This document shows positions 1 through 64,000 of a stretch of DNA of 64,000 nucleotides, one piece after another. The position numbers and the translations under genes are program-made. The DNA lies in assembly GCF_002407245.1 (NCBI RefSeq), contig NZ_CP010682.1, forward strand, positions 62,001-126,000, given 5' to 3'. Positions within the stretch are counted from its first letter, which is position 1, and each line of letters opens with the position of its first letter. Under the pieces are notes generated by a model. That model did no database searches and had not been told where the DNA came from. It saw only the letters and a list, made by a program, of their open reading frames with translations. Source of the DNA: Phaeobacter piscinae. Its GTDB lineage: Bacteria; Pseudomonadota; Alphaproteobacteria; Rhodobacterales; Rhodobacteraceae.

Positions 1-315
1 AACATTGCGGGGCTCCTTTCGTCAGATCAGGGGGCGGCTGCAACGACCGCGCAATACCTGCGCATCGTCAGCTGGAGCTTTCTCGGGTATGGCGTTTTGG
101 TGACCGCCAACGCCGCGATGAATGCGCGTTCCAAAGCTGTTTGGTCGATGGGTTTGAGCCTGATGCGGATCTTTGCGGTCTATGTGCCGCTGGCGTGGCT
201 GGGTGTCTGGATGTTTGGTTATGCAGGCATTCTTGGCGCTGCGGTAATCGCCAATCTGGCGGCTGTTCCGGGCGCTTATTTCACCGGTCGCAGGACGGGA
301 TTGGTGGCGCGCTGA
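1..315 (+). CDS. MATE-family efflux transporter, C-terminal part (truncated by window start)
   Basis: Open reading frame entering from the left edge with no start inside the window; about 104 residues are visible. The visible part holds three hydrophobic segments (around LVTANAAMNA, MRIFAVYVPLAWLGVWMFGY and ILGAAVIANLAAVPGAYFTG) and ends in a short basic tail, as at the end of MATE (MatE) Na+ or H+ coupled multidrug exporters. The order Tyr-Leu-Arg-Ile followed by a helix and an N-A-A-M-N-A stretch is usual in the last third of the family. It ends 9 bases before the convergent topoisomerase gene. Substrate cannot be inferred. Confidence 0.7.
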   Translation, partial: NIAGLLSSDQGAAATTAQYLRIVSWSFLGYGVLVTANAAMNARSKAVWSMGLSLMRIFAVYVPLAWLGVWMFGYAGILGAAVIANLAAVPGAYFTGRRTGLVAR

Positions 316-324
316 AAGCGCCGT

Positions 325-1302
325 TCAACCGGCATTGAGGAAATCAATTAGTCTATCCTCCCCCAAGCGTAGCCCGCTGATTTGGCGCTGTGGCAAAGCG
401 CTCAGCCGTGCTGCACGTTGAGGGTCTGGTAGCTCGGCCAATGCGATGATCTGCGGATGGATATAGCTGTTGCGGGCGATGGTTGGGGTGTTGTGTAGCC
501 GCTCTGCAGCGGCTTCGGCCATCGCGGTGATGGTCAGGGTTGGGGCATCGAGAGCGACGGTAAATGCGGCGTGGCTGCCGTTCCAGGTGCGCAGGGTCTT
601 GGCGGAGACCCCATCGCCGCAGAGCTCAGCCAAAACTTCCTGCACCTGCTCTGACCGCACGGCGCGGGCATTGCCGTCGGCGTCGACCCAAGAGATCAGT
701 TCGGGACCGGCCAGATCCTGTGAGCGTTCAAGAATGCGTTGCAACGCAGGGCCACGTAGGGATTTCTCCACGGTCTGGCCACCCTTCGCCGTATATCTCA
801 GCTGTATCACCTGCCCCGAAAAGGCGACGTGACGCGGGCGCAATGTGGTGGCGCCGTAGCTGCCGTTCTCCTCGGTGTAGCTGGGATTTCCAATTCTGAG
901 CGAGCCGCGATCCAACAGGGCGAGTACGGCGGCGATCGCGGTTTCTTCGTCTCCAACAGGGCCGGTCAACCTGTCGCTGATCCAGCGGCGCAACACGGGT
1001 AGGCGCTCCCCAAAGATGCCGAGCTGGGCAAATTTCTGTTCGGCGCGGTGCGCCTGCCACTCAGGGTGATAGCGATATTGCTTCCGATCGCGGGCGTCGC
1101 GCCCGGTGGCTTGAAGATGGCCATTGGATAGTGGGCACAACCAGACATCTGTGTAGGCAGGCGGGACGCCCAAACCATTCAGTCGCGCCCGTTCCGCCGC
1201 ATCGCCGATATGACTGCCATCGGGCATGTAGTAGGAAAACCCGCGGCCTCGACGGCGGCGGGTAACACCGGGCTGATCATCCGTGTAGTAGACCAGTTTC
1301 AT
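325..1302 (-). CDS. DNA topoisomerase IB (eukaryotic/poxvirus-like)
   Basis: A 325-residue type IB topoisomerase, the short bacterial form that relaxes supercoils through a 3'-phosphotyrosyl intermediate. The N-terminal half has the family block GHLQATGRDARDRKQYRYH (residues 61-79). Catalytic residues read as Arg136 (SLRIGN), Lys173 (AKGG), Arg238 (KTLRTW) and the nucleophile Tyr280 in ARNSYIHPQ, which is the standard context for the active-site tyrosine. Length is normal for the family. The ATG at 1302 has a modest AGGGA element upstream. It is convergent with the MATE gene and followed on the minus strand by nothing obviously related. The family is common in alphaproteobacteria and not essential. 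Confidence 0.93.
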   Translation of the reverse strand: MKLVYYTDDQPGVTRRRRGRGFSYYMPDGSHIGDAAERARLNGLGVPPAYTDVWLCPLSNGHLQATGRDARDRKQYRYHPEWQAHRAEQKFAQLGIFGERLPVLRRWISDRLTGPVGDEETAIAAVLALLDRGSLRIGNPSYTEENGSYGATTLRPRHVAFSGQVIQLRYTAKGGQTVEKSLRGPALQRILERSQDLAGPELISWVDADGNARAVRSEQVQEVLAELCGDGVSAKTLRTWNGSHAAFTVALDAPTLTITAMAEAAAERLHNTPTIARNSYIHPQIIALAELPDPQRAARLSALPQRQISGLRLGEDRLIDFLNAG

Positions 1303-1344
1303 TGCATTGATCCCTGTCTCAACAACGATGGACCATGAGGTTGG

Positions 1345-1368
1345 GGGCCGCCCGAGGTCAGGCGGCCC
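1345..1368 (-). terminator. Possible terminator hairpin after the aldehyde dehydrogenase gene
   Basis: GGGCCGCC and GGCGGCCC form a perfect 8-bp stem around an 8-base loop, 8 bases past the stop codon of the minus-strand aldehyde dehydrogenase gene. No T tract follows on the minus strand, so it may be a Rho-assisted terminator or a 3'-end stabiliser. Confidence 0.4.
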
Positions 1369-1376
1369 TCACGATA

Positions 1377-2756
1377 TCAGCTCATAACCATGACTGATTT
1401 GACGTTCACAAATTCTTTCATGCCAAAGCCGCCGTGTTCCCGACCATAACCGGAATCCTTGACACCACCGAAAGGCATGTTGGGGATCGCAAGGCCGAAC
1501 CCGTTGATGAACACCATCCCCGTGTCGAAGTGATCACGGGCGAGGGCAAGAGCCTTCTCGGTGTCCTTGGTCATGATGCCGCCACCAAGGCCAAAGCGGC
1601 TGTCGTTGGCGATGCGCATGGCGTCATCCTCGTCCTGCGCGCGGATCAATGCGGCGACCGGGCCGAAGAGTTCATCATCATAGGCGGGTTGGCCGGGGGT
1701 CACATTCTCAAGAACGGTGGCCGGGTAGAAGAAACCATCGCCATCTGGCATCTCACCACCGCAAAGCAGTTTGGCACCACCTTCGAGACTGTCTTTCACC
1801 TGTTGATGAAGATCGTCGCGCAGGTCCTTTCGCGCCATCGGCCCGATGTCGGCATCTTCCCCCATCGGGTCACCAGGGGTGACCCGCTTCATCGCCTCGA
1901 CATAGGCGTCGCGGAACTGATCATAGATGGCGTCCACCACGATGAAACGCTTGGCGGCAATGCAGGTTTCGCCATTGTTGTAGGTCCGGCCATTGACGCA
2001 GGTCTGGACGGCAGCCTCGATATCGGCGTCCTCTAGCACGATGTAGGCATCGTTCGACCCCAGCTCCAATACGGTTTTCTTCACTGCCTCAGCGGCCTTG
2101 GCACCGACCTTGCGGCCCGCGCCATCGCTGCCGGTCAGGGTGACACCGCGCACCAGATCGTGGCTGATCAAACTATCCGATTGATCATGGGAAATCACCA
2201 GCGCCTGAAACAAACCCTTCGGCAGGCCCGCGGCCTCGTAGATTTCCTGCAGCATCTGACCCGAGCCGGTCACGTTGGAGGCATGTTTCAGCAGCACGCC
2301 GTTGCCAGCAATCAAGCTGGCAATCGAATAGCGGACAACTTGATAAGCGGGAAAATTCCATGGCTGTATGCCATATACGACACCGATGGGTGAGTAGAAA
2401 ATGTGCCCTTTCTCGCCACCCTCGATATCGCGTTCTTCCGGGGCGAACGCAGCCGGGGCTTCGGTCGCGCTGTAGTCACAGATCGCGGCGCATAGATCGA
2501 TCTCCTGATGGCTTTGCTTGAGCAGTTTGCCCATCTCCTTTGTCATCAGTTCTGCAAGCTCATCCTTGCGGTCGCGCAGGGCCGCGCCAATAGATTTGAT
2601 GACTTTTGCGCGATCTTCCACCGGGGTCAGCCGCCATTCCAGGAACGCTTTGTGACTGCTTTGCACAGCGTCCTCCAGCGCCGCATTGCTGAGCACATCA
2701 TAGGTGTCGAGCGTCTCGCCAGTGGTGGGGTTCACGGTTGTGATTGTATCGGACAT
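1377..2756 (-). CDS. NAD(P)-dependent succinate-semialdehyde/aldehyde dehydrogenase
   Basis: A 459-residue soluble ALDH-superfamily enzyme oxidising an aldehyde to the acid. The cofactor-site motif QPWNFP (Asn134) and Lys157 (LLKHAS) are present, the general base is Glu231 in LELGSNDAYIV, and the nucleophile is Cys265 in NNGETCIAAKR. The short length (no N-terminal extension) and the LELGSNDAYIV context resemble the Sad/GabD-like succinate-semialdehyde dehydrogenase branch, but related enzymes use other short aldehydes, so the substrate is inferred. The ATG at 2756 has an AAAGG ribosome site at good spacing. It stands alone, divergent from the radical-SAM gene; about 190 bases between them hold both promoters. 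Confidence 0.85.
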   Translation of the reverse strand: MSDTITTVNPTTGETLDTYDVLSNAALEDAVQSSHKAFLEWRLTPVEDRAKVIKSIGAALRDRKDELAELMTKEMGKLLKQSHQEIDLCAAICDYSATEAPAAFAPEERDIEGGEKGHIFYSPIGVVYGIQPWNFPAYQVVRYSIASLIAGNGVLLKHASNVTGSGQMLQEIYEAAGLPKGLFQALVISHDQSDSLISHDLVRGVTLTGSDGAGRKVGAKAAEAVKKTVLELGSNDAYIVLEDADIEAAVQTCVNGRTYNNGETCIAAKRFIVVDAIYDQFRDAYVEAMKRVTPGDPMGEDADIGPMARKDLRDDLHQQVKDSLEGGAKLLCGGEMPDGDGFFYPATVLENVTPGQPAYDDELFGPVAALIRAQDEDDAMRIANDSRFGLGGGIMTKDTEKALALARDHFDTGMVFINGFGLAIPNMPFGGVKDSGYGREHGGFGMKEFVNVKSVMVMS

Positions 2757-2945
2757 GGTCTGCCTTTCGTTCTATCGGCAAGAGAGGGATGCCTCTGCCT
2801 GTCTCTTGCAGGCACAACGTAGCGTCGGCGATTGGGTTCCCGGTAATCGCGGGAACGTGAGGTCGCATCCGAAGTTGTGGGATGGGTCGGCCTGTTCATC
2901 GCAACTTGGATTGCCTTCCCCTTAATGAGAACATATATAGAACAT

Positions 2946-4181
2946 ATGACTCGACAGACACTGGATCAAAAACTCGCCATCCTAAGTGATGCTGCCAAAT
3001 ATGATGCCTCTTGCGCGTCTTCTGGCTCAACCAAACGCGACTCACGCGATGGGAAGGGGCTGGGCTCAAACGAGGGGACGGGGATCTGCCACGCCTACGC
3101 GCCAGATGGGCGCTGCATCAGCCTGTTGAAGATCCTGATGACCAACTTTTGCATCTATGACTGCACATATTGCGTGAATCGGGTGTCCTCGAATGTACCG
3201 CGCGCACGGTTTTCGGTGGATGAAGTGGTGAAGCTGACCATCGAATTCTACCGACGCAATTATATCGAAGGTCTGTTCCTGTCCTCTGGGATCATCCGGT
3301 CGCCGGACGCGACGATGTCGGATATGGTACAGATTGCGCGTAAACTACGGCAGGAAGAGAATTTTCGCGGTTACATCCACCTCAAAACCATTCCAGATGC
3401 AGCACCGGAGCTGATCGCTGAGGCTGGTCTGTTGGCGGATCGCCTGTCGATCAACGTCGAGATGCCGAATGATGCAGCAGTGCGCGAACATGCGCCGGAG
3501 AAAGATCCCAGCCAAATCCGCAAGGCGATGGGCGATGTGCGCCTGCGCAAGGAGGCTGCCAAGGATCGCAGCCACACAGGCCGTCGCCCGCCACGGTTCG
3601 CCCCGGCAGGGCAGTCCACACAGATGATTATCGGGGCGGATGGGTCAAACGACGCGATGGTGCTGGGCCAGTCGACCCGGCTTTACTCCAGCTACAAGCT
3701 GAAGCGGGTTTATTATTCTGCATTCTCTCCCATCCCCGACAGCTCGGCCAAGTTGCCGCTGATATCCCCGCCATTGCAGCGCGAGCATCGCTTGTATCAG
3801 GCAGATTGGTTGCTGCGGTTTTATGATTTTCAGCTTGATGAGATCACCTCGGTGACGCCGGATGGCAATCTGGATCTGCATATAGACCCCAAATTGGCCT
3901 GGGCGCTGGCCCATCGTGAAATGTTCCCGTTGGATGTGAACCGTGCCAGCCGTGAGATGCTGTTGCGGGTGCCGGGGTTTGGCGTGAAGACGGTGAACCG
4001 CATCCTGAGTACCCGGCGGCACCGGTCGCTGCGATATGAGGATCTTCTGCGCATCGGGGCCTCAATGAAGAAGGCCCGGGCCTTTGTCGTGGCGGGTGGT
4101 TGGACACCGGGTCGGCTGACGGACAGTGTCGATTTGCGGGCGCGGTTTGCACCGCCACCAGAACAGCTGGCCCTGTTCTGA
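2946..4181 (+). CDS. Putative DNA modification/repair radical SAM protein
   Basis: A 411-residue radical S-adenosylmethionine protein of the family annotated as putative DNA modification/repair radical SAM protein. The 4Fe-4S site is C69-x3-C73-x2-C76 (CIYDCTYC). The N-terminus KLAILSDAAKYDASCASSG is diagnostic of the family and fixes the start at 2946; an in-frame ATG at 2925 is also possible. The C-terminus has a helix-hairpin-helix DNA-binding motif (LLRVPGFGVKTVNRIL). The stop overlaps the start of the next gene by one base (TGATG), implying translational coupling. The family nearly always neighbours a DUF4130 protein, as here; its substrate is not established. Confidence 0.9.
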   Translation: MTRQTLDQKLAILSDAAKYDASCASSGSTKRDSRDGKGLGSNEGTGICHAYAPDGRCISLLKILMTNFCIYDCTYCVNRVSSNVPRARFSVDEVVKLTIEFYRRNYIEGLFLSSGIIRSPDATMSDMVQIARKLRQEENFRGYIHLKTIPDAAPELIAEAGLLADRLSINVEMPNDAAVREHAPEKDPSQIRKAMGDVRLRKEAAKDRSHTGRRPPRFAPAGQSTQMIIGADGSNDAMVLGQSTRLYSSYKLKRVYYSAFSPIPDSSAKLPLISPPLQREHRLYQADWLLRFYDFQLDEITSVTPDGNLDLHIDPKLAWALAHREMFPLDVNRASREMLLRVPGFGVKTVNRILSTRRHRSLRYEDLLRIGASMKKARAFVVAGGWTPGRLTDSVDLRARFAPPPEQLALF

Positions 4182-5626
4182 TGTACCATGCTGAAATGCC
4201 TGTAATCGGGACCGGGGAGGCCTGGCGCCGCGCTGCGCGGGGGTTTCTGGCACAGGGTGTTCCACCTGAGGCAATTCTCTGGAACAACGACAGCACGGCG
4301 CCGGATCTGTTCGCATCGCAGACCCGCCCGCCGCCCAATGGAGATATCCATGTGCCGCGCGGCTTTGTCACCTTGGCGGATAAGGTGGTCTGGCACATCG
4401 ATCCGAGCCGGTTTTCCCGGCTCTATGGGTTTCTCTGGCGCCTGCGGGGGGCGCCTGGTCTGATGAGTGATCGGGGTGATGTGGATTTGGCCCGGCTGCG
4501 GCAGATGGAAAAAGCTGTGTCGCGCTGCCAACACAAGATGAAAGCCTTCGTCCGGTTTCGTGAACTGGGTGACGTGGATGCGCCGCGCCGGTCCTTCGCG
4601 GCGTGGTTCGAGCCAACACATCACACGGTGGAACCAACGGCAACGTTCTTTGCCCGGCGCTTTGCCGATATGGACTGGCGCATACTGACGCCGGATGTTG
4701 TAGCGATATTTGAGGGGGGCGAGTTGCGGTTTGAGCCCGGCCTTCCCCGGCCCGAACTGCCGCAGGATGCCAGCGAACAGCTCTGGATCACCTATTTCCG
4801 CAATATCTTCAATCCGGCGCGGCTGAAGGTTCAGGCCATGCAGTCAGAGATGCCAAAGAAATACTGGAAGAATATGCCGGAGGCCGCCGCCATTCCGGAG
4901 TTGATCGCCACAGCCCCGGCGCGGGCGCGCGCCATGGCGGAAGCCGCACCAACCTTGCCACCGGTGCGCGCCGCGCGGGTGCAGGCCCGCTTGCCAGAGG
5001 CAAACCCCTATTGGCAGGGACCGGCAGATGAATTGCCCGCGGCGATCAACAGCTGCACTCGTTGTCCGTTGTATAGCCCAGCCACTCAGGCCGTGCCCGG
5101 TGAAGGTCCAACAGATGCGGATCTGATGATTGTCGGCGAACAACCCGGTGATCAGGAGGATCTGGTGGGGCGGCCATTTGTGGGGCCCGCCGGGCAGCTG
5201 TTTGATCAATTGGCGGCTGAGACGGGGCTGCCGCGGGCGGCGGCCTATGTCACCAATGCGGTGAAACATTTCAAATTCATGCCCCGAGGTCGCAAGAGAC
5301 TGCATCAACGGCCCAACGGATCGGAGATCCGCCATTGTCAGGTTTGGCTCCGGGCTGAACTGGATCTGGTTCAACCAAAGCTGATCCTTGCGCTAGGCGC
5401 GACAGCGGTGGAGGCATTGCTTGGGTCGGGCAATGATATCCTGCAACGGCGTGGCACGATTGAGCATCGCACCGACGGGACCCCTGTCCTGATCACCTTG
5501 CATCCGTCTTATCTGCTTCGGGTGCCTGACCCCCATCTGCGCGCGCAGGCAACCGAGGATTTACGGGCAGACCTGCGGGTCGCAGCTGATTGGTTGGTTC
5601 AGTGCGAGACGTCGGGCAGGCCTTAA
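4181..5626 (+). CDS. udgX: DUF4130 domain fused to UdgX-type uracil-DNA glycosylase
   Basis: A 481-residue two-domain protein. Residues about 1-240 match the DUF4130 domain that partners the upstream radical-SAM protein. Residues about 285-475 are a family-4-like uracil-DNA glycosylase with motif A VGEQPGDQEDL (318-328), Fe-S cysteines C292, C295 and C386, and motif B LHPSYLLR. The loop FMPRGRKRLHQ contains His375, the position that in Mycobacterium smegmatis UdgX bonds covalently to the uracil-derived abasic site, so a suicide-type uracil-DNA binder is expected. I do not see an obvious fourth Cys ligand (ILALGATA where CLGATA is common). The start is set by the TGATG coupling; any upstream start would lie inside the preceding gene. 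Confidence 0.9.
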   Translation: MYHAEMPVIGTGEAWRRAARGFLAQGVPPEAILWNNDSTAPDLFASQTRPPPNGDIHVPRGFVTLADKVVWHIDPSRFSRLYGFLWRLRGAPGLMSDRGDVDLARLRQMEKAVSRCQHKMKAFVRFRELGDVDAPRRSFAAWFEPTHHTVEPTATFFARRFADMDWRILTPDVVAIFEGGELRFEPGLPRPELPQDASEQLWITYFRNIFNPARLKVQAMQSEMPKKYWKNMPEAAAIPELIATAPARARAMAEAAPTLPPVRAARVQARLPEANPYWQGPADELPAAINSCTRCPLYSPATQAVPGEGPTDADLMIVGEQPGDQEDLVGRPFVGPAGQLFDQLAAETGLPRAAAYVTNAVKHFKFMPRGRKRLHQRPNGSEIRHCQVWLRAELDLVQPKLILALGATAVEALLGSGNDILQRRGTIEHRTDGTPVLITLHPSYLLRVPDPHLRAQATEDLRADLRVAADWLVQCETSGRP

Positions 5627-5652
5627 TGCGAGCCGCCACTAAGGCCCTGCTC

Positions 5653-5937
5653 CTAGTCCGTGCTTGTGGTGCTGGTCGACCCTGAGGAGCCAAGGCCCGC
5701 GACCAACGCCAGACCCAGAAGACCAATTGCAGGTGCAATCATCGGTGCGAATTGACCTGCAACCGGTTCAATGAACAAAAGACACGCGTCCTCTTCCGCG
5801 TTGCGGTCATCCTCGCAGTCCAGTTGGTCATCTGTGGTCTTTGCCGTCTGCGCCAGACCGGAACCTGCCATCAGCAGAAGGGCAAGGGCGCAGCTTACGA
5901 TTGGGCGCATGATATAGCCTATCGCCGTTTGTCCCAT
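5653..5937 (-). CDS. Small secreted YjbE/GfcA-like protein of the polysaccharide operon
   Basis: A 94-residue protein with a signal peptide (MRPIVSCALALLLMAGSGLAQ preceded by a short leader), an acidic Cys-containing middle (DCEDDRNAEEDACLL), one hydrophobic segment (APAIGLLGLALVAGLGSS) and a Ser/Thr tail GSSGSTSTTSTD. The ATG at 5937 overlaps the stop of the Wza-like gene by one base and has a GGTGA ribosome site; 5910 is the alternative start. Position in the operon and the Ser/Thr-rich C-terminus resemble YjbE/GfcA, the small first protein of E. coli yjbEFGH and group 4 capsule operons. Sequence identity to YjbE is too weak to be sure; function unknown. Confidence 0.6.
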   Translation of the reverse strand: MGQTAIGYIMRPIVSCALALLLMAGSGLAQTAKTTDDQLDCEDDRNAEEDACLLFIEPVAGQFAPMIAPAIGLLGLALVAGLGSSGSTSTTSTD

Positions 5938-7310
5938 CAGTTCACCGCCGCCGCGACGGGTGTTGTGATCAGGGAAGGGGTGATTTGGCGTAGGGTACGG
6001 CCCCATTTGGTGACCGGGTTCTCGGCGACGAAGATCACATCATCCGGCCGTAGCTGGAATTTGGTTGCAAGTGTCAGGTTGGCCGCACTGCTGGCATTCA
6101 GATGCCAGGCGGTCACCGCGCCGAATTCACGCGGGTCGCTGGAGGCGCGCAGCACATAGACTTGCGAAACATCACCGGTTTCGCGCGCGATCCCACCACC
6201 TGCATCGTAGAGCGCATCCGCTAACGAGGCTTGGCGTTCATAGGGCAGGGGATAGCGGGTCTGTTTATCAACCTCGCCGGTCAGATAGACATAGTCACGG
6301 TCATTCGCGCCAAGATCTTCGCGCGCCTCAAAGGTGCTGCGCTGTTCTGCATAGTCACTGCGGCGCAGGGAGATCGCAGTGTTCAGCTCGCTCAGTTCCT
6401 GTGCGCGGGCAGCGAGCGTTGTCTGCTTCAGGCGTATCTGTTGTTCAAAGAAGCGCTCCGCGCGGTTGAGATTGAAATCCGTATCGACAAACACGGCATC
6501 GCCGGAGATGAGGCGTGTGTTTTGCAGATCGGGGCTGGCGTAGAAATCTGTAAGCGGGATCTGATAGAGTTCACCGTCGCGATAGATCCTGACAGAGCTG
6601 ACGTCGATATCCGCTACGGACACGCTTCCCGCAGCGGCCAGCGCCTCGCTGAGGTAGAGCGGTGTCAGGGTGATCGGCAGAACACCGGGCTTTCCAACGG
6701 CTCCGCCAACGGAGACGCGGCGCGAGTTGAACTCGGCGATTTCGAGGCTGAAAGTCGGGTCGAACTGAGCTTCGACCAGTTTCTGGAACAGCAATTCCTC
6801 CGCATCCTCAATCGTCAGGCCCGCAATGCGCACGCGCCCGACATCGGGAATATTGACCGATCCGTCATCCTGTACGGTATAGCCATTGCGGCTGTTCTGC
6901 GCTGCCAGCAATCCGGTCAGCTCTTCCAGCGTGTTGCGTGTCGTGGGGGTTGCCAGCATGACAACATCACCAACCCCGATCTGATAGGACATTTCTGGAA
7001 CCGCCGGAGGACGCTTCAGGGCAAGGCGCTGATTGCGCAGGCCCTCCTGAGTGGATGGCGCCTCTGGCAGTCGCCCCGCGCCGCGAACAGAAACACCCGC
7101 GCCGGTACCGGCGGTGCGCGCGTAGGCCTCCGGAAGGGATTGCGGGGCGTAGGCGGCCCGGTTGGCTTGCGTTACGGTTTCGCCAGTCAGCGGCACCACA
7201 CGCACCTGTGTGCCATCCCCTGCACCGGGAATGACATCAGAGCTGCGATAGACGGTTGAACATCCTGCCAGCGCAAGGGCGGCGCAGCAGATCATGGAAA
7301 TCAGGCGCAA
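5937..7310 (-). CDS. Wza/GfcE-like polysaccharide export lipoprotein
   Basis: Outer-membrane polysaccharide export protein of the OPX (Wza/GfcE) family, 457 residues from the start chosen here. That start is a TTG at 7310 placed 6 bases after a near-perfect GGAGGAAA site, and it yields a compact lipoprotein signal MRLISMICCAALALAGC with the lipidated Cys at position 17. An ATG at 7370 overlapping the previous stop (ATGA) would add 20 residues before the signal. Next come a Poly_export domain (SYQIGVGDVVMLATP), a soluble-ligand-binding beta-grasp domain (VSVGGAVGKPGVLPITL), a coiled-coil stretch (ARAQELSELNTAISLRRSD) and a second SLBB-like region (YVYLTGEVDKQTRYPLPY). It should form the export channel. 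Confidence 0.85.
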   Translation of the reverse strand: MRLISMICCAALALAGCSTVYRSSDVIPGAGDGTQVRVVPLTGETVTQANRAAYAPQSLPEAYARTAGTGAGVSVRGAGRLPEAPSTQEGLRNQRLALKRPPAVPEMSYQIGVGDVVMLATPTTRNTLEELTGLLAAQNSRNGYTVQDDGSVNIPDVGRVRIAGLTIEDAEELLFQKLVEAQFDPTFSLEIAEFNSRRVSVGGAVGKPGVLPITLTPLYLSEALAAAGSVSVADIDVSSVRIYRDGELYQIPLTDFYASPDLQNTRLISGDAVFVDTDFNLNRAERFFEQQIRLKQTTLAARAQELSELNTAISLRRSDYAEQRSTFEAREDLGANDRDYVYLTGEVDKQTRYPLPYERQASLADALYDAGGGIARETGDVSQVYVLRASSDPREFGAVTAWHLNASSAANLTLATKFQLRPDDVIFVAENPVTKWGRTLRQITPSLITTPVAAAVN

Positions 7311-7366
7311 GGTCTTTCCTCCGGTCGGGGTGGGATGGCGCTGGCAAGGCGCGTTGAGGGCGCGGA

Positions 7367-8026
7367 TCATGGTGTCACCTGCAGCCGTGTTGTTACTGTA
7401 CCAAGATAAGGTCCGGTCCACTGGCGGCTCTGGATGAGCCTGTTGTCGGTTGCTCGCAGCCAATAGAGGTTCAGGAAACTCTGGTCCGGGTTGACACAGC
7501 TCTCGGCGATCAGGAGGGTGGCGATTTCCTGGCCTGCAACGGTCAGCGTGCGGTTGCCGCGATCCCTGATGTCGCAGTGGTAAGTCCGGGTCTCAGTCTC
7601 ATCATTGCCGGTCAGATAGCTGTGAAATCGCTCTGCCGGACCTTCTGCATGTGCAAAAACACGACGACGAGACTGCTCCAGGTCCACAGCCATCAGGCCC
7701 GCGCCGAAGCCACGGGTTGCGCGCAGCAGTCCCTTGTCGGTCTGCAGGCTCGCCCCGTCGGAGGACAGCCATGTGACCAGCCCGGCGCGGCGGGTTTCCT
7801 GCAGCATTACACCGCTTCTTCCGGTCTTGAGAAAGCGGACCTGCATCTGCTCGGCACCGGCGTTGGCCAGCATGGCGGCGCGTGCAGTGGTCTGGTCCGA
7901 AAGACCTCGTGTCAGCTGCTCTGTCGTCAGGATCTCGCGTTCATCATTCGTGCAGGCCGCAGTGCTCAGGCAGGCGAGGGCTGCGATGGCACTGGTGAAC
8001 CGGTGGAGGCGTCGCGCGGTCATCAT
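7367..8026 (-). CDS. YjbF/GfcB-like lipoprotein, polysaccharide operon
   Basis: A 219-residue lipoprotein of the YjbF (group 4 capsule GfcB) family. The signal is MMTARRLHRFTSAIAALACL followed by the lipobox LSTAAC; the mature part starts CTNDEREI. The family features TGRSGVMLQETRRAGLVTW and SSDGASLQTDKGLLRATRGFGAGLMAVDL are present. The start at 8026 gives a 4-base ATGA overlap with the upstream YjbH gene, so the genes are translationally coupled; it overlaps the possible long start of the Wza-like gene downstream in the same way. Role: periplasmic or outer-membrane accessory for capsule or exopolysaccharide, mechanism not known. Confidence 0.85.
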   Translation of the reverse strand: MMTARRLHRFTSAIAALACLSTAACTNDEREILTTEQLTRGLSDQTTARAAMLANAGAEQMQVRFLKTGRSGVMLQETRRAGLVTWLSSDGASLQTDKGLLRATRGFGAGLMAVDLEQSRRRVFAHAEGPAERFHSYLTGNDETETRTYHCDIRDRGNRTLTVAGQEIATLLIAESCVNPDQSFLNLYWLRATDNRLIQSRQWTGPYLGTVTTRLQVTP

Positions 8027-10152
8027 CTGCTGTAACGCCCCCATTGTGCCGCAAGCGCCCGCCCACGGCTGTCTCTGACCTTGTCATAAAGGCGTGTCTG
8101 TACGTTCAGGCGGGCACCGCCGTCCCGCAGGACCGGGCGGATGACCTGTGTGATGCTGCGACGGGAGGGTTTTCCGGTGAGCCAGGCAACCGGCACCTCA
8201 ACACGAATGCCCTTGTCAAAGGAGCCCTCGCCAAATTCTTCGTAGGAGGCGTCTGTCAGCGTTGCAAATGCGCCGACTTTGAAGCCGTTGTTGAACTCCC
8301 GATCAACGGTAACCGTGGTGCCCCAGTCGCCGGCAAGATACCGGCCCATATCGACCTGAACATGATAGTCGCCGCGAGTTTTGTAGTAGACGGAGGCATG
8401 GCCGGTCATGACGTCATAGTCCTGGAACCCGAACTGGACATCAAAATCGCGCTGTCTGGCATAGTTCAGCTCCGCTCCAAGTGCGAGGCTGCTGCCAACT
8501 GGAAACCAGAGCAGCTCTGCTGAGATGCCGCCGAACATCTGCTCAAGGTAGCCTGCGGTGACGCGGGCAAACAGATCCTGACCGGGCCGCCAGCTATAGT
8601 CAGCGGTCAGATGGCTGAGGCGCAGGTCGGATTCTGATGCATAGCGCGCCCAGTCCGAACGAACCCGGGGCAAAACTGAGTTCGACGGGCGGGCCGAGGC
8701 ATCAAGGTTGCCAACCACTGGCTGACGCAGCTGACCGGTAAAGGTCCAGCCGGGCGCAGGCTGGTAGCTGGCTTTCAGCTCCGCGCCGATCTCATAGCGC
8801 AGCGGCTCATCCGGATCAAAGAAGGAAAGTTGCGTATAGGGCCCAAAGCGATAGGTGAAGCGGGGAAAGGCAGCAACATCCTCATCCACAGCGATGCGGT
8901 CCGGGGCATCTTCGATCTCAGCGCGGGCGAGGCTGCGCCACGCTTCATCCAGATCCCCCTCCAGCTCGTAGAGGTCGCTGCGCTGGCTTTTGATGCGGGT
9001 TGTGGGCAGTCCGTTCTCAGCTAGCGTCACCTCAAAATGCTGCAAATGGGGCGGCAGAGTATTGGCCATGACGCGGGTTGTGCGCCCAACCGCTTGCGCC
9101 GCCGCGCCGTAGCGCAAATTCTCCACGGTGATGCGCGCGCTGGACCCTTCGCGTTCAAAACTGATCAAGCGAAGGCCCTCTGCCTCCAGCTGGGATTTCA
9201 GCACATCGTTCAGGCGGGGAGGTTGTGGTTCATCAGGCCCGCCCTGGGCGAGGTTCCAACTCGCCACTGCCACCTGTTCGGCTGGTTTCAGCGCGGGCGC
9301 TGCCGCCCCCTGACCACCGGGTGTTGCGGCGCGGCGCGGGTCAAACGCATAGCTCAGCTGCACGGCAAGCGCAGAACCATTCAGATATGACCCGCCCAGG
9401 GTCACGCCATTGTCGAACTGATAGGATGCCCCGATATTGAAGGGGGAGCGAACATCGCTCAGCCCGCGCTGAGCCTCTGCAGCATAGGTGTCGGAGGAAT
9501 ATTCCGCCATCACAGACCATTGCGGAGTCACATCCCAGCGCAGCCCACCGAAGAGGGCAGCGTCGCCCCGGAACCAATTGCCGAAATCCAGCTGGCCTGT
9601 GGTCGATATGCCACCGGCATTTGAATCTTCACGGGTATCAAACCGCCCATTCAGCGCGGTCAGCGGATTGCGCTGCCCGCCGCGTCCCGCCAGCCGCCCC
9701 CATCCGATCCCGCCGGTAACGATAACATCGGGCGTCACGTGTTTTGTTGCGACAAGATATTCACTGGCATAGACACCGGTGCCTCCGAAATCGCGCAGGC
9801 CAAGGGCAATGGCAGGCCCGGCAGCGGTTTCTCGGCGCAGCTGAAAGTGAACATCAAAGCTGCGGTCATAGCGGCTGAGACCCACCCCGGAATCGAAGTC
9901 CCGCAGAAAACTGTAGCGGAAGCTGCCGTAGACATTCGGCAACATTTGAAACGTCAGGGTATTGCGGCTGGTGTTCTCAAAGTTCGAGGTGGTCAGCGCC
10001 AGTGTTCCATCCGGCAGAACCTCAGCAGTTGGCATATCAACCAACCCCGGGGTCCCATAGGTCGACAGAGTTTGGGCTGGGGCGCGGATTGCACCCAGCG
10101 GGCCGCTGAGCGTGCTCAGACAGCCAATCAGAAGAATTGCGTGTACCCGCAT
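8023..10152 (-). CDS. YjbH/GfcD-like outer-membrane beta-barrel, polysaccharide operon
   Basis: A 709-residue YjbH-family protein. The start at 10152 follows a GGGTGGGA ribosome site and gives a signal peptide (MRVHAILLIGCLSTLSG, ending APAQ). The mature N-terminus LSTYGTPGLVDMPTAEVLPDG is the family hallmark (a beta-barrel entry motif). There are many alternating amphipathic strands in two barrel-like parts (residues about 30-290 and 460-709) around a soluble domain (LEAEGLRLISFEREGSSARITVEN). It is first gene of the minus-strand operon yjbH-yjbF-wza-yjbE-like; the promoter lies in the 127 bases shared with the divergent phosphatase gene. Expected role: passage of polysaccharide across the outer membrane with the Wza-like lipoprotein. 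Confidence 0.85.
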   Translation of the reverse strand: MRVHAILLIGCLSTLSGPLGAIRAPAQTLSTYGTPGLVDMPTAEVLPDGTLALTTSNFENTSRNTLTFQMLPNVYGSFRYSFLRDFDSGVGLSRYDRSFDVHFQLRRETAAGPAIALGLRDFGGTGVYASEYLVATKHVTPDVIVTGGIGWGRLAGRGGQRNPLTALNGRFDTREDSNAGGISTTGQLDFGNWFRGDAALFGGLRWDVTPQWSVMAEYSSDTYAAEAQRGLSDVRSPFNIGASYQFDNGVTLGGSYLNGSALAVQLSYAFDPRRAATPGGQGAAAPALKPAEQVAVASWNLAQGGPDEPQPPRLNDVLKSQLEAEGLRLISFEREGSSARITVENLRYGAAAQAVGRTTRVMANTLPPHLQHFEVTLAENGLPTTRIKSQRSDLYELEGDLDEAWRSLARAEIEDAPDRIAVDEDVAAFPRFTYRFGPYTQLSFFDPDEPLRYEIGAELKASYQPAPGWTFTGQLRQPVVGNLDASARPSNSVLPRVRSDWARYASESDLRLSHLTADYSWRPGQDLFARVTAGYLEQMFGGISAELLWFPVGSSLALGAELNYARQRDFDVQFGFQDYDVMTGHASVYYKTRGDYHVQVDMGRYLAGDWGTTVTVDREFNNGFKVGAFATLTDASYEEFGEGSFDKGIRVEVPVAWLTGKPSRRSITQVIRPVLRDGGARLNVQTRLYDKVRDSRGRALAAQWGRYSR

Positions 10153-10279
10153 TCCCACCCAGCCTCGTCGTGCCCACCTTTTTTGGTGGTGCTTCTTCAC
10201 ACTGCGCCCAACCCCGCCTAACACTAAACCCGCAGATTTGCCGGTTGAAACAGCGTCAGGCCCCCAGGGAGCAGCGATT

Positions 10280-11008
10280 ATGTTCAAAAAGTTAATTACC
10301 GGAGTTCAGGGAAAATCGCAAGATTTCGTAGCTCTCAACCCAGAGCTGCGCTTTTACGTGATCGGAGATATCCATGGCTGTGATGACCTGCTGGCCAAAC
10401 TTCTGGGGCAACTTGATCCTGATCTGCCGGTGGTTTGTCTTGGCGACTATATCGACAGGGGAGAGCAGAGCGCGAAGGTTTTGCGGCGGCTGATGGCACG
10501 GCCTGATATTGTTGCCCTGACCGGCAATCATGAGGCGATGCTGCTTGATTTTCTGGCGGACCCAATCCCGAACGCGGAGATCTGGCTGCGCAATGGCGGA
10601 TTGCAGACGCTGGCGAGCTTCGGCGTGGGTGGGGTTTCGGAACAATCCTCTGCAGCTGACCTTGAGAGTGCGGCGCAGACGCTGCGCGCGGTGATGGGTG
10701 CCGAGATGATTGCGTGGCTGGAGACCCTGCCGGCCTGCTGCCAATCTGGCAATGTCTTCATGGCCCATGCCGGTGCCGATCCCGAGGCGCCATTGACGGC
10801 TCAGTTTCGGCAGGCGCTGGTGTGGGGCCGCCCTGATACGCGCCGCCTACGTCGTGAGGATGGTATCTGGGTCGTGCACGGCCACTGGATCGTGAACGAG
10901 CCGACCGTCGCCGAGGGGCGGATCGCATTGGATACTGGCGCATTCGCCACCGGCCGTCTGACAGCGGCAGAGATTGATCGCGGCGAGGTTACGTTTATCT
11001 CGACGTGA
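10280..11008 (+). CDS. PPP-family serine/threonine protein phosphatase (metallophosphoesterase)
   Basis: A 242-residue cytoplasmic phosphatase with the complete PPP metal-binding signature: GDIHGCDDLL (about 30-39), GDYIDRGEQS and GNHEAMLLDF, then the distal histidines in MAHAGADPE and VVHGHW. This is the bacterial PrpA/ApaH-like Ser/Thr phosphatase group. The ATG at 10280 is preceded by AGGGAG. The gene is divergent from the polysaccharide operon, and such phosphatases often lie beside capsule loci, so control of export by dephosphorylation is plausible but only inferred. Confidence 0.88.
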   Translation: MFKKLITGVQGKSQDFVALNPELRFYVIGDIHGCDDLLAKLLGQLDPDLPVVCLGDYIDRGEQSAKVLRRLMARPDIVALTGNHEAMLLDFLADPIPNAEIWLRNGGLQTLASFGVGGVSEQSSAADLESAAQTLRAVMGAEMIAWLETLPACCQSGNVFMAHAGADPEAPLTAQFRQALVWGRPDTRRLRREDGIWVVHGHWIVNEPTVAEGRIALDTGAFATGRLTAAEIDRGEVTFIST

Positions 11009-11148
11009 AATGGATCTTCTCATGTCGGGGAACGGAAAGCCGCTTGGCGCGTTTCTCATCAAACCTACATGCTGACGGGGCGAGGGTGGCGGACGCTTTT
11101 CCTGGTCGGGCGGGTTGCTGATTGCGATAGCATCAGGAGGAGCGATTG

Positions 11149-11802
11149 ATGACAACAGCCAAGAAGAATGACCCTGAGCTTTGGCAGGAGGTCAAGGAAG
11201 AGATCACGCAAAGCGATAAGGGCGGTGAGCCGGGCGAATGGTCCGCCCGAAAGGCCCAGCTGGCTGTGCAGATGTACAAGCGACGCGGCGGGACCTATGC
11301 AGATGACGGTCCCGATCAGGACGAGACTGACCTCAACCAATGGAGTGAAGAGGATTGGGGCACAAAATCCGGCGCCAAAAGCAGCGACACCGGCGAGCGC
11401 TACCTGCCCAAGGACGTCCGGATGGTTCTGACCGAAGATGAATACCAACGCTCAACCGCGAAAAAACAGAGCGATACGCAGGATGGCAGTGAGCAGTTTT
11501 CCGATCAGCCTGATGACGTCCAAGACAAAGTTGCGCAGATGAAGGAGAGCGGCCCGACCTATGATATGCTGTACGAGCGGGCGCAGGATTTGGAGATCGA
11601 CGGGCGATCTGAGATGTCCAAGGAAGATCTGCTGAAGGCGATCCGTCAATCAACCGATGACAACGGTCGTGCCAAGGGCAGCGAGGCCGCTCTGAATGCG
11701 AAAACCAAATCCGAATTGTACCAACACGCACAGGATCGCGATATTCCCGGCCGCTCTGACATGACCAAATCTGAACTGGTTGATGCCTTGGCCAAGACCT
11801 GA
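11149..11802 (+). CDS. DUF5872/Rho-N domain protein (217 aa)
   Basis: A highly charged, cytoplasmic protein. Residues about 1-100 (DPELWQEVKEEITQSDKGG, then WSARKAQLAVQMYKRRGG and YLPKDVRMVLTEDEY) match a small-protein module annotated as DUF5872. Two copies of a Rho termination factor N-terminal type motif follow: YERAQDLEIDGRSEMSKEDL and YQHAQDRDIPGRSDMTKSEL. The motif commonly binds nucleic acid. ATG 11149 lies 8 bases after AGGAGG. It stands alone; function is not known, possibly stress- or DNA-protection-related. Confidence 0.75.
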   Translation: MTTAKKNDPELWQEVKEEITQSDKGGEPGEWSARKAQLAVQMYKRRGGTYADDGPDQDETDLNQWSEEDWGTKSGAKSSDTGERYLPKDVRMVLTEDEYQRSTAKKQSDTQDGSEQFSDQPDDVQDKVAQMKESGPTYDMLYERAQDLEIDGRSEMSKEDLLKAIRQSTDDNGRAKGSEAALNAKTKSELYQHAQDRDIPGRSDMTKSELVDALAKT

Positions 11803-11829
11803 CTGGGTCTAATCAAAGTCGTTTCTAGT

Positions 11830-11856
11830 GATGAGGATTGTACTAAGGTCCTCATC
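11830..11856 (+). terminator. Possible terminator between convergent genes
   Basis: GATGAGGA and TCCTCATC form an 8-bp stem with an 11-base loop, 27 bases after the Rho-N gene; a weak pyrimidine run (CTTCTT) follows. It sits between converging genes and could act in either direction. Confidence 0.4.
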
Positions 11857-11918
11857 CTTCTTGCAGCCACAGGTGCGCGGGGTGTGTGCCTATCTGGTAC
11901 CGCGCAGAATACGAACCG

Positions 11919-12968
11919 TTACCCCGCCAGCTTGCGCATGGCCATTTCGATCGGGCCGGTTTTGGCAAATCGTGACCAGAGCCACGCATACCCGGTCGCA
12001 CAGATGCAGAACAGAAGGGCTGCCGCGACGGCGGTCTCAGGCGTCTGGCCTTCCAACATGTTCATTTCTTCAAGAATACCCATGCCGATGAGAATATGCG
12101 CAATATAAAGCGTCAGGGTCTGGCGGCCCGCGGGGGCCAATGCCTGCACGATGCCGAGCTGTTGCAGCGTCGGCGTCACCAACAGGCATCCACCGATCAC
12201 GATGCCGGCGGAGGAGAGCCCGGCGATCATGTAGAACGGCATTGGCGGGATTGGCAGTGTTGTCGCCAAGTCTGCCAGTTCAGGATCAATCTGCTGAAGA
12301 CTTTGAACCGCGATTGCGCTGGTTGCTTCGGTCACCGTGTAAATCACCGCGCCGACGAGGATAAGGCCGATCTGAAATCTTCGGCTCTGCAATGGCATTC
12401 GAGACAAGACGATACCGGCAAGCAGAAATGCAAGCCAGGGTACAACAGGGTGCCAGCCATTGAACAGAAGATGGCGCAAAAACCCCGTTATCGTCCAGAG
12501 GTCTGCATAGGTATAAAGCTCCCAATCCCAGCCGCTGTCGTAGTTGAAGATCAATAGCATCACTGGAAACATCAGGATCAGTATGGCAGTGAGGGATGCA
12601 AGCACCCGTGTCGACGCTCTCAGCAGGACAGCCGCGCACATGAAATAGACGGCATAGTAATGCAGGATATCAGCGTCAAATATCAGCATGTTGATCATCC
12701 CGAGGCCCATCAGGAATGCAGCGCGCCGTACCGTCGTTGCAGCGATGCTTCCAGTTGACCGGTCTGACGCAAGGCCCAGCCCAATCCCGGCCAGAACGAC
12801 AAAACATGCGGCCGCGCGCCCTTCAAGAGCGGTGCTGAGAAACGCCACAACACCCGTGCCGCCCTCGGCCCCCATGGCGATCTTGAAGTTGACAATGACC
12901 ATTCCGACAAATGCGAAATAGCGTGCAAGGTCCAGGCCTTGCAGACGGGTTGCGAGTGTGGAGCTCAT
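11919..12968 (-). CDS. DUF418/heparan-acetyltransferase-like multi-pass membrane protein
   Basis: A 349-residue inner-membrane protein with about ten hydrophobic segments. N-terminal RLQGLDLARYFAFVGMVIVN and GLASDRSTGS resemble the DUF1624/acyltransferase entry, and the C-terminus (LAPAGRQTLTLYIAH, then GPIEMAMRKLAG) is the typical end of DUF418 proteins, whose members are thought to move acyl groups across the membrane. The start at 12968 fits the family; the ribosome site is weak (GGA). An 18-bp perfect palindrome lies 16-33 bases upstream of the start codon, indicating repressor control. Substrate unknown. Confidence 0.75.
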   Translation of the reverse strand: MSSTLATRLQGLDLARYFAFVGMVIVNFKIAMGAEGGTGVVAFLSTALEGRAAACFVVLAGIGLGLASDRSTGSIAATTVRRAAFLMGLGMINMLIFDADILHYYAVYFMCAAVLLRASTRVLASLTAILILMFPVMLLIFNYDSGWDWELYTYADLWTITGFLRHLLFNGWHPVVPWLAFLLAGIVLSRMPLQSRRFQIGLILVGAVIYTVTEATSAIAVQSLQQIDPELADLATTLPIPPMPFYMIAGLSSAGIVIGGCLLVTPTLQQLGIVQALAPAGRQTLTLYIAHILIGMGILEEMNMLEGQTPETAVAAALLFCICATGYAWLWSRFAKTGPIEMAMRKLAG

Positions 12969-12983
12969 AATGATTCCAAAATG

Positions 12984-13001
12984 AATGAACGTACGTTCAT
13001 T
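12984..13001. promoter_or_regulatory. 18-bp perfect palindrome, TetR-type operator candidate
   Basis: AATGAACGTACGTTCATT reads identically on both strands and lies directly upstream of the DUF418-like gene. Sequence, length and symmetry are typical of TetR-family operators. No tetR gene is in the flanking kilobases, so the regulator would act in trans. Confidence 0.6.
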
Positions 13002-13106
13002 ATATGAGGTGCGCATATCCCAGTTCAAGGCGCCAAAGGCGCCGCGCATGTGTTTATATGTCGACGTTGGTCACGTAGACCGGGCGAGCTTAATTTCGGT
13101 GCTTGC

Positions 13107-14255
13107 TTAGCCCAATGCGCCGAGCAGGGCTTGCGATGGGGTCCCGGTGACAGGCAGGCCACGGCTTTGCTGATAGGCGCGGATGGCGTTTTCGCTGTTT
13201 GGTCCGATAACGCCATCAGCACCGCCAGTGTCAAAGCCCTTCGCGGTCAGGCGTTTCTGCAGCAGGATACGATCATCCTTGGTCAGCCCATTTGCGTCTG
13301 GTGGAAAGCTGCTGCGCAGGGGGCCGGCCCCACCGATACGATCCGCGAGATGACCAACCCCGATCGCGTAGGCGTCAGAGTTGTTATAGCGCTTGATGGC
13401 GCGGAAATTGCTCGTGACGGCAAACTTCGGACCGCCTGCCTGGGGTTGGATGAGTGTTCCGCTGGCGGCGGCTGTTCCGCTCACCTCTTGACCCCAGCGC
13501 AGCCCGCGGGTCCAGCCGTTGCGGGCTAAATAGGCGGCGGTTGAGGCGAGCGCGTCGCTGGGATCTTCGGACCAGATATCGCGACGACCATCGCCGGTAA
13601 AATCAACGGCAAAGGCCTGATAGGACGTAGGGATGAACTGGGTATGCCCCATCGCACCGGCCCAGCTGCCTGTCATGCGTGCGGCGGAGATATCGCCATT
13701 CTGCAGGATTCTAAGGGCAGCCATCAGCTGTTTCTCGAAAAAGGCGCCCCGCCGGCCGTCAAAAGCGAGGGTTGATGTGGCGGAGATGACCGGCACGTCG
13801 CCCCGACGCTCTCCGAAAAAGCTCTCAAGACCCCAGATCGCAGTGATGATTTCGGCATCAACACCATAGGTCTGCTCAAGCGCGTTGAGAGTGCCGCGAT
13901 GGCGGGCATAGGCCGCGCGCCCTTTGCTGACGCGTTCGTCGGAAGCGGCAATAGAGAGGTAATCCTCAAGGCTGCGTTTGAACTCTGTCTGGTTGCGGTC
14001 GCGTTTGATCACACCCGGCAGGTAGCCTGCGCCACGAAACGCTGCATTGAGAGTGCTGTTGCTGATCCCGGCGGCGCTTGCACGTTGGCGAAACCCGGCA
14101 ACCCAAGCATCATAGGCCGCGTTGGGCACCGGGCGCAGATCGGCCGGTAACCCGCCGACAGTGCGCGGTGTCGATGTGTTGGTTGCCCCTTCGCTGCAGG
14201 CCCCGAGGCCAAGCGCCATCAGTCCGAATCCGAAGCTGCGTCGTGAAATGCTCAT
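13107..14255 (-). CDS. Lytic murein transglycosylase, MltB type (SLT_2 plus peptidoglycan-binding domain)
   Basis: A 382-residue lipoprotein that cleaves peptidoglycan glycan strands to 1,6-anhydro products in the periplasm. The N-terminus MSISRRSFGFGLMALGLGAC combines a twin-arginine-like SRRSF motif with a lipobox LGLGAC. The SLT_2 catalytic domain holds the acid Glu in AIWGLESFFGERRG and GAMGHTQFIPTSYQ. The C-terminus is a PG_binding_1 domain (LTAKGFDTGGADGVIGPNS and AIRAYQQSRGLPVTG). Start 14255 is placed after GCAGGCAG; an ATG at 14270 is also in frame. A second enzyme of the same architecture is at 23946. Confidence 0.92.
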   Translation of the reverse strand: MSISRRSFGFGLMALGLGACSEGATNTSTPRTVGGLPADLRPVPNAAYDAWVAGFRQRASAAGISNSTLNAAFRGAGYLPGVIKRDRNQTEFKRSLEDYLSIAASDERVSKGRAAYARHRGTLNALEQTYGVDAEIITAIWGLESFFGERRGDVPVISATSTLAFDGRRGAFFEKQLMAALRILQNGDISAARMTGSWAGAMGHTQFIPTSYQAFAVDFTGDGRRDIWSEDPSDALASTAAYLARNGWTRGLRWGQEVSGTAAASGTLIQPQAGGPKFAVTSNFRAIKRYNNSDAYAIGVGHLADRIGGAGPLRSSFPPDANGLTKDDRILLQKRLTAKGFDTGGADGVIGPNSENAIRAYQQSRGLPVTGTPSQALLGALG

Positions 14256-14366
14256 CTGCCTGCCTGCCATTTGTTTTTGTCACTACAATCCTATCGGATC
14301 ACTGCGGTGCTGCAAGGCTTTGGCTGGCGATTATTCGCCTGTCATGACGGAGGGGCGTCAGCGCGC

Positions 14367-15188
14367 CTACTCTGGATCACCATCTGTGGTGGTGAGGCGA
14401 TAGGTGCTCCGCTCGGCGGGCGTCAGGAGGTAGATTTCATCGGATGGCGTCATCAGCGCAGGTTGCATCATCAGCGGATCAACGCCCATTTCCTGAAGAT
14501 AGCTCATGACCTCACCCTGACCGCGCTGGATCTGCTCTACGGCGACAAAGGCGGGCAGCACCGTATTTTGGCCGAAATAATGCTGATGTACGCCGATCAT
14601 GGCGTCTGCATCTGCAATTCTGCTGACCCCGGCGGCCAAAATATAGGGGCACGCGGACAGGCAGATGTCACTGGCACTCATCACAGTGTTCATATCTCGT
14701 GCGCGCAGGGCGCGACCAATGGTCAAAGCGTCAGAGACGGAGCCGCCCGGGCTGTTGAGGTAGGCTCGTGACGGCAGGGTTTCCAGCGTCTCCAGATAGT
14801 CGCTAAAGCGCGTCGCGTCGCCCTCGGCGATCCGGCCAGTCAGGGTCAACACGGTTTCGCCCTGCCACTGAGGTGTGGCGAAGGTCAGCCTGTCGGGCAT
14901 ATTCTCAGTGCTGGGCAATGGTCGGCTGCCAGGGGAAGGCGGGCGATCTGGCAGCTGTGTGGGAGTGTATCGCCTGGTCTGATCGCCAGGACCAATTGGT
15001 GCTGTCAGCTCCGGTGCGGTAGAGGGCCAAGCCAGTTGCGGGATAAGCTTTGCAAGATCCGTTCCGAGCAGGACAGCCGCAAACCCGAGTTGCGCCGCAA
15101 ATACCCATCGCAATACGCGCCAGGTATCTGGCCTTTTTCGACGGCGCGCGACAGCTATCGGCTGGGGGTCGTCGCGATCAATCGGCAC
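14367..15188 (-). CDS. Membrane-anchored ClpP-fold (COG3904-like) protein
   Basis: A protein of about 273 residues with one N-terminal transmembrane segment (VLRWVFAAQLGFAAVLLGT), a Pro-rich linker and a ClpP/crotonase-fold domain exported to the periplasm. The domain has TLTGRIAEGDATRF, LNSPGGSVSDALTIG with a serine at the ClpP nucleophile position, SACPYILAAG and a histidine in IGVHQHYFG, as in COG3904 proteins. The chosen start is the GTG at 15188, overlapping the upstream gene by 11 bases; the frame remains open further upstream, so the exact start is uncertain. Protease activity is plausible but not shown. Confidence 0.7.
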   Translation of the reverse strand: MPIDRDDPQPIAVARRRKRPDTWRVLRWVFAAQLGFAAVLLGTDLAKLIPQLAWPSTAPELTAPIGPGDQTRRYTPTQLPDRPPSPGSRPLPSTENMPDRLTFATPQWQGETVLTLTGRIAEGDATRFSDYLETLETLPSRAYLNSPGGSVSDALTIGRALRARDMNTVMSASDICLSACPYILAAGVSRIADADAMIGVHQHYFGQNTVLPAFVAVEQIQRGQGEVMSYLQEMGVDPLMMQPALMTPSDEIYLLTPAERSTYRLTTTDGDPE

Positions 15189-16530
15189 GGCGTTTATTGT
15201 CCAGACTGGCGATATCCGGCGGCTGACTGCCGGGTGCGGGCGGGGTTGCGGCGAAGGGGCCCGCGCGTTCCAGAGACGTGTCAATATCCCGGATGGCTGC
15301 CACGGCGGCGCGCAGCTCTGCTAGCGTCATTGTGTCCTCGGTGGCGGCCCCTTCACGGCCGGCACGGATTGCCGCTTGTGTAATGGCGACAATCAACACC
15401 AGCACCGCCGGCAGGAGGTCAATCGCAATCGCGCCTGCCCAAGAGGGTACGAAATTACCCGCGTAGAGAATAACAGCATCCGCAGCAGAAACAGGAGTGT
15501 AGGTGGTATCACGTGGCGGGGTCATGCTCAGAACCGCGCTGGCCGCAGTGCCAAGCCCATCTGCGCGTTGCGCCAGAACACGGCGAACGCTGTCGATTGT
15601 GGCCTGCTGCCCCTGTCGGGTGGCCGCATCAGAACCGTCCAGTTCTGGTGTAACGACACTGTCGGAAAGGTCGCGCGCGGCCCTTTGGACCAGTGGGGCG
15701 ACCGACAGTTGGCGCAGCTGGGTGATGACATTGGCAAGGCGCACAGCCTCTTCTGAAAAGAGGACTGACCGCTGGGCGACCGGACCTTGTTCGACTGTGA
15801 GCGCCCGCATGCGTGACAGGATGGCGTTGCCCTCATCAAAGGCTGCCTCTACCAAGGGTTGCTGGCTGGTGATCTGCGTTTCCAGCGCCGCCAACTCATC
15901 CGATTTCTGGCGTAGCAATCGGAATACTGCGCCCTGACCGGCGAAACCGGATAATTGACCGGTCGCCTCCTGTTCGGAGAGATCAACAAAGGTTTGGCGC
16001 ACCCGCGCCACATCCCGCGCCAGGCTCTGGCCGCTCTGGGTGATTTCATCTGCCCGTTCCAATGCGGTCTGATAATCCTGTACAGTCACGGCCAGATGTT
16101 GCTCAACAGCTGCGGCTCCTGCCAAGGCTGCGGCATTTAGCCAGGATGACATTGCGATAATCGCAACCGAGCCTAGCGCCATCGACAGCACAAGACCGAT
16201 ACGCGCAGCGGCTGTCCGTACGGTTGGCACAAGGCGCATCATATAAGACCAGAATACAAAAATTCCGACGGATACGGCCACCGAATAGGCCAAGGCTGCA
16301 ATCACCGAGAATGCGCCGGTGTCATCCAAAAGAGATGAGACGCCGAGATAGGTGTAGATCCCCGAAGCGACGGCCAGGACGCCAAGCGCAGTGCCTGTGA
16401 TGCTATCAAGCCAGCTGAGGTGGTCCTCCAGATCGCGGGCGTTCTGCGCGGCGCGAGCTTCGCTCCGACTCAACCCGGTGGCGGATCCGGTTGCACGATC
16501 TGAGTGCTGGCCGCTGGGTTCCGTGGTCAT
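15178..16530 (-). CDS. Membrane protein with long periplasmic coiled coil, unknown function
   Basis: A 450-residue protein; no family recognised. After a polar N-terminus come four hydrophobic segments (ALGVLAVASGIYTYLG, AALAYSVAVSVGIFVFWSY, IGLVLSMALGSVAIIAM, LNAAALAGAAA), then about 220 residues of heptad-rich helix (for example QDYQTALERADEITQ and LRQKSDELAALETQI), another membrane helix (GAIAIDLLPAVLVLIVAIT), and a Pro/Asp-rich cytoplasmic tail. ATG 16530 follows AAGGAG at normal spacing. It overlaps the ClpP-fold gene downstream, so the two probably form an operon, and a scaffold or surveillance role with that protein is conceivable. Confidence 0.7.
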   Translation of the reverse strand: MTTEPSGQHSDRATGSATGLSRSEARAAQNARDLEDHLSWLDSITGTALGVLAVASGIYTYLGVSSLLDDTGAFSVIAALAYSVAVSVGIFVFWSYMMRLVPTVRTAAARIGLVLSMALGSVAIIAMSSWLNAAALAGAAAVEQHLAVTVQDYQTALERADEITQSGQSLARDVARVRQTFVDLSEQEATGQLSGFAGQGAVFRLLRQKSDELAALETQITSQQPLVEAAFDEGNAILSRMRALTVEQGPVAQRSVLFSEEAVRLANVITQLRQLSVAPLVQRAARDLSDSVVTPELDGSDAATRQGQQATIDSVRRVLAQRADGLGTAASAVLSMTPPRDTTYTPVSAADAVILYAGNFVPSWAGAIAIDLLPAVLVLIVAITQAAIRAGREGAATEDTMTLAELRAAVAAIRDIDTSLERAGPFAATPPAPGSQPPDIASLDNKRRAD

Positions 16531-16634
16531 GTGCGATGCTCCTTGTTGCTGGGTCCAAGATATGACGCAGAGGGGCAGATGCAATCGCTGCTGTCGCAGC
16601 GCTGGTGAATTGCCGCTCGAGTTACGTAGGTGAG

Positions 16635-17132
16635 TCAATCGCCGCCATCAGACGCGTCCCGGCCCTTGTCGAGATCTGGCTTGTGTTGTTGTGCCCAATC
16701 AACGATGGCGAGGATCAAAAATGCCAGCACCGACACCGTGGTCGCTTCAGCTAGGAAGCCAAATCCCACAGCAATGCCAACCACGCCGACGACCCAAATG
16801 GCCGCACCGCTGCCAACCCCCCGCAGCCTGCCGGTTTCGGTTGTAGACATGATCGCCCCGGCACCTAAGAACCCGATTCCACCCACAATACCCTGTATTG
16901 TCCGGGATGGATCGACGGCGGCAGTCCCGTTCTGCGTCGCAGCGGCAATATTGAGGGTTAGCATTGTCAGAGCAGCGCACCCAAGGCAAATCAACATGTA
17001 GGCGCGTGCGCCCAGTGGCTTCTTTTTGATTTCGCGGTCGAGACCGATCAGCAGGCCCAGTGCGACGGCGAGGCAGCACCGAAGTAGAAAACTGTCGTAG
17101 GCGACCATGGTAGCAGTCTGTGATGCGGACAT
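16635..17132 (-). CDS. MgtC/SapB-family membrane protein
   Basis: A 165-residue inner-membrane protein of the MgtC/SapB family. The signature LAVALGLLIGLDREIKKKP, GARAYMLICLGCAALTM, IQGIVGGIGFLGAGAIM and GVGSGAAIWVVGVVGIAVG is complete; the last part of the usual C-terminal domain is absent, as in short SapB-like members. Start 17132 is preceded by GGAAAGG. Family members act in magnesium limitation and acid survival by modulating other membrane proteins. It is divergent from the stressosome operon, 218 bases away. Confidence 0.88.
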   Translation of the reverse strand: MSASQTATMVAYDSFLLRCCLAVALGLLIGLDREIKKKPLGARAYMLICLGCAALTMLTLNIAAATQNGTAAVDPSRTIQGIVGGIGFLGAGAIMSTTETGRLRGVGSGAAIWVVGVVGIAVGFGFLAEATTVSVLAFLILAIVDWAQQHKPDLDKGRDASDGGD

Positions 17133-17350
17133 CGTTGACCTTTCCAAGTGAGCAACCGAAATGCGCGGATACTGTCGCGATACGGCCATTGCACCCTATC
17201 CTTGCAAGAACGAAGGAAAATTTCCACCTCTCTATCCATGTATTAAAACTCTCTGTTTACACTCGGGGCTGCAGAGCGCTATCAAAACACTCACTCCACA
17301 GAGCACTCCGGCGCACCCTACGTCGGATCTCCAGCCGAAATGAGGTAGAG

Positions 17351-18226
17351 ATGTCCGAAACCGCCACTGAAACTGTGCTCACGATTTTGCAGAATGATTT
17401 CGAGGAGATCATCGACGCCTGGATTTCTACCCAGAGCGACGAAGGCGTGCAGCGGACGGATCTTTTCAGCCACAAAGAAGGCCGCGAGCAAACAAGCGTG
17501 CTGGTGCGCGCATTGATCGTCGGCATCGAGAAAGGTGCTACCGGCGACCGGTTCGATCTGTCGAGCGACGCCTGGGCGGAGTTGCGCAGCGTGTTGGTCG
17601 ATGTCACTAAGGAGCGCAGTTCGCGTGGTGTAAGCCCCAGCGATATGGCGTCCTTTGTGTTGGCGCTGAAGGCGCCGGTGTTCTATCGTCTCAAAGACAA
17701 ACTGGCAAAATACCCGACCAACCTGGTTGAGGAGATCTGGTTCTTCAGTCGGGTGATCGATGCCTTTGCGGTTTACTGTACGGAGGTCTTTATCGCCGAA
17801 CGGGACCGCATTATCGAACAGCAGCGTGACCAGATGCAGGAGCTGTCCACACCGGTGGTTGAACTGTGGGACAAGGTACTGACCCTGCCCCTCATCGGCA
17901 CGATGGACTCAGCACGCGCGCAAGAGGTGATGGAAAACCTGTTGGAAACCATTCTGCGCCGTCAGGCAGAGGTGGTTATCGTCGACTTGACCGGCGTGCA
18001 GACCGTGGACACCCAGGTGGCCCAGCATATGCTGCGGATGGCTGCAGCTGTGCGCTTGATGGGCGCGCAATGTATTATCAGTGGTATCAGCCCGACCATT
18101 GCGCAGACTATGGTGCAATTGGGCGTGGATGTTGGGGAAGTAACGACCCGGTCTACCATCCGCAGTGGGCTGGCGGATGCGCTGAACCGTGTAGGGTATG
18201 AGATTACCAGAAAGAAGGATCGCTGA
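17351..18226 (+). CDS. rsbR: RsbR-type stressosome sensor (RsbRD N-domain plus STAS)
   Basis: A 291-residue cytoplasmic protein. Residues 1-160 are all-helical and resemble the RsbRD_N globin-like sensor domain of RsbR co-antagonists; residues about 165-285 form a STAS domain. Two threonines sit where B. subtilis RsbR is phosphorylated by RsbT: T221 in TVDTQVAQHM and T253 in IAQTMVQLGV. The ATG at 17351 follows GAGG. First gene of a five-gene operon with rsbS one base after its stop. As in other stressosomes it should co-assemble with RsbS and release RsbT on stress. Confidence 0.88.
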   Translation: MSETATETVLTILQNDFEEIIDAWISTQSDEGVQRTDLFSHKEGREQTSVLVRALIVGIEKGATGDRFDLSSDAWAELRSVLVDVTKERSSRGVSPSDMASFVLALKAPVFYRLKDKLAKYPTNLVEEIWFFSRVIDAFAVYCTEVFIAERDRIIEQQRDQMQELSTPVVELWDKVLTLPLIGTMDSARAQEVMENLLETILRRQAEVVIVDLTGVQTVDTQVAQHMLRMAAAVRLMGAQCIISGISPTIAQTMVQLGVDVGEVTTRSTIRSGLADALNRVGYEITRKKDR

Positions 18227-18227
18227 C

Positions 18228-18590
18228 ATGTCCAGCGCGTCGGCCATCTACTTTGTCGAAGGCGTTCTGTTGGTTGCAATTCAAGAAGACATTTCCGACA
18301 CTGATATCTTGGATTTGCAGGAGGCTCTCTCCGAGCGTGTGATGGACGAAGCTGCGCGCGCGGTGGTCATGGACATCAGTGCGTTGGAAATTGTCGACAC
18401 TTTTGTGGGCCGTATCTTGGCGCAGCTGGCCAGTATGTCCAAGCTATTGGATGCCCAGACATACGTGGTTGGCATGCGTCCGGCGGTGGCAATGACTCTG
18501 GTGGAATTGGGCATGGATTTGCCTGAGAGCAAAACGGCGCTCAGCCTGACACACGCGTTGCGCGATCTGCGCGGCGAGAGCCGGGGATGA
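18228..18590 (+). CDS. rsbS: RsbS-type stressosome scaffold STAS protein
   Basis: A 120-residue single STAS-domain protein. The core VVMDISALEIVDTFVGRIL is strongly RsbS-like; T58 takes the place of the serine phosphorylated in B. subtilis RsbS (IVDSF), a conservative change that keeps a phosphoacceptor. VVGMRPAVAMTLVELGMDL is the second diagnostic block. It lies between rsbR and rsbT with a 4-base overlap downstream (ATGA), so stoichiometric expression is likely. Together with RsbR it should form the stressosome core. Confidence 0.88.
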   Translation: MSSASAIYFVEGVLLVAIQEDISDTDILDLQEALSERVMDEAARAVVMDISALEIVDTFVGRILAQLASMSKLLDAQTYVVGMRPAVAMTLVELGMDLPESKTALSLTHALRDLRGESRG

Positions 18591-18994
18591 TACCCACGGA
18601 TGGCGTTCTGATCGGTATTTACGCGCTGATTGGGGATCGCGACGTCATTCAGGTGCGCCGAGTTGCCGGTCGCGAAATGGATCACCGCGGAGCGCGTACT
18701 GTTCAAAAAACCCGGTTTGTCACTGCAGTCAGTGAAATCGCCAGAAATGTGGTGATGCATGGTGGCGGAGGCGAAGCGCGTATCTATATGCACAGTGAAC
18801 CGTCCGCGATCAGTGTGGTCTGTGTCGACAATGGGCCCGGGATTGCGGATCTGGACGCAGCGTTCAGCGATGGATTCAGCACTGCGGGCAGCATGGGGCG
18901 TGGCCTTGGTGGTGCGAGACGGCTGAGCGATGCATTGGACGTTGAGACCGAAGAAGGCAAAGGAACACGCGTAACAATGATGGCCCGGATATGA
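18587..18994 (+). CDS. rsbT: RsbT-type serine/threonine kinase (GHKL ATPase)
   Basis: A 135-residue HATPase_c-fold kinase with the N box VSEIARNVVMHGGGG, G1 box DNGPGIADL and G2 region GSMGRGLGGARRLSD, which are the anti-sigma-factor kinase motifs of RsbT/RsbW. It overlaps rsbS and the next gene by 4 bases each. By family knowledge it phosphorylates RsbS and RsbR and, once released, switches on a partner phosphatase. Here the partner may be the SpoIIE-type protein or the hybrid kinase encoded downstream, rather than an RsbU. Confidence 0.88.
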   Translation: MIPTDGVLIGIYALIGDRDVIQVRRVAGREMDHRGARTVQKTRFVTAVSEIARNVVMHGGGGEARIYMHSEPSAISVVCVDNGPGIADLDAAFSDGFSTAGSMGRGLGGARRLSDALDVETEEGKGTRVTMMARI

Positions 18995-20004
18995 CCCATT
19001 GGTTGCCCCTTTCAGATCCCAGCGACATCTCCGTCTGTCGCCGAAACGCGCGCCAGCTTGCGCAGGCCGCGGGGTTTTCGCGTCCCCGGACCGAAGAGAT
19101 CGCCATCGTTGTCAGCGAGGCGGCGACCAATGTTCTGCGATATGCCAAACGGGGCCGTTGCCTGTTGCAACAAATGCCCGGCATCGGTGGTCCGCGTTTG
19201 GCGATGGTCGTCGTCGATCAGGGTCCGGGGATTGATACACTCGACAAAATGATGCGGGACGGGAGCAGCAGCGAAGGTTCGGCGGGGCTGGGTCTGGGTG
19301 CGATGCAACGGTTGTCGGACCAGTTCGACATCTATTCAAACCGTGATGAAGGCACAGTCGTTGCCTGTGAATTCCAGCTACGCCCATACCGGCCAGCCGC
19401 AGTGGACGTCGCGGGTCTTTTAGTGACGCACCCTGGGGAAACCCGCTGTGGTGATGCTTGGGATATGACCTGTGTGGCATCCAACACCGCCTCGGGTGGC
19501 AGACTGGATCTGATCCTCTGCGACGGGCTTGGCCATGGTCATCGGGCGGCCGATGCTGCTGAACGGGTACTTAAGGCCTTTGGGCAAAAGCCGGGGCGCA
19601 CCCCTGCCGCGGCCTTGGCAGATATTTCGGATGATATCGCTGATACTCGCGGAGCTGTTGCGGCCTGTGTCGCGGTGGCTTCGGATGGGCGGCGCTTATC
19701 TTATGCCTCGGTTGGCAATATCGCTACGATCCGCGCACGGCTCGGCGAGACAAAGCGATTTGCGACGCGAGATGGCCATCTCGGAGGAGGAGTGCGTTCT
19801 CCATTTTCAGATGAGATCAGTCTCCAGCCTGGCGATACGGTGATTTTGCACAGTGATGGGCTTCTCACGTTGCGTGACCTTCATGAGAAGCCCGCTCTGC
19901 TGATGCGTTCGGCACTGTTAATTGCAGGAAAACTTATGGCCGAGAATTTCAGGGGACGCGATGACGCCAGTCTTGCCGTCATAAAAATTGCGAAAGAGAT
20001 ATAA
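18991..20004 (+). CDS. HATPase plus SpoIIE-type PP2C phosphatase fusion (RsbX-like)
   Basis: A 337-residue fusion. Residues 1-135 are a second RsbT/RsbW-like GHKL ATPase (VSEAATNVLRYAKRG, DQGPGIDTL, GLGLGAMQRLSD). Residues about 145-335 are a PP2C phosphatase of the SpoIIE/RsbX class with the metal-binding aspartates in CGDAWD, LCDGLGHGHRAADAA and DDASLAVIK. RsbX in Bacillus resets the stressosome by dephosphorylating RsbS and RsbR, and this protein is placed to do so. Fusing a kinase-fold domain to it is the unusual part. It overlaps rsbT by 4 bases. Confidence 0.85.
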   Translation: MTHWLPLSDPSDISVCRRNARQLAQAAGFSRPRTEEIAIVVSEAATNVLRYAKRGRCLLQQMPGIGGPRLAMVVVDQGPGIDTLDKMMRDGSSSEGSAGLGLGAMQRLSDQFDIYSNRDEGTVVACEFQLRPYRPAAVDVAGLLVTHPGETRCGDAWDMTCVASNTASGGRLDLILCDGLGHGHRAADAAERVLKAFGQKPGRTPAAALADISDDIADTRGAVAACVAVASDGRRLSYASVGNIATIRARLGETKRFATRDGHLGGGVRSPFSDEISLQPGDTVILHSDGLLTLRDLHEKPALLMRSALLIAGKLMAENFRGRDDASLAVIKIAKEI

Positions 20005-20008
20005 TTCC

Positions 20009-21163
20009 GTGTCCACCGCCTTGATTACATTGAAGATTGATACAGAACAGGATGTTCTGAGGCTACGATTCATCGCGATGGCGATCACCAAATCATTGCA
20101 ATTCGGGACATTTTCGCAGACGCGGGCGGTAACGGCGCTACTTGAAGCGGCTCGAAATGCCCAACAGCATGCTGCAGTGGGGCGGGCTCGGTTGAGCTTG
20201 CAGGAGCATGGGAAGAAGGTGGCTCTGCGTGCCATTATCACGGATCAGGGGCCGGGTGTTGAGGGGCTCGAGGACATACTGCGGGGACGCAGAGGTGGGA
20301 CGGGTCCGGGGTTGGGGCTAGGGTTACGTGGGCTGTCACGCCTTTCGGATCATCACGCGATACGCAGCGGGCCAGAGGGCACGGAAATCGAACTTCTGTT
20401 CCTGAGCCCGGTAAAAAGCGATGAGATGATCGCCTCTGTTCAGGCCGCGACTGATGCTATCAGCAAGATCCGCGATGCTGATCCTGTTGCTGAACTTGCA
20501 GAACAGAACCGGGTGCTGCTTGAGGCGTTGACGGAACGGGATCTCCTGATGAAAGAGGTTCATCATCGGACGGGCAATAACCTGGCGCTGATCGGCGCGC
20601 TGATCCGGATGAGCCGGAGAGGGGCCGAGGCACCGGAAACCGTCTCGGTGTTGTCGGACCTGGAGGCGCGGGTCCAATCGGTGATCCGCGTGCACGAACA
20701 ATTGCAGCGTTCTGCGCGGGTCGATCATCTGCAGGCAGTGCCTTTCCTGCAGGAGGTCGCGACCAATGCCGAGGGGGCGTTCAACTCCGACAGTCTCAAC
20801 GTGACGGTGTCGGTACGTGGTGACGACATTGAAATTCCCAGCTCTATGGCGATTGATCTGGGCCTTATTACGGGTGAGCTGCTGACAAACGCCTACAAGC
20901 ACGCCTTTGTCGGGCGTGAGCAGGGAAATATTCTGGTTGAGCTGACCGAACAGGATGATGCATTGCGACTGGTGATCGCGGATGACGGGCGCGGCCTGGC
21001 CGAGGGTGATGCCCGGCCTGAGCGGTCAGGTTCTCTCGGCTGGCGTATGATCCGCAGCATGGTCGGAAAATATGCAGGCACCACTGAGGTGGATGGCTCC
21101 AATGGTATGCGGGTGCAGTTCACTCTGCCATTCGCCCGCGAACAGGCCGACAGATCAGCCTGA
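20009..21163 (+). CDS. Hybrid RsbT-like ATPase / HisKA_2 sensor histidine kinase
   Basis: A 384-residue protein from the GTG at 20009, 4 bases after the previous stop; a TTG at 19988 is the alternative start. Residues 1-130 are a third RsbT-like GHKL domain (LLEAARNAQQHAAVG, DQGPGVEGL, GLGLGLRGLSRLSD). A linker helix leads to a HisKA_2 dimerisation and phosphoacceptor helix (MKEVHHRTGNNLALIGALIR, His185/186), then a canonical kinase ATPase domain (ELLTNAYKHAF, DDGRGL). No transmembrane segment is seen, so it is a soluble output kinase. No response regulator is encoded in the operon; the target must be elsewhere, perhaps a PhyR-like or single-domain regulator. Confidence 0.85.
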   Translation: MSTALITLKIDTEQDVLRLRFIAMAITKSLQFGTFSQTRAVTALLEAARNAQQHAAVGRARLSLQEHGKKVALRAIITDQGPGVEGLEDILRGRRGGTGPGLGLGLRGLSRLSDHHAIRSGPEGTEIELLFLSPVKSDEMIASVQAATDAISKIRDADPVAELAEQNRVLLEALTERDLLMKEVHHRTGNNLALIGALIRMSRRGAEAPETVSVLSDLEARVQSVIRVHEQLQRSARVDHLQAVPFLQEVATNAEGAFNSDSLNVTVSVRGDDIEIPSSMAIDLGLITGELLTNAYKHAFVGREQGNILVELTEQDDALRLVIADDGRGLAEGDARPERSGSLGWRMIRSMVGKYAGTTEVDGSNGMRVQFTLPFAREQADRSA

Positions 21164-22282
21164 TCTGGCCAAGGCGCACCAGTACGCAATGCCATGTTCG
21201 ATGGCGCTGTCGTTGAAATCATACCCTGGATTGTGCAGCGGCATAGCATGGGCGCCGTCAGTGCCATTGCCCATCAAGACAAATGCGCCCGGCCGGTGCT
21301 GCAGGAAGGCCGCAAAATCCTCTGAAAACCCCACACGCCCATACTGCGCGTCGATGCTGCCAGCGGATCCTGCTGCAGCAACGGCCAATGTGGTTGCACC
21401 CGCGTCATTTACCAATGGCTGGAATGATGTTGAATAGGACACCTCGCAGCGGGCGCCTTGTGCGGCACAGATGCCACTGGCGATGTCGCGCATACGTTGT
21501 TCGATCGTGTGGGAGACATGGGCCTCAAATCCCCGACAGTCTCCGGAAATCAATACGTTGCTAGCCAGAATATTGCGCGCACCATCGGTTTCGAAATCCG
21601 TTATTGAAACGACGCAATGATCCCGTGCTGACACCGAGCGCGATGTGATTGTCTGTAGTTGGGTGACGATCGCAGCGCCTGTCACGATTGGGTCAATGGC
21701 TTTCTCCGGCATGGAGGCATGGCCGCCCCGCCCTGTGATGCGGATCTCGAAATTATCCTCAAAGGCACAGAAAGCGCCGGTCTCAGTCGCGAAGTGACCA
21801 AGCGGCATCCCCGGCATATTGTGAAGGCCATAAATCCGGGTGATATCAAAGCGATCAAACAGTCCATCGGCAATCATCGCCGCAGCGCCCGTGCCGTTTT
21901 CTTCATCCGGTTGAAAGAGAAAATGAACGGTTTGATTGAAATCTGGATCCTGCGCCAGACGCAGGGCAGCCCCCAGAAGCATGGTGCTGTGCCCATCGTG
22001 ACCGCAGCCATGGAACCGGCCGGGATGGCGGGAGCGATAGGGGAGGTTGGTGGCTTCCTCAATCGGCAGCGCGTCCATATCGGCGCGCAGCGCGACCCCG
22101 GCGGTAGACTGACCCCGGGTCAGGGTGGCCAAGAGCCCCGTACCACCAATTCCGCGGGTCACCGTCAGCCCGGCCTGTTCCAGCTCTTTAGCAATGGCAT
22201 CTGCGGTACGCGCGAGGTCAAAACCTGTTTCCGGATGCGCGTGTAAATCACGCCGAAAGGCGACGAGATCCAGCTCAGGCAT
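21155..22282 (-). CDS. M20-family amidohydrolase (hippurate-hydrolase/aminoacylase-like)
   Basis: A 375-residue zinc-dependent M20D aminoacylase. Seen: FRRDLHAHPETGFDL at the N-terminus, LRADMDALPI, the metal site GCGHDGHSTMLLG, LFQPDEENGTGAAAM with the catalytic Glu pair, and a C-terminal histidine in ALPLHNPGYDF-like context (AMPLHNPGYDF). It removes acyl groups from N-acyl amino acids. The ATG at 22282 lies inside the end of the upstream lyase gene (8-base overlap) with GAGGGG upstream, implying coupling. It shares 9 bases at its 3' end with the convergent histidine-kinase gene. Confidence 0.88.
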   Translation of the reverse strand: MPELDLVAFRRDLHAHPETGFDLARTADAIAKELEQAGLTVTRGIGGTGLLATLTRGQSTAGVALRADMDALPIEEATNLPYRSRHPGRFHGCGHDGHSTMLLGAALRLAQDPDFNQTVHFLFQPDEENGTGAAAMIADGLFDRFDITRIYGLHNMPGMPLGHFATETGAFCAFEDNFEIRITGRGGHASMPEKAIDPIVTGAAIVTQLQTITSRSVSARDHCVVSITDFETDGARNILASNVLISGDCRGFEAHVSHTIEQRMRDIASGICAAQGARCEVSYSTSFQPLVNDAGATTLAVAAAGSAGSIDAQYGRVGFSEDFAAFLQHRPGAFVLMGNGTDGAHAMPLHNPGYDFNDSAIEHGIAYWCALARSG

Positions 22283-23300
22283 CGTCAACGCCCCCCTCTG
22301 AGAGGATCACCAGTGGCCGCATGTCAGGAGATGTGCCCGCCTCCAGATCCTGAACCAGAGCCGCCAACCCGGCAGCGCCGGATGGGGTGCTGGCAATCCC
22401 GAGCGTGGCTGAGACCTCGACCCCTCTGAGCGCCTCTGTATCAGAGATGGTCACGTATCGGTTGGCTGCCTTGGACAGTATTTCGTAGGCGAGCAGTGAG
22501 GGTGTCTTGCAATCCAGACGCCCCATATTGGAGACCGGGCCGTCTACTGTCACCATTTCGCCCGCGCGTGCACTATGCTGAAGGCAAGGCGCGGCGTCGG
22601 GTTCAACCACGATGATTTCGGGCTGAACCGCCCAATTGGTGCGGATCATATAGGCCATCGCACCAGCCAGCCCACCGACACCAGCCTGCAGATAGACATG
22701 GGTCGGCCATTGGCCCGAGCTTGCGAAACTGTCACGCATTTCCTGCGCGATCACCGTGTAGCCTTCCATCACCAGACGAGGGGGCTCCGTGTAGCCGGGC
22801 CAGGACCCATCGGCTAGGTGAACAGCGCCGCTTTCCTCAGCGTCCTTGATGGCGGCGGCGATGCTCTCCTCATAGGTGGCACCGGAGCGGACGACCTCTG
22901 AGCCCTTGGCGCGCAGCCGCTGGACAAAATCCTTAGGGACGGTATCGGCGAGATGGATCCTGCAAGCCGCCCCAAAAAGCCGCGCTCCGGCGGCAACGGC
23001 CATGCCATGGTTCCCAGCACTCGCACAGACGAAGGTCACATGTGATGCCGCCGCCCGCCCGGCGTCACTGGTGAGATCATTTTCCGTCAGCCCGGTTTCG
23101 CGCATCAGCAACTCGGCGACGGCGTAGACACCCCCCATCGCCTTGAAGGCGCCAAGGCCCATCCGATCGGTTTCATCCTTGATCCAGACCTGCTTTCCGG
23201 CCACCTCATGCACGGCCAGTGGTGAGGGGCGATACGCGGGGCAGGCCTGCAGCATCTGCTGTGGTTTCGCGGGGTCGAGCGTGACATTGATCTTGTTCAT
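22275..23300 (-). CDS. PLP-dependent lyase, diaminopropionate ammonia-lyase-like
   Basis: A 341-residue fold-type II PLP enzyme. The PLP lysine is in MGLGAFKAMGGVYA and the phosphate-binding loop is SAGNHGMAVAAGARLFG; the C-terminal SEGG motif closes the cofactor site. The KDETDRMGLGAFKA context is most like diaminopropionate ammonia-lyase (DpaL), which turns 2,3-diaminopropionate to pyruvate and ammonia, but at 341 residues it is shorter than the usual 400 or so, so a related amino-acid substrate is possible. It forms an operon with the M20 hydrolase and is divergent from an Lrp-type regulator. Confidence 0.8.
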   Translation of the reverse strand: MNKINVTLDPAKPQQMLQACPAYRPSPLAVHEVAGKQVWIKDETDRMGLGAFKAMGGVYAVAELLMRETGLTENDLTSDAGRAAASHVTFVCASAGNHGMAVAAGARLFGAACRIHLADTVPKDFVQRLRAKGSEVVRSGATYEESIAAAIKDAEESGAVHLADGSWPGYTEPPRLVMEGYTVIAQEMRDSFASSGQWPTHVYLQAGVGGLAGAMAYMIRTNWAVQPEIIVVEPDAAPCLQHSARAGEMVTVDGPVSNMGRLDCKTPSLLAYEILSKAANRYVTISDTEALRGVEVSATLGIASTPSGAAGLAALVQDLEAGTSPDMRPLVILSEGGVDDA

Positions 23301-23338
23301 ACCGGCAGTCTAGGCAAGAGTGTTGCTGTGTTCTGGTC

Positions 23339-23367
23339 AATATTGGGCCACATGCGAAAAAATATTG
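23339..23367. promoter_or_regulatory. Paired AATATTG repeats in the lyase/Lrp divergent promoter
   Basis: Two identical AATATTG heptamers start 22 bases apart (23339 and 23361), about two helical turns, between the divergent lyase and Lrp/AsnC genes. The spacing suits cooperative binding by a feast/famine regulator on one DNA face; this is an inference. Confidence 0.4.
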
Positions 23368-23384
23368 CATACTGGTGAGGTTCT

Positions 23385-23858
23385 GTGGGCGAAAGACTCG
23401 ATAAGGCGGATGTGACGCTGCTGACCCTCCTGCAGCGCAACACGCGGCTCGGGCTTGAGGCGATGGCAGCTCAGGCAGGGCTGTCTGCGGCCTCCGTCCA
23501 GCGGCGCCTGAAATCGCTACGCCAGCGCAAGGTGATCACGGATGAAATCGCATTGGTCGATCCGGCTAAGGTCGGTATGCCAATGACATTCGTGGTGATG
23601 GTGGAGCTGGAGCGGGAGCGGTTGGACCAGATTGACGCCTTCACTCGCCGGGCTGGTTCCGAACCGATGGTCCAGCAGTGTTACTATCTGACGGGCGAGG
23701 CGGATTTCTGTTTGATCTGCACCGCGTCGGATATGGAGGCCTTTGAAGAGTTGACCAAACGGCTGTTTTTCGAGGACTCAAATGTGCGCCGTTTCCGAAC
23801 TTCCGTGGTGATGGGGCGCAAGAAAGTCAGCCTTGAAATTCCGGTCTCTGCCGGATGA
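23385..23858 (+). CDS. Lrp/AsnC-family transcriptional regulator
   Basis: A 157-residue feast/famine regulator: an N-terminal winged helix-turn-helix (LDKADVTLLTLLQRNTRLGL, then AGLSAASVQRRLKSLRQR) and a C-terminal AsnC_trans_reg ligand-binding domain (YYLTGEADFCLICTASDM). The GTG start at 23385 is supported by GAGG upstream. It is divergent from the PLP lyase and M20 genes, and by the usual logic of the family would sense the amino acid they degrade and control them. Confidence 0.9.
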   Translation: MGERLDKADVTLLTLLQRNTRLGLEAMAAQAGLSAASVQRRLKSLRQRKVITDEIALVDPAKVGMPMTFVVMVELERERLDQIDAFTRRAGSEPMVQQCYYLTGEADFCLICTASDMEAFEELTKRLFFEDSNVRRFRTSVVMGRKKVSLEIPVSAG

Positions 23859-23945
23859 AATCAGGTGGGCAGGGCGGTGTCTTGTTGCGGGGCCGCAAAC
23901 GTGGTGCGTGCCGATTCCTAGTTATCACCGAACGGAGTGTCTGAG

Positions 23946-25190
23946 ATGCTGTTTCGTTTACTATCTCTGTTGTTGATCCTCTTGGCGCTGCCATATGAGC
24001 CTGCGTTGGCCGTGGATCGCGCACAGGTTGAAAAGCAGTTTCAGCAGTGGTTGGTGAAGGAGATTTGGCCCGAGGCGCAGGCGACCGGGGTGCGGCGCCC
24101 GACATTTGACGCGGCCTTCTCCAGAGTGAGCTTGAACTGGGACCTGCCGGATCTGGTGCCGCCCGGCAGCAAAGCGGCCTCACCCCGCCGTCAGCGTCAG
24201 GCGGAATTTGGCGCGCCCGGACGATATTTCAACCGCGGTTCTGTTGACGGGGCAACCTCCATGGGGAGGCGGATGGCGAAGCGGCACGCGACCGCCCTGC
24301 GGCAAACCGAACGTCGCACAGGCGTGCCGGGTCGGATTATTCTGGCGATCTGGGGCCGCGAAAGCGGCTATGGTCAGGTAAAGATCCCTCACAATGTCTT
24401 TGAAGTTCTGGGCACCAAGGGCTTTATGAGCCGCCGCGCTGACTATTTTCGCCAGGAATTGATTGCCGCGTTGCAAATCGCTGAGGCCGGACATGCGCCT
24501 GAACAAGCGATGAGAAGCAGTTGGGCGGGCGCGCTGGGGCAGCCACAGTTCATGCCGTCCAGTTTTCTCAAGTTTGCCGAAGACGGCGATGGGGACGGAC
24601 GCGCTGATATCTGGCGATCAGAAGCGGATACGATCGCCTCAATCGGGGGGTATCTGGCGCAACACGGCTGGGACAAGACCCGCGACTGGGGGTTTGAGGT
24701 TTCTGTGCCCGCGTCGGTATCCTGTTCTTTGGAAGGACCAGACCAAGGGCTGAGCATTCGCGAGTGGGAAGCCCGCGGCATCCGCCGCAGTTCGGGCCGA
24801 GCCTTTCCGGCGCATGAACGTGATGGCGTAGCCTATCTGATGATGCCGGCAGGGCGCAACGGGCCGGCATTCCTCGTGACACCGAATTTCTATGTGCTGA
24901 AGGACTACAACAAGAGCGATCTTTATGCGTTGTTTGTCGGGCATGTCGGGGATCGCATCCAGTTTGGCGTGCAGGACTTCCGGGGCGCTTGGGGCCGGGT
25001 GGACAGCATGCTGCGGTCTGATGTGGCCACCATGCAGCGCGGTCTGGAACGGCGCGGCCATGATGTTGGCGGCGCAGATGGGCTTGCGGGGTTCAAAACG
25101 CGGCGTTCGATCGGACGCTGGCAGGAGGCAACCGGACGGCGGGCGACCTGCTTCCCAAGTGCTGCACTGCTGGCTGACCTGTCCAGATAA
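23946..25190 (+). CDS. Lytic murein transglycosylase, MltB type, second copy
   Basis: A 414-residue periplasmic transglycosylase with a signal peptide MLFRLLSLLLILLALPYEPA ending ALA. Catalytic Glu is in AIWGRESGYGQVK; GALGQPQFMPSSFLKFAEDG and DIWRSEADTIASIGGYLAQHG complete the SLT_2 domain, followed by a PG_binding_1 domain (LERRGHDVGGADGLAGFKT). The ATG at 23946 has GGAG upstream; a GTG at 23937 is in frame. It has the same architecture as the gene at 13107, but is not lipidated and differs in sequence, so these are paralogues rather than a recent duplication. Confidence 0.92.
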   Translation: MLFRLLSLLLILLALPYEPALAVDRAQVEKQFQQWLVKEIWPEAQATGVRRPTFDAAFSRVSLNWDLPDLVPPGSKAASPRRQRQAEFGAPGRYFNRGSVDGATSMGRRMAKRHATALRQTERRTGVPGRIILAIWGRESGYGQVKIPHNVFEVLGTKGFMSRRADYFRQELIAALQIAEAGHAPEQAMRSSWAGALGQPQFMPSSFLKFAEDGDGDGRADIWRSEADTIASIGGYLAQHGWDKTRDWGFEVSVPASVSCSLEGPDQGLSIREWEARGIRRSSGRAFPAHERDGVAYLMMPAGRNGPAFLVTPNFYVLKDYNKSDLYALFVGHVGDRIQFGVQDFRGAWGRVDSMLRSDVATMQRGLERRGHDVGGADGLAGFKTRRSIGRWQEATGRRATCFPSAALLADLSR

Positions 25191-25195
25191 GCCTA

Positions 25196-26305
25196 TTACC
25201 TGACCACTGCGCCGACCGGTTCAGCGTTGATTTGCAGACCGTTCAGCTTTGGTTCGGCGCGATCATCCAGCCAGTGATAAAAGTCGGCAACCATCTCCGG
25301 CAACCCGTTGCGGGGCGGTGCAAGGCTGTCTCGCCTGGTAAAATCAAACGCCGTGTTTGCTGCGGGGACTGTCCCCTCGGGGACAGCGATGGGCAAGGCC
25401 TCTTTGGGTGCGAAATTAGATATTTCATTATATATATCAGACCACTGCCAGCTTTTCGCAACGGCAAAATAGCGGCCTTCCGTTTCAGGTTTTTGCAGAG
25501 CCGCCAGACATAGACCTGCAAGATCTACTGGATGGATCAGCGACATTGACCCATTGGGCATATTGCGATGCCAGGGGCGCCCCTTGACGGCCATGTCATG
25601 AAGCCGGCCCAGCACATGACCCTGATCATGGCAGGGCAGTAGCCCGGGGCCCAGGATCATACCCGAGAGCAAAATAACCAGACGCAAGTCACGGTCCTGT
25701 GCCAAACGTGTCGCGGCAATCTCCATCGCAGTTTTCTGGGCCGCGATGAATTTCCCGTGTTCAATCTGGTGCTCAAGGTCAGAATGGTGCTGCAGTTCAT
25801 TCTTGATCGCGGGGGGCGGGTTTGGGTCTGCTGAGGCGGTGCTCGACAGGAGCACGATATCACTAATCCCGTTGCGATCCGCCGCTGTGATCAGGTTTCG
25901 GCAGGCTGTTTTTGCGGGGGTTACGCAATGCGCCATCCCTGCGCGCGGATCCAGATCGTTTGCAGGGGTCCCGTCCGGGGCGGTCCGAATGGATGGCAAG
26001 CAGGCAATGACCAAAGCATCGCGACCCTTCAGTGCGTTGGTAAAACTTTCAGGATGGGCGGTGTCTGCGGACACCAGGCGGAGCCTGTCGCGGGCGCCGG
26101 GTAAAGCCATGAGCGGAACAGTTTTTGAGGTATCTGTCGCGTCCCGCAATGTGCCGGTAACAGACCACCCCGACGCGAGGGCGGCGCGGGTGATATGTGC
26201 GCCTGCCAGTCCGGAAACACCCGCCACACAGATATGTCGAGCCTTGCGTTGAGTACTGCCAAAGGAAGCTTGTCTCAGATTTTGCGGCAAGGTGGCACGG
26301 GTCAT
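25196..26305 (-). CDS. NAD(P)-dependent epimerase/dehydratase-like protein
   Basis: A 369-residue extended short-chain dehydrogenase-type protein. The dinucleotide-binding motif is CVAGVSGLAGAHITRAAL (about 26-43), followed by TGTLRDATD. VLLSSTAS is the Ser strand, but the usual YxxxK is not obvious: HGKFIAAQKTAMEIA occupies its place with Phe-Ile for Tyr, so enzymatic activity is uncertain. The C-terminus resembles dihydroflavonol-reductase-like proteins. AAGGGG precedes the ATG at 26305. It is divergent from paaZ2, 333 bases away, and nothing links it to TDA except position. Confidence 0.7.
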   Translation of the reverse strand: MTRATLPQNLRQASFGSTQRKARHICVAGVSGLAGAHITRAALASGWSVTGTLRDATDTSKTVPLMALPGARDRLRLVSADTAHPESFTNALKGRDALVIACLPSIRTAPDGTPANDLDPRAGMAHCVTPAKTACRNLITAADRNGISDIVLLSSTASADPNPPPAIKNELQHHSDLEHQIEHGKFIAAQKTAMEIAATRLAQDRDLRLVILLSGMILGPGLLPCHDQGHVLGRLHDMAVKGRPWHRNMPNGSMSLIHPVDLAGLCLAALQKPETEGRYFAVAKSWQWSDIYNEISNFAPKEALPIAVPEGTVPAANTAFDFTRRDSLAPPRNGLPEMVADFYHWLDDRAEPKLNGLQINAEPVGAVVR

Positions 26306-26638
26306 GGCATTGTCCCCTTATTCAGAGCGATACGTTCAAACTGGGTGAGCCGACACGCGGCGCGCCCTCCATCCGCAGGCAAGCTCGCAGCGGCACGTCA
26401 AAATTGCACATCGAAAATCTTGAGGTCGGGCATCAGCGATGTCTGATGGTCTATGCGCCCGGCAGCCTCAGAAATCCTGAGGCGCAGATTTCAAAGTTTC
26501 GATTGGATGTAACGTGCGCTTTGCATGAACCCTAGCAGCGAAATGACTGGAACCTTCTGGCGCGTTAGGTCGCCGTACAAGGCCCCGGTTATCAGGACAC
26601 CGCATCATCCGGCGATTGATCAACAAGAGGGCTTTGAA
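26306..26638. other. Intergenic region upstream of paaZ2
   Basis: 333 bases between divergent genes. It holds a small hairpin CCTCAG-AAATC-CTGAGG (26466-26482) and, at 26488-26508, a sequence (TTTCAAAG, 5 bases, ATTGGAT) loosely resembling the perfect inverted repeat upstream of tdaC. No reading frame of interest. The paaZ2 promoter should lie here. Confidence 0.5.
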
Positions 26639-28771
26639 GTGACCGATCATGTAAAACGACCCCGTTTTCTTCAAAGTCTGATTGCAGGGCGATGGGATCA
26701 CTGCGGCGCGCAGACGCAGATGTTTGCTGATGCGGCAACCGATCAACCGAATGCTGTGCTTGCCTACGGTCGCGATGACGGGACCCAGGCTGTTGATTTC
26801 GCTCGAGCGGTTGGCGGGCCTGCACTGCGGGCATTGGGGTTTCAGGATCGTGCACAGCAGCTGCGGGATGTTGCACGCGTTCTGAAGGACAATCGCGCTG
26901 CACTTTATCGTGAAAGCCTGACCATTGGTGCGACACGGCATGACTGCGCACTGGACGTGGACGGCGGTATTGCGCGTCTGTCGGCGCTGGCGGGGCAGGC
27001 GTTGAAATCACTGCCCAATGCGCCAGCCCTGCACGTTGAGGTTGGTATCGGGCCGGGCAGCACCACCGGCCGCCAGCAGATCCTCGCCCCGCTGTCCGGT
27101 GTTGCGGTGCATATGACTGGGCTGGATAATCCGGTTTTGGGGATTCTGGAGCAAATTGCGCCCGCACTCATCGCTGGCGTGCCATGTATTGTGTGTCCCG
27201 ACCCGGTCACTGCCTGTGTGAGCGAGCGCTTGGTGAAGCTGATCCACGACAGCCAGATCCTGCCCACCGGGGCCTTGCAATTGGTATACAGCCCGCCGCT
27301 GGAGATTCTGGACAGCCTGTCCGCCGGAGATGCAATCAGCTTTGCCGGGTCCCGCAGCGCGGCCCAGAAATTACGGCAGCACCCGGTGGTGGCTGCTGGT
27401 CTGGTGCGGTTGCAATCCTGCGAAACGGGTCTGTCTGCAGCCATCCTCGGCAGCGATGTGGTGCCCGGCAGCCAAGAGTATCAGTTTTTCTTGCGGGAGA
27501 TCCGCAGTGAATTGATCCTGAGGGCCGGCCAGCGGCGTCATGCAGTGCGCCGTATTCTTCTGCCCCGCCACCGCGAGGCCGAAGTCCTCGCTGATCTGGT
27601 CACGACATTGGGGGAGACCATCGTTGGAATGCCGGATGATGTGGCCACCCAAATGGGGGCATTGGTCTCACGCGGGCATCTTGAGACGGTGCAGAACGCA
27701 TTGGGTGGATTGCGTCATGGGGCAGAACTCCTATCCGAACCGATTTCTACCCCTGTTGAGACGGGCGGGGCTTTTCTGTCGCCGATGCTGTTGCATTGCT
27801 CCCAGCCTGCCAACACGCCTGATGTTCACCATACCTTTGTTCAGGGACCCGTCGCGACGGTAATGGCCTACGACAGCCTATGTGACGCCATCGCGCTTGC
27901 CAATTTGGCGCCCTGCTCGCGCTACTCAAACGTCTTCACCAACGATAGTCCGCTGGCACAGGAGGCAGCGGCCTGCCTGACATCGGCGGAAGGTCAGATC
28001 CGTATTTGCGGAAGTGATATGGCGCGTCAGGCCTTGGAGTTGTCGCCGGATCCATCAGTGCCGCGGCTGTTCGCAGCGACGCATCACGCACAGGTCTGCG
28101 GTGCAGAGGACATTCGCCATGCTGTCGCCGCCTATATGATGCGCACGGAGATACACGCACCGCCGCAGCTGCTGACCGCGCTCACAGGGCGATGGGTCGA
28201 GGGAGCGGAGACCAGGCACAACGGGCACCCGTTCCGTAAATCTCTGGAAACATTGCGTATTGGGGATCAACTCATCACTGAAACGCGACAGATTACCGAA
28301 CAGGATGTGGAGCAGTTCGCCCATTTTACGGGGGATGTTTTCTACGCCCATATGGACCGGGAAGCCGCGCGCACGCACCCGTTTTTTGACGACCGTGTCG
28401 CGCATGGGCAATTGGTTGTTTCCTTTGCGAACGGGCTGTTGGTTGACCCCGCGCCGGGTCCGGTTCTGGCCAATATAGGCTCCGATAATCTGCGCTTTCA
28501 CGCGCCGGTGTATTTCGGCGATTGCCTGCATGTGCGTGTGACCTGCAAGGAAATCACACCGCGCGCCTCTGCCCCCTTTGGGGATGTGCGCTGGGACTGC
28601 TGCGTTCTGAATGCCTGCGGTGCGGTGGTTGCGCGGTTCGATCTGCTGACCCTGGTGATGAAAAGTTGGCCGCCGGTTCCTCAGGACAACGTGAGTGAAC
28701 ATAAAGCTGCGCCGCCTACGGAATCCGCACCTCACAGGGCACAGGATCCGGTTCAGCAACCGGCTGAATAG
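26639..28771 (+). CDS. paaZ2: PaaZ2: PaaZ paralogue with inactive aldehyde-dehydrogenase half and intact enoyl-CoA hydratase half
   Basis: A 710-residue protein with the two domains of PaaZ: ALDH (about 1-520) and MaoC-type hydratase (about 540-680), plus a polar tail. The ALDH catalytic pair is gone: where E. coli PaaZ has the general base Glu256 this protein has Cys261 (QSCETGLSAAIL), and where it has the nucleophile Cys295 it has Arg300 (RAGQRRHAVRR); the cofactor lysine of the KPA motif is also lost (VCPDPVTA). The hydratase motif FTGDVFYAHMDREAA with FFDDRVAHGQLV keeps its Asp and His. Such a protein cannot oxidise the ring-opened semialdehyde and lets it cyclise to the seven-membered TDA precursor. 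The GTG start at 26639 follows AAGAGG; tdaF is 34 bases downstream. Confidence 0.88.
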   Translation: MTDHVKRPRFLQSLIAGRWDHCGAQTQMFADAATDQPNAVLAYGRDDGTQAVDFARAVGGPALRALGFQDRAQQLRDVARVLKDNRAALYRESLTIGATRHDCALDVDGGIARLSALAGQALKSLPNAPALHVEVGIGPGSTTGRQQILAPLSGVAVHMTGLDNPVLGILEQIAPALIAGVPCIVCPDPVTACVSERLVKLIHDSQILPTGALQLVYSPPLEILDSLSAGDAISFAGSRSAAQKLRQHPVVAAGLVRLQSCETGLSAAILGSDVVPGSQEYQFFLREIRSELILRAGQRRHAVRRILLPRHREAEVLADLVTTLGETIVGMPDDVATQMGALVSRGHLETVQNALGGLRHGAELLSEPISTPVETGGAFLSPMLLHCSQPANTPDVHHTFVQGPVATVMAYDSLCDAIALANLAPCSRYSNVFTNDSPLAQEAAACLTSAEGQIRICGSDMARQALELSPDPSVPRLFAATHHAQVCGAEDIRHAVAAYMMRTEIHAPPQLLTALTGRWVEGAETRHNGHPFRKSLETLRIGDQLITETRQITEQDVEQFAHFTGDVFYAHMDREAARTHPFFDDRVAHGQLVVSFANGLLVDPAPGPVLANIGSDNLRFHAPVYFGDCLHVRVTCKEITPRASAPFGDVRWDCCVLNACGAVVARFDLLTLVMKSWPPVPQDNVSEHKAAPPTESAPHRAQDPVQQPAE

Positions 28772-28805
28772 ACTATATTAACCAACTGATAACAGGACAT
28801 TTTCA

Positions 28806-29387
28806 ATGACTGAAACTGCGATTGGCTCTGCTGCGCGGCCCCGTATTCTGATTGGGGTTACGGGGTCCCTGGATGCCACCATGCTGCCGCTATACCTGCG
28901 GGCGATCAAGAACGAGATCGACTGTGAACTCACCGCCTTGTTTACACCGACTGCAACGAAATTCGTGAATATGGACGCGGTTGCGTTGTTTCTGGATCGG
29001 GTGATCAGCGGTGATAACCCCAAGGATTGGCCCACCGATAAACCGGGCCGCATTGTTGCGGATCACGATATTCTGGCCATTCTGCCCACGACGGCGAACA
29101 CGCTGTCTGCGATAGCGCATGGATCCTCGCAAAACCGCCTGACCACAGTAATTCTGGCGGCGACCTTTCCAGTGTTGCTGTTCCCTGTCATGGGCGGTCC
29201 GATGTGGGAGAAGCCGGCGGTGCGTCGCAACGTTTCCCAGCTGCGCGAAGACGGCTATGAGGTGTTTGAACCGGTTTGGCGTGAGAACTATGACCCGCTG
29301 CTGAAGATTCAGCACGGACATCACTCGCTGCCCGATCCGGAGCAGGTTGTGCAGATCCTGCAAAACCGGTTGCCCACAGCCCGCTGA
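28806..29387 (+). CDS. tdaF: TdaF: HFCD-family flavoprotein of TDA biosynthesis
   Basis: A 193-residue flavoprotein homologous to phosphopantothenoylcysteine decarboxylase: N-terminal ILIGVTGSLDA FMN-binding strand, PTTANTLSAIAHG, and ALREDGY-like ending. The family's PAMNxxMW catalytic motif reads PVMGGPMWE (127-135), with Gly for the catalytic Asn, and the histidine of the usual PHI segment appears replaced. TdaF is known to be required for TDA in Phaeobacter and Ruegeria, and a role in oxidative handling of a cysteine- or thiol-derived sulfur intermediate has been suggested. It follows paaZ2 directly and is followed by a strong terminator, so the two form one unit. Confidence 0.85.
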   Translation: MTETAIGSAARPRILIGVTGSLDATMLPLYLRAIKNEIDCELTALFTPTATKFVNMDAVALFLDRVISGDNPKDWPTDKPGRIVADHDILAILPTTANTLSAIAHGSSQNRLTTVILAATFPVLLFPVMGGPMWEKPAVRRNVSQLREDGYEVFEPVWRENYDPLLKIQHGHHSLPDPEQVVQILQNRLPTAR

Positions 29388-29414
29388 TACCGGCCAATAG
29401 GGATCTGATACAAT

Positions 29415-29442
29415 CCGGCGCAGCTGCATCTGCGCCGGTTTT
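29415..29442 (+). terminator. Rho-independent terminator after tdaF
   Basis: CCGGCGCAG and CTGCGCCGG form a perfect 9-bp G+C-rich stem with a 6-base loop, followed immediately by TTTT, 27 bases past the tdaF stop codon. Confidence 0.9.
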
Positions 29443-29450
29443 GCTGCGCG

Positions 29451-29891
29451 TCAGAGGGCGTCAATCGTGACCGTAGCGGCAAATATCCCGCCCCCATGCC
29501 GCCCGAGAACCCGATGATCCTGTGCGCGAAGGGACACCGTAACCTGATGCCGCCCGGTTGGTAGATGTCCGAGCACGACATCTGGCTGATAAGCAGTAGC
29601 GAGTTTTATGTCACCAAGATGAACATGGGCATGCCCCCGCGCAAGATCTTTGGCATCGCTGACGCAAAGGTCTGTGAACACGAAATTCTCGACCTCGATC
29701 CGCAGGCGCCAACCGTCTGCAGCGTTGTAGATGCTGCTGACCCGAAGGTCCGGCTGCGGATGGTGAGAGGGGATAGTGACAAACAGTTGAGCGGGCAGGG
29801 CCTCCACCTGTTTGATCTGCGGCAGGCAGGCACAGATGACGATGAGCGGGGCCGCGGCAAGCATGCTGATACAGAACACTCTTCGCAGCAT
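29451..29891 (-). CDS. Small exported protein with GHAHVH motif, unknown function
   Basis: A 146-residue protein with an N-terminal export signal (MLRRVFCISMLAAAPLIVIC) and possible lipidation at IVICAC. The mature part is a beta-rich domain with ENFVFTDLCVSDAKD, GHAHVHLGDIKLAT and LPTGRHQVTVSLRAQDHRVL, a pattern seen in small periplasmic His-rich proteins near DoxX and copper-related genes. The His-x-His-x-His stretch suggests metal binding. It starts 4 bases after the DoxX-like gene and ends the haloperoxidase-DoxX operon. No precise family assigned. Confidence 0.65.
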   Translation of the reverse strand: MLRRVFCISMLAAAPLIVICACLPQIKQVEALPAQLFVTIPSHHPQPDLRVSSIYNAADGWRLRIEVENFVFTDLCVSDAKDLARGHAHVHLGDIKLATAYQPDVVLGHLPTGRHQVTVSLRAQDHRVLGRHGGGIFAATVTIDAL

Positions 29892-29895
29892 TCAG

Positions 29896-30957
29896 CTAGA
29901 TCCCTTGGGCCTCGACCAGGGTTGCTTGCGGCCGCTGGAACAGGTCAACCGGGGCGCCGCCGTGCAGCAGGAAGAATAGAAAAACCCCGTATAGATTGCC
30001 GTGCAACAAAGGCGTTTCCTGCAGGCTGATTGCGAAGAAGCTGAACGCGCAGAGCAGGAGCAGCGAGATCGGCCGGATCAATTGTCCAAGAGCCAGAAGA
30101 ACCCCGGCCATCAGTTCAATCGCCATCATGATCAGTGCAACAACCGGCAGCGGCAGGCCGAAGAACCACATATCGCCATGCTCCAGAATTGCGATCAGCA
30201 GGGTGGGCTGCAGGAATTTTACCAATACGGCAATGGCCGCAAAGGTCGCGCCCATAGCCACTTGAACAAGACTCCAGACCAAAACGGGCGCATTGGGAAA
30301 AAGCGGTGGGAGGCTTGGCGGCAACAGGCGATCAAGGCTGAGCGCGCCACTGCCAACATGCAACAGCAGAAACGCCGGCGCGGCAAAATGGAAGCCGTAG
30401 TAGGCGATGAAATCGATGGAGAAGAGGCAACTGCCCAACCCAACAAGGCCGAGAATGCCAAGCGCGGCCAGCCGTGTGCCAAGGCCCAATACCAGCAACA
30501 CAGATGTGATCAGCGCCGGCAACGCCAGCCAGTCCCAGCCTGGGATAAGTGTCAGCTGCATATCGGGGACAAATAGCGTTGGCGCGCTCCATGTTTCAGT
30601 GCCATGCCGGGGCAGACCGCCCAGAGCATTCATGCCCACGGTCGTCCCCAGACCAAGACGCAGGCACAACGGGCCCCAATCGCGACTGCGATCACTCAAA
30701 CGCCTGAAAATACGGTCCTCCGTTGGGCGCAAGAGTTGCCCCGCAAGCACAGCAGCGAAAACGGTGAGCGTTGCGAAGAGGGCGAAGACAAGCAATAGGC
30801 CCGGGCTGCGAAACAACTCGGGCACGCTTTGCAGTGACAGGGTTTGAACCTCTTGGGGCGTTAGCAGCCATGGTTCGTGTGCTGCCACAGATCCGCTGGT
30901 CAGGATCAGGCCGATGCTCAGACCGAGAACAATGCGGGCAGAGACAGGCTGCGCCAT
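29896..30957 (-). CDS. DoxX-like multi-pass membrane protein
   Basis: A 353-residue inner-membrane protein: signal-like N-terminal helix, a periplasmic segment (AHEPWLLTPQEVQTLSL), a single helix, a cytosolic loop, then a DoxX-like bundle (LGLGTTVGMNALGG, LGLGTRLAALGILGLVGLG, MAIELMAGVLLALGQL). The HEPWLLTP segment and DoxX bundle are typical of proteins encoded with copper/quinol-related or haloperoxidase genes. Start 30957 has AAGGAG upstream. It lies 90 bases downstream of the haloperoxidase-like gene on the same strand, with the small exported protein following, so the three are probably co-transcribed. Confidence 0.75.
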   Translation of the reverse strand: MAQPVSARIVLGLSIGLILTSGSVAAHEPWLLTPQEVQTLSLQSVPELFRSPGLLLVFALFATLTVFAAVLAGQLLRPTEDRIFRRLSDRSRDWGPLCLRLGLGTTVGMNALGGLPRHGTETWSAPTLFVPDMQLTLIPGWDWLALPALITSVLLVLGLGTRLAALGILGLVGLGSCLFSIDFIAYYGFHFAAPAFLLLHVGSGALSLDRLLPPSLPPLFPNAPVLVWSLVQVAMGATFAAIAVLVKFLQPTLLIAILEHGDMWFFGLPLPVVALIMMAIELMAGVLLALGQLIRPISLLLLCAFSFFAISLQETPLLHGNLYGVFLFFLLHGGAPVDLFQRPQATLVEAQGI

Positions 30958-31047
30958 GGTCTGGCTCCTTGGCTGGTGGTGGGCATATTCGCAGCACGCC
31001 CCGCAACAAGTGAACCTGCTGCGGGGGACCACTTTGTACAGGCAGTG

Positions 31048-32373
31048 TTATTGCGACAGTTTGGTAGTTAGAACGCCTGCACACTCCGTCGCTGCCGCGC
31101 TGCCTTTGCCCGAACCGGCGTTTGTCGGGGTCAGAAATTCAGCGCTGATGTGGCTGCCGATCTGATAGCCAAGCATGTCGCCGACCGTGTTTGACCGGCG
31201 GTAGTGTACGCCGCCGATGACGCGCGATTCTGCCTCCTCTTCAGCGAATTGCGCGAAGGTCTGATAGCTGCGGCTATAGCCGTCTTTCCCCTCAAAGCTA
31301 AAGGAAAACTCATCCGTACCAAAGACAGTTTCCATGACCTGCTGAGCGGCGCTGCCGCTGGTGCAGTGCTGGCAGGGATATTCCGGATGCATGGGGGCAG
31401 CCACCAAGGGGGTCCAGCCGTCCATCGCGTCCAGTGTCGGGTGGTCGTACCCGTCGCCGAGGGCGGCGATCGCAGTTTCTGGCCGCCAGAACTGATAGGT
31501 GTATTTGGCGTTGAACCCGGCAACCAATGCGTCGGTCAGAGCGATATTCAACAGTGCCAGTGTCCGGGCTTCCTCAACCAGTGGGAGCGCGCAGGCACGG
31601 CTGCTGTCGCGTGCGATCTGGTTCCAGGCTCCGGAGCCTGACCCGGCATGAAGTTTTGCGATGGCCACCAGTTCAGGATTGCTCTGCGATGCTGCGCCGC
31701 CGAGATTAGCGACCTCCGCAAGATCACGCTGAAACTGAAAACTATTGAGCTCGGGTGGTGGCGGGACGTCAAACTGCTTGGCAGAGGTCAGAGCGAAGGG
31801 CTGCATGTTGCGGATTTTAGGGGCAACCATCGGCCGCTCAGAGGTGGGCTGGTAGACGCCGTTATCCGCCTGACCAGGGGTGAAATCGCTTGCAAAATCA
31901 GCGCCATCCGCCGCCCGTTTTTCGAGCACTGCCTCTGCGGCAAGGGCGCCAAGCTGGACACCTGCCTCCCGGGCCTCATCATCTGTGATTTCGCTCAGGA
32001 TTGTCTCGGCAGCGGCAGCTAGGTCTGCCTCGCGCTCTGGCATAAGGGTCTGCATGACAACCAATGCCGCCTGCGTTACCGCAGCGCGCCGATCGGCATC
32101 CGGTTGCTGAGGGCCATCATATGCATAGGCACTATAGCTTCCCTCAATCGCATTTGCAGCGTCAAACATCGCGGCATGCAGCAATGCCAGCGTACGCTGA
32201 CGTTGTGCGCCGGGCCATTTTTCCTCAACAACAAATCGCATTGCGGTTTCCTGCCAATCAGCAGCCAGTTCGGCCTGAGCTGATCCGCTGGCGGTGAAAA
32301 AGAGCGCGGTGGCCAGACCGGTGAGACAGGTGTGCGAGAGCAGCTGGCGGCGCCATGGGGTCAGGGTGAACAT
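31048..32373 (-). CDS. Vanadium haloperoxidase/PAP2-family exported protein
   Basis: A 441-residue exported protein (signal peptide ending SGSAQA near residue 34) of the vanadium-dependent haloperoxidase/acid phosphatase superfamily. All three anion-site motifs are visible: K290-x6-R297-P (KYTYQFWRP), the histidine motif PCQHCTSG (His336, in place of PSGH) and SRVIGGVH (Arg384, His390). The PCQHC variant occurs in a poorly studied secreted subgroup, so halide oxidation, phosphatase activity or another vanadate or phosphate chemistry are all open. GAGG precedes the ATG. It is first of three genes on the minus strand. Confidence 0.85.
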   Translation of the reverse strand: MFTLTPWRRQLLSHTCLTGLATALFFTASGSAQAELAADWQETAMRFVVEEKWPGAQRQRTLALLHAAMFDAANAIEGSYSAYAYDGPQQPDADRRAAVTQAALVVMQTLMPEREADLAAAAETILSEITDDEAREAGVQLGALAAEAVLEKRAADGADFASDFTPGQADNGVYQPTSERPMVAPKIRNMQPFALTSAKQFDVPPPPELNSFQFQRDLAEVANLGGAASQSNPELVAIAKLHAGSGSGAWNQIARDSSRACALPLVEEARTLALLNIALTDALVAGFNAKYTYQFWRPETAIAALGDGYDHPTLDAMDGWTPLVAAPMHPEYPCQHCTSGSAAQQVMETVFGTDEFSFSFEGKDGYSRSYQTFAQFAEEEAESRVIGGVHYRRSNTVGDMLGYQIGSHISAEFLTPTNAGSGKGSAAATECAGVLTTKLSQ

Positions 32374-32503
32374 CGGAGTACCTCGTCCGTGAAAAGTGCA
32401 GCTACAGGTAGAAACGCTTTGGCAGTTCGCACAAATCGAAAGTCCCGAAGACGCCCCTCAGTATTTCTTCTGGGGCGCCTTCACCGTGGCAGGATCAGCC
32501 CGA

Positions 32504-33961
32504 TCAGAACATTCCAAGGAGATGCCACCACAGCAGATCCAGCGGCGCCAACAGCAGAAGGCTTATCAGGAAGAGGCTGAGACATAGCCGGATTACCGCC
32601 CCCGCCGGCAGGTTTCCGGCCTGAATGGCTGCGATCAGTGGAGGCGCCTGGAACGGGAGGAAGACATTGGAAAAGGCCACGACCTGCGTCATCAGGACTG
32701 TTTCGAGCGGCAGACCAGTTGCGTCGGATAACTCGCCCGCGAGCGGGGTCATCACAGCTGGCACACCAGGCAGATTTGTGATCATCGCCACCAGCGTTGA
32801 CAGGCCAATCAGGATTGATGTGTTCCACACCGGCCAATCCCCAGCGAAGGCGACGGTCCCGGTGATGGCCCCGACTACAGCTTCGCCAAGTCCGGCGGAG
32901 GATATGACGGCGCCGAGCCCCATGATGCCAGCGACAAACAACAAAGCTCCGTAGCTGAGATCAGTGTTGATGCAGCCTTTGCGCGTGAGATCTGCTCCCG
33001 GCAGCAGGCAAATCAGTGCGGCCGCCATGCCCACCCACGCGGGGGACACCATATGGATCTGGTCGGTTAGCCACAGCAACAGGCACAACGCCAACACGAG
33101 GCTTAGAGCTCGTTCCTGACGGCTGAATGGCGCGGCAGCGGGCGCGACCTTGACACTATGCGGTGGGATGCGGTCTGGAAACATCACCATCGCCAACCCG
33201 ACTAGGACTGCGGATTTCACAACGCCAAGCACTGGAAAATGCAGAAGAAGATAGTCAAAATAGGAGATATTGATCCCGTAGATGGTTTCCGACATCCCAA
33301 CGAGGATCATATTCGGGGCATTCGCGGGCAAAATAGTGAAAGCCGGGGCAAAGGTGCCAAAGGTAGCAACTGCCAGCATCCCTGTCCGACCGTTTGAGGC
33401 AGCGCCGAAACCGACACGCTCCGCCAGTGCAGAGATCACCGGAAGCAGGATCATGATCCGCCCGATGGACGATGGCATCACAAAGGCCAAAGCCACCGAA
33501 AAGACGACGATGCCGGTCAGCAGGCCACCGTAGCTGCGTAGCGGCAGCAACGCGAGAACACCGGCGGCCCGTTTGTCGAGGGTGGTGTGCTTGATCGCAG
33601 CGCCGAGGACCAAGCCACTGAACAAAAGCCAAAACGTCGATGAGTGGAAGCCAGAGAAGATGGTTTCAGGCGCTGCGACGCCGAATATCACCGCGACCAG
33701 AAAAAAGGCCAAGGCAGTCCAATATTCGGGCACAAGACCGGTGGCCCAAAGACCAATTGCCCCAATCGAAAGCGCGGCAACAATCACAAGATCGGGGGAC
33801 AGGTACATTGAGGTCGCAAGAGCCGCCAACCCGGCGCAGGTCAGGATCAGAACCAATGTCCAGAGGGCGCGCCCGTTTCGCAGCATTTGTGACAGGGACC
33901 GGCCTGCGCCGGTCATTTTCTGTGCGGATGTTGGCGGGGCTGAATTACTTTGATCGGTCAT
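32504..33961 (-). CDS. SLC13/DASS-family anion:Na+ symporter
   Basis: A 485-residue inner-membrane carrier with about 12-13 hydrophobic segments of the divalent-anion:sodium symporter family (SLC13/CitT/YbhI). Family motifs: FWLLFSGLVLGAAIKHTTLDKR, PSSIGRIMILLPV (first SNT-like clamshell position, here PSSIGR), FAPAFTILPANAPNMILVG (second, ANAPN), MITNLPGVPAVMTPLAGEL. Substrates in the family are dicarboxylates, tricarboxylates or sulfate-type anions; which is not decidable. It is upstream of, and on the same strand as, the haloperoxidase gene, 130 bases away. Confidence 0.85.
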   Translation of the reverse strand: MTDQSNSAPPTSAQKMTGAGRSLSQMLRNGRALWTLVLILTCAGLAALATSMYLSPDLVIVAALSIGAIGLWATGLVPEYWTALAFFLVAVIFGVAAPETIFSGFHSSTFWLLFSGLVLGAAIKHTTLDKRAAGVLALLPLRSYGGLLTGIVVFSVALAFVMPSSIGRIMILLPVISALAERVGFGAASNGRTGMLAVATFGTFAPAFTILPANAPNMILVGMSETIYGINISYFDYLLLHFPVLGVVKSAVLVGLAMVMFPDRIPPHSVKVAPAAAPFSRQERALSLVLALCLLLWLTDQIHMVSPAWVGMAAALICLLPGADLTRKGCINTDLSYGALLFVAGIMGLGAVISSAGLGEAVVGAITGTVAFAGDWPVWNTSILIGLSTLVAMITNLPGVPAVMTPLAGELSDATGLPLETVLMTQVVAFSNVFLPFQAPPLIAAIQAGNLPAGAVIRLCLSLFLISLLLLAPLDLLWWHLLGMF

Positions 33962-34258
33962 GCGCCTGAAGGTCCTCTGATCTTGGGTCAGGTCCCGATA
34001 TGCCGCCCGTTAGGGGTTTGATGCCAATCGATTTATCAGAGATGGGGCCTCATAATATCCAAACCCTCGGCTGTCCTCAGGGTTTCAACGTCACGGCCCC
34101 CAGACCACAGAAATACTGAGGTGTACGCTCCAGATTTCCGATTTTACGATGGCTGGCCTGCGCAATATCAGGGGGCAACCGTTCGACGGTGGCCCGCCCG
34201 CACCTGTTTTGACAGGTGAGCCAGCCTATTCCTTCCCACATACCGTTTGCGAGACACC

Positions 34259-34717
34259 ATGACCGATGCGACGCACCTTCTGACAGTGCCCTCCGAAGTA
34301 TTTGAAATCACGCCAATCGGTGTAATCCGCACCGGGTTTGAGGAGGTCAGAGACTGCCCGATGTCCGGACGCCGCAATCCAGCCACCAGCCGGATTGAAT
34401 TGGCCCCTGAATATCACAGTGCGCTACAGAATATCGAATTGGCCTCGCATCTATGGGTCCTTTACTGGCTGCATAAATCCGACCGCAGCGCACGGATACG
34501 GCAGGCACGGGGGAGCCAGGTTGCACGCGGGGTTTTCGCCAGCCGGGCGCCAAACCGTCCCAACCCCATTGGTCTGAGTGCGGTTCAGTTGCTGGACCAC
34601 TCCGATGGGGTTCTGACGATCAGCGGGCTGGATTGCATTGACGGCACCCCGGTTGTGGACCTGAAACCCGTCGTCCCACAGGAAGATGCCCGCCCGGATG
34701 CCACCATCGGTTGGTAG
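34259..34717 (+). CDS. trmO: tRNA (N6-threonylcarbamoyladenosine37-N6)-methyltransferase TrmO
   Basis: A 152-residue TrmO (formerly YaeB/VirR) beta-barrel methyltransferase, which adds a methyl group to t6A37 of tRNA-Thr. The diagnostic block RGVFASRAPNRPNPIGLSAVQLL is complete, and ITPIGVIRTGFEEVRDCP matches the N-terminus. The short form without the extended C-terminal domain is usual in alphaproteobacteria. The ATG at 34259 is chosen; a TTG at 34247 is in frame. It stands just upstream of the ABC importer operon but is functionally unrelated. Confidence 0.88.
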   Translation: MTDATHLLTVPSEVFEITPIGVIRTGFEEVRDCPMSGRRNPATSRIELAPEYHSALQNIELASHLWVLYWLHKSDRSARIRQARGSQVARGVFASRAPNRPNPIGLSAVQLLDHSDGVLTISGLDCIDGTPVVDLKPVVPQEDARPDATIGW

Positions 34718-34759
34718 CCCGGCCAATCACAGTGCTCCAGTCACGAAGAAAGTAGGCTC

Positions 34760-36361
34760 ATGTCACTCGTTCACCGGTTTGTTCACCCTCGTTTCCTTGC
34801 CCATGCTGCGGCTGTCGGACTGGCGCTTGGCGCTGCGCAGTATTCGGGTTTGGGTGCTGATACGCTTATGGCGGCAGAACCGGATCGTCAGAGGCAGTTG
34901 GTGATCACTGACAGCAAGGGCGACCGTGGCATGCTCGCACCTTATGTCCATCGCAAAAACGGGATCGCCTATCTTTATACCAGTTACATCTTTGATACGC
35001 TTGTCAGCCAGGACGCCGATGGCAATCCGGCGCCGGGACTGGCCCGGACTTGGACGCGATCTGAGGATGGCTTGAGTTACGATTTGGAACTACAACCAGA
35101 TGCGAAATGGCATGACGGAACCCCGGTCACCGCAGACGATGTCGCCTTTACTCTGCGCTATATGGCTGAGCATCCTTATGTTTTCGGATCGGTCAAATCG
35201 CTTGCCGGGGTTGAGGTCGCGGGCGCCCATGATCTGCGCATCCATATCAAACGCGCGCAATACGGCCTGGTCGAGGGTCTGTTTTCCGCAATTCCTATCC
35301 TTCCCCGGCATATTTATGAGGGTGTGGAAGATCCTTTTCGATTTGCCACATCTGACGCCGCAATTGGCAGCGGCCCCTATCGATTGGCCGCCTACGACAA
35401 GGCTCAGGGGCGGTATCGGTTGGAGGCAACAGAAAACCATCCACTCGGGCGGCCGCGGTTCGCGCAGATCTGGATTGTTAAGATGGGGCCCGATGCCGCC
35501 CTTCAGGCGATGAGCACCGGTGAGGTGGATGTGATTTCATACCTGCCACCAGATCGCCTTCCTGAGGCGTTGGGCGCTGGTTTCGCTGTCGAAACCTCAC
35601 CAAGCGATCATGTATTGCGGCTGGGGTTCAATCATCGTGGACAGTTTCAGACGAAGGAAGTGCGCCAAGCCATTGCCTACGCTGTTGACCGTTCTGCGCT
35701 GCTGGAGACTGCGTTTCCCGGGGTCGCTGAGCTTGCTGAGACAGGCTATTTTCAGCCCGGCTCCAAATGGAAAAGTGAGGATGCAACAGAGAGTTACACC
35801 TATGATCCTGCTCGGGCGCGCGACCTGCTGTTGGCTACAGGGTGGACCCAGGACAGCGCCGGCCGCTGGCAAGCGCAGGGAGGGGAGATCCGCCTACGGC
35901 TCCTCACGGATGGGCGTGAGGTAAAGCCCGCAAAAGTGATCGCAGAACAGTTGGAAGCGTTTGGATTTGCTGTGGATCTGCGGGTTATGGAGATGGCCTC
36001 CCTGCGCAGTTTGGTGGCTGATGGCGATTATGATCTGACGTTGTTCTCCTCCAGCACGCTGGGCGATCCGGGCAATATCAGTCGCCGGGTCTTCGGGCGT
36101 GGCTGGAACAGCGACCGTTTCCCTGCGGACCCCAAAATGACAGGCCTGATCAAAGCGCAGGCCGTTGCTCAAAACCAGGCTGAACGCCAAGAGATACTGG
36201 CCCAATTCCAGCAACTCTATGCAGAAAACCTTCCGTCCTACATGCTGGTCAATCCGCTGATGGCAACCGTCTTCAATGACAAATTGTCAGCCCCATTCAT
36301 GTCGGGCGGCGTGGCCATCGGGATCCCGTCAGCACTTCACAAATCCATATTCCTGGAGTGA
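34760..36361 (+). CDS. ABC importer, peptide/nickel-type substrate-binding protein
   Basis: A 533-residue family 5 solute-binding protein (SBP_bac_5). A signal-like N-terminus (HAAAVGLALGAAQYSGLGA) precedes the domain. Family features: LEPDAKWHDGTPVTADDVAFTL-like segment (LQPDAKWHDGTPVTADDVAF), GSGPYRLAAYDKAQGRYRLEA, KEVRQAIAYAVDRSALLETA. It opens a plus-strand operon of binding protein, two permeases and a fused double ATPase. Substrates in the family range from oligopeptides to nickel, opines and siderophore-like chelates; this one sits between tdaF and tdaR3, so uptake of a TDA-related metal chelate is a testable idea, not a conclusion. Confidence 0.88.
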   Translation: MSLVHRFVHPRFLAHAAAVGLALGAAQYSGLGADTLMAAEPDRQRQLVITDSKGDRGMLAPYVHRKNGIAYLYTSYIFDTLVSQDADGNPAPGLARTWTRSEDGLSYDLELQPDAKWHDGTPVTADDVAFTLRYMAEHPYVFGSVKSLAGVEVAGAHDLRIHIKRAQYGLVEGLFSAIPILPRHIYEGVEDPFRFATSDAAIGSGPYRLAAYDKAQGRYRLEATENHPLGRPRFAQIWIVKMGPDAALQAMSTGEVDVISYLPPDRLPEALGAGFAVETSPSDHVLRLGFNHRGQFQTKEVRQAIAYAVDRSALLETAFPGVAELAETGYFQPGSKWKSEDATESYTYDPARARDLLLATGWTQDSAGRWQAQGGEIRLRLLTDGREVKPAKVIAEQLEAFGFAVDLRVMEMASLRSLVADGDYDLTLFSSSTLGDPGNISRRVFGRGWNSDRFPADPKMTGLIKAQAVAQNQAERQEILAQFQQLYAENLPSYMLVNPLMATVFNDKLSAPFMSGGVAIGIPSALHKSIFLE

Positions 36362-36365
36362 TCCA

Positions 36366-37409
36366 GTGGACAACGCCTCCCCCTCGCTGCTGGACCACTC
36401 GGTGCCGACGGAGATCACAGGAGCAGGATCGCGAGCCGTTGAAAGGTTTGCGCGCTTCCTCAGCGGGTTTGTTCTGCGGCTATTGATCTTCTGCTTTGTC
36501 ATTGTGCTCTGCGCGGTGCTATCGCGGATGATGCCGGGCGACACGCTGGAGGTCATGCTGTCAACAGATTTCGCGCGGGGTCTTGGTGCCGGCGAGGTGC
36601 TGCAATTGCAGGAGGCGATGGGGCTGGGCGGAGGGATTGCCTCTCAGGTCTGGGACTACTGGGGCAAGCTGCTCTCTGGTGATCTGGGCTATTCAATCCC
36701 CCACGCGGCCCCAGTTCTGCAGCTGTTACTGACTGCGTTGCCTTGGACCGGACTGTTGATCCTGGGTGCGATGCCGGTCTTCCTCATTGGTGGCGCTCTG
36801 GCGGGGATCGAGGCCGGACAGCTGCCGGGCGGAACGGTGGATCGTTGGGTCACCCCTGTTGTGACAATCCTGGCAAGCCTGCCGCCCTTTACCGGGGCGG
36901 TACTGCTGCTCCTTCTGTTTGGCATTCTATGGCCCGTACTGCCGACTGGTGGGGCAGAGCCACTTTTCCCCTCGACGGAGCACCTGGGGCGGGCAATGGG
37001 CGTTCTGCGTCACGCGATCCTTCCGATGCTGGCGTTGGCGCTGCATGAGTTGGCGCGGTTCTACTTCCTAGCGCGGGCTGAAACGCTCAATTTAGCCCAA
37101 CGTGATTTCATCGTGAATGCGCGGGCGCGCGGGATCTCTCCCTGGCGCCTTCGATGGGCCTATATCGGACGCAGCCTGGTACCCGCGTGCCTGTCACGGT
37201 TAAGCGATACCTTGACCGGGTTGGTCAGCGCCGTGTTCTTTGTGGAAATCGTTTTTTCCTATCCGGGCACTGGGTATCTGATCTACAGCGCCATCCTGGA
37301 TCGGGACTATGACCTGTTGCAGGGGGCAGTCGTATTTATGGCGGGGGTTGTCCTGCTCATGAACTGGCTGATCGATGGCCTGTCGGCGCATCTTGCGAGG
37401 CGTGGTTAG
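36366..37409 (+). CDS. ABC importer permease (DppB-like)
   Basis: A 347-residue inner-membrane permease. After a cytosolic N-terminus come six helices typical of DppB/OppB, with MMPGDTLEVMLSTDFA after the first helix, a periplasmic loop, and the EAA-type cytoplasmic loop ARARGISPWRLRWAYIGRSL. The GTG start at 36366 lies 4 bases after the binding-protein stop with GGAG upstream. It pairs with the permease encoded next. Confidence 0.88.
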   Translation: MDNASPSLLDHSVPTEITGAGSRAVERFARFLSGFVLRLLIFCFVIVLCAVLSRMMPGDTLEVMLSTDFARGLGAGEVLQLQEAMGLGGGIASQVWDYWGKLLSGDLGYSIPHAAPVLQLLLTALPWTGLLILGAMPVFLIGGALAGIEAGQLPGGTVDRWVTPVVTILASLPPFTGAVLLLLLFGILWPVLPTGGAEPLFPSTEHLGRAMGVLRHAILPMLALALHELARFYFLARAETLNLAQRDFIVNARARGISPWRLRWAYIGRSLVPACLSRLSDTLTGLVSAVFFVEIVFSYPGTGYLIYSAILDRDYDLLQGAVVFMAGVVLLMNWLIDGLSAHLARRG

Positions 37410-38219
37410 ATGCAGGTGACATCGCGACGGAGGCTGCTTCTCGCGGCAGTCATCCTGCTGTGCCTTGGCATCTGGCTTGCAGGGGCGGGTGGGCTGCTCG
37501 AATATCATAGCAGTAAAGAGGTGCTGGCACCGCCGGGACAGGGGCATTGGCTGGGCACAAATGAGATCGGGCAGGACGTGCTGACGGGTCTGATCCTTGC
37601 CACGCCGACCACGCTGGCGCTGGCCATAGCAACTGCACTGGTAACGGTGAGCCTTGCCGTGGGCGCTGCAAGCCTTGTGGTGTTTGGCGGCCCGTTTTTG
37701 TCCGCGCTTGTGTTGCGGTGCGTGGATATATTGCAGGTGGTGCCGACCATGCTGCTTCTCCTGCTTATTGCAGCCTTGGTAAGCCCCGGCTTCATGGCCT
37801 TGTTTTTTCTTTTGGTCCTAACAGGTTGGAGCGACGACGTGCGGGTGGCCGCGGCGGTGTTGCGGCGAGAGGCTCTGCGCGAAAACGTTCAATATCCCCG
37901 CGTGATGGGGGCAGGGTGGGTCTATTGCTGGCGCTGGCATCTTTTTGCCGCGCTGCGCCCACTTCTGGGTGCCCTAATGGTTCAAAACATCAGACAGGCC
38001 GCGCTGAAGTCCGCGGGTCTGGCGTTTCTGGGCCTGACTGACCCTCGGTTATTAACCTGGGGGAGCATGATGCAATCGGCGATGGACCAGCTTTATACCG
38101 ATGCGTGGATCTGGCTTTTGCTGCCGCCGGCGGCGCTTTTGTCGCTGTTGTTACATACGACACTGACATTGGGTGACCGGCGCTTGCGCTCTGGCGCGGT
38201 TTTAGGACCTGCAGTTTGA
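37410..38219 (+). CDS. ABC importer permease (DppC-like)
   Basis: A 269-residue permease starting immediately after the first permease's stop. DppC hallmarks: GHWLGTNEIGQDVLTGLILATPTTL, VDILQVVPTMLLLLLIAAL, and the EAA loop VMGAGWVYCWRWHLFAALRP, then AALKSAGLAFLGLTDP. Six helices are visible. Its 3' end overlaps the TTG start of the ATPase gene (TTGA). Confidence 0.88.
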   Translation: MQVTSRRRLLLAAVILLCLGIWLAGAGGLLEYHSSKEVLAPPGQGHWLGTNEIGQDVLTGLILATPTTLALAIATALVTVSLAVGAASLVVFGGPFLSALVLRCVDILQVVPTMLLLLLIAALVSPGFMALFFLLVLTGWSDDVRVAAAVLRREALRENVQYPRVMGAGWVYCWRWHLFAALRPLLGALMVQNIRQAALKSAGLAFLGLTDPRLLTWGSMMQSAMDQLYTDAWIWLLLPPAALLSLLLHTTLTLGDRRLRSGAVLGPAV

Positions 38220-39712
38220 TCCGGGTCGATGATCTCTGTCTCTGGCATGGCCCCCGCGCGATCTTCCGGGATGTCTCGTTTGAGGTGCCCAAAGGGCAGA
38301 CATTGGCACTGCTCGGGGCGTCCGGCAGCGGTAAAACCTCGCTGGCGCGGCTGCTACTCGGTGTGCTGCCAGGCCGTTACGTGGATATGGCTGATCAAAA
38401 CGGGGATGGATTCAGCTGGTCGGGGCGGGCTGAGGTTCTGGGGGTTGATATGCTGCGCGCGCCGCGTGCAGATCAGCGCAAACTGCGGCTAACGGATTTA
38501 AGTCTGATCGTGCAGGCCCTGTCGGACGCGTTAAACCCGCATCAGACCGTTCTTCAGCATGTGGTGGAGCTGCTGCCGCAGAGCCGCCGACGGACTTCCC
38601 TGGCTTTGTCAATCTGCAAGCGGTTCAACATTCCAGAGCGTATCCTGCACAGATATCCTGCCACCCTCAGCGGTGGCGAAATCCAGCGGGTTCTGACCGC
38701 GTTGGCTTTGGCACGTGATCCGCAGGTCCTGATCCTTGACGAACCGACCGCTGCACTGGATCATGGCAATTGCACACTGGCAGTTGCAGCACTTGGCGAG
38801 GGGCGGGCGCAGCGCAGCCAATTGCTGATTACCCATGATCTTGATCTGGCAGGCAAGATGGCAGATGGCATGGTGATCCTGCATGATAAAAAGCTGGTGG
38901 AGCGCGGCCCTGCAGTCGAGATGTTGATGCGACCAAGCGGCCATGCTGGGATCCGCCGTCCGTGCACGAGGGTGCAACGGGGCATCGCCCCGTTGGTTCC
39001 GAGGCCCGAACCGCTGCCGACGAGCCCGCCGGGGCTGGTGATCCAGAACCTATCTCATCAACAGGCCGGAACGCAGGTGTTGCGTGACATCTCAGCCGTA
39101 GCCCGGCCGGGCCGGTGTCTGGCAGTCTTTGGCCCGAGCGGTGGCGGCAAGTCTACGCTGGCCCGCTTGCTCTGCGGATACGAGCGGTTGCAGACGGGCC
39201 GTGTATTGTGGCGGCCCCGAGATGAGGCCCATCCTCGGATATGCCACCCACATGAGCTGGCGTTGGTCGCGCAGCATCCGCATCGGGCAATGGCGCGACA
39301 TATGAGTGTGGGCGAGGTTTTGCACGATGCCCAGCGACTGTTTCGTCGCTTAGGTCGCGCGGGTCGCGATATCGACATTGCGGGGCTGATGGAGAGAGTT
39401 GGTCTGCCGCATTCCGGCGCCTTTTTATCACAACGCGCAGCGGACCTGTCTGGGGGCGAGGCGCAGCGCCTGATCATTGCACGCGCGTTGCTATCGCGAC
39501 CGCTCTGCATGATTGCGGATGAACCGACGGCATCCCTAGACAGCGATACCCGTGATACCATTCTCAACCTCTTCAGGCGTCTTATGGTAGAGGAGCAGTT
39601 GGCCCTGATCGTGTTTACGCATGACCCGAAGGTAGCAGCGGCCCTGGGTCATGAAATCCGCTTTCTATCGGAGGGGCAGCTGCGTCTTAGTCCTTCGGGC
39701 GTTGCAGCTTAG
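38216..39712 (+). CDS. ABC importer, fused two-domain ATPase (DppD-DppF type)
   Basis: A 498-residue protein with two complete ATP-binding cassettes. First: Walker A GASGSGKTS, signature LSGGE, Walker B VLILDEPTAALD. Second: Walker A GPSGGGKST, signature LSGGE, Walker B CMIADEPTASLD. The fused form replaces separate DppD and DppF subunits. The TTG start at 38216 overlaps the previous stop and has AGGA upstream. Its 3' end overlaps the convergent tdaR3 gene by 4 bases. Confidence 0.9.
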   Translation: MIRVDDLCLWHGPRAIFRDVSFEVPKGQTLALLGASGSGKTSLARLLLGVLPGRYVDMADQNGDGFSWSGRAEVLGVDMLRAPRADQRKLRLTDLSLIVQALSDALNPHQTVLQHVVELLPQSRRRTSLALSICKRFNIPERILHRYPATLSGGEIQRVLTALALARDPQVLILDEPTAALDHGNCTLAVAALGEGRAQRSQLLITHDLDLAGKMADGMVILHDKKLVERGPAVEMLMRPSGHAGIRRPCTRVQRGIAPLVPRPEPLPTSPPGLVIQNLSHQQAGTQVLRDISAVARPGRCLAVFGPSGGGKSTLARLLCGYERLQTGRVLWRPRDEAHPRICHPHELALVAQHPHRAMARHMSVGEVLHDAQRLFRRLGRAGRDIDIAGLMERVGLPHSGAFLSQRAADLSGGEAQRLIIARALLSRPLCMIADEPTASLDSDTRDTILNLFRRLMVEEQLALIVFTHDPKVAAALGHEIRFLSEGQLRLSPSGVAA

Positions 39713-40266
39713 CGCTGACTGGCGTCAACCTGTGCCGCCTGCAGCGCGCGCACTTCTGCTGAAAGCCAATCAAGGTTGTCATCCGCAATCCCGAGACTGC
39801 GCAGATGATCGGCGGTATTCCACAGATAGTCACAGTTAGGGCCGCGTTCACCGGCTGCATGGGCGATGATCTCCGCCTGTCGTGGCAGGCTGTGGTTGTC
39901 ATATTGTTCATGATCCCGGTTGACGACATAGGTCAGTGCCTCAACCATGCGGCCATCCGCGAGGGCAAGCGGCGTCGTGATTTCACGGTACGCGGGATTG
40001 AACAGCTCGCGCGCGCGCAGGTCTTTCAGGACCTCTGGTTCCTGACCGGATGTCACCGCCAGTGCAACGCCGTTACAGACCGCGTCTTCTGCGGCGTCCA
40101 ATGCAAGCACCAGACCAGGTTGCGCAATGGTGCCACGATAGCGCAGAGAGTTCAGACAGAACCGGCGCTGATAGCCGCTGAGTTGGGCGGGCAGCTGCTC
40201 CGCTGGTTCAAATCCGGGATCCCAGATCAATGATCCATAAGCAAAAACCCAAAGTGTGTCGGACAT
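39709..40266 (-). CDS. tdaR3: TdaR3: ChaC-type gamma-glutamylcyclotransferase, TDA resistance
   Basis: A 185-residue ChaC/GGCT-family enzyme. The substrate loop WVFAYGSLIWDPGFEPAEQ at the N-terminus and the catalytic Glu region (FNPAYREITTPL) fit cation transport regulator ChaC-like proteins, which act on glutathione to give 5-oxoproline and Cys-Gly. In Phaeobacter, three genes (tdaR1-R3) next to tdaE are reported to give TDA resistance, the third a gamma-glutamylcyclotransferase thought to counter the proton-antiport effect of TDA. Position (last gene of the tdaC-E transcript) and family match. AAGGA precedes the ATG. Confidence 0.85.
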   Translation of the reverse strand: MSDTLWVFAYGSLIWDPGFEPAEQLPAQLSGYQRRFCLNSLRYRGTIAQPGLVLALDAAEDAVCNGVALAVTSGQEPEVLKDLRARELFNPAYREITTPLALADGRMVEALTYVVNRDHEQYDNHSLPRQAEIIAHAAGERGPNCDYLWNTADHLRSLGIADDNLDWLSAEVRALQAAQVDASQR

Positions 40267-40351
40267 TATGCAGTTCCTTGATGCGGTCAGGATGCGCCCC
40301 CGTCGGAAAAAAGGCGGAAGAGGTCAGGGGTCCCCTCTCCCGCCAGGCAGA

Positions 40352-41038
40352 TCAGTCTGTCAGCTGGCGATAGGAGGTCACCAGACTGCTGTAAGGGGGC
40401 ACAAAGACTGAACGCGTTTCGTCGCCGATCTGAACCGTTTCCTTGACGTCGAAATGCAGATGGATCGGCAGTTCCGAGATCCAGGAATTTGACACTTTGC
40501 CAAGGCGATCCCCTTTGGACACCTTGTCCAGCGGGGCAACGGCGAGATCGTCCATATTCATATGAACATAGCGGTAGAGCGTGCCGGAGGGCGTCTGCAA
40601 GGTCAGGGCGAAGCGGCCTACATGCGCAATCACACCGTCCTCAACCGCAACCGCCCAATGCGTATCAGTCTGGCAGGTAGCGGGGCGAATATCCTGTCCC
40701 TGATGGCCGCCCGATGCACAGACCGGCAGATCTGAACGGCGCAGCTCGCAGAAATTGTCGCGCCACGGATAGCTGTAGTTGACGCTGTCACATTGGCTTC
40801 CGCCATTTCCCTTGAACCCGCCGGGCCCATAAACGTGAGAGTTCGCATAGGCTGGCCCACTTTCCAGCGGGAAGCGCATATCGGGATAGAGAACCGCCCC
40901 GATTGAGAGGCCAATACCGGTGTCTTTGATCAGGTCCCCGGGCGCCTTGAATCGATCATCTGCAATTACGGGCGTGGCGGAGATCAGTGCCGAGAGAGCG
41001 AGAGCACCGCAATAGAGGCTTGTTGCGCGCGGTGTCAT
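40352..41038 (-). CDS. tdaR2: TdaR2: exported M23-like (LytM) protein of the TDA resistance set
   Basis: A 228-residue exported protein with a signal peptide (MTPRATSLYCGALALSALIS, ending VIA). The mature part is a LytM/M23-type domain: GGHQGQDIRPAT holds the first metal ligands (HxxQD; the typical form is HxGxD) and LPIHLHFDVKE the HxH pair. The domain contains several cysteines (C85-ish CDSVNYSYPW, CELRR, CASGG) suggesting disulfides. It overlaps tdaR1 by 4 bases (ATGA). Placement between tdaR1 and tdaR3 supports the assignment; how a cell-wall-peptidase-like protein helps tolerate TDA is not known. Confidence 0.75.
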   Translation of the reverse strand: MTPRATSLYCGALALSALISATPVIADDRFKAPGDLIKDTGIGLSIGAVLYPDMRFPLESGPAYANSHVYGPGGFKGNGGSQCDSVNYSYPWRDNFCELRRSDLPVCASGGHQGQDIRPATCQTDTHWAVAVEDGVIAHVGRFALTLQTPSGTLYRYVHMNMDDLAVAPLDKVSKGDRLGKVSNSWISELPIHLHFDVKETVQIGDETRSVFVPPYSSLVTSYRQLTD

Positions 41039-41610
41039 TGATCCGCTCCCTTCACCACGGTGAGGGATCCGGCCAGTTCCGCAAGATAGTCTGGTTTGAT
41101 ACAGCGCGCATCCTCAGTCGGCGCATCACAGGTGATCCGCAGGGTGTATGTCCCACCAAAGCGACTGAGCATGTGATCAGCCCCGTCGCCCGTGGACTCG
41201 TAGGACCGCGCTTCGTGTTTGAAGGACAGGCCGGGCACGTCCACAAGGTGGGTTCGGCTCCCCATGACACTGACCTGCGCTCCCTCCAGCTGGTAGTAGG
41301 CAGCGTAAGCATTACCCTGCCCACGAAACGCTGGAAGACCGGCAGCAGTATTGGCCCCGAGGATCATGACAGCCATTGCCATATCATCAAATCCGTCAGG
41401 CTCGGTCGCAAGAAACGCAGCCGTGAGGGTCCGGTCGTCTGCACTTGCCGCGTCAATTGCAGATGTGGCGGCGGCCCAGTCAATGCTGCTCACAGCACGT
41501 GTCGCGTCGGAGGGTTTATCTACCGCAAGGGCAGGGAGTGCCATCAGCGTGAGCGCCGCAGCTGTGGCAGCAACCGCTCCGGCGGCTTTGGCACAGGGGG
41601 ATGAGGTCAT
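41035..41610 (-). CDS. tdaR1: TdaR1: exported protein of the TDA resistance set, unknown fold
   Basis: A 191-residue protein with a Sec signal (AAGAVAATAAALTLMALPALA, cleavage after ALA near residue 29). The mature part has an Ala-rich helical half and a beta-rich half (GGTYTLRITCDAPTEDARC) with one Cys pair. No family recognised. GGAGAG precedes the ATG. It lies 39 bases downstream of tdaE and overlaps tdaR2, so resistance is made on the biosynthetic transcript. The name rests on position and on the described tdaR1-R2-R3 order. Confidence 0.7.
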   Translation of the reverse strand: MTSSPCAKAAGAVAATAAALTLMALPALAVDKPSDATRAVSSIDWAAATSAIDAASADDRTLTAAFLATEPDGFDDMAMAVMILGANTAAGLPAFRGQGNAYAAYYQLEGAQVSVMGSRTHLVDVPGLSFKHEARSYESTGDGADHMLSRFGGTYTLRITCDAPTEDARCIKPDYLAELAGSLTVVKGADQ

Positions 41611-41649
41611 CGTCTCTCTCCAGTCAATATTTATTCAGGTTGGCTCGCT

Positions 41650-42843
41650 CTAGGCGGGTTCCAGCGTTTTTGGCGTCGCGGGATTGGCGGCTTTCTTGGA
41701 CTTGGCGTGCAACCTGGTCATCTGGCCGAAAATGTTGCGACGGTGCATTTCCTCAGTGCCGCCCACGCTACAGAACGCCAGCGCATCCCGCAGAAAGGTG
41801 GTAATCTGCCCCTCGTGGTAGCCTTTGCTGCCGTAGAGCTTCATCAGCTCCATCGCGCCTTCAACGATGGTTTCCGCACCGACAAGTTTGGAAATCGAGC
41901 AGGTCATTGCGGCTTCCGGCGCACCACTGAGCAGTTGATGCAGTGCGCCGTAGGATACCCACTTCGCGCTTTCGGTGCCGATGCGAATATCGGTCAGCTT
42001 TTTCTGAATATACTGATGCTCGATGATCGGGACATCAAACGTTGTCCGTTTCTTTGAAAAATCAAACGCTTCAGACAGCATAGGTTCAATCAGCCAAGCT
42101 GCCGCCAGACCATAGTACAAACGCCCCATGGAGACGATGTTCACCAGGTTACGAAGGCCGGCTCCGGGTTCGCCCAGAAGGTGACCGTAGTGGAGCGGCA
42201 CATCATCAAATCGCATTTGACCGGTCGGCAGGTCCAGATTGCCCAGTTTGCGATCTTGCGCGCCGATCGTCAGTCCGGGGCTATCGGCATCCAGCAACAC
42301 CAGCGAAATGCCTTCGCGGCCGTGGTCACTCAGCTTACAGACAACAAGAATGAAGCTGGCGACTGGGGCATGAGCAATGTTGTATTTTGCGCCGTTCAGA
42401 CGAAAGGTCTCATTGGGGCCGGGGGTTAACAGTGACGACGTTGCCCGCACATCCGTGCCAGTGTCAGGATCCGCGATTGCAGTGGCGCTCAGCTCTCCAT
42501 TGAGGATCCGGCCCAGATATTCGCGCTTCTGACTGTCGCTGCCATAGAGATCCAATGCGCGCACCATGCCAGCCTGCGCGATCACCGACAGCAGCATTCC
42601 GGGGGTGCGCAAAGTGGCCGCAAGGCCTTCCAACGCGGCAGTAAACCCCCACCAGTCCCGGCCATCGCCGCCAAAATCGCGCGGCACGATCATCCGCCAC
42701 AAACCAGCTGCGGTCAGGCGATCCCAAGTGCGCTGATCAAAGGCACGACGCCCCAGGTGCAGCTCATCCGGGTCGGCCATTTTCCCGATCGCTGCAAAGG
42801 CGGTACGGGTCTGCTGCTGCTCGGCTGTCCAGTTCAATTGCAT
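41650..42843 (-). CDS. tdaE: TdaE: acyl-CoA-dehydrogenase-fold flavoprotein oxygenase of TDA biosynthesis
   Basis: A 397-residue acyl-CoA dehydrogenase homologue: N-terminal helical domain (RLTAAGLWRMIVPRDFGGDG), middle domain (TAIADPDTGTDVRATSS), C-terminal helical domain with FAD-binding GAETIVEGAMELMKLYGSKGY. By published work TdaE is not a dehydrogenase but an FAD-dependent dioxygenase that oxidises the seven-membered-ring CoA ester, releases CoA by oxygenolysis and epoxidises the ring to give tropolone. GAGGACG precedes the ATG. It is downstream of tdaD by 23 bases. Confidence 0.9.
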   Translation of the reverse strand: MQLNWTAEQQQTRTAFAAIGKMADPDELHLGRRAFDQRTWDRLTAAGLWRMIVPRDFGGDGRDWWGFTAALEGLAATLRTPGMLLSVIAQAGMVRALDLYGSDSQKREYLGRILNGELSATAIADPDTGTDVRATSSLLTPGPNETFRLNGAKYNIAHAPVASFILVVCKLSDHGREGISLVLLDADSPGLTIGAQDRKLGNLDLPTGQMRFDDVPLHYGHLLGEPGAGLRNLVNIVSMGRLYYGLAAAWLIEPMLSEAFDFSKKRTTFDVPIIEHQYIQKKLTDIRIGTESAKWVSYGALHQLLSGAPEAAMTCSISKLVGAETIVEGAMELMKLYGSKGYHEGQITTFLRDALAFCSVGGTEEMHRRNIFGQMTRLHAKSKKAANPATPKTLEPA

Positions 42844-42866
42844 GTCTTCGTCCTCGCAAACAGGGA

Positions 42867-43283
42867 TCAGGCGGTTTCCTGAAAAGTCGCAACGCTTTCC
42901 TTGAAGGCATCCGGCACCGGGTAGGTGGCCTGTTTGTCGTAGTCGAACATCACATGGACAGATTTGGCATTGGCCACGACGCGCCGATCCGCGTCGTCGA
43001 TATGCATAACATGCTCCATCTCGAAGCTCTTGCCGCCAAAGCTAATCACCCGGCTGCAAACGACGAGGTTGTCGCCATAGAGCGCCTGAGAGATGTAATC
43101 GCAGGAGGTTTTGACCATGATATGCGGCAGCTTCTCGGACTTTGGCAGCTCCAGAAGGTCATGCATGTATTCCAGGTAGGCCGATTGCATGTAGTCGTAG
43201 TAAACCGGGCTGCTGACATGCCCCATGGAATCCGTATCGCGGTAACGGATTTCGACGGGGGTTTCGAAGGCTTTGTTGGACAT
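42867..43283 (-). CDS. tdaD: TdaD: hotdog-fold acyl-CoA thioesterase of TDA biosynthesis
   Basis: A 138-residue 4-hydroxybenzoyl-CoA-thioesterase-type hotdog protein. The catalytic helix-start IRYRDTDSMGHVSSPVYYDYMQ contains the conserved Asp (RDTDSMGHV), matching YbgC/4HBT enzymes. ATG 43283 follows AGGAGGG; the longer upstream reading frame overlaps tdaC and is not used. The role in TDA assembly is thought to be thioester cleavage of an intermediate. It lies between tdaC and tdaE in one transcript. Confidence 0.9.
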   Translation of the reverse strand: MSNKAFETPVEIRYRDTDSMGHVSSPVYYDYMQSAYLEYMHDLLELPKSEKLPHIMVKTSCDYISQALYGDNLVVCSRVISFGGKSFEMEHVMHIDDADRRVVANAKSVHVMFDYDKQATYPVPDAFKESVATFQETA

Positions 43284-43320
43284 GATGTCCCTCCTGTTGG
43301 TGTAGATTGTCGGGGCAGGA

Positions 43321-43923
43321 TCAGGCGTGCTGGGTGCAGTCCTGGCAGGCGCGTTTTTCCAGCGGACCATGTATGGTAAATCCCATAGGAACGGGACCGA
43401 ATTTGCGCAGGATCGGCAGCCCGAATTTCTCGGCCGCGCAGAGCGTGGTGATACAGCCGTCAGCGTGGCCCTCCGCGCAGTCCCGCGCGGCGATGACATT
43501 GCTGGAGACAAAGCGTCGCTCAACCGTGATCGGAAGCAACTTTTCAGGTGCAGGATGGGTGGCGCAGATCTTGGGCTCCGCCCCGGTGCGGGAGGCGAGG
43601 ACCATATTGTCGGTGTTCATGATGAACACATCCAGCAGCTTCATCTTCTGGATATGTTCGTAGATGATTGAGTGCAGGTGCGGGTAAGCCACCACGCCAA
43701 CCAAAACTGCCCCATCCTGGCAGGCGACACTGTCTGCGGCCTGTTCCATCGTCCGATGCAGCTTTACCGAAGCGCCCTGACACCGGCGCAATGCCCAGGA
43801 TAGGGCTGCACGCTCGCAATTGGTACCAGCCGGACCTAGCGTATGAACCTGTTTTACCCAGCCGAATGTTTCGGGGTGCGGAATATACTCGGCGTCGGCG
43901 TTATTTTCGATTTGAAGATCCAT
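43321..43923 (-). CDS. tdaC: TdaC: prephenate-dehydratase-like protein of TDA biosynthesis
   Basis: A 200-residue protein with only the catalytic periplasmic-binding-like domain of prephenate dehydratase (VHTLGPAGTNCERAALSWA, TVERRFVSSNVIAARDCAEG); the regulatory ACT domain is missing. The usual TRF motif before the substrate Phe/Thr reads ERRFVSSN, so dehydratase activity towards prephenate is unlikely and a changed function is expected. The start is the ATG at 43923 with GGAAGAG upstream; a GTG directly before it is in frame. First gene of the tdaC-D-E-R1-R2-R3 unit, preceded by the candidate TdaA site. Confidence 0.88.
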   Translation of the reverse strand: MDLQIENNADAEYIPHPETFGWVKQVHTLGPAGTNCERAALSWALRRCQGASVKLHRTMEQAADSVACQDGAVLVGVVAYPHLHSIIYEHIQKMKLLDVFIMNTDNMVLASRTGAEPKICATHPAPEKLLPITVERRFVSSNVIAARDCAEGHADGCITTLCAAEKFGLPILRKFGPVPMGFTIHGPLEKRACQDCTQHA

Positions 43924-43982
43924 CACTCGTCTCTTCCGCTAATTGAATTCATATAGGGCCATTATAAATTCCTCATCTGTTT

Positions 43983-44001
43983 ATCCAAATTTGATTTGGA
44001 T
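43983..44001. promoter_or_regulatory. Inverted repeat upstream of tdaC, candidate TdaA (LysR) binding site
   Basis: ATCCAAAT-TTG-ATTTGGAT is a perfect 8-3-8 inverted repeat centred 69 bases upstream of the tdaC start codon, matching the dyad form and usual distance of LysR-type recognition sites. TdaA is reported to bind the tdaC promoter. Confidence 0.65.
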
Positions 44002-44297
44002 ATTGAGGCAAGGGCAAATTTTTATGATTATTGCGGTGGGTTCTTGTCTAGGTTTGCACCAGCCCTACATCATAGTTTCAAACGAATCTAATTTCTTGAT
44101 CCCATCGAAACGGTAAAGGCTTCTCGGAACAATTCGAAAAACCTGATGCTGTTCCTCAGGTATAATGAGGAGTGGGTTATGAACTCACAAATGCCATGGA
44201 AGAGCGGAAATTGTCGGTACAGCGGATCACGTTATCCGGCGTGTCGCCCGATAAGCAGGCGAAATGCCGCTCACGCAATGAGGTCGCCAGTTTGCAC

Positions 44298-44342
44298 AAA
44301 AAAGATGGCCTGTTTCACCCCCCTTGGAAGGGCGAAACAGGC
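44298..44342 (-). terminator. Rho-independent terminator after tdaB
   Basis: GCCTGTTTC and GAAACAGGC form a perfect 9-bp stem enclosing a smaller CCCTT/AAGGG pair; on the minus strand the stem is followed after four bases by TTTTTT. It lies about 100 bases after the tdaB stop codon and should separate tdaB transcription from tdaC. Confidence 0.85.
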
Positions 44343-44443
44343 GCTGGACTGCTGCGTGTGTCATGCGGGTGGCGTCACATATTTTTGAGGCCTGCGGCCA
44401 TGACACGCAAGATAGTCAGAGGGCGTGAACACGAAGGCCAGTG

Positions 44444-45136
44444 TCAGCCTGACTGGGCCGGATTCCGACCAACGCCATCATAAAGGTCAAGACAGCGCTC
44501 AAACCAGTTTGAAACGATATCATCGTTTTCAAACAGAGTGTTGGGTGTGCATACATTACACCATTGAAGGGTCCCGAAAAGGGTAAAATCGGCATAGGCA
44601 GGCATCGCCCCTGACAGCCAGTCCTGGGTCGCCAGAAGATCGCGTACCGGCGCGAGTTTTTCCGGTAGCCGCGCGCGTTCGTCCTCGCCACCTTCTGCCA
44701 AAGTCTCAAGTGGCATGCCAAACCGACGTTCACGGGCGGATCGGAAATAGACCTGGTCATCCGGGGACATCAGATTGTGCATATCCATGACAGCAATGGT
44801 TGCGAGACTGGGGTGGAGGACGGTTTTACAGTAGCTTTCTACGAAACGGGTCAAAGCTACCGCCCCCTTGCCATCAAACAGGGCCGGGGCATCGGCATAG
44901 GTTTCGTCAAGATATCGGGCAATATCGAAACTCTCCCCCAATACCGTATTGCCATCACGCAGCACTGGAACGCTGCTAAAGCTTCCGTCTTCAACATTTG
45001 GGATATCTGCGAAAGAGACCGGGATAAGGTCGTAATCTAGCTCTTTATGGTTCAGGGCCATAATGATTTTCCATACATGTGGTGAGTAGTGACGTATTCC
45101 GTCCTCGCCACATAGGCTGTACAGCTTGCGGTTCAT
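44444..45136 (-). CDS. tdaB: TdaB: glutathione S-transferase-like protein of TDA biosynthesis
   Basis: A 230-residue GST with an N-terminal thioredoxin-like domain (LYSLCGEDGIRHYSPHVWKI, cis-Pro in SSVPVLRDGNTVLGES with the glutathione-gamma-Glu site ES) and a helical C-terminal domain (WLSGAMPAYADFTLFGTLQW). It resembles beta-etherase-type GSTs. Start 45136 with GGAG upstream is chosen over the long upstream frame. TdaB is thought to attach sulfur to the tropone ring using a glutathione-type donor. tdaA is 215 bases upstream on the same strand; the terminator at 44298-44342 follows. Confidence 0.9.
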   Translation of the reverse strand: MNRKLYSLCGEDGIRHYSPHVWKIIMALNHKELDYDLIPVSFADIPNVEDGSFSSVPVLRDGNTVLGESFDIARYLDETYADAPALFDGKGAVALTRFVESYCKTVLHPSLATIAVMDMHNLMSPDDQVYFRSARERRFGMPLETLAEGGEDERARLPEKLAPVRDLLATQDWLSGAMPAYADFTLFGTLQWCNVCTPNTLFENDDIVSNWFERCLDLYDGVGRNPAQSG

Positions 45137-45351
45137 CTGTGCGCTCCATATTGAGATTATAGGGATAACTTTGGCTGGAAAACCAGGAATCAATTCCTCA
45201 ATAGTTATCGGAGCTTTATCCACACAAGTGAAATCAGCAATATGTTTATTGTAAAAATAAAAAATCGGCAAACAAAAGCTGTTTTGAGGCGCTGGCAGGG
45301 GTGGATAGCACCGCTGGGCTGGCAGTCTCTGGGTGTGATTGCGGCGTGATA

Positions 45352-46242
45352 TTAAGCAGGAATCGCCATCTGTTCGGTATTCAGCAGATCGCGCACGGCG
45401 CTGATGATTGGGTCCTTTGCACGCGATACGAGATGCGCGAACAGGACACGTGTGGATTTGCGCACCTCAAGAAGCAGTGCGATGTCGCCGCTCACCGGTT
45501 CGGTCCCCGCAGAACTGACATGAACCAGCCCTATGCCTGCACCGCTTGCGATCAGGGTCCGAGTGATCGTTTCGTCGTCAACATTGATGATGCGGGCGGG
45601 CTGGATGCCGTTTTCCTTAAATAGGCGCTCCGCGATGCGACCGCAGCATGAACTATACGTCGGATAGATCCAAGGCAGAGCTTCGAGACGAGCCCAGTCA
45701 AGTTCTGTGCGTTCCGGGACCAGATCCGGGGCCGCGGCAAGATAGACGCTAAAATGCGAAATTTCGAGCGTTTCCAGATCGGTATGCGCCTCGTCCGGGT
45801 CAATGAAAAAGCCGGCATCCAGCCGTCCGTTGCGAATATCATCGAGCACGCTGGAGGAGGTACCATGTTGCAAAGCGACTTCCAGATCCGGGAAGTTCTT
45901 CGACAGATCTGCCAGGAGGCGGCTTACCTCAGTTGATCCCAGGTTGCGCCCGGCACCGACCCGTAGCTGACCGGCCAAACGACCACGTAGGCGAGAGGCT
46001 TCCTCCAAAAATTTCTGGTGATTGTCCAGCAGTTGCCGCGCTTCCACCAAGAGCCGCTGGCCATCCGTGGTGACACTCATTCCACGTGGTGTACGCTGGA
46101 ACAATGTCAGGCCAAGCGTGTCTTCCATCGTTTTGATATGGGCGCTCACGGCAGGCTGGCTGCGAAACAGCAGTTCTGATGCGCGTGTGATACTTCCCTC
46201 CCTCGCCACAGTGACAAAGGTTTTGAGTTGACTGATATCCAT
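45352..46242 (-). CDS. tdaA: TdaA: LysR-type activator of TDA biosynthesis
   Basis: A 296-residue LysR-type regulator: N-terminal winged HTH (MDISQLKTFVTVAREGSITR, then LFRSQPAVSAHIKTMEDTLG) and a periplasmic-binding-type effector domain (LRVGAGRNLGSTEVSRLL onward). AAGGGG precedes the ATG. It is encoded directly upstream of tdaB on the same strand, unlike the divergent arrangement usual for LysR genes. TdaA is known to be required for tda expression and to act at the tdaC promoter; the effector may be TDA itself, which autoinduces. Confidence 0.9.
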   Translation of the reverse strand: MDISQLKTFVTVAREGSITRASELLFRSQPAVSAHIKTMEDTLGLTLFQRTPRGMSVTTDGQRLLVEARQLLDNHQKFLEEASRLRGRLAGQLRVGAGRNLGSTEVSRLLADLSKNFPDLEVALQHGTSSSVLDDIRNGRLDAGFFIDPDEAHTDLETLEISHFSVYLAAAPDLVPERTELDWARLEALPWIYPTYSSCCGRIAERLFKENGIQPARIINVDDETITRTLIASGAGIGLVHVSSAGTEPVSGDIALLLEVRKSTRVLFAHLVSRAKDPIISAVRDLLNTEQMAIPA

Positions 46243-46512
46243 GCTTTCCCCTTCAGATGCTGCAGGGCGCTAAGGATGGTAGCGCCTCAATACAGTGGCG
46301 CGCCGCTACTTCTGGTCAGCGCGCACAGATCATCCTTTATGCTCGTTTTGCGGGAATTAAAATCACTATCTACTCGTTAAGCGGTAGTTCGGCTGCATTC
46401 CGCCTGTGCTCCCTATCAGCCGGATTGAGCTTGCTCATGCTCGTCAACGGGTTGATGAGACCTAGGCTGCATCATAGCGAACAGAGATAAAGGCTGTGTA
46501 ACGGGACGGACG

Positions 46513-47436
46513 TCAGCTGATCGACGTCGCGCTATCTCCCATCCGCCGCCAAAGGCTGTTCAGAGTGGGTTTGCTGTTCTCAGTCTCACGATAAAGTCGG
46601 ACCGATATGGGGGTCACAAACGCCTCCCCACCGGCAAGCGCAAGACGGCCTTCGGTAAGTTCGGTTTGGCAGAGTTTGCGAGGTAGCCACCCGAGCCCGA
46701 AACCTTCAAGGATCATTGCCTTAACTGAGTTCGCCAGAGAATTCTGGTTCACCACCAGCAGGTTTGGTGGCGATATCTGCTGCCGCAGAGTGTGGTCCAG
46801 AACCGATCTCAGCGCCGATGCGCTCCCATACGACAGAAGAGGTATTTGCCGTTTGGGATCCCGGCGCAGATCAAACAGCGGGTTGCCGTCAGCATCGGTT
46901 TTTGAAACCGGGATGAATTCGTCCTCTGACAGCGTCAGGTAGTCGCATTTGCTGACCTCCAGCGGGGACAGAAAATCCATCGCCGGGTGCCAATAGGTCA
47001 GGATAACGTCGCAATACCTCTGCTGCAGCGCGGTCACAAATTGATCGGCCGCCCAGCTGGTTGAGTTGAGATCAACGTCCAGCCCGCCAGCCTCCATCAG
47101 AGGTTCGATGTGGTCTCGGAAATGCGTCATGTAAAGCGACTGTGACGACGCAAAACGAATGACGTTTTCACCAGCAGCATCAATGGTCTGGCAGCGTTCG
47201 AGTGTCTCAGAGTATGTGCGCAGGATTATTTTTGCCTGCGACAGGAACACATCCCCAGCAGGCGTCAGAGACAGCGGGAAAGTTTGCCTGTTGATCAGCT
47301 TTACGCCAACCTCATCCTCCAGCGCACGAATGCGCCTGGAGAATGCAGGTTGGCTGACGTTGCGGTCTTCCGCTGCGCGCGAAAAATTCTTATGCGTTGT
47401 CAGCGCTTCAAAATCTCTGAGCCAGATAATATCCAA
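46513..47436 (-). CDS. LysR-type regulator, last gene of the dipeptide ABC operon
   Basis: A 307-residue LysR-type regulator with the N-terminal HTH (DIIWLRDFEALTTHKNFSRA, VSQPAFSRRIRALEDEVG) and an effector-binding domain (NVIRFASSQSLYMTHF). The start is a TTG at 47436 with TAGG upstream; it matches the conserved LysR N-terminus, and no better ATG exists. It is 50 bases downstream of the ATPase gene on the same strand and probably controls the importer. It is the upstream neighbour of tdaA, 270 bases away, but belongs to a different sequence group. Confidence 0.82.
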   Translation of the reverse strand: MDIIWLRDFEALTTHKNFSRAAEDRNVSQPAFSRRIRALEDEVGVKLINRQTFPLSLTPAGDVFLSQAKIILRTYSETLERCQTIDAAGENVIRFASSQSLYMTHFRDHIEPLMEAGGLDVDLNSTSWAADQFVTALQQRYCDVILTYWHPAMDFLSPLEVSKCDYLTLSEDEFIPVSKTDADGNPLFDLRRDPKRQIPLLSYGSASALRSVLDHTLRQQISPPNLLVVNQNSLANSVKAMILEGFGLGWLPRKLCQTELTEGRLALAGGEAFVTPISVRLYRETENSKPTLNSLWRRMGDSATSIS

Positions 47437-47486
47437 CTTGCCTAGGTCCGTTCTGGGGTCATCCAGTGGGCCGGGGGTTCCGGTGT

Positions 47487-48521
47487 TTAGCTGTCTAGCC
47501 TATTTTCTTCGACTGCGTGGCAGGCGACGGTGCTGCCGTCTGCCTGGCGCAGAGGCCGTGGCCGCGACTCGCGACATCTAGCATTCGCAAATGCACAGCG
47601 CGTTTGGAAGGGGCAACCTTGAGGCAAGTTGATCGGCGTCGGGATCTCTCCTTGCAGCCGGATGTGGCTTTGTCCTTGGTCTTTCAACTGTGGGACTGCC
47701 GACAACAGAGCTTTGGTGTATGGGTGTTTCGGGTTTTCAAACAAGGTTCGCGTATCGGCCAGTTCACACAATGTGCCGAGATACAGCACCGCAACGCGGG
47801 TGCCGAAATGCTCCACAACACTCAGATCATGGGTGATGAAGAAGTAGGTCAGACCGCGCTGGTCTTTCGCCTCCAGCATCAGGTTCAGAACCTGCGCCTG
47901 AATCGAGACGTCCAACGCCGAGATAGGTTCATCTGCGATGATGAACTCAGGATCCACCGTCAGCGCACGCGCAATGGCGATCCGCTGGCGTTGGCCGCCG
48001 GAGAACTCATGCGGATAGCGGCTGGACCAGCTGGGATCCACACCAACCGACCGCATCACTTCTGAGACCTTGTCGCGAACTTCGCTGCCCGACAGAGAGG
48101 GATTGTGGTGGCGAACCGGCTCTTCCAGCGCTTGCTGAATAGTCATGCGCGGATTGAGGGAGGCATAAGGGTTCTGAAAGATCATCTGCATCTTCTTGCG
48201 CAGAGGCATCATCTCCCCGCGCGAGCGATCGTCAATCCGTTCACCATCATAGTGGATCTCGCCGCCGCTCGGCGTCAGCAGCCCGGCTACCAGACGAGCG
48301 ACTGTGGATTTGCCGCAGCCCGATTCACCGACGATACACAGCGCCTCACCCCGATCAACACTAAGCGAGACATTGTTTACCGCATGAACAGCGCGTTTTT
48401 CCCGGGTGATGCGGCCGCCGCGCAGCTTGATTGTTTCCAGAAACCCTTTGTCCAGCTCAAAGCGTTTTTCAAGGTTCTTCAGTTCAAGCAGTGGTTTGCT
48501 GTCTTGTGTCTGGATAGTCAT
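47487..48521 (-). CDS. Dipeptide-type ABC importer ATPase (DppF-like)
   Basis: A 344-residue ATPase with Walker A GESGCGKST, signature SGGQRQR, Walker B FIIADEPISALD, and the C-terminal oligopeptide-transporter extension (HIRLQGEIPTPINLPQGCPF, with the CxxxxxxRCxxxxxxC-type Fe-S cysteines CPFQTRCAFANARC). A roughly 40-residue insertion (GFLETIKLRGGRITREKRAV) near the N-terminus is a common DppF feature. It overlaps the DppD-like gene by 4 bases. Confidence 0.92.
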   Translation of the reverse strand: MTIQTQDSKPLLELKNLEKRFELDKGFLETIKLRGGRITREKRAVHAVNNVSLSVDRGEALCIVGESGCGKSTVARLVAGLLTPSGGEIHYDGERIDDRSRGEMMPLRKKMQMIFQNPYASLNPRMTIQQALEEPVRHHNPSLSGSEVRDKVSEVMRSVGVDPSWSSRYPHEFSGGQRQRIAIARALTVDPEFIIADEPISALDVSIQAQVLNLMLEAKDQRGLTYFFITHDLSVVEHFGTRVAVLYLGTLCELADTRTLFENPKHPYTKALLSAVPQLKDQGQSHIRLQGEIPTPINLPQGCPFQTRCAFANARCRESRPRPLRQADGSTVACHAVEENRLDS

Positions 48522-49510
48522 ACGCTTGCCTCCTCAAGGCTGGCATTTTGCAGGCGGGAGACTTCGTGACAGGCGACCTCGACCTGACGGTAGCTGACTG
48601 TTTCCGGCAAAACCTTGCGGCAATGGTCGACCGCATATTCGCAACGCGGACTGAACGGGCAGCCCGGCGGAATAGATGTCAGACCAGGCATATTTCCTGG
48701 GATCTGCTTCAGCCGTTGACCCGGCAGAGTCTGTTGCGGCAGCGCATTGATCAGCCCCTGCGTATAGGGATGCTGGGGGTCGTTGATGATCTCACGGGTC
48801 GGACCGGCCTCAATCAGCCGGCCGGCATACATCACCAAGGTGCGCTCCGTCATCTGGCTAACGACGCCAAGGTCATGGGTGATCAGGATCAGACCGACCT
48901 TGTTGGACTGGCACAGTTCCAGCAGCAATTCCATAATATCCGCCTGAATGGTCACATCCAGCGCGGTAGTCGGCTCATCCGCGATGATCAGCTCGGGATC
49001 AAGCAGCAGCGCCATCGCAATGATAATCCGCTGGCGCATGCCACCGGACAGTTCATGCGGGTATTGGTTCAGTCGTTCCTCGGGCGAGGGGATATAAACC
49101 TCTCGCAGCTTCAGTACCGCGATCTGTTCCGCTTCGGCTTTACTCAGCGAGCGGTGGGCCTTCAGCGTCTCAACCATCTGCTGGCCGATGGTCAGCACCG
49201 GATTGAGGGTCACCATCGGATCCTGGAAAATCATCGCCATGCGATTGCCGCGGATCTTGCGCATTTCGGCGTCGGACAGTTTGACGATATCCTTGTCGCC
49301 AAACAGGATCTGGCCGCTGTCGATGAAGCCCGGTCGGCTGAGCAAGTTCATCAGCGAAAACCCGGTGATGGATTTGCCAGCGCCGGATTCCCCGACGATG
49401 CCCAGGCGCTCGCCTTTGCCAAGATCGAAGGAAATCTGGTTCAATGCGGTGACGGTGTGATCACGCATCGCAAATTTGACCGTCAGGTCGCGAACGGAAA
49501 GCAACGACAT
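48518..49510 (-). CDS. Dipeptide-type ABC importer ATPase (DppD-like)
   Basis: A 330-residue ATPase: Walker [10 protein letters not shown], signature LSGGMRQR, Walker [13 protein letters not shown], and C-terminal oligo_HPY extension with cysteines ([17 protein letters not shown]). It starts 5 bases after the DppC-like permease gene ends. A long reading frame on the opposite strand here is an antisense shadow. Confidence 0.92.
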
Positions 49511-49515
49511 CGCTC

Positions 49516-50463
49516 TTATCCTTTGTAAAGTTTCGGGTTCAGCACATCGCGCATCCAGTCACCCAAGAGATTGATGACTAGAACGAGGACCACCAGAACC
49601 ACGCCGGGGATGGCGGTGATCCACCAGCTGCCCGAGAAAATGTAGTCGAAGCCCGAGGAGATCAGTGAGCCGAGTGACGGCTGGCTCGGCGGCATGCCCA
49701 GACCAAGAAAGCTCAGCGAAGCCTCGGAGATGATGGCGTTGGCGACCTGCACCGTGGAGATCACAAAGATCGGTGACAGTGAGTTGGGCAGGATATGGCG
49801 GACCATGATCCGCAGGGGGCCAAAGCCCAGCACACGCGCGCTGTCGATGTATTCTTTCTTCTTCTCGGCCAGAACAGTGGCGCGCACAGTGCGGGCGTAT
49901 TGCGGCCATTCGGCGACGCCAATCACCGCGATGAGGAAATAGATTGCATATTGATTGAAGGTCTCGCTGCCGAACATCGCCTGCGTCACCGCAAGAAAGA
50001 TGATGGCCACCATCAATGTTGAGAACGACAGCTGAATATCGGCAAAGCGCATCAGCAGGCTATCGATCCGCCCACCGACATAGCCGGCCACCAAGCCGAT
50101 GGAGATCCCGAGGAAAGCCTGCAATGCCACAGCGCAGAGACCAATCAATAGCGACAACCGCGTCCCATAGAGGATGGTGGACCACAGATCGCGTCCCTGA
50201 TCATCGGTGCCGAACACAAACTGGGAATCCGACCCATCAATCCAAACCGGTGGATATTCGCTGTTCATGATATCGATCTGCGCCGGATCATAGGGGTCAA
50301 ACGGAGCCAATACCGGTGCCAGAACCGAGGCAATGGTAATGACCAAGAAGACCGCGAAGGAGACCATCGCCACCGGGTTGCGCCGAAAGCTGTAGCCCAT
50401 GTTGGAGTTCCAAAGCCGACTGAACCGCGATGGTGTGCTTTGGTTTGTGCTAAGGCTGCTCAT
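49516..50463 (-). CDS. Dipeptide-type ABC importer permease (DppC-like)
   Basis: A 315-residue six-helix permease. DppC features: FVFGTDDQGRDLWSTILYGT, LLMRFADIQLSFSTLMVAI, EAA loop ARVLGFGPLRIMVRHILPN, SEASLSFLGLGMPP. The 4-base overlap with the DppB-like gene indicates coupling. Confidence 0.92.
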   Translation of the reverse strand: MSSLSTNQSTPSRFSRLWNSNMGYSFRRNPVAMVSFAVFLVITIASVLAPVLAPFDPYDPAQIDIMNSEYPPVWIDGSDSQFVFGTDDQGRDLWSTILYGTRLSLLIGLCAVALQAFLGISIGLVAGYVGGRIDSLLMRFADIQLSFSTLMVAIIFLAVTQAMFGSETFNQYAIYFLIAVIGVAEWPQYARTVRATVLAEKKKEYIDSARVLGFGPLRIMVRHILPNSLSPIFVISTVQVANAIISEASLSFLGLGMPPSQPSLGSLISSGFDYIFSGSWWITAIPGVVLVVLVLVINLLGDWMRDVLNPKLYKG

Positions 50464-51440
50464 GCGCCCATCCTCGCGATATTAACAGTTGGATTGACGA
50501 GCCCGTAGATCAGGTCGACGATGGTGTTGGTGACCACAAATATGAACCCCACAATGATGAGATATGCCACGATCAGCGGGGTATCGACGCGGTTCACCGC
50601 CTCTAGGAACATGAACCCCATGCCGGGCCACTGGAAAACGGTCTCCGTCAGGATGGTATAGGCCACCATCGTTCCGATCTGAACGCCGCCAACGGTGATC
50701 ACCGGCAGCAACGTGTTCTTGAGCGCGTGGATGAAGTAAATGCGATAGGGGCGAATGCCTTTGGCGCGGGCGTATTTCACATATTCGCTTTGCAGTACTT
50801 CCATCATCTCAGCCCGGATCAGGCGCACGAACAGCGGCAGCATGATCGAGGCCAGCGCAACGGAGGGCAGCAGGATATGCACCCAGCCATCAGCGGTGGC
50901 AAAATTTGTGTCCCAGTAACCAAATACATGCACAACGTCGCCGCGCCCATAAGAAGGGAACCAGCCAAGTTCGACGGAAAACACAAAAATCATCAGGATC
51001 GCAGTCAGGAACACCGGAACGGAAATCCCGACAATCGAGATGCCCATAATCAGGCGGCTGAGGATCGTATTGGGTTTGATCGCAGTGTAGACGCCGAGAG
51101 GCACGGACAGGCCAACAATGATCAGGGTTGCGCCCATAACCAGCTCAAGCGTTGCCGGAAGTTTTTTCAGGATCACATCCAGCGCCGGTTCCTTAAAGAA
51201 GTAGCTGGTGCCGAGATCGCCCTGAAGGGCGTTGCCGAGAAAGCGGACATATTGGGTTACGAAACTGTCGTTCAGGCCCAGTTCGTCGCGCAGCTGCTGA
51301 CGGACCTCTTCGGAGACGGACTGACCGACCAGTTCCCGCAGGGGATCACCGAGGTTGTCCTGAATGGCAAAGCCGATCAGCGAGATGGCAAACATCACCG
51401 CGATGGCCTGGAACACGCGTTTCACGAGGTAGGCGAGCAT
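50460..51440 (-). CDS. Dipeptide-type ABC importer permease (DppB-like)
   Basis: A 326-residue six-helix permease with the DppB N-terminus (MLAYLVKRVFQAIAVMFAIS), LGDPLRELVG, EAA loop ARAKGIRPYRIYFIHALKN, and TVFQWPGMGFMFLEAV. It is separated from the binding-protein gene by 151 bases that include a terminator, so the membrane and ATPase genes are probably expressed at lower level than the binding protein. Confidence 0.92.
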   Translation of the reverse strand: MLAYLVKRVFQAIAVMFAISLIGFAIQDNLGDPLRELVGQSVSEEVRQQLRDELGLNDSFVTQYVRFLGNALQGDLGTSYFFKEPALDVILKKLPATLELVMGATLIIVGLSVPLGVYTAIKPNTILSRLIMGISIVGISVPVFLTAILMIFVFSVELGWFPSYGRGDVVHVFGYWDTNFATADGWVHILLPSVALASIMLPLFVRLIRAEMMEVLQSEYVKYARAKGIRPYRIYFIHALKNTLLPVITVGGVQIGTMVAYTILTETVFQWPGMGFMFLEAVNRVDTPLIVAYLIIVGFIFVVTNTIVDLIYGLVNPTVNIARMGA

Positions 51441-51551
51441 GTTTGAGTTACCTTGTATCAGTCACTTGTTGATGGGCACAACGCCATTGACGCCCGGCGG
51501 GCGGCAGGGACATGCCCATAAAGAAGTGGTGAAAATCTGGGAAATATTTCG

Positions 51552-51581
51552 AAAAAGCCGGGGCAGCTCTGCCGCCCCGGC
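51552..51581 (-). terminator. Rho-independent terminator/attenuator between binding protein and permease genes
   Basis: On the minus strand GCCGGGGC-9 bases-GCCCCGGC is followed directly by TTTTT, 11 bases after the binding-protein stop codon. Partial readthrough would set subunit ratios. Confidence 0.88.
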
Positions 51582-51591
51582 CAGAAACCTA

Positions 51592-53148
51592 TCAGTCGAC
51601 TTTCAGATCGCCGAAGTAGGGGAAGTTGAGAGCGTTCACGATTTTTTCAGCGTGGACACCGTCGCGCGCACCCCAGGCCAGATTCTGCCAGTGCAGCGGA
51701 ATGAAGGCGGCTTCTTCATAAAGGATGCCTTCCAGCTTGCGCAGCAACTCACCGCGTTTGGTCTGGTCGGTCGTTGCATTGGCTTCCGCCATCAGCGCAT
51801 CCGCTTCCGGGTTACAGTAGTTGCCGGAGTTGTACTGGCCGTTGCCGGTGGCTTCATCCGGGCAATGGGTCAGGAACTGGTGGAAGTTCGCTGAGTCTTC
51901 GGTATCCGCGTGCCAGCCGATCATCATCATATCTGCCGCACGCTCGTCGAATGTCGGCCAATATTGCGCCTTGGGCATGGTCTGAAGATCAACCTTAATG
52001 TTGATTTTAGCCAGCATCGAAGCCACAGCCTGCGCGATTTTGTCATCGTTCACATAGCGGTTGTTCGGCGCCATCATGGTGACCGAGAAGCCATCCGCAT
52101 AGCCAGCTTCTGCCATCAGAGCTTTGGCCTTCTCCACGTCAAAGCGCGGCGTCAGGCTCTCATCATAACCAAGGTAGCCGGCCGGGCTGGCCTGTGCACC
52201 AACGGTACCGAAACCACGCATGATGCGGTCCACGATGCCTGCGTTGTTCACGGCATAGTCGATCGCCTTGCGAACGCGTGCATCTTTGAACGCTTCAACG
52301 CGGTTCTGGTTCAGTTGGAACGTGATGATACGTGTGCCAGGCTCGGTGATCAGCGTGGTACCGTCATGCTCCTCAACCCGCTTCAGGTCTGTCGGCGGAA
52401 CGGGGGCGATAAAATCAACATCGCCTGCCAGCAACGCGGCCACGCGTGTCGGATCTTCCTTGATCGGCGTGAGGATGATCTTGTCGACATTGCCCTCAGA
52501 AGCCGTGTCCCAATAACCATCAAAGCGGTCAAAGATAACCTTCACGCCCTGTTCACGCTCGGTGACTGTGAAGGGGCCAGTGCCGGAAAGATTGCGCGAG
52601 GCGAAGCTGTCGCCGTGCTTAACCAGTTCAGCCTTGTCTTTGCCGTCCTCGGTGGTGCCGGAGTAAAACTGGCTGTCCATCGGGAAAATATACGTCGCAG
52701 TATGCAGGACCAGCGGATAGGGCTCGGATGTTTTCAGATCGAACGTCAGCTCATCCACCACTTCGACGTCGGTGAAAGGTGCAAAGATACCTTTGAAATC
52801 AGGGCTGGCCTTCAGACGGTCAAAAGTCCAGTCGACATCAGCCGACGTCAGCGCGTTGCCGCTATGGAAGGTTACACCATCGCGCAGTTTGAAGCGCATT
52901 GTGGTGTCGTCAATCTGCTCCCAGCTTTCGGCCAGCCGCGGTGCGAACTGCAGGTCTTTGGTCCAGCGCACCAGCGGGTCAAAAACCATATGCGAAAGCT
53001 GCAGCGTGCCACCCGACAACTGCTCATGCGGATCCAGCGAAACCGGATCGGCATCATAGGCGACCTTGATGGTCACTTCCGCCATTGCTGCCGTGCTCAG
53101 AGTTGCCGTCAGTGTGGCAACCGCGAGCGTGCTCGCAAAATGTTTCAT
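51592..53148 (-). CDS. Dipeptide-type ABC importer substrate-binding protein (DppA-like)
   Basis: A 518-residue SBP_bac_5 protein with a Sec signal (FASTLAVATLTATLSTAAMA, cleavage near residue 23). Features: YDADPVSLDPHEQLSGGTLQ, MRFKLRDGVTFHSGNALTSA, GTGPFTVTEREQGVKV, DARVRKAIDYAVNNAGIVD. The ATG at 53148 follows GGGAGGA. It heads the operon binding protein-DppB-DppC-DppD-DppF-LysR on the minus strand. The family covers peptides, haem and glutathione; the ligand is unknown. Confidence 0.92.
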   Translation of the reverse strand: MKHFASTLAVATLTATLSTAAMAEVTIKVAYDADPVSLDPHEQLSGGTLQLSHMVFDPLVRWTKDLQFAPRLAESWEQIDDTTMRFKLRDGVTFHSGNALTSADVDWTFDRLKASPDFKGIFAPFTDVEVVDELTFDLKTSEPYPLVLHTATYIFPMDSQFYSGTTEDGKDKAELVKHGDSFASRNLSGTGPFTVTEREQGVKVIFDRFDGYWDTASEGNVDKIILTPIKEDPTRVAALLAGDVDFIAPVPPTDLKRVEEHDGTTLITEPGTRIITFQLNQNRVEAFKDARVRKAIDYAVNNAGIVDRIMRGFGTVGAQASPAGYLGYDESLTPRFDVEKAKALMAEAGYADGFSVTMMAPNNRYVNDDKIAQAVASMLAKINIKVDLQTMPKAQYWPTFDERAADMMMIGWHADTEDSANFHQFLTHCPDEATGNGQYNSGNYCNPEADALMAEANATTDQTKRGELLRKLEGILYEEAAFIPLHWQNLAWGARDGVHAEKIVNALNFPYFGDLKVD

Positions 53149-53676
53149 TATTCGTCCTCCCGTTACGATATTGTTATTTCATCGGTATCGCAGGGCTGGC
53201 GAACAATCCAATGCCGATTGCAATGCGGCTATGCAAAATACGTATAGCGAAATATTCTATTACTAATCAATTTCTTACCATCATTATCTCGTTGCCCGCA
53301 GCCATCTCGCTATTCCTTTGCCAGATAGGGCAGTCTCTATCCGGGATGGCAGAATCAGCTCCGACAGCGATGCCGAACGTGGCGGCTTGCGCTGAAACTT
53401 GCGCACAAGGATCAAGCATCTGCGCCACTTTCTGCCTAGAGCCGCGCGATCCCCGAATAGTCGCACGCCCGAGAATCAGAGCGCATCAAAGGCAAACAGC
53501 GCCGAGCGCTCGTCGCCATCTAAGAAACAGTCAATAGCATTGCGGGGTTTTGTACGCGATGGGTGCCTATTAATGTCTCGTTAACCAATATTGTCGGCCA
53601 AAAGTTTGCGCGCTGTTCGGAAAAACCCTATCGCTTTTAATCAAATCGTTCCATCCAATGCGAAAGAGAGCCCTCA
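53149..53676. other. Divergent intergenic region, binding protein / RTX protein
   Basis: 528 bases with no credible gene. The A+T-rich part next to the binding-protein gene (53220-53290) and that next to the RTX gene (53560-53660) probably hold the two promoters. Short frames in the G+C-rich middle lack ribosome sites. Confidence 0.6.
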
Positions 53677-54600
53677 ATGGCAAATGTATTCGTTGCGTCG
53701 TTTCCAGGCGTGTCCTCGCTGAGCAACTACTTGGCCTTTGACGGGTTTGAGACCTCTCGTACGTCGTTCGGAACCATCGTCTCGCCTACTGAGCTTGAGC
53801 AGACCGGCGAAGATGGTTCAATTCTGCGTCTCGGCGGCGATTTCTCCAGCGACGATCAGGCCGACTGGCAGATATTCTCTATGGATCATTCGCTTGATGG
53901 CGCTCCGATCGTTTCGATTTCTGATATCTCGGTAAGCTTCGACCAATTCGTCTCGTTGCGCGCCGAGGACGTCGCAAGGGAGCTTCTGTCCGGCGCAGAT
54001 CAGATTACCGCGCTATTGAATGATAGTGTTACGGCAATCCGTACTTATGCTGGCGCAGATCAAATTTCGCTTGGCGCCGGCGACGATACGGTCGCGGCCG
54101 GTGCTGGTAATGATTTCCTGACCGGAGGGTTGGGAGCTGATGTTCTGCGGGGCGGTTCAGGAGCCGATTCACTGCATGGCAACGGCGGCGACGATGTGCT
54201 GCGCGGTGGAGTGGGCCGCGATGTCATCTTTGGTGGCGTTGGAGCTGACCTTCTTGGAGGGGGGCGAGGCAATGATCGCCTGATTGGAGGATCCGGCAGC
54301 GACACAATGCGCGGCGGGGCTGGCGTAGATCGCCTGTACGGCGGAACCGGGGATGACGTGCTGACCGGAGGTGACGGGGCTGACATCTTTGTGTTCAACG
54401 AGGGCGATCACACAGACCGCATAACTGATTTTGAGCTCGGTGTTGATCGTATCAAACTGGGTCGTGGTGCGGAGAGTATGGACGATGTCGATTTTGGCCA
54501 AGTTGGCGATGATGCCGCGATCTATTTTGCCAATGTGACCGTTCTGGTCGAGAATACGGCGTTTTCCGAACTACAACACGCAGACTACTTTTTGTTCTAA
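53677..54600 (+). CDS. RTX (hemolysin-type calcium-binding repeat) secreted protein
   Basis: A 307-residue acidic protein without a Sec signal. The N-terminal 130 residues are unassigned; residues about 130-255 carry some 13 GGxGxDxLx nonapeptide repeats (GAGNDFLTGGLGADVLRGG and so on) that bind calcium in a beta-roll; the C-terminus (IFVFNEGDHTDRITDF) is the usual type I secretion end module. It would be exported by a type I system, none of which is in the window. AAAGAGAG precedes the ATG. Passenger function unknown. Confidence 0.88.
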   Translation: MANVFVASFPGVSSLSNYLAFDGFETSRTSFGTIVSPTELEQTGEDGSILRLGGDFSSDDQADWQIFSMDHSLDGAPIVSISDISVSFDQFVSLRAEDVARELLSGADQITALLNDSVTAIRTYAGADQISLGAGDDTVAAGAGNDFLTGGLGADVLRGGSGADSLHGNGGDDVLRGGVGRDVIFGGVGADLLGGGRGNDRLIGGSGSDTMRGGAGVDRLYGGTGDDVLTGGDGADIFVFNEGDHTDRITDFELGVDRIKLGRGAESMDDVDFGQVGDDAAIYFANVTVLVENTAFSELQHADYFLF

Positions 54601-54722
54601 AATAGTGGCTGTAGAACCAGATGCCTTAGTCAATCCGGCATTGGTCCAAGGATCTACCGCTCTCTGAGCCGCTTAGACGGCAACAAACGAGCTGAACTTA
54701 GGCTCACCGAAGGAGGTAAATG

Positions 54723-55208
54723 ATGACTCTTGTTAAGTGTAAACTTGTTGCCGCAGCCCTTTCCTGCATCCTGCCAATGACGGCAGCTGCCGATCCAATG
54801 CCTCGCAGTGCGAAAATCGCAAGTCCACAAAAGATCGCCAAGATCTACTCTGGCAAGACTGAGCTTTGGACCAACAACTGTGGTGGTGGGATCTATTTCG
54901 GGCCAGGTGGTCAGGCACGGGCCTGGTGTGCTGATCAAGGTGACAACCTGGGAGCCGGTACGTGGTCCACCGATGCCAACGGTCAGATGTGTCAGGATCT
55001 TGTCTGGTATTATCCAAGCGGGCGCCGTGCGGGTGCCAGCTCAAGTGATAGATCCTGCATCAGCCATGTCGTTGATGCGTGGGGCGTCATGTGGCGCAGC
55101 TGGCCAAATGACCCAGAATGGTGGCCGATGGGAAAAGACACAGGCCTGGTGCGCGGCTATAAATTCCAGACTCAGGTTCGGCAGACCCGTTCGAAATTGG
55201 GCTTCTGA
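54723..55208 (+). CDS. DUF995-family exported protein
   Basis: A 161-residue exported protein: signal peptide MTLVKCKLVAAALSCILPMT ending AAA, then KIAKIYSGKTELWTNNCGGGIYFGPGG-type sequence, WCADQGDNLGAGTWSTD and CQDLVWYYP, matching DUF995 proteins common in Rhodobacteraceae. Four cysteines suggest two disulfides. Of two tandem ATGs the second (54723) is 6 bases from AGGAGG and is preferred. A strong terminator follows. Function unknown. Confidence 0.78.
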   Translation: MTLVKCKLVAAALSCILPMTAAADPMPRSAKIASPQKIAKIYSGKTELWTNNCGGGIYFGPGGQARAWCADQGDNLGAGTWSTDANGQMCQDLVWYYPSGRRAGASSSDRSCISHVVDAWGVMWRSWPNDPEWWPMGKDTGLVRGYKFQTQVRQTRSKLGF

Positions 55209-55232
55209 TAACTCCGCTGGATTTGGTCTCTT

Positions 55233-55270
55233 GAAGGGTCGGTGAAAAATCTCTCCGACCCTTCGCTTTT
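55233..55270 (+). terminator. Rho-independent terminator after the DUF995 gene
   Basis: GAAGGGTCGG and CCGACCCTTC form a perfect 10-bp stem with a 12-base loop followed by GCTTTT, 24 bases past the stop codon. Confidence 0.88.
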
Positions 55271-55312
55271 GGCTTGCGCCGCCGCATAACTGCGAATAAA
55301 CCCCGCAACAGT

Positions 55313-55389
55313 GGACCGATAGCTCAGCTGGATAGAGTACTTGACTACGAATCAAGGGGTCGGGGGTTCGAATCCTCCTCGGTCCGCCA
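55313..55389 (+). tRNA. tRNA-Arg (anticodon ACG)
   Basis: A 77-base cloverleaf: acceptor GGACCGA with TCGGTCC, D arm GCTC...GAGT, anticodon stem CTTGA/TCAAG with loop CTACGAA (anticodon ACG, read as ICG), T arm GGGGG-TTCGAAT-CCTCC, discriminator G and encoded CCA. It reads CGN arginine codons. It lies at the border between gene-dense sequence and the sparse segment to its right, and tRNA-Arg genes are frequent integration sites. Confidence 0.95.
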
Positions 55390-55973
55390 CTTTCTTCCTG
55401 TGTAAGGCGACACATGGTTCTGCCACCAGCGACAGAACCTTGCCATTTTCGCCTCACCTTATTCATCCAACGCATAGACCAAACTCATTGATCCTGACTT
55501 CTTCTTAGGAACGTTAGGGCTGGTTTGCAGACCAGACGCCGCAGGCGCCTGTTCCTGCTGATCTGCCACTTGGCGAACGCGGGTGAGGGCGAGATAATGC
55601 TATTCTGCAATAGTGGTGCTGCCCGCAGGCGCAGCTGAGGGCACGGTGTTGTCTAATAGGCTTGCCCGAGGGGGAAAGCAGAGTCGTACCTCTGATGGCC
55701 AGGGGTGAATGGCTCGTCCTAGTTGCGCTGGTCACAAAGCAAGTGTGGCGGTGCGGGCTACGCCGTTACTTTGCGCAAAAACACGCTGTAATCTGAAGGA
55801 TGATCAGAAAGAAATTCGCCATCGGAGACAAAGCTCTGCGACGGCTGTCTTGCTGGATAAACCTGCCACAAGATTACCCTTTAACAAGGTGTGTTTTGGG
55901 CCGCGACATTGTCGAAGGCGATGAATTCCGTTTGGACATGGTTGCAAAAGTGTTCTGCTGATAGCACTGCTGC
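55390..55973. other. 584-base region without a clear gene, after tRNA-Arg
   Basis: No reading frame with good support. A 53-codon frame at 55800-55961 (+; MIRKKFAIGDKALRRL..., ending MVAKVFC) has AAGG directly at its start but no recognisable homology and may be a gene remnant. No integrase, insertion-sequence end or repeat of the tRNA 3' end was found by eye. Confidence 0.5.
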
Positions 55974-56618
55974 CTATGCAACTGTGTGCCAGATCGCAAT
56001 AATCCCAACGACAATCAAGCTAAGCGCCCAGACCACGTCTAGGTTGAACCAAGTCTTTGACAAGAATTTCAAACCAAGCCAGAAATACATCCCAGCGGCA
56101 AGCGCCCCACCTGCCAGTATCATCGCAGCTGTGTGAGCAGCGGCGACGGTGAAGGCAAGCCCCACATTGGAGTTCATCAGCGCATAAGCAGCTGTGTGGC
56201 CGGCATCGAATTCCGAGACGGCACAGATACCCAAATAGATTGGAACCAGCATCAGCCCTGCGCCATGCGCGAGGGCGGCGAGAAAGGACCACAGCCCCAG
56301 GTTGGCCGGGCTAACTCTCGCCAGAAATCGTGGATGGCGGCGGTTGATCAATAAGTAGATGCCAAGGGAGGCAACTAAGAAGCCCGCGCCGACACGGATG
56401 TGAGCCTCATATTCGACCAGCGTCAGCATCATTGAAAATGGAAGCAGGACCGCAGTCATTGCAATAAAGTGACCCATGGCGAGGGCCGCGAGTGCGTGCA
56501 GGAGAGCAGATGATTTCTGCTCAAATAGCGCGGCTGAGACAGCGAGGGGCCAGCCCATGCCTGGGTTCATGCCATGATAGAAGCCGGAGGCGATGATGGC
56601 CCACCACAGGGCCGTCAT
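55974..56618 (-). CDS. Histidine-containing multi-pass membrane protein, unknown function
   Basis: A 214-residue inner-membrane protein with about six helices. Conserved-looking polar residues sit inside or at helix ends: GFYHGMNPGMGWPL, AMGHFIAM, ALAHGAGLMLVP, AAHTAAM. This resembles the layout of nickel/cobalt or copper transport proteins (NicO/HupE-like), but no family is certain. The ATG at 56618 has GGAAAG upstream; a TTG at 56636 is possible. It follows the SBP56/MtoX-like gene by about 21 bases, so the two form an operon, and copper supply to that enzyme is a reasonable guess. Confidence 0.65.
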   Translation of the reverse strand: MTALWWAIIASGFYHGMNPGMGWPLAVSAALFEQKSSALLHALAALAMGHFIAMTAVLLPFSMMLTLVEYEAHIRVGAGFLVASLGIYLLINRRHPRFLARVSPANLGLWSFLAALAHGAGLMLVPIYLGICAVSEFDAGHTAAYALMNSNVGLAFTVAAAHTAAMILAGGALAAGMYFWLGLKFLSKTWFNLDVVWALSLIVVGIIAIWHTVA

Positions 56619-56639
56619 CGATGCTGCGCTTTCCAAGTC

Positions 56640-58037
56640 TTAAACGTTTGGGTAGCAAAAGCTGTCGGTTGAACAGTCGCCGCCCTCCAGCCGAATTTGG
56701 TGAGACCTGAGGCCTTTAGGAAACTCGACATAGAAGTTCTTGTCGAGGTAAAAGCCGTTCTCGTCATTGTGGGCCATGATCATCTGACCGCCTTCATCGT
56801 TTGGATAGAACTGATCATCCCAGGTGGAATACAGCGAATTGGTCCAAAAGACCCTTTTGCCATCGCGGCTGATTTCTACCATTTGCGGGCCGTAAACGAA
56901 GGGCTTGCCGTTGGGGTGATCTGTGCCCTTGGCAATGCCGCCAACTTCGACTTTCCCGGCCAGAACCGGGTTTAGCGGGTCGGACACATCATACTGGTGC
57001 ATTTCGCCTAAGCCCCAGCACGCGACGTAAAGGTATTTGTCATCGAGGCTAAGATCGATATCTGTGACCAGCGGTGGCACCGCACCAAAACCTTGCAAAA
57101 GCGGTGGAAGATTTTCCGGATCTTCGGGGCGTGGGTCGATAGTGATAACTTTCTTGGCCTGCCAGGTGCCGTCATCATCACGCCACCATGTAAAGATCGC
57201 ACCTTGAAGGTTGGTCGTATCCACCACCACGCCGCAGAAGCCATAGGACTTAGCGGGGTCGTGGGCTGGTCTGATTTCAAGCGCCATCTGGTAGTTTTCG
57301 CCAAAGTCGATGGTCTGGATGTTTTTGCGCTTCCGCAGGTCCCAGAAATGGATGGAATGGCCGTATTTGTTAGAAAGCAAATCCTCGGGAACGACACCGT
57401 TCTCAAACTGTGGTGGAAGGCCCCATTCGGACGAGACCATGTAGTCTTGCGGCAGATTCCACCAGAAATCGTAGTGCTTGTCCTGCTTGCCGCGGTCCAT
57501 TTCATAGCGGCCGATAATCTCGAACGTCTCGCAATCCATGATGAAGATGCCAGGAGGGCCATCGGTCCCATCTTCGCCGCCGCCGCCTAGAGTCGAGACA
57601 TATATACCCTCAGGGCCACAATGGATGGTGTGCGGGCGGGAGTAGCCTGTCTTGGCAAAAACCTCTTCGGGCTCGATCGTCTTGTGGATCTTGGCTTTTA
57701 GCGGGTCTTTAACGTCAATGATGTAGATGCGCGAGGAGCGGATGCCCGGCACGATCAGATAACGGCGCTCAAGGAAAGCGTGACCTGTCAAAGGGGATAG
57801 GGCCGAGGAACATGCATTCCAGCCAAAGTGGTGAAATTCGTCGCCTTTGTGGGGGACTATGACCTGATGAACAATCTCGCCATAGAACTTAGACTTGGGG
57901 TTCACGTCAACAACCGCAATGCCGTCGGATTGTGACCCGTCTGGGCTCAGCATTATGGTAAAGGCGTAGTTCTCGGTGGGTGCGGCCATTGCTAGCTGCG
58001 GCGTGGCGTGGAACGTGGGGTCAGGTCTTAAGTTCAT
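56640..58037 (-). CDS. mtoX: Selenium-binding-protein-56 family, methanethiol oxidase (MtoX)-like
   Basis: A 465-residue beta-propeller protein of the SBP56 family. Seen: GDEFHHFGWNACSSA, RPHTIHCGPEGIYVSTLGGG, GIFIMDCETFEIIGRY, SEWGLPPQFENG, YGHSIHFWDLRKR, GMI-like ending with RSHQIRLEGGDCSTD. The His residues and conserved Cys fit the copper-dependent methanethiol oxidases, which convert methanethiol to formaldehyde, hydrogen sulfide and hydrogen peroxide. No signal peptide is visible, unlike the periplasmic enzyme of Hyphomicrobium. GGGAGGAAA precedes the ATG at 58037. Co-transcribed with the membrane protein downstream. Confidence 0.85.
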   Translation of the reverse strand: MNLRPDPTFHATPQLAMAAPTENYAFTIMLSPDGSQSDGIAVVDVNPKSKFYGEIVHQVIVPHKGDEFHHFGWNACSSALSPLTGHAFLERRYLIVPGIRSSRIYIIDVKDPLKAKIHKTIEPEEVFAKTGYSRPHTIHCGPEGIYVSTLGGGGEDGTDGPPGIFIMDCETFEIIGRYEMDRGKQDKHYDFWWNLPQDYMVSSEWGLPPQFENGVVPEDLLSNKYGHSIHFWDLRKRKNIQTIDFGENYQMALEIRPAHDPAKSYGFCGVVVDTTNLQGAIFTWWRDDDGTWQAKKVITIDPRPEDPENLPPLLQGFGAVPPLVTDIDLSLDDKYLYVACWGLGEMHQYDVSDPLNPVLAGKVEVGGIAKGTDHPNGKPFVYGPQMVEISRDGKRVFWTNSLYSTWDDQFYPNDEGGQMIMAHNDENGFYLDKNFYVEFPKGLRSHQIRLEGGDCSTDSFCYPNV

Positions 58038-58157
58038 GGTCTTTCCTCCCGAAAAGTCAGTGATATTTGTATAACTAGATGCGGACCTCTTCGTAATCGG
58101 CGTCGATAGTCGGGGTCGCCAGTCAGGCGGCCCACACTCGAAATTCAATTGTCTGAC

Positions 58158-58171
58158 ATTCGAATTCGAAT
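58158..58171. promoter_or_regulatory. 14-bp perfect palindrome upstream of mtoX
   Basis: ATTCGAATTCGAAT is self-complementary and lies 121 bases upstream of the mtoX start codon, in an A+T-rich promoter-like stretch. Candidate operator; regulator unknown. Confidence 0.45.
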
Positions 58172-58283
58172 TGCCTATGCTTTGCAAGATTTTTCTTGAC
58201 GCTGGCTATATTGCGGAAAAGATCAGACATTGGTGCATGTCGCTGTATCGGTTATTTTGTGCTCATCACTGAACATATGGCCT

Positions 58284-58304
58284 AAACCACGCCGGCCGTG
58301 GTTT
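58284..58304. promoter_or_regulatory. 8-5-8 inverted repeat upstream of mtoX
   Basis: AAACCACG-CCGGC-CGTGGTTT is a perfect inverted repeat of 8-bp arms. No T tract follows on either strand, so an operator is more likely than a terminator. Confidence 0.45.
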
Positions 58305-58832
58305 GTAGTATTACACTAAACACCAACTGGTTGCTGAGACAGTCATCCGAGATACAGGTGGCCGAAAATCGGCATGTGCGACAAACCCGGCTTTGCTGCT
58401 TGCTATTTTAAAGTCGAATTCGCCAGTTTCGCGAGAGGCGCAGGGCGGCCTTTGCCGGGTGGAGCGCCCATCCCGCGCAGGAAGGCATGTCGACAGACGT
58501 TATCGCCATGCTTATGAGCAATGTCAGAATCGGCTAGGGGGGCTCTGCTCTGGTAAAATCATGTCATACGTGCCTTTAAGCGCTTTGATTGACTTCGATT
58601 AGGGGGCGAGAACTCTGGTAGATGCAGTTGTGAGCACGATAGGCGTGCGGATACGTTCGGGATCGGAACCCGCCGACGCAAGCAAGTTGCAAAGCTAGCT
58701 TGCTGAACTCAACGAGCTCCACCCTTCTAAACAAGACAAAATAGCTGTCTACAAATCCCGCTCGATTGCTTCATATGGGGCGGGTGCTTTGCTCTGTGGG
58801 CGCCAGCACTAAAAGGGATGCCAACAAGGTGA

Positions 58833-59825
58833 CTAACCGCGCATATGGGGGATGCGCCCAAGTATGTCAGCACCCTGCTGATTCCAAAAGTGCAGCAGGT
58901 CAATAAAAATCCAGTTTTCTGTCAGTTTGTCACCGGATCGTCGGTACATGTCTATCACGCGCATATCACTTGCCTTATCCGATGCAGGCATCCCCATGAA
59001 TCCGCCCGATGGTTTGAGCGTCAGATTTGGCCACCCAAAGAAGCCTCCAAACTCACCTTCTGCAATGCGGGCAATGTGGCCGTTGAACGTGCGATCAGCC
59101 AACCCGTCTCGGAAGGGACCGGCGTGCTGTTTGATGTAACGCTCGATTGTATAAGTGGCACCGATGCCAGTCGGCCCCCACCAGATCATGTCGTCATTCC
59201 AGCTGCGTGGTAACTCTACTTCAAGGCCCAGTTCTTCGCGCCCTGTCCAGTCGCGAATGTCGTTGATCATGAAGTCGATTGCGGCCTTTGTTTTATGACC
59301 TTCTTCGGGGTTCTGGGCATCGAACATGACGCCGGTATGCGTCATTGGAGCGGGGTGTACCAAGTGCGCTCCGGTTTGTGACGCGAACAAACGCAAACCA
59401 GCCTGCGCTGCAAGGTGGGGGATATCAAAAAACATTGCCGTCTCGATTATCTCGCCCCCTTCGACACGGTGGAACTCTGCATAACGCAGCATTGCAATCT
59501 TGTTGGTGGGCGGAATGTTCAACCATGGTTCATCGAACAGCCCCATCAGATGTCCCATCGACGCAACCCAGACACCTCCGGCATCGAGTTGGTTTTCACC
59601 AGCCATGAAGATATCCAACCGGCGCTGCATTCGGCGCAGAGAGTTTTGAAGGGGTTCCCAGAACCGTTTGGCAACTTCGACCGGATCATGAATTTCATGG
59701 AACGGATGATAACCACGCCAGATGGCGTCAGGTGAAAAGTAGGTTTTGGCGGCAGCCACGGCACCTTCGTCCAGCGCAGCAAAATAGCGACGAACAAGAT
59801 CTTTAGCAGATTGTAAATCAGACAT
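58833..59825 (-). CDS. SnoaL/NTF2-fold protein with two domains, intact
   Basis: A 330-residue protein made of two nuclear-transport-factor-2-like (SnoaL) barrels, about 1-160 and 170-330. First domain: LVRRYFAALDEGAVAAAKTY and SPDAIWRGYHPFHEI. Second: FMINDIRDWTGREEL, NLTLKPSGGFMGMPAS, IDMYRRSGDKLTENWIFIDLLHFW, the usual closing strand of this ester-cyclase-like family. Start 59825 with GAGAGG upstream is preferred over a GTG two codons earlier. It is flanked by two degraded relatives and an intact divergent relative, next to a sugar-type ABC importer. Likely an isomerase or cyclase acting on the imported compound; substrate unknown. Confidence 0.75.
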   Translation of the reverse strand: MSDLQSAKDLVRRYFAALDEGAVAAAKTYFSPDAIWRGYHPFHEIHDPVEVAKRFWEPLQNSLRRMQRRLDIFMAGENQLDAGGVWVASMGHLMGLFDEPWLNIPPTNKIAMLRYAEFHRVEGGEIIETAMFFDIPHLAAQAGLRLFASQTGAHLVHPAPMTHTGVMFDAQNPEEGHKTKAAIDFMINDIRDWTGREELGLEVELPRSWNDDMIWWGPTGIGATYTIERYIKQHAGPFRDGLADRTFNGHIARIAEGEFGGFFGWPNLTLKPSGGFMGMPASDKASDMRVIDMYRRSGDKLTENWIFIDLLHFWNQQGADILGRIPHMRG

Positions 59826-60007
59826 ATTCACCTCTCAGTTCTTAAGGGTGTCTGGCGGGCAATCCGTCAGACTGCGCCGCGGGTTAGGCCGCGTATTGTT
59901 TCGCTTAAGTGACTTTAAACTCAGGTCGAAATCGTCAAAAAACTGCACCTCCTGCTCGATGGCATGTTGTACAAAAGTCGTCCGGTTGCCTGTTGTATGT
60001 ATGGAGC

Positions 60008-60322
60008 TCAGGGATTTGGCCGTCTTAGTTGTTCCATCCGGGCTAGGGCGTCGACTCCGAGTTTTTTTGGTAAATGTACAGCAAGTCTACCAATGCCCAG
60101 TTTTTTGCGAATGAAATCGCCCTCCCTGCGTCAAAAATCCAATCCGCGAATATCCAGGGTTTATCGCGTTGGTAGAGGACCCAAGAGCCCGTCGCCGACC
60201 AGAGTTTGCTGCATGGCAGGCCAACCCACTTCTCCAATGTAGGAACCATCACCAATGAAGTGGCAAAGATCATGGTATTTCTGATCACTCCAGCTTGGTA
60301 TTTCAGCGGCCCATTGCTTCAT
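60008..60322 (-). pseudogene. Degraded SnoaL-like gene, fragment B
   Basis: Minus-strand remnant. One frame reads KQWAAEIPSWSDQKYHDL and GDGSYIGEVGWPAM, then hits two internal stops (PLPTR-stop-TLDIRGLDF-stop-RREGDF). A second frame supplies the continuation KNWALVDLLYIYQK and a return to the first frame gives KLGVDALARM. Joined, these match the end of the intact SnoaL proteins (GDKLTENWIFIDLLHFW), so the gene has at least two stops and two frameshifts. Confidence 0.8.
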
Positions 60323-60653
60323 GGGCCACTGTCAAGTCAACCCCCAACTGTCTCCATAGCCAATACTGATCAATGAAGATCCAGTACTCGGCCGACTTGT
60401 CACTGTCCTTTCTCGTTGGATCGGCAATACGCCTGTCCGCAGATCTATTGCCGCTGACTTTGAGCCTCACGCATCCGCCTTTTGGCTGGATCGTCAGGCA
60501 AGGACAGGCGGGAATATCATCACAGGCGCACGGACAAAGGCAACGCTGACCGCTCTTAAAGTGAGCAAATGAACTTGCATCATGAAGCTGATACAAGTCG
60601 AAATCCCTGTATTTAGATGCATACGTATGCGCATCATCTGTAAGTTCGCTCAA
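60303..60653 (-). pseudogene. Degraded SnoaL-like gene, fragment A (C-terminal part)
   Basis: A 116-codon open frame whose second half aligns with the C-terminus of the intact gene at 58833: PCLTIQPKGGCVRLKVSGN against PNLTLKPSGGFMGMPAS, and EYWIFIDQYWLWRQLGVDL against ENWIFIDLLHFWNQQGADI. The N-terminal domain and the first part of the second domain are missing, and the start of the frame is unrelated sequence. It may be transcribed from the palindrome-bearing promoter but is unlikely to be functional. Confidence 0.7.
60619..60630. promoter_or_regulatory. Operator candidate, palindrome copy 1
   Basis: GCATACGTATGC is a perfect 12-bp palindrome; the identical sequence recurs at 60746. Followed by G in both copies. 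Located at the start of the degraded minus-strand gene. Confidence 0.6.
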
Positions 60654-60745
60654 TAAATCAATAGCTAAAAATATTATATGACTTAGCTTTGCCCGCTATC
60701 TCGATACTAGCTCTTGACGGAACCAGATATTTTTTGAATTTTAAA

Positions 60746-60757
60746 GCATACGTATGC
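60746..60757. promoter_or_regulatory. Operator candidate, palindrome copy 2
   Basis: Second copy of GCATACGTATGC, centre 127 bases from copy 1 and 108 bases upstream of the SnoaL gene at 60854. Duplicated identical palindromes in a divergent promoter region suggest a LacI-, GntR- or TetR-type repressor, possibly with looping. Confidence 0.6.
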
Positions 60758-60853
60758 GGTTTAGAATCGATGAGGGCGCCGTGACACAAAAACCTAAACT
60801 TCCTGAAGATACTTCAGCCGCATATTCGATTCAGTCCCTTGAAAGACGAACAT

Positions 60854-61939
60854 ATGCCGGCGGATTACTCGATCTCTCTGGAAGAGTATCGACGCGGCGG
60901 AACGAAGGAATTCCTGGGGAAAGAACCCGAACACCTGGCCACGCAGGCGATGAGAGGGTTTGACGACAAATATAAGAATATTGTCGACTACATTGTCCGA
61001 ATAACGCATCAGATCTGGGAAGAAAAAGACATCGGCTGTATCTATGATACCTACAGCCATGACTGCCGCGTTTGGGACGATGTCGGGCTGCAATACGGGC
61101 GCGACAAGATCGTCGAAGATACCGTTCATACTAACAATGCGATCCCTGACATACGGCTTATCGCGGACGAGGTGATTTGGGCCGGTAATGACGACGTGAG
61201 TTTTCATACCTCACATCGCACGATGATCATGGGAACCAACACAGGTTACTCGCGCTTCGGGCCCCCTACCAATCGGCCCCTTCGGCTGTTCTGCATCGCC
61301 AATTGTGTCGTACGAGACAACGAAATTTATGACGAACACGTTGCCTATGACACTGCTGCACTGATCCAGCAAATGGGCTTTGACGTAGGCGAAGTAGCCA
61401 GACAAATTGCCTCGCAACGGCCGCAAGGGCCGTTTGCTCCGAACTTTGCTGCCAGCGAGCCGAAGCGATTGGCCGGTCAGGCGTTTCCTGAACGTTACCC
61501 CATCCCGGATGTAGTTGATGGAAACATACGAGACTTCGTTAATGCGGCATTTGAGAGCATTTGGAATCACAGGAACTTTGCTGCGATGGATCAGGTTTAT
61601 GAACCGGACGTCGTTTTCGAAGGCTCTACAAGTAGGGTCTACCGTGGGGTAGGCCAAATGCGCTCACATGTACTGTCGATGATCGCTATGTTCCCAAACA
61701 TACGTATTGCCGTCGATGACATTTATTGGATGGGCAATGCCAAAGACGGGTATCTCGTATCAATTCGTTGGGGTGGTGTCGGCGCGCACCGCGGAAACGG
61801 CCCATACGGTGAACCCACCGGAAAAGAAGCTCATGTCTGGGGCATCACTCAGTGGCATATTCATAACAATAAGGTCCAGAAAGAATGGACTGTTTTCAAT
61901 GAGTTCGGGGTTCTGATGCAGATACTGGGAGACACCTAA
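60854..61939 (+). CDS. SnoaL/NTF2-fold protein with two domains, intact, plus strand
   Basis: A 361-residue two-domain SnoaL-like protein. The first domain holds FDDKYKNIVDYIVRITHQIW, YDTYSHDCRVWDDVGLQYG and IADEVIWAGNDDVSFHTSHR; the second FVNAAFESIWNHRNFAAMD, SMIAMFPNIRIAVDDIYWMG and KEWTVFNEFGVLMQ. This is the ester-cyclase-like group often found beside sugar-type ABC importers. The ATG at 60854 fits the family but has only a weak ribosome site; a TTG at 60839 is in frame, and a GTG at 60781 with GAGGG upstream opens a different, short frame. It is 28 bases upstream of the binding-protein gene and so leads the importer operon. Confidence 0.78.
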   Translation: MPADYSISLEEYRRGGTKEFLGKEPEHLATQAMRGFDDKYKNIVDYIVRITHQIWEEKDIGCIYDTYSHDCRVWDDVGLQYGRDKIVEDTVHTNNAIPDIRLIADEVIWAGNDDVSFHTSHRTMIMGTNTGYSRFGPPTNRPLRLFCIANCVVRDNEIYDEHVAYDTAALIQQMGFDVGEVARQIASQRPQGPFAPNFAASEPKRLAGQAFPERYPIPDVVDGNIRDFVNAAFESIWNHRNFAAMDQVYEPDVVFEGSTSRVYRGVGQMRSHVLSMIAMFPNIRIAVDDIYWMGNAKDGYLVSIRWGGVGAHRGNGPYGEPTGKEAHVWGITQWHIHNNKVQKEWTVFNEFGVLMQILGDT

Positions 61940-61967
61940 CGGCGACTGCGGCAACAAGGAGGTTGAT

Positions 61968-63197
61968 ATGAAACTGAAACACATACTACCAGCATTGGCC
62001 ATCGGACTGAGCCCGATGGCGGCTTCGGCCGAATGTACGATCGAAGGTACGGGTGAAGTGAATGTCTTGTCCAACTTCTTCGAAGCGCTAGAAGTTTTGG
62101 CTGCAGAAATGGAAACCTGCGAGCGGGCCGGCCTTGTCGTCGAAACCAAACTGACCACGGATCACAAGGAAGAAACGAATAAAGCGTTTGAATCGTCGAC
62201 GTCCCCTTGGGACGCAGCTGCCGTCGCAAATAGTTCAATAACTCTGCTCCAGGCTAAGGGACAACTTCGCCCATTGAATGATCTGGTCGAGAAGTACCGG
62301 GAAAAATACGACATTGAGGAGGGGATGCTGATCCGTTTTGGCGACGACATCATGGCGATTGCCTTCATGGTCAACGCTCAACACCTGTTCTACCGCAAAG
62401 ACATCTTTGAAGAGAACAACATCGCTGTGCCGACCACTTGGGATGAGGTTCTGGAGGCATCCGAAAAACTCAAGCAAGCTGGGATCGAACACCCCTATGG
62501 CGCAGCCTTTGGCAACAGCTGGGAATTGGCGAATGAGTACGTCAACATGCTCCTGGCAAATGGTGGCACATTCTTCGACCCAGAGACATCCGACTCTACT
62601 TTCGAAACGCCAGAAGCAGTCGCGGCGTTGGAGAAAATGGGCGCACTCTATAGGTACATGTCTCCAAATTCGATGTCGATGGACTTCGGTGACGTGAAGC
62701 GTCAATTGCAACAAGGTGATGTGGCGATGGCCGTTATGTGGGGCAATGAAGCCTCGGGAATGGACAATCCAGACGAAAGCACCGTGGTTGGCCAGATTGG
62801 ATTTGCCCAGTCCCCTATCATGGTCGAAGGCGGAGCTCCTTCATCGACATTCTGGTGGGATGGCTACGTAATGCCAATGAACCTCGATGGTGATCCAGAT
62901 CTGACGTTCCAAGTGCTGATGCACGCAATGCGAGCGGAAACGGTCGAAGAGAACAACGATGTAACTCTCTGGATTCGTTCGGCGTATGAGCCAGGCCAAT
63001 ACACTGCGGCTATCACTGACACGGTTGTTGCAGGCGCGCCTCCTTATCCGATGAACCCGCAAGCTGCGCTGGCGCATTCGGCCCTGGGTGAAAACATCGC
63101 GGACTTTATTGTTGGCAAAGAAAGCGCCCAAGACTCTCTGGCCGATGCAACAAAGGCGTACCGCACTGCGGCGCGTGACCAGGGCCTGTTGAAGTAG
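61968..63197 (+). CDS. ABC importer, carbohydrate-type substrate-binding protein
   Basis: A 409-residue extracellular solute-binding protein of family 1 with signal peptide MKLKHILPALAIGLSPMAAS (cleavage ASA-E). Features: GEVNVLSNFFEALEVLA, LTTDHKEETNKAFESS, LFYRKDIFEENNIAVPTTWD, EHPYGAAFGNSWELANEYVN and a QQGDVAMAVMWGNEAS hinge region. AAGGAGG precedes the ATG. The ligand is probably a sugar, polyol or related organic molecule processed by the SnoaL-type proteins encoded next to it. Confidence 0.88.
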   Translation: MKLKHILPALAIGLSPMAASAECTIEGTGEVNVLSNFFEALEVLAAEMETCERAGLVVETKLTTDHKEETNKAFESSTSPWDAAAVANSSITLLQAKGQLRPLNDLVEKYREKYDIEEGMLIRFGDDIMAIAFMVNAQHLFYRKDIFEENNIAVPTTWDEVLEASEKLKQAGIEHPYGAAFGNSWELANEYVNMLLANGGTFFDPETSDSTFETPEAVAALEKMGALYRYMSPNSMSMDFGDVKRQLQQGDVAMAVMWGNEASGMDNPDESTVVGQIGFAQSPIMVEGGAPSSTFWWDGYVMPMNLDGDPDLTFQVLMHAMRAETVEENNDVTLWIRSAYEPGQYTAAITDTVVAGAPPYPMNPQAALAHSALGENIADFIVGKESAQDSLADATKAYRTAARDQGLLK

Positions 63198-63211
63198 GTC
63201 CTACTCCCTGG

Positions 63212-63242
63212 TGCCAGCTACGTCGACACGATTTGGCTGGCA
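63212..63242 (+). terminator. Hairpin between binding-protein and permease genes
   Basis: TGCCAGC and GCTGGCA form a 7-bp stem around a 17-base loop in the 69-base gap; only a weak CTTTT follows. It probably attenuates permease expression or protects the upstream message. Confidence 0.5.
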
Positions 63243-63266
63243 TCAAACTTTTGACGGGATAGTTCA

Positions 63267-64000
63267 GTGAAGCGCTCTACTTTCTTTTCATTCGTTGCAC
63301 CGTCTTTGGTGTCCATGCTGCTGCTTATCGCGCTCCCCCTTGTCGCGATTGTCTATCTCGCATTGTATCAATCCTTTACTCAAACTGAACTGAAAGAGGT
63401 TAAGACTGAGGTACCTCTGTTTGGGGGGTTAACACGGGAAGTTACCCGAATGGTTCCACAATCGGTACTGGATGCAGATGGCAATCCGGTAAAGGTCTGG
63501 CAATATGTCGGTGGACAAAACTTGGAAAACGCTATCGATGTGGAGGGCCTAAAGGCCTCCGTTGATGGGGCCAAAATTGAAACCCCCAGAGAGTTTGTCA
63601 AAGCGCTTTATCGAGAAATCAGTGACGTAGATTTCTGGTCCGCGCTTGAATTCACATTGCTTTATACGTTTGTCACGACACCGATCATACTGATCCTAGG
63701 GTTCGGTCTCGCCCTAGCAACCAATCGAGTAACGCTGCAACTGCGTGGGTCGGTTGTGTTTGTGACGCTTCTGCCGATGATCGTAACCCCGGTTGTCTCG
63801 TCCCTCGCGGTTTATTGGTTGTTCATTGATGGCGGTGTTGTCGTAGCGACATTAGAGGCCATGGGCTTCGGCAAGTTCTACTTTCTTGCAGATCAGGTCA
63901 CGATACGACTTGTAATCATCGCCTACGGAGTTTGGTTTGCTGCACCCTTCGCGTTCATCATACTATATGCGGGGTTGCAAACGGTACCGGAAGAGCCGCT
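63267..64000 (+). CDS. ABC importer, carbohydrate-type permease (truncated by window end)
   Basis: Open reading frame from a GTG at 63267 running off the right edge; 244 complete codons visible. MKRSTFFSFVAPSLVSMLLL starts the first helix, followed by a long periplasmic insertion (about residues 38-125: FGGLTREVTRMV, WQYVGGQNLENA) before the next helices (LEFTLLYTFVTTPIILILGF, VVFVTLLPMIVTPVVSSLAV, LVIIAYGVWFAAPFAFIIL). Such an insertion is usual in one MalF/UgpA-like subgroup. The EAA loop starts at the edge (LQTVPEEP). It belongs with the preceding binding protein; a second permease and ATPase are expected beyond the window. Confidence 0.88.
   Translation, partial: MKRSTFFSFVAPSLVSMLLLIALPLVAIVYLALYQSFTQTELKEVKTEVPLFGGLTREVTRMVPQSVLDADGNPVKVWQYVGGQNLENAIDVEGLKASVDGAKIETPREFVKALYREISDVDFWSALEFTLLYTFVTTPIILILGFGLALATNRVTLQLRGSVVFVTLLPMIVTPVVSSLAVYWLFIDGGVVVATLEAMGFGKFYFLADQVTIRLVIIAYGVWFAAPFAFIILYAGLQTVPEEP

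Follow-up and report, generated by a model that had tools for sequence, protein, structure and literature searches.

In the current study, we compared the tropodithietic acid (TDA) locus in a 64,000-nucleotide stretch of Phaeobacter piscinae DNA (the window) with its counterparts in other bacteria. Given the conserved gene order, the linkage and a palindrome shared by three promoters, we consider it likely that the locus forms a single uninterrupted regulon of some 20 genes rather than two halves with foreign DNA between them, and that TdaA drives the synthesis, resistance and transport genes as a set. The middle ten kb appear to consist mostly of old, conserved cluster members, apparently under the same control switch. 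The observed basis is the gene content, the conservation of order, a tree shape that the SLC13 permease and the vanadium-haloperoxidase-like protein (VHPO) share with the core genes, the linkage in rearranged loci, and the palindrome itself; from these we infer TdaA binding at all three sites and the substrates of the transporters. In the mechanism that we propose, PaaZ2, which has lost its dehydrogenase Cys and kept its hydratase motif, would divert the phenylacetate pathway, TDA would be built by TdaB-F, and the cell would be protected by TdaR1-R3. The product would be served at the membrane by the haloperoxidase-like enzyme, the anion permease and a peptide/nickel-class ABC importer with its TrmO-like partner. 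TdaA most likely binds CCTCAG-N5-CTGAGG at the three promoters, and because the same LysR-type palindrome lies in all of them, synthesis, resistance and transport would be switched on together.

The TDA locus itself is already known. The earlier note had regarded the tda cluster as familiar from the literature, and this is indeed the known TDA cluster of Phaeobacter: in DNA comparison, the top named records for positions 26639-46242 are plasmids of P. piscinae (98.1% across the full 19.6 kb), and 57 Phaeobacter records match the locus, at least 80% of it lying in one place in 53. The cluster of P. inhibens DSM 17395 (pPGA1_262; MIBiG BGC0000932) has the same genes, order and strand across the block, with 89.2% DNA identity over 19.6 kb; there is no difference of kind, and the window carries a P. 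piscinae-type copy. All of the tda genes that had been named are present, at the coordinates and on the strands given below and without internal stops, and the expected families in the expected order were borne out by profile matches, several of them below curated cut-offs. The proposed comparison with the Tda proteins of DSM 17395 gave 91-99% identity (tdaA 98, tdaB 91, tdaC 98, tdaD 99, tdaE 97, tdaF 98, tdaR1 91, tdaR2 96, tdaR3 95 and paaZ2 92%). The tdaA-tdaF set is intact throughout, and the data support a complete set of tda genes, with TDA producers among its nearest relatives. P. piscinae S26, which has the same arrangement, has been reported to produce TDA (PMC9942592, PMC13421778). 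The bounds 26639-46242 are too narrow, as an NAD(P)-binding/epimerase-family gene (25196..26305, minus strand; PF01370/PF13460) and the divergent promoter at 26306-26638 also belong; this gene is the conserved outer edge of the block and occupies the same place in Tritonibacter (45-46% identity) and in Pseudovibrio-type loci (45-48%).

The PaaZ paralogue encoded by paaZ2 (26639..28771, plus strand) matches TIGR02278 at 573 bits against a cut-off of 563. Comparison of its residues with those of E. coli PaaZ (6jql) revealed that the catalytic Cys of the aldehyde dehydrogenase domain is replaced by Arg and that the hydratase motif is intact. This substitution, which has been described previously (PMC7497051), was found in 6/6 Phaeobacter, and the region is degenerate in two Tritonibacter and in the Stappiaceae genome G792; the hydratase FYAHMD is kept in 9/9. 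The HFCD/CoaC-like flavoprotein gene tdaF (28806..29387, plus strand) gives a CoaBC-like match. The remaining biosynthesis genes lie on the minus strand: tdaE (41650..42843; acyl-CoA-dehydrogenase-fold enzyme), tdaD (42867..43283; hotdog thioesterase, YbgC/FadM-type), tdaC (43321..43926; prephenate-dehydratase-like, a weak match at E 1.7e-5) and tdaB (44444..45136; beta-etherase-type glutathione S-transferase). The matches of tdaB, tdaC and tdaD fall below curated NCBIfam cut-offs, and those of tdaE and tdaF below the curated cut-off of the nearest NCBIfam model. A strong intrinsic-terminator-like hairpin 3′ of tdaB (44308..44342, minus strand; 16 pairs, then a T run) separates tdaAB from tdaC.

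Behind tdaE, also on the minus strand, are tdaR1 (41035..41610), whose exported-looking product matched no Pfam or NCBIfam model and has the C-terminal fold of RseB/MucB as a tentative structural candidate, tdaR2 (40352..41038), an M23-type peptidase gene (PF01551, 32.2 bits, over cut-off; HxxxD and HxH intact), and tdaR3 (39709..40266), which encodes a ChaC-type gamma-glutamylcyclotransferase (PF04752, 133.7 bits, over cut-off). The prediction that resistance sits on the biosynthetic transcript is probable for tdaR1 and tdaR2, which are packed directly behind tdaE (a gap of 39 bases, then an overlap of 4), and needs qualifying for tdaR3; as this gene is preceded by an 85-base gap with a weak terminator-like hairpin, it probably, though not certainly, shares the tdaC-D-E transcript. 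Co-regulation of tdaR1-R3 with biosynthesis via TdaA has been reported (PMC7497051).

Between tdaF and tdaR3 (29388-39708) lie nine genes. The vanadate site of vanadium-dependent haloperoxidases is marked by the motifs K-x6-RP, PSGH and SR-x5-H; the VHPO (31048..32373, minus strand; Pfam matches below cut-off) keeps K-x6-RP and SR-x5-H and, within its PCQHC motif, has PCQH in place of PSGH, a replacement found in 14/14. The SLC13/DASS-type anion permease gene (32504..33961, minus strand) is divergent from that of a TrmO-like protein consisting of the N-terminal domain only (34259..34717, plus strand). The TrmO domain of the latter is over the curated cut-off (TIGR00104, 129.3 bits versus 93.25); tRNA methyltransferase activity is putative. 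Next on the plus strand is a complete peptide/nickel (Opp/Nik) ABC importer with a family 5 solute-binding protein (34760..36361), two permeases (36366..37409 and 37410..38219) and a double ATPase of two fused NikD/NikE-type domains (38216..39712); none of its components reached an NCBIfam equivalog cut-off. The other two genes, both on the minus strand, encode a DoxX-type membrane protein (29896..30957; Pfam match below cut-off) and a small protein (29451..29891), the positional orthologue of P. inhibens PGA1_262p00820, which has been called DUF4399 (PMC13311259). At least two of the nine are already included in the TDA cluster in MIBiG BGC0000932 (PMC13311259), and P. inhibens TDA clusters have been reported to contain transport and regulation genes (PMC11595833).

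The earlier note had singled out these 10 kb as the less described aspect, taking them for unrelated genes that had been inserted between the two parts of the cluster. Such a split is attractive in that it is not obvious what a nickel/peptide importer, a haloperoxidase, an anion permease and TrmO would contribute to TDA synthesis, the TrmO-ABC half is missing from Tritonibacter, and the DUF4399 and DoxX-type genes occur only in Phaeobacter among the loci compared. However, seven of the nine genes are positionally conserved in another bacterial order: in Pseudovibrio, SLC13, VHPO and the TrmO-ABC operon lie between tdaR3 and tdaF in the same order and orientation, with 45-67% identity. Altogether, 17/20 block genes keep their order and orientation in four named Pseudovibrio genomes and in the Stappiaceae genomes G796 and G802; the Pseudovibrio locus differs in that paaZ2 is not next to tdaF and a DUF2938 protein takes the place of DUF4399 and DoxX, as it also does in Tritonibacter. 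Two Tritonibacter plasmids retain 13/20 block genes in order and orientation, the T. mobilis locus running from the NAD(P)-binding gene through a paaZ2-like gene (its dehydrogenase half degenerate), tdaF, VHPO and SLC13 to tdaR3 and on to tdaA, without TrmO-ABC. In trees of the core, SLC13 and VHPO, Tritonibacter groups with Pseudovibrio each time (bootstrap 99, 87 and 88), and because this is an importer-bearing lineage, the absence of TrmO-ABC in Tritonibacter reads as loss. Linkage also survives rearrangement: in two rearranged Stappiaceae loci (G792 and G863), the importer and VHPO are still with tda genes, SLC13 being present in G863 (on two contigs, TrmO not found) and neither SLC13 nor TrmO being found in the stretch of G792 that was read. 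With the shared palindrome of the SLC13/TrmO promoter added, the insertion claim is contradicted, and we regard a split cluster as highly improbable.

It is also conceivable that the middle genes are neutral passengers that travel with the block and are kept by chance, with no role in TDA. Both Phaeobacter and Tritonibacter carry the block on plasmids, and its trees conflict with taxonomy, which argues that it moved as a unit; the exchange of DUF4399/DoxX for a DUF2938 gene elsewhere fits the same view. Nevertheless, frames that have stayed open at 45-67% identity in separate orders point to selection over a long time, the genes stay linked in three different arrangements, and two divergent promoters share the tdaC palindrome, so that we consider this quite improbable. 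Among 87 Stappiaceae genomes, TdaE (E up to 1e-90) was found in 8 and the importer binding protein in 9, including all 8 with TdaE (Fisher p 1.5e-10, a value inflated by kinship, since one locus type accounts for 6 of the 8). A search of 394 Rhodobacteraceae for the binding protein (E up to 1e-80) gave 2 genomes, that of the window and one congener, both with TdaC. Genome G803 carries the importer but neither TdaE nor a specific TdaF. TDA does not require the importer, as Tritonibacter lacks TrmO-ABC and no ABC importer is named in the available portion of the Janthinobacterium cluster description (PMC13163973). By that description, the Janthinobacterium cluster shares tdaA, B, D, E, F, paaZ2 and an M23 peptidase gene and has a Na+ transporter gene upstream; it differs in lacking tdaC, in a contiguous tdaA-B-E-F, and in extra patB and gshB-like genes (PMC13163973).

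The proposed continuous regulon is further marked by CCTCAG-N5-CTGAGG, which with ≤1 mismatch occurs in 3/15 intergenic stretches, compared with at most 1 in 2000 shuffles. An exact copy (CCTCAGAAATCCTGAGG, 26466..26482) lies where the NAD(P)-binding gene and paaZ2-tdaF diverge, and one-mismatch copies lie where the SLC13 and TrmO-ABC units diverge (CCACAGAAATACTGAGG, 34105..34121) and upstream of tdaC (CCTCAGGTATAATGAGG, 44154..44170). At ≤3 mismatches, the pattern is not in excess in the window (35 versus 33 expected). The 4.13-Mb genome has at least 12 distinct sites with ≤1 mismatch among the matches listed, 3 of them in the TDA locus; of the other 9 listed, 8 overlap open reading frames of ≥311 codons. 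In genome G399, the only two exact copies are both in its tda locus. All three promoters carry the palindrome (≤2 mismatches) in 12/12 Phaeobacter and Pseudovibrio-type loci, and 4/6 Pseudovibrio-type tdaF promoters have a second copy (≤2 mismatches) 23 bases away; unlike these, the window and P. inhibens have no second good copy one LysR spacing away (best 4-6 mismatches). In both Tritonibacter loci the best copies have 3-4 mismatches at tdaC and before SLC13, and 2 at paaZ2. In G792, the only copy between tdaC and tdaA has two mismatches. In G803, the stretch that separates the TdaA-type gene from TrmO has no copy with fewer than three, and exact copies lie elsewhere in the genome; in view of these poor matches, TdaA of those lineages may use another site.

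A regulator other than TdaA, such as the LuxR-type PgaR, may bind the palindrome instead, in which case co-regulation would not run via TdaA; we think this somewhat unlikely, and its odds overlap those of the preferred explanation. The palindrome, with its core TCAG-N5-CTGA, has in the target promoters the T-N11-A form that is typical of LysR sites. It also adjoins, at tdaC, a LysR site that has been described as predicted (PMC6224355). The counterpart of that site (44133..44146, minus strand; TCAGGTTTTTTGAA exact in P. inhibens, TCAGGTTTTTCGAA here) covers positions -223 to -210 relative to the tdaC ATG (43923), and the palindrome lies 7 bases beyond it; a variant that no longer makes TDA is reported to carry an insertion in the published site, plus other mutations (PMC6224355). 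The second copies in Pseudovibrio-type promoters and the presence of a TdaA gene in all 14 producer-type loci under comparison likewise speak for TdaA. In favor of another protein are the poor palindrome beside the G803 TdaA-type gene and the requirement of the paaZ2 promoter for PgaI/PgaR, PgaR being a quorum-sensing regulator, in P. inhibens T5 (PMC13345283). PgaR might act directly at that promoter, but it could equally act by raising tdaA (PMC5429656).

TdaA (45352..46242, minus strand) is a LysR-type regulator whose LysR match is below the curated NCBIfam cut-off. Its vicinal pair Cys199-Cys200 is invariant in 15/15 TdaA-type proteins and occurs in 0/30 other aligned LysR rows (two being the same open reading frame), 1 of which has one Cys alone, at 199. 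In alignment with OxyR (6g1b), Cys199 falls on a Cys that we take to be the OxyR sensing Cys, and the TdaA model, weak overall (mean pLDDT 59.7), places Cys199 at a helix start. One speculative and rather unlikely possibility, taken as a whole, is that TdaA is a thiol-reactive sensor that reads the TDA dithiet through this pair, with the TrmO-ABC importer as its primary target; producers would have hung the TDA pathway, the resistance genes and the SLC13/haloperoxidase membrane set on the same operator, and some nonproducers, such as G803, would keep only sensor and importer to detect and take up their neighbours' TDA or its metal or thiol adducts. With well under even odds, the importer may retrieve thiol peptides or metal chelates left outside by TDA chemistry, and SLC13 may move an anion such as sulfate or a carboxylate of the TDA type.

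As an antibiotic of marine roseobacters, TDA has been studied intensively and is one basis for probiotic applications in fish farming, and its export, re-uptake and sensing are left unexplained in the literature surveyed. If the seven conserved middle genes belong to the regulon, they would be concrete candidates for the passage of TDA or its building blocks across the membrane. The shared palindrome allows the set of genes under TdaA control to be tested directly, and the invariant cysteine pair of TdaA does the same for the way in which TDA induces its own synthesis.

The named tda genes set out in the earlier note are all intact, and they are encoded within 26639-46242 in the order and on the strands claimed there. 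The closest named relatives of the locus are plasmids of P. piscinae, which match it at 98.1% over all 19,604 bases; used as a query, it matched 57 records, from Phaeobacter only, of which 53 cover 80% or more of it at a single place, and TdaC was found in 5 of the 7 genomes of the genus that were compared. Given the intact gene set, the Phaeobacter plasmid matches, and the presence of TdaC in the genus, we identify this, on sequence grounds, as the known tropodithietic acid (TDA) locus. The tda arrangement is the same in P. piscinae S26, a reported TDA producer (PMC9942592 and PMC13421778). In one P. inhibens record (NZ_CP081167.1, 1322-2511), the tdaE match consists of two annotated pieces, and that strain is possibly a natural nonproducer. 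The contig bearing the window is contig 2 of 8 in a genome of 4.13 Mb; this plasmid-type contig carries a tRNA-Arg gene (anticodon acg; 55313-55389), and an Rfam search of the window at gathering thresholds returned one tRNA and nothing else. P. gallaeciensis pGal_A255 is reported to be likewise tRNA bearing (PMC4148982).

The 10 kb between tdaF and tdaR3 had been described in the same note as an insert of unrelated transport and peroxidase genes. This description is not supported, since seven of the nine genes in this interval occur in the same order between tdaR3 and tdaF in another taxonomic order. In four named Pseudovibrio genomes (order Hyphomicrobiales), read from tdaA to beyond tdaF, tdaA-B-C-D-E-R1-R2-R3 is followed by an operon on the opposite strand encoding a TrmO-like protein and a peptide/nickel-type importer (TrmO-ABC), then by genes for the SLC13 anion permease and a vanadium-haloperoxidase-like protein (VHPO), then by tdaF (opposite strand) and an NAD(P)-binding gene. 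The gene order is identical in the Stappiaceae genomes G796 and G802. Across these loci, 17 of the 20 genes of the block that runs from the NAD(P)-binding gene (25196-26305) through tdaA keep their order and orientation, at 40 to 82% identity, and the seven shared middle genes, at 45 to 67%, are conserved about as well as the tda genes. The Pseudovibrio locus differs from the window in having a DUF2938 protein after VHPO, as seen in G400, the single Pseudovibrio genome read ORF by ORF. In two Tritonibacter mobilis plasmids, 13 of the 20 genes of the block are present; SLC13 and VHPO hold their usual positions, and the TrmO-ABC operon is lacking. We therefore rejected insertion of unrelated DNA: no lineage among the loci compared has tdaF abutting tdaR3, and Tritonibacter still has VHPO and SLC13 there. 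In the Stappiaceae genome G792, a tdaR3-like gene (41%) does adjoin tdaF, and the rest of that locus is rearranged.

A separate existence of the middle genes was likewise rejected. Among the matches listed from 72,556 plasmid records, the importer's family 5 binding protein (at least 60% identity) was confined to 57 Phaeobacter records, and VHPO (>50%) and SLC13 (>60%) to 57 Phaeobacter and 3 Tritonibacter records; VHPO at >50% was found in 2 of 385 Alphaproteobacteria, both in the window's genus. Relatives of the binding protein at 45 to 52% came from Paracoccus, a Pannonibacter metagenome-assembled genome, and further sources (protein search, best 8,000 candidates). Because Pden_1599-1615 are listed as tda homologues in PMC4278212, Paracoccus may have a tda locus too. 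Directly upstream of tdaA, at 46513-49510, lie another LysR gene and an ABC importer of the oligopeptide type; both occur in Phaeobacter loci, neither was found at the Pseudovibrio or Tritonibacter loci compared, and this region lacks the palindrome described below.

Some of the middle genes also accompany tda genes where the locus has been reshuffled. The order in G792 is the importer, tdaB, E, D, and C (opposite strand), tdaA, a PaaZ-like gene, VHPO, the tdaR3-like gene, and tdaF; SLC13 and TrmO were not found within the stretch read. In G863, also from the Stappiaceae, one contig carries tdaR2-R1-E-D-C, SLC13, tdaA, and VHPO and a second carries tdaF, tdaB, the NAD(P)-binding gene, and the importer, with TrmO found on neither. 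Of 87 Stappiaceae genomes, 8 encode TdaE (E up to 1e-90), and all of these are among the 9 that encode the binding protein (E up to 1e-80); the Fisher P value of 1.5e-10 for this co-occurrence is overstated, since 6 of the 8 TdaE genomes have one locus type in common. In the ninth genome, G803, TrmO-ABC and a TdaA-type LysR gene (47%) are divergently arranged, and a search of the genome found no TdaE and no specific TdaF. The LysR gene and the complete TrmO-ABC operon, at 1819-8677 of contig C61, would form a solo sensor-importer pair. Of 394 Rhodobacteraceae, 2 have the binding protein and 3 have TdaC (E up to 1e-10). The TdaC set comprises the same two and G169, from another genus, in which the TdaC-like frame (47%; contig C49, 3510-4049) has an internal TAG and the 7.6-kb contig gave no other tda match. 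In Pseudovibrio denitrificans JCM 12308 (10004-12236), the tdaC and tdaE matches each span two frames, which reflects either draft errors or decay. Further afield, Burkholderia arboris NZ_CP101525 encodes TdaE-like (14001-15023; 42%) and TdaD-like (27393-27821; 58%) proteins about 12 kb apart, with no further tda match in the 29 kb read. TdaC-like proteins (42 to 48%), annotated as hypothetical or unannotated, occur in Serpentinimonas, Pseudoalteromonas, Proteus, Staphylococcus xylosus, and Pantoea and possibly belong to another pathway.

In maximum-likelihood trees of six core proteins, SLC13, and VHPO (unrooted and small, with 13 or 14 tips), Tritonibacter grouped with Pseudovibrio (bootstrap values of 99, 87, and 88, respectively) and Phaeobacter stood apart, whereas taxonomy puts Tritonibacter and Phaeobacter in one order and Pseudovibrio in another. 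These concordant trees, at odds with taxonomy, suggest that the block, including SLC13 and VHPO, probably passed as a whole from one order to another. Given the grouping of Tritonibacter with Pseudovibrio, loss is the simplest explanation for the lack of TrmO-ABC in Tritonibacter.

A palindrome, CCTCAG-N5-CTGAGG, is common to promoter regions of the middle genes and of the tda genes. It contains T-N11-A, the form of LysR sites. It was found through words common to the promoter regions and was not recovered by a scan for strict symmetry; the shared-word scan placed it in 8 of 16 regions, which include orthologues, whereas none of 20 plain shuffles gave more than 3. In the window, it is exact at 26466, in the promoter region between the NAD(P)-binding gene and paaZ2-tdaF, and has at most one mismatch at 34105 (between SLC13 and TrmO) and at 44154 (tdaC promoter). 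Of the 15 intergenic stretches within the block and beside it, 3 thus carry it with at most one mismatch; in 2,000 dinucleotide-preserving shuffles, never more than one stretch did and 1,988 had none, a test that is not independent, because the palindrome was discovered in the same data. Closer to independent are the genome-wide and cross-locus comparisons. Genome-wide, at least 12 distinct sites match with no more than one mismatch; 3 of those listed are in the tda locus, and 8 of the other 9 listed fall on ORFs 311 codons or more in length. In each of 12 Phaeobacter and Pseudovibrio-type loci compared, all three promoters have the palindrome with no more than two mismatches. Both exact copies in the Pseudovibrio genome G399 lie in its tda locus, as do 4 of its 23 sites with one mismatch or none; G802 has four exact copies, two of them in its tda locus. 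G863 has a one-mismatch copy near the VHPO start. Several observations count against a shared operator. When three mismatches are allowed, the window shows no excess (35 versus 33 expected). Tritonibacter retains the palindrome only at paaZ2, with two mismatches. The sole copy between tdaC and tdaA in G792 also has two, and in G803 the best copy between the LysR gene and TrmO has at least three, with exact copies elsewhere in the genome. We considered and rejected a terminator: at the two divergent promoters nothing ends, and the tdaC copy has no T run.

For the tdaC promoter, Geng and Belas (2011, cited in PMC6224355) predicted a LysR site, TCAGGTTTTTTGAA, at -223 to -211, and a P. inhibens variant without TDA production is reported to have an insertion in it, along with other mutations (PMC6224355). 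This sequence is exact in P. inhibens DSM 17395; its window counterpart, with one change, lies at 44133-44146 (-223 to -210 from the ATG at 43923), and the palindrome starts 7 bases past the predicted site. Since the two adjoin, the tdaC site is known in substance; the predicted sites at paaZ2-tdaF and SLC13/TrmO are new here. LysR regulators usually have paired sites about two helical turns apart. Pseudovibrio-type tdaF promoters have a second copy (at most two mismatches) 23 bases off in 4 of 6 cases, a match equaled at 4 of 5,000 random window positions, whereas at that spacing the window and P. inhibens have no second copy (best, 4 to 6 mismatches). The paaZ2 promoter is reported to need PgaR (PMC13345283). 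Because quorum sensing raises tdaA expression (PMC5429656), this effect is possibly indirect, via TdaA; a direct PgaR route is also a possibility.

TdaA itself has adjacent cysteines (199 and 200) in 15 of 15 TdaA-type proteins, including that of G803. Cys199 aligns with a cysteine of OxyR (6g1b) that we take to be its sensing residue. For comparison, 30 rows of other LysR proteins encoded in this genome were aligned, 29 of them drawn from the 36 matches listed and one being the neighboring LysR (two rows represent one ORF). The pair is absent from all of them, and the single cysteine is present in just one, which is OxyR-like. As TDA is a cyclic disulfide-type compound, sensing through a thiol would be plausible; the predicted structure of TdaA is weak (mean pLDDT, 59.7), and we offer this as a lead rather than a result.

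As for the products, PaaZ2 can be aligned with E. coli PaaZ (6jql) along almost all of its length, but AGQRRHAVRR replaces AGQKCTAIRR, so that the catalytic cysteine is an arginine; this holds in 6 of 6 Phaeobacter compared and was already noted in a review (PMC7497051), while the hydratase motif is intact in all nine loci having paaZ2. The zinc motifs of TdaR2 are intact in all 13 loci compared, and TdaR3 is of the ChaC type. TdaR1 could be assigned to no family (best PDB sequence match, E = 1.5, not meaningful); it weakly matches an RseB-like fold, and the lack of a better match does not prove a new one. A strong terminator-like hairpin 3' of tdaB (44342-44308) sets tdaAB apart from tdaC-D-E-R1-R2-R3, and a weak one between tdaR2 and tdaR3 (40318-40337) could reduce tdaR3 expression below that of the other operon genes. 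The importer is of the peptide/nickel class, and the nearest solved relatives of its binding protein are peptide and nickel binders of low similarity. VHPO keeps two of three vanadate motifs; since PCQH stands where the third is expected, in 14 of 14 proteins, it may not be a haloperoxidase. SLC13 had no PDB sequence match at E = 0.001, and TrmO had none in PHROGs.

In the scheme that we consider most likely, quorum sensing and TDA would raise TdaA, which would activate the three promoters; PaaZ2 would divert the precursor, TdaB-F would build TDA, TdaR1-R3 would protect the cell, and SLC13, VHPO, and TrmO-ABC would handle transport or extracytoplasmic chemistry. A MIBiG entry already includes at least two of the middle genes (PMC13311259). 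Open-licence PMC full text, which takes in the key tda papers only in part, yielded no report of the shared palindrome or of a TDA role for SLC13, VHPO, or TrmO-ABC. Within that body of literature, to which our claim of novelty is limited, the TDA locus itself is known, and what appears new is the candidate shared operator and a proposed role for the middle genes.
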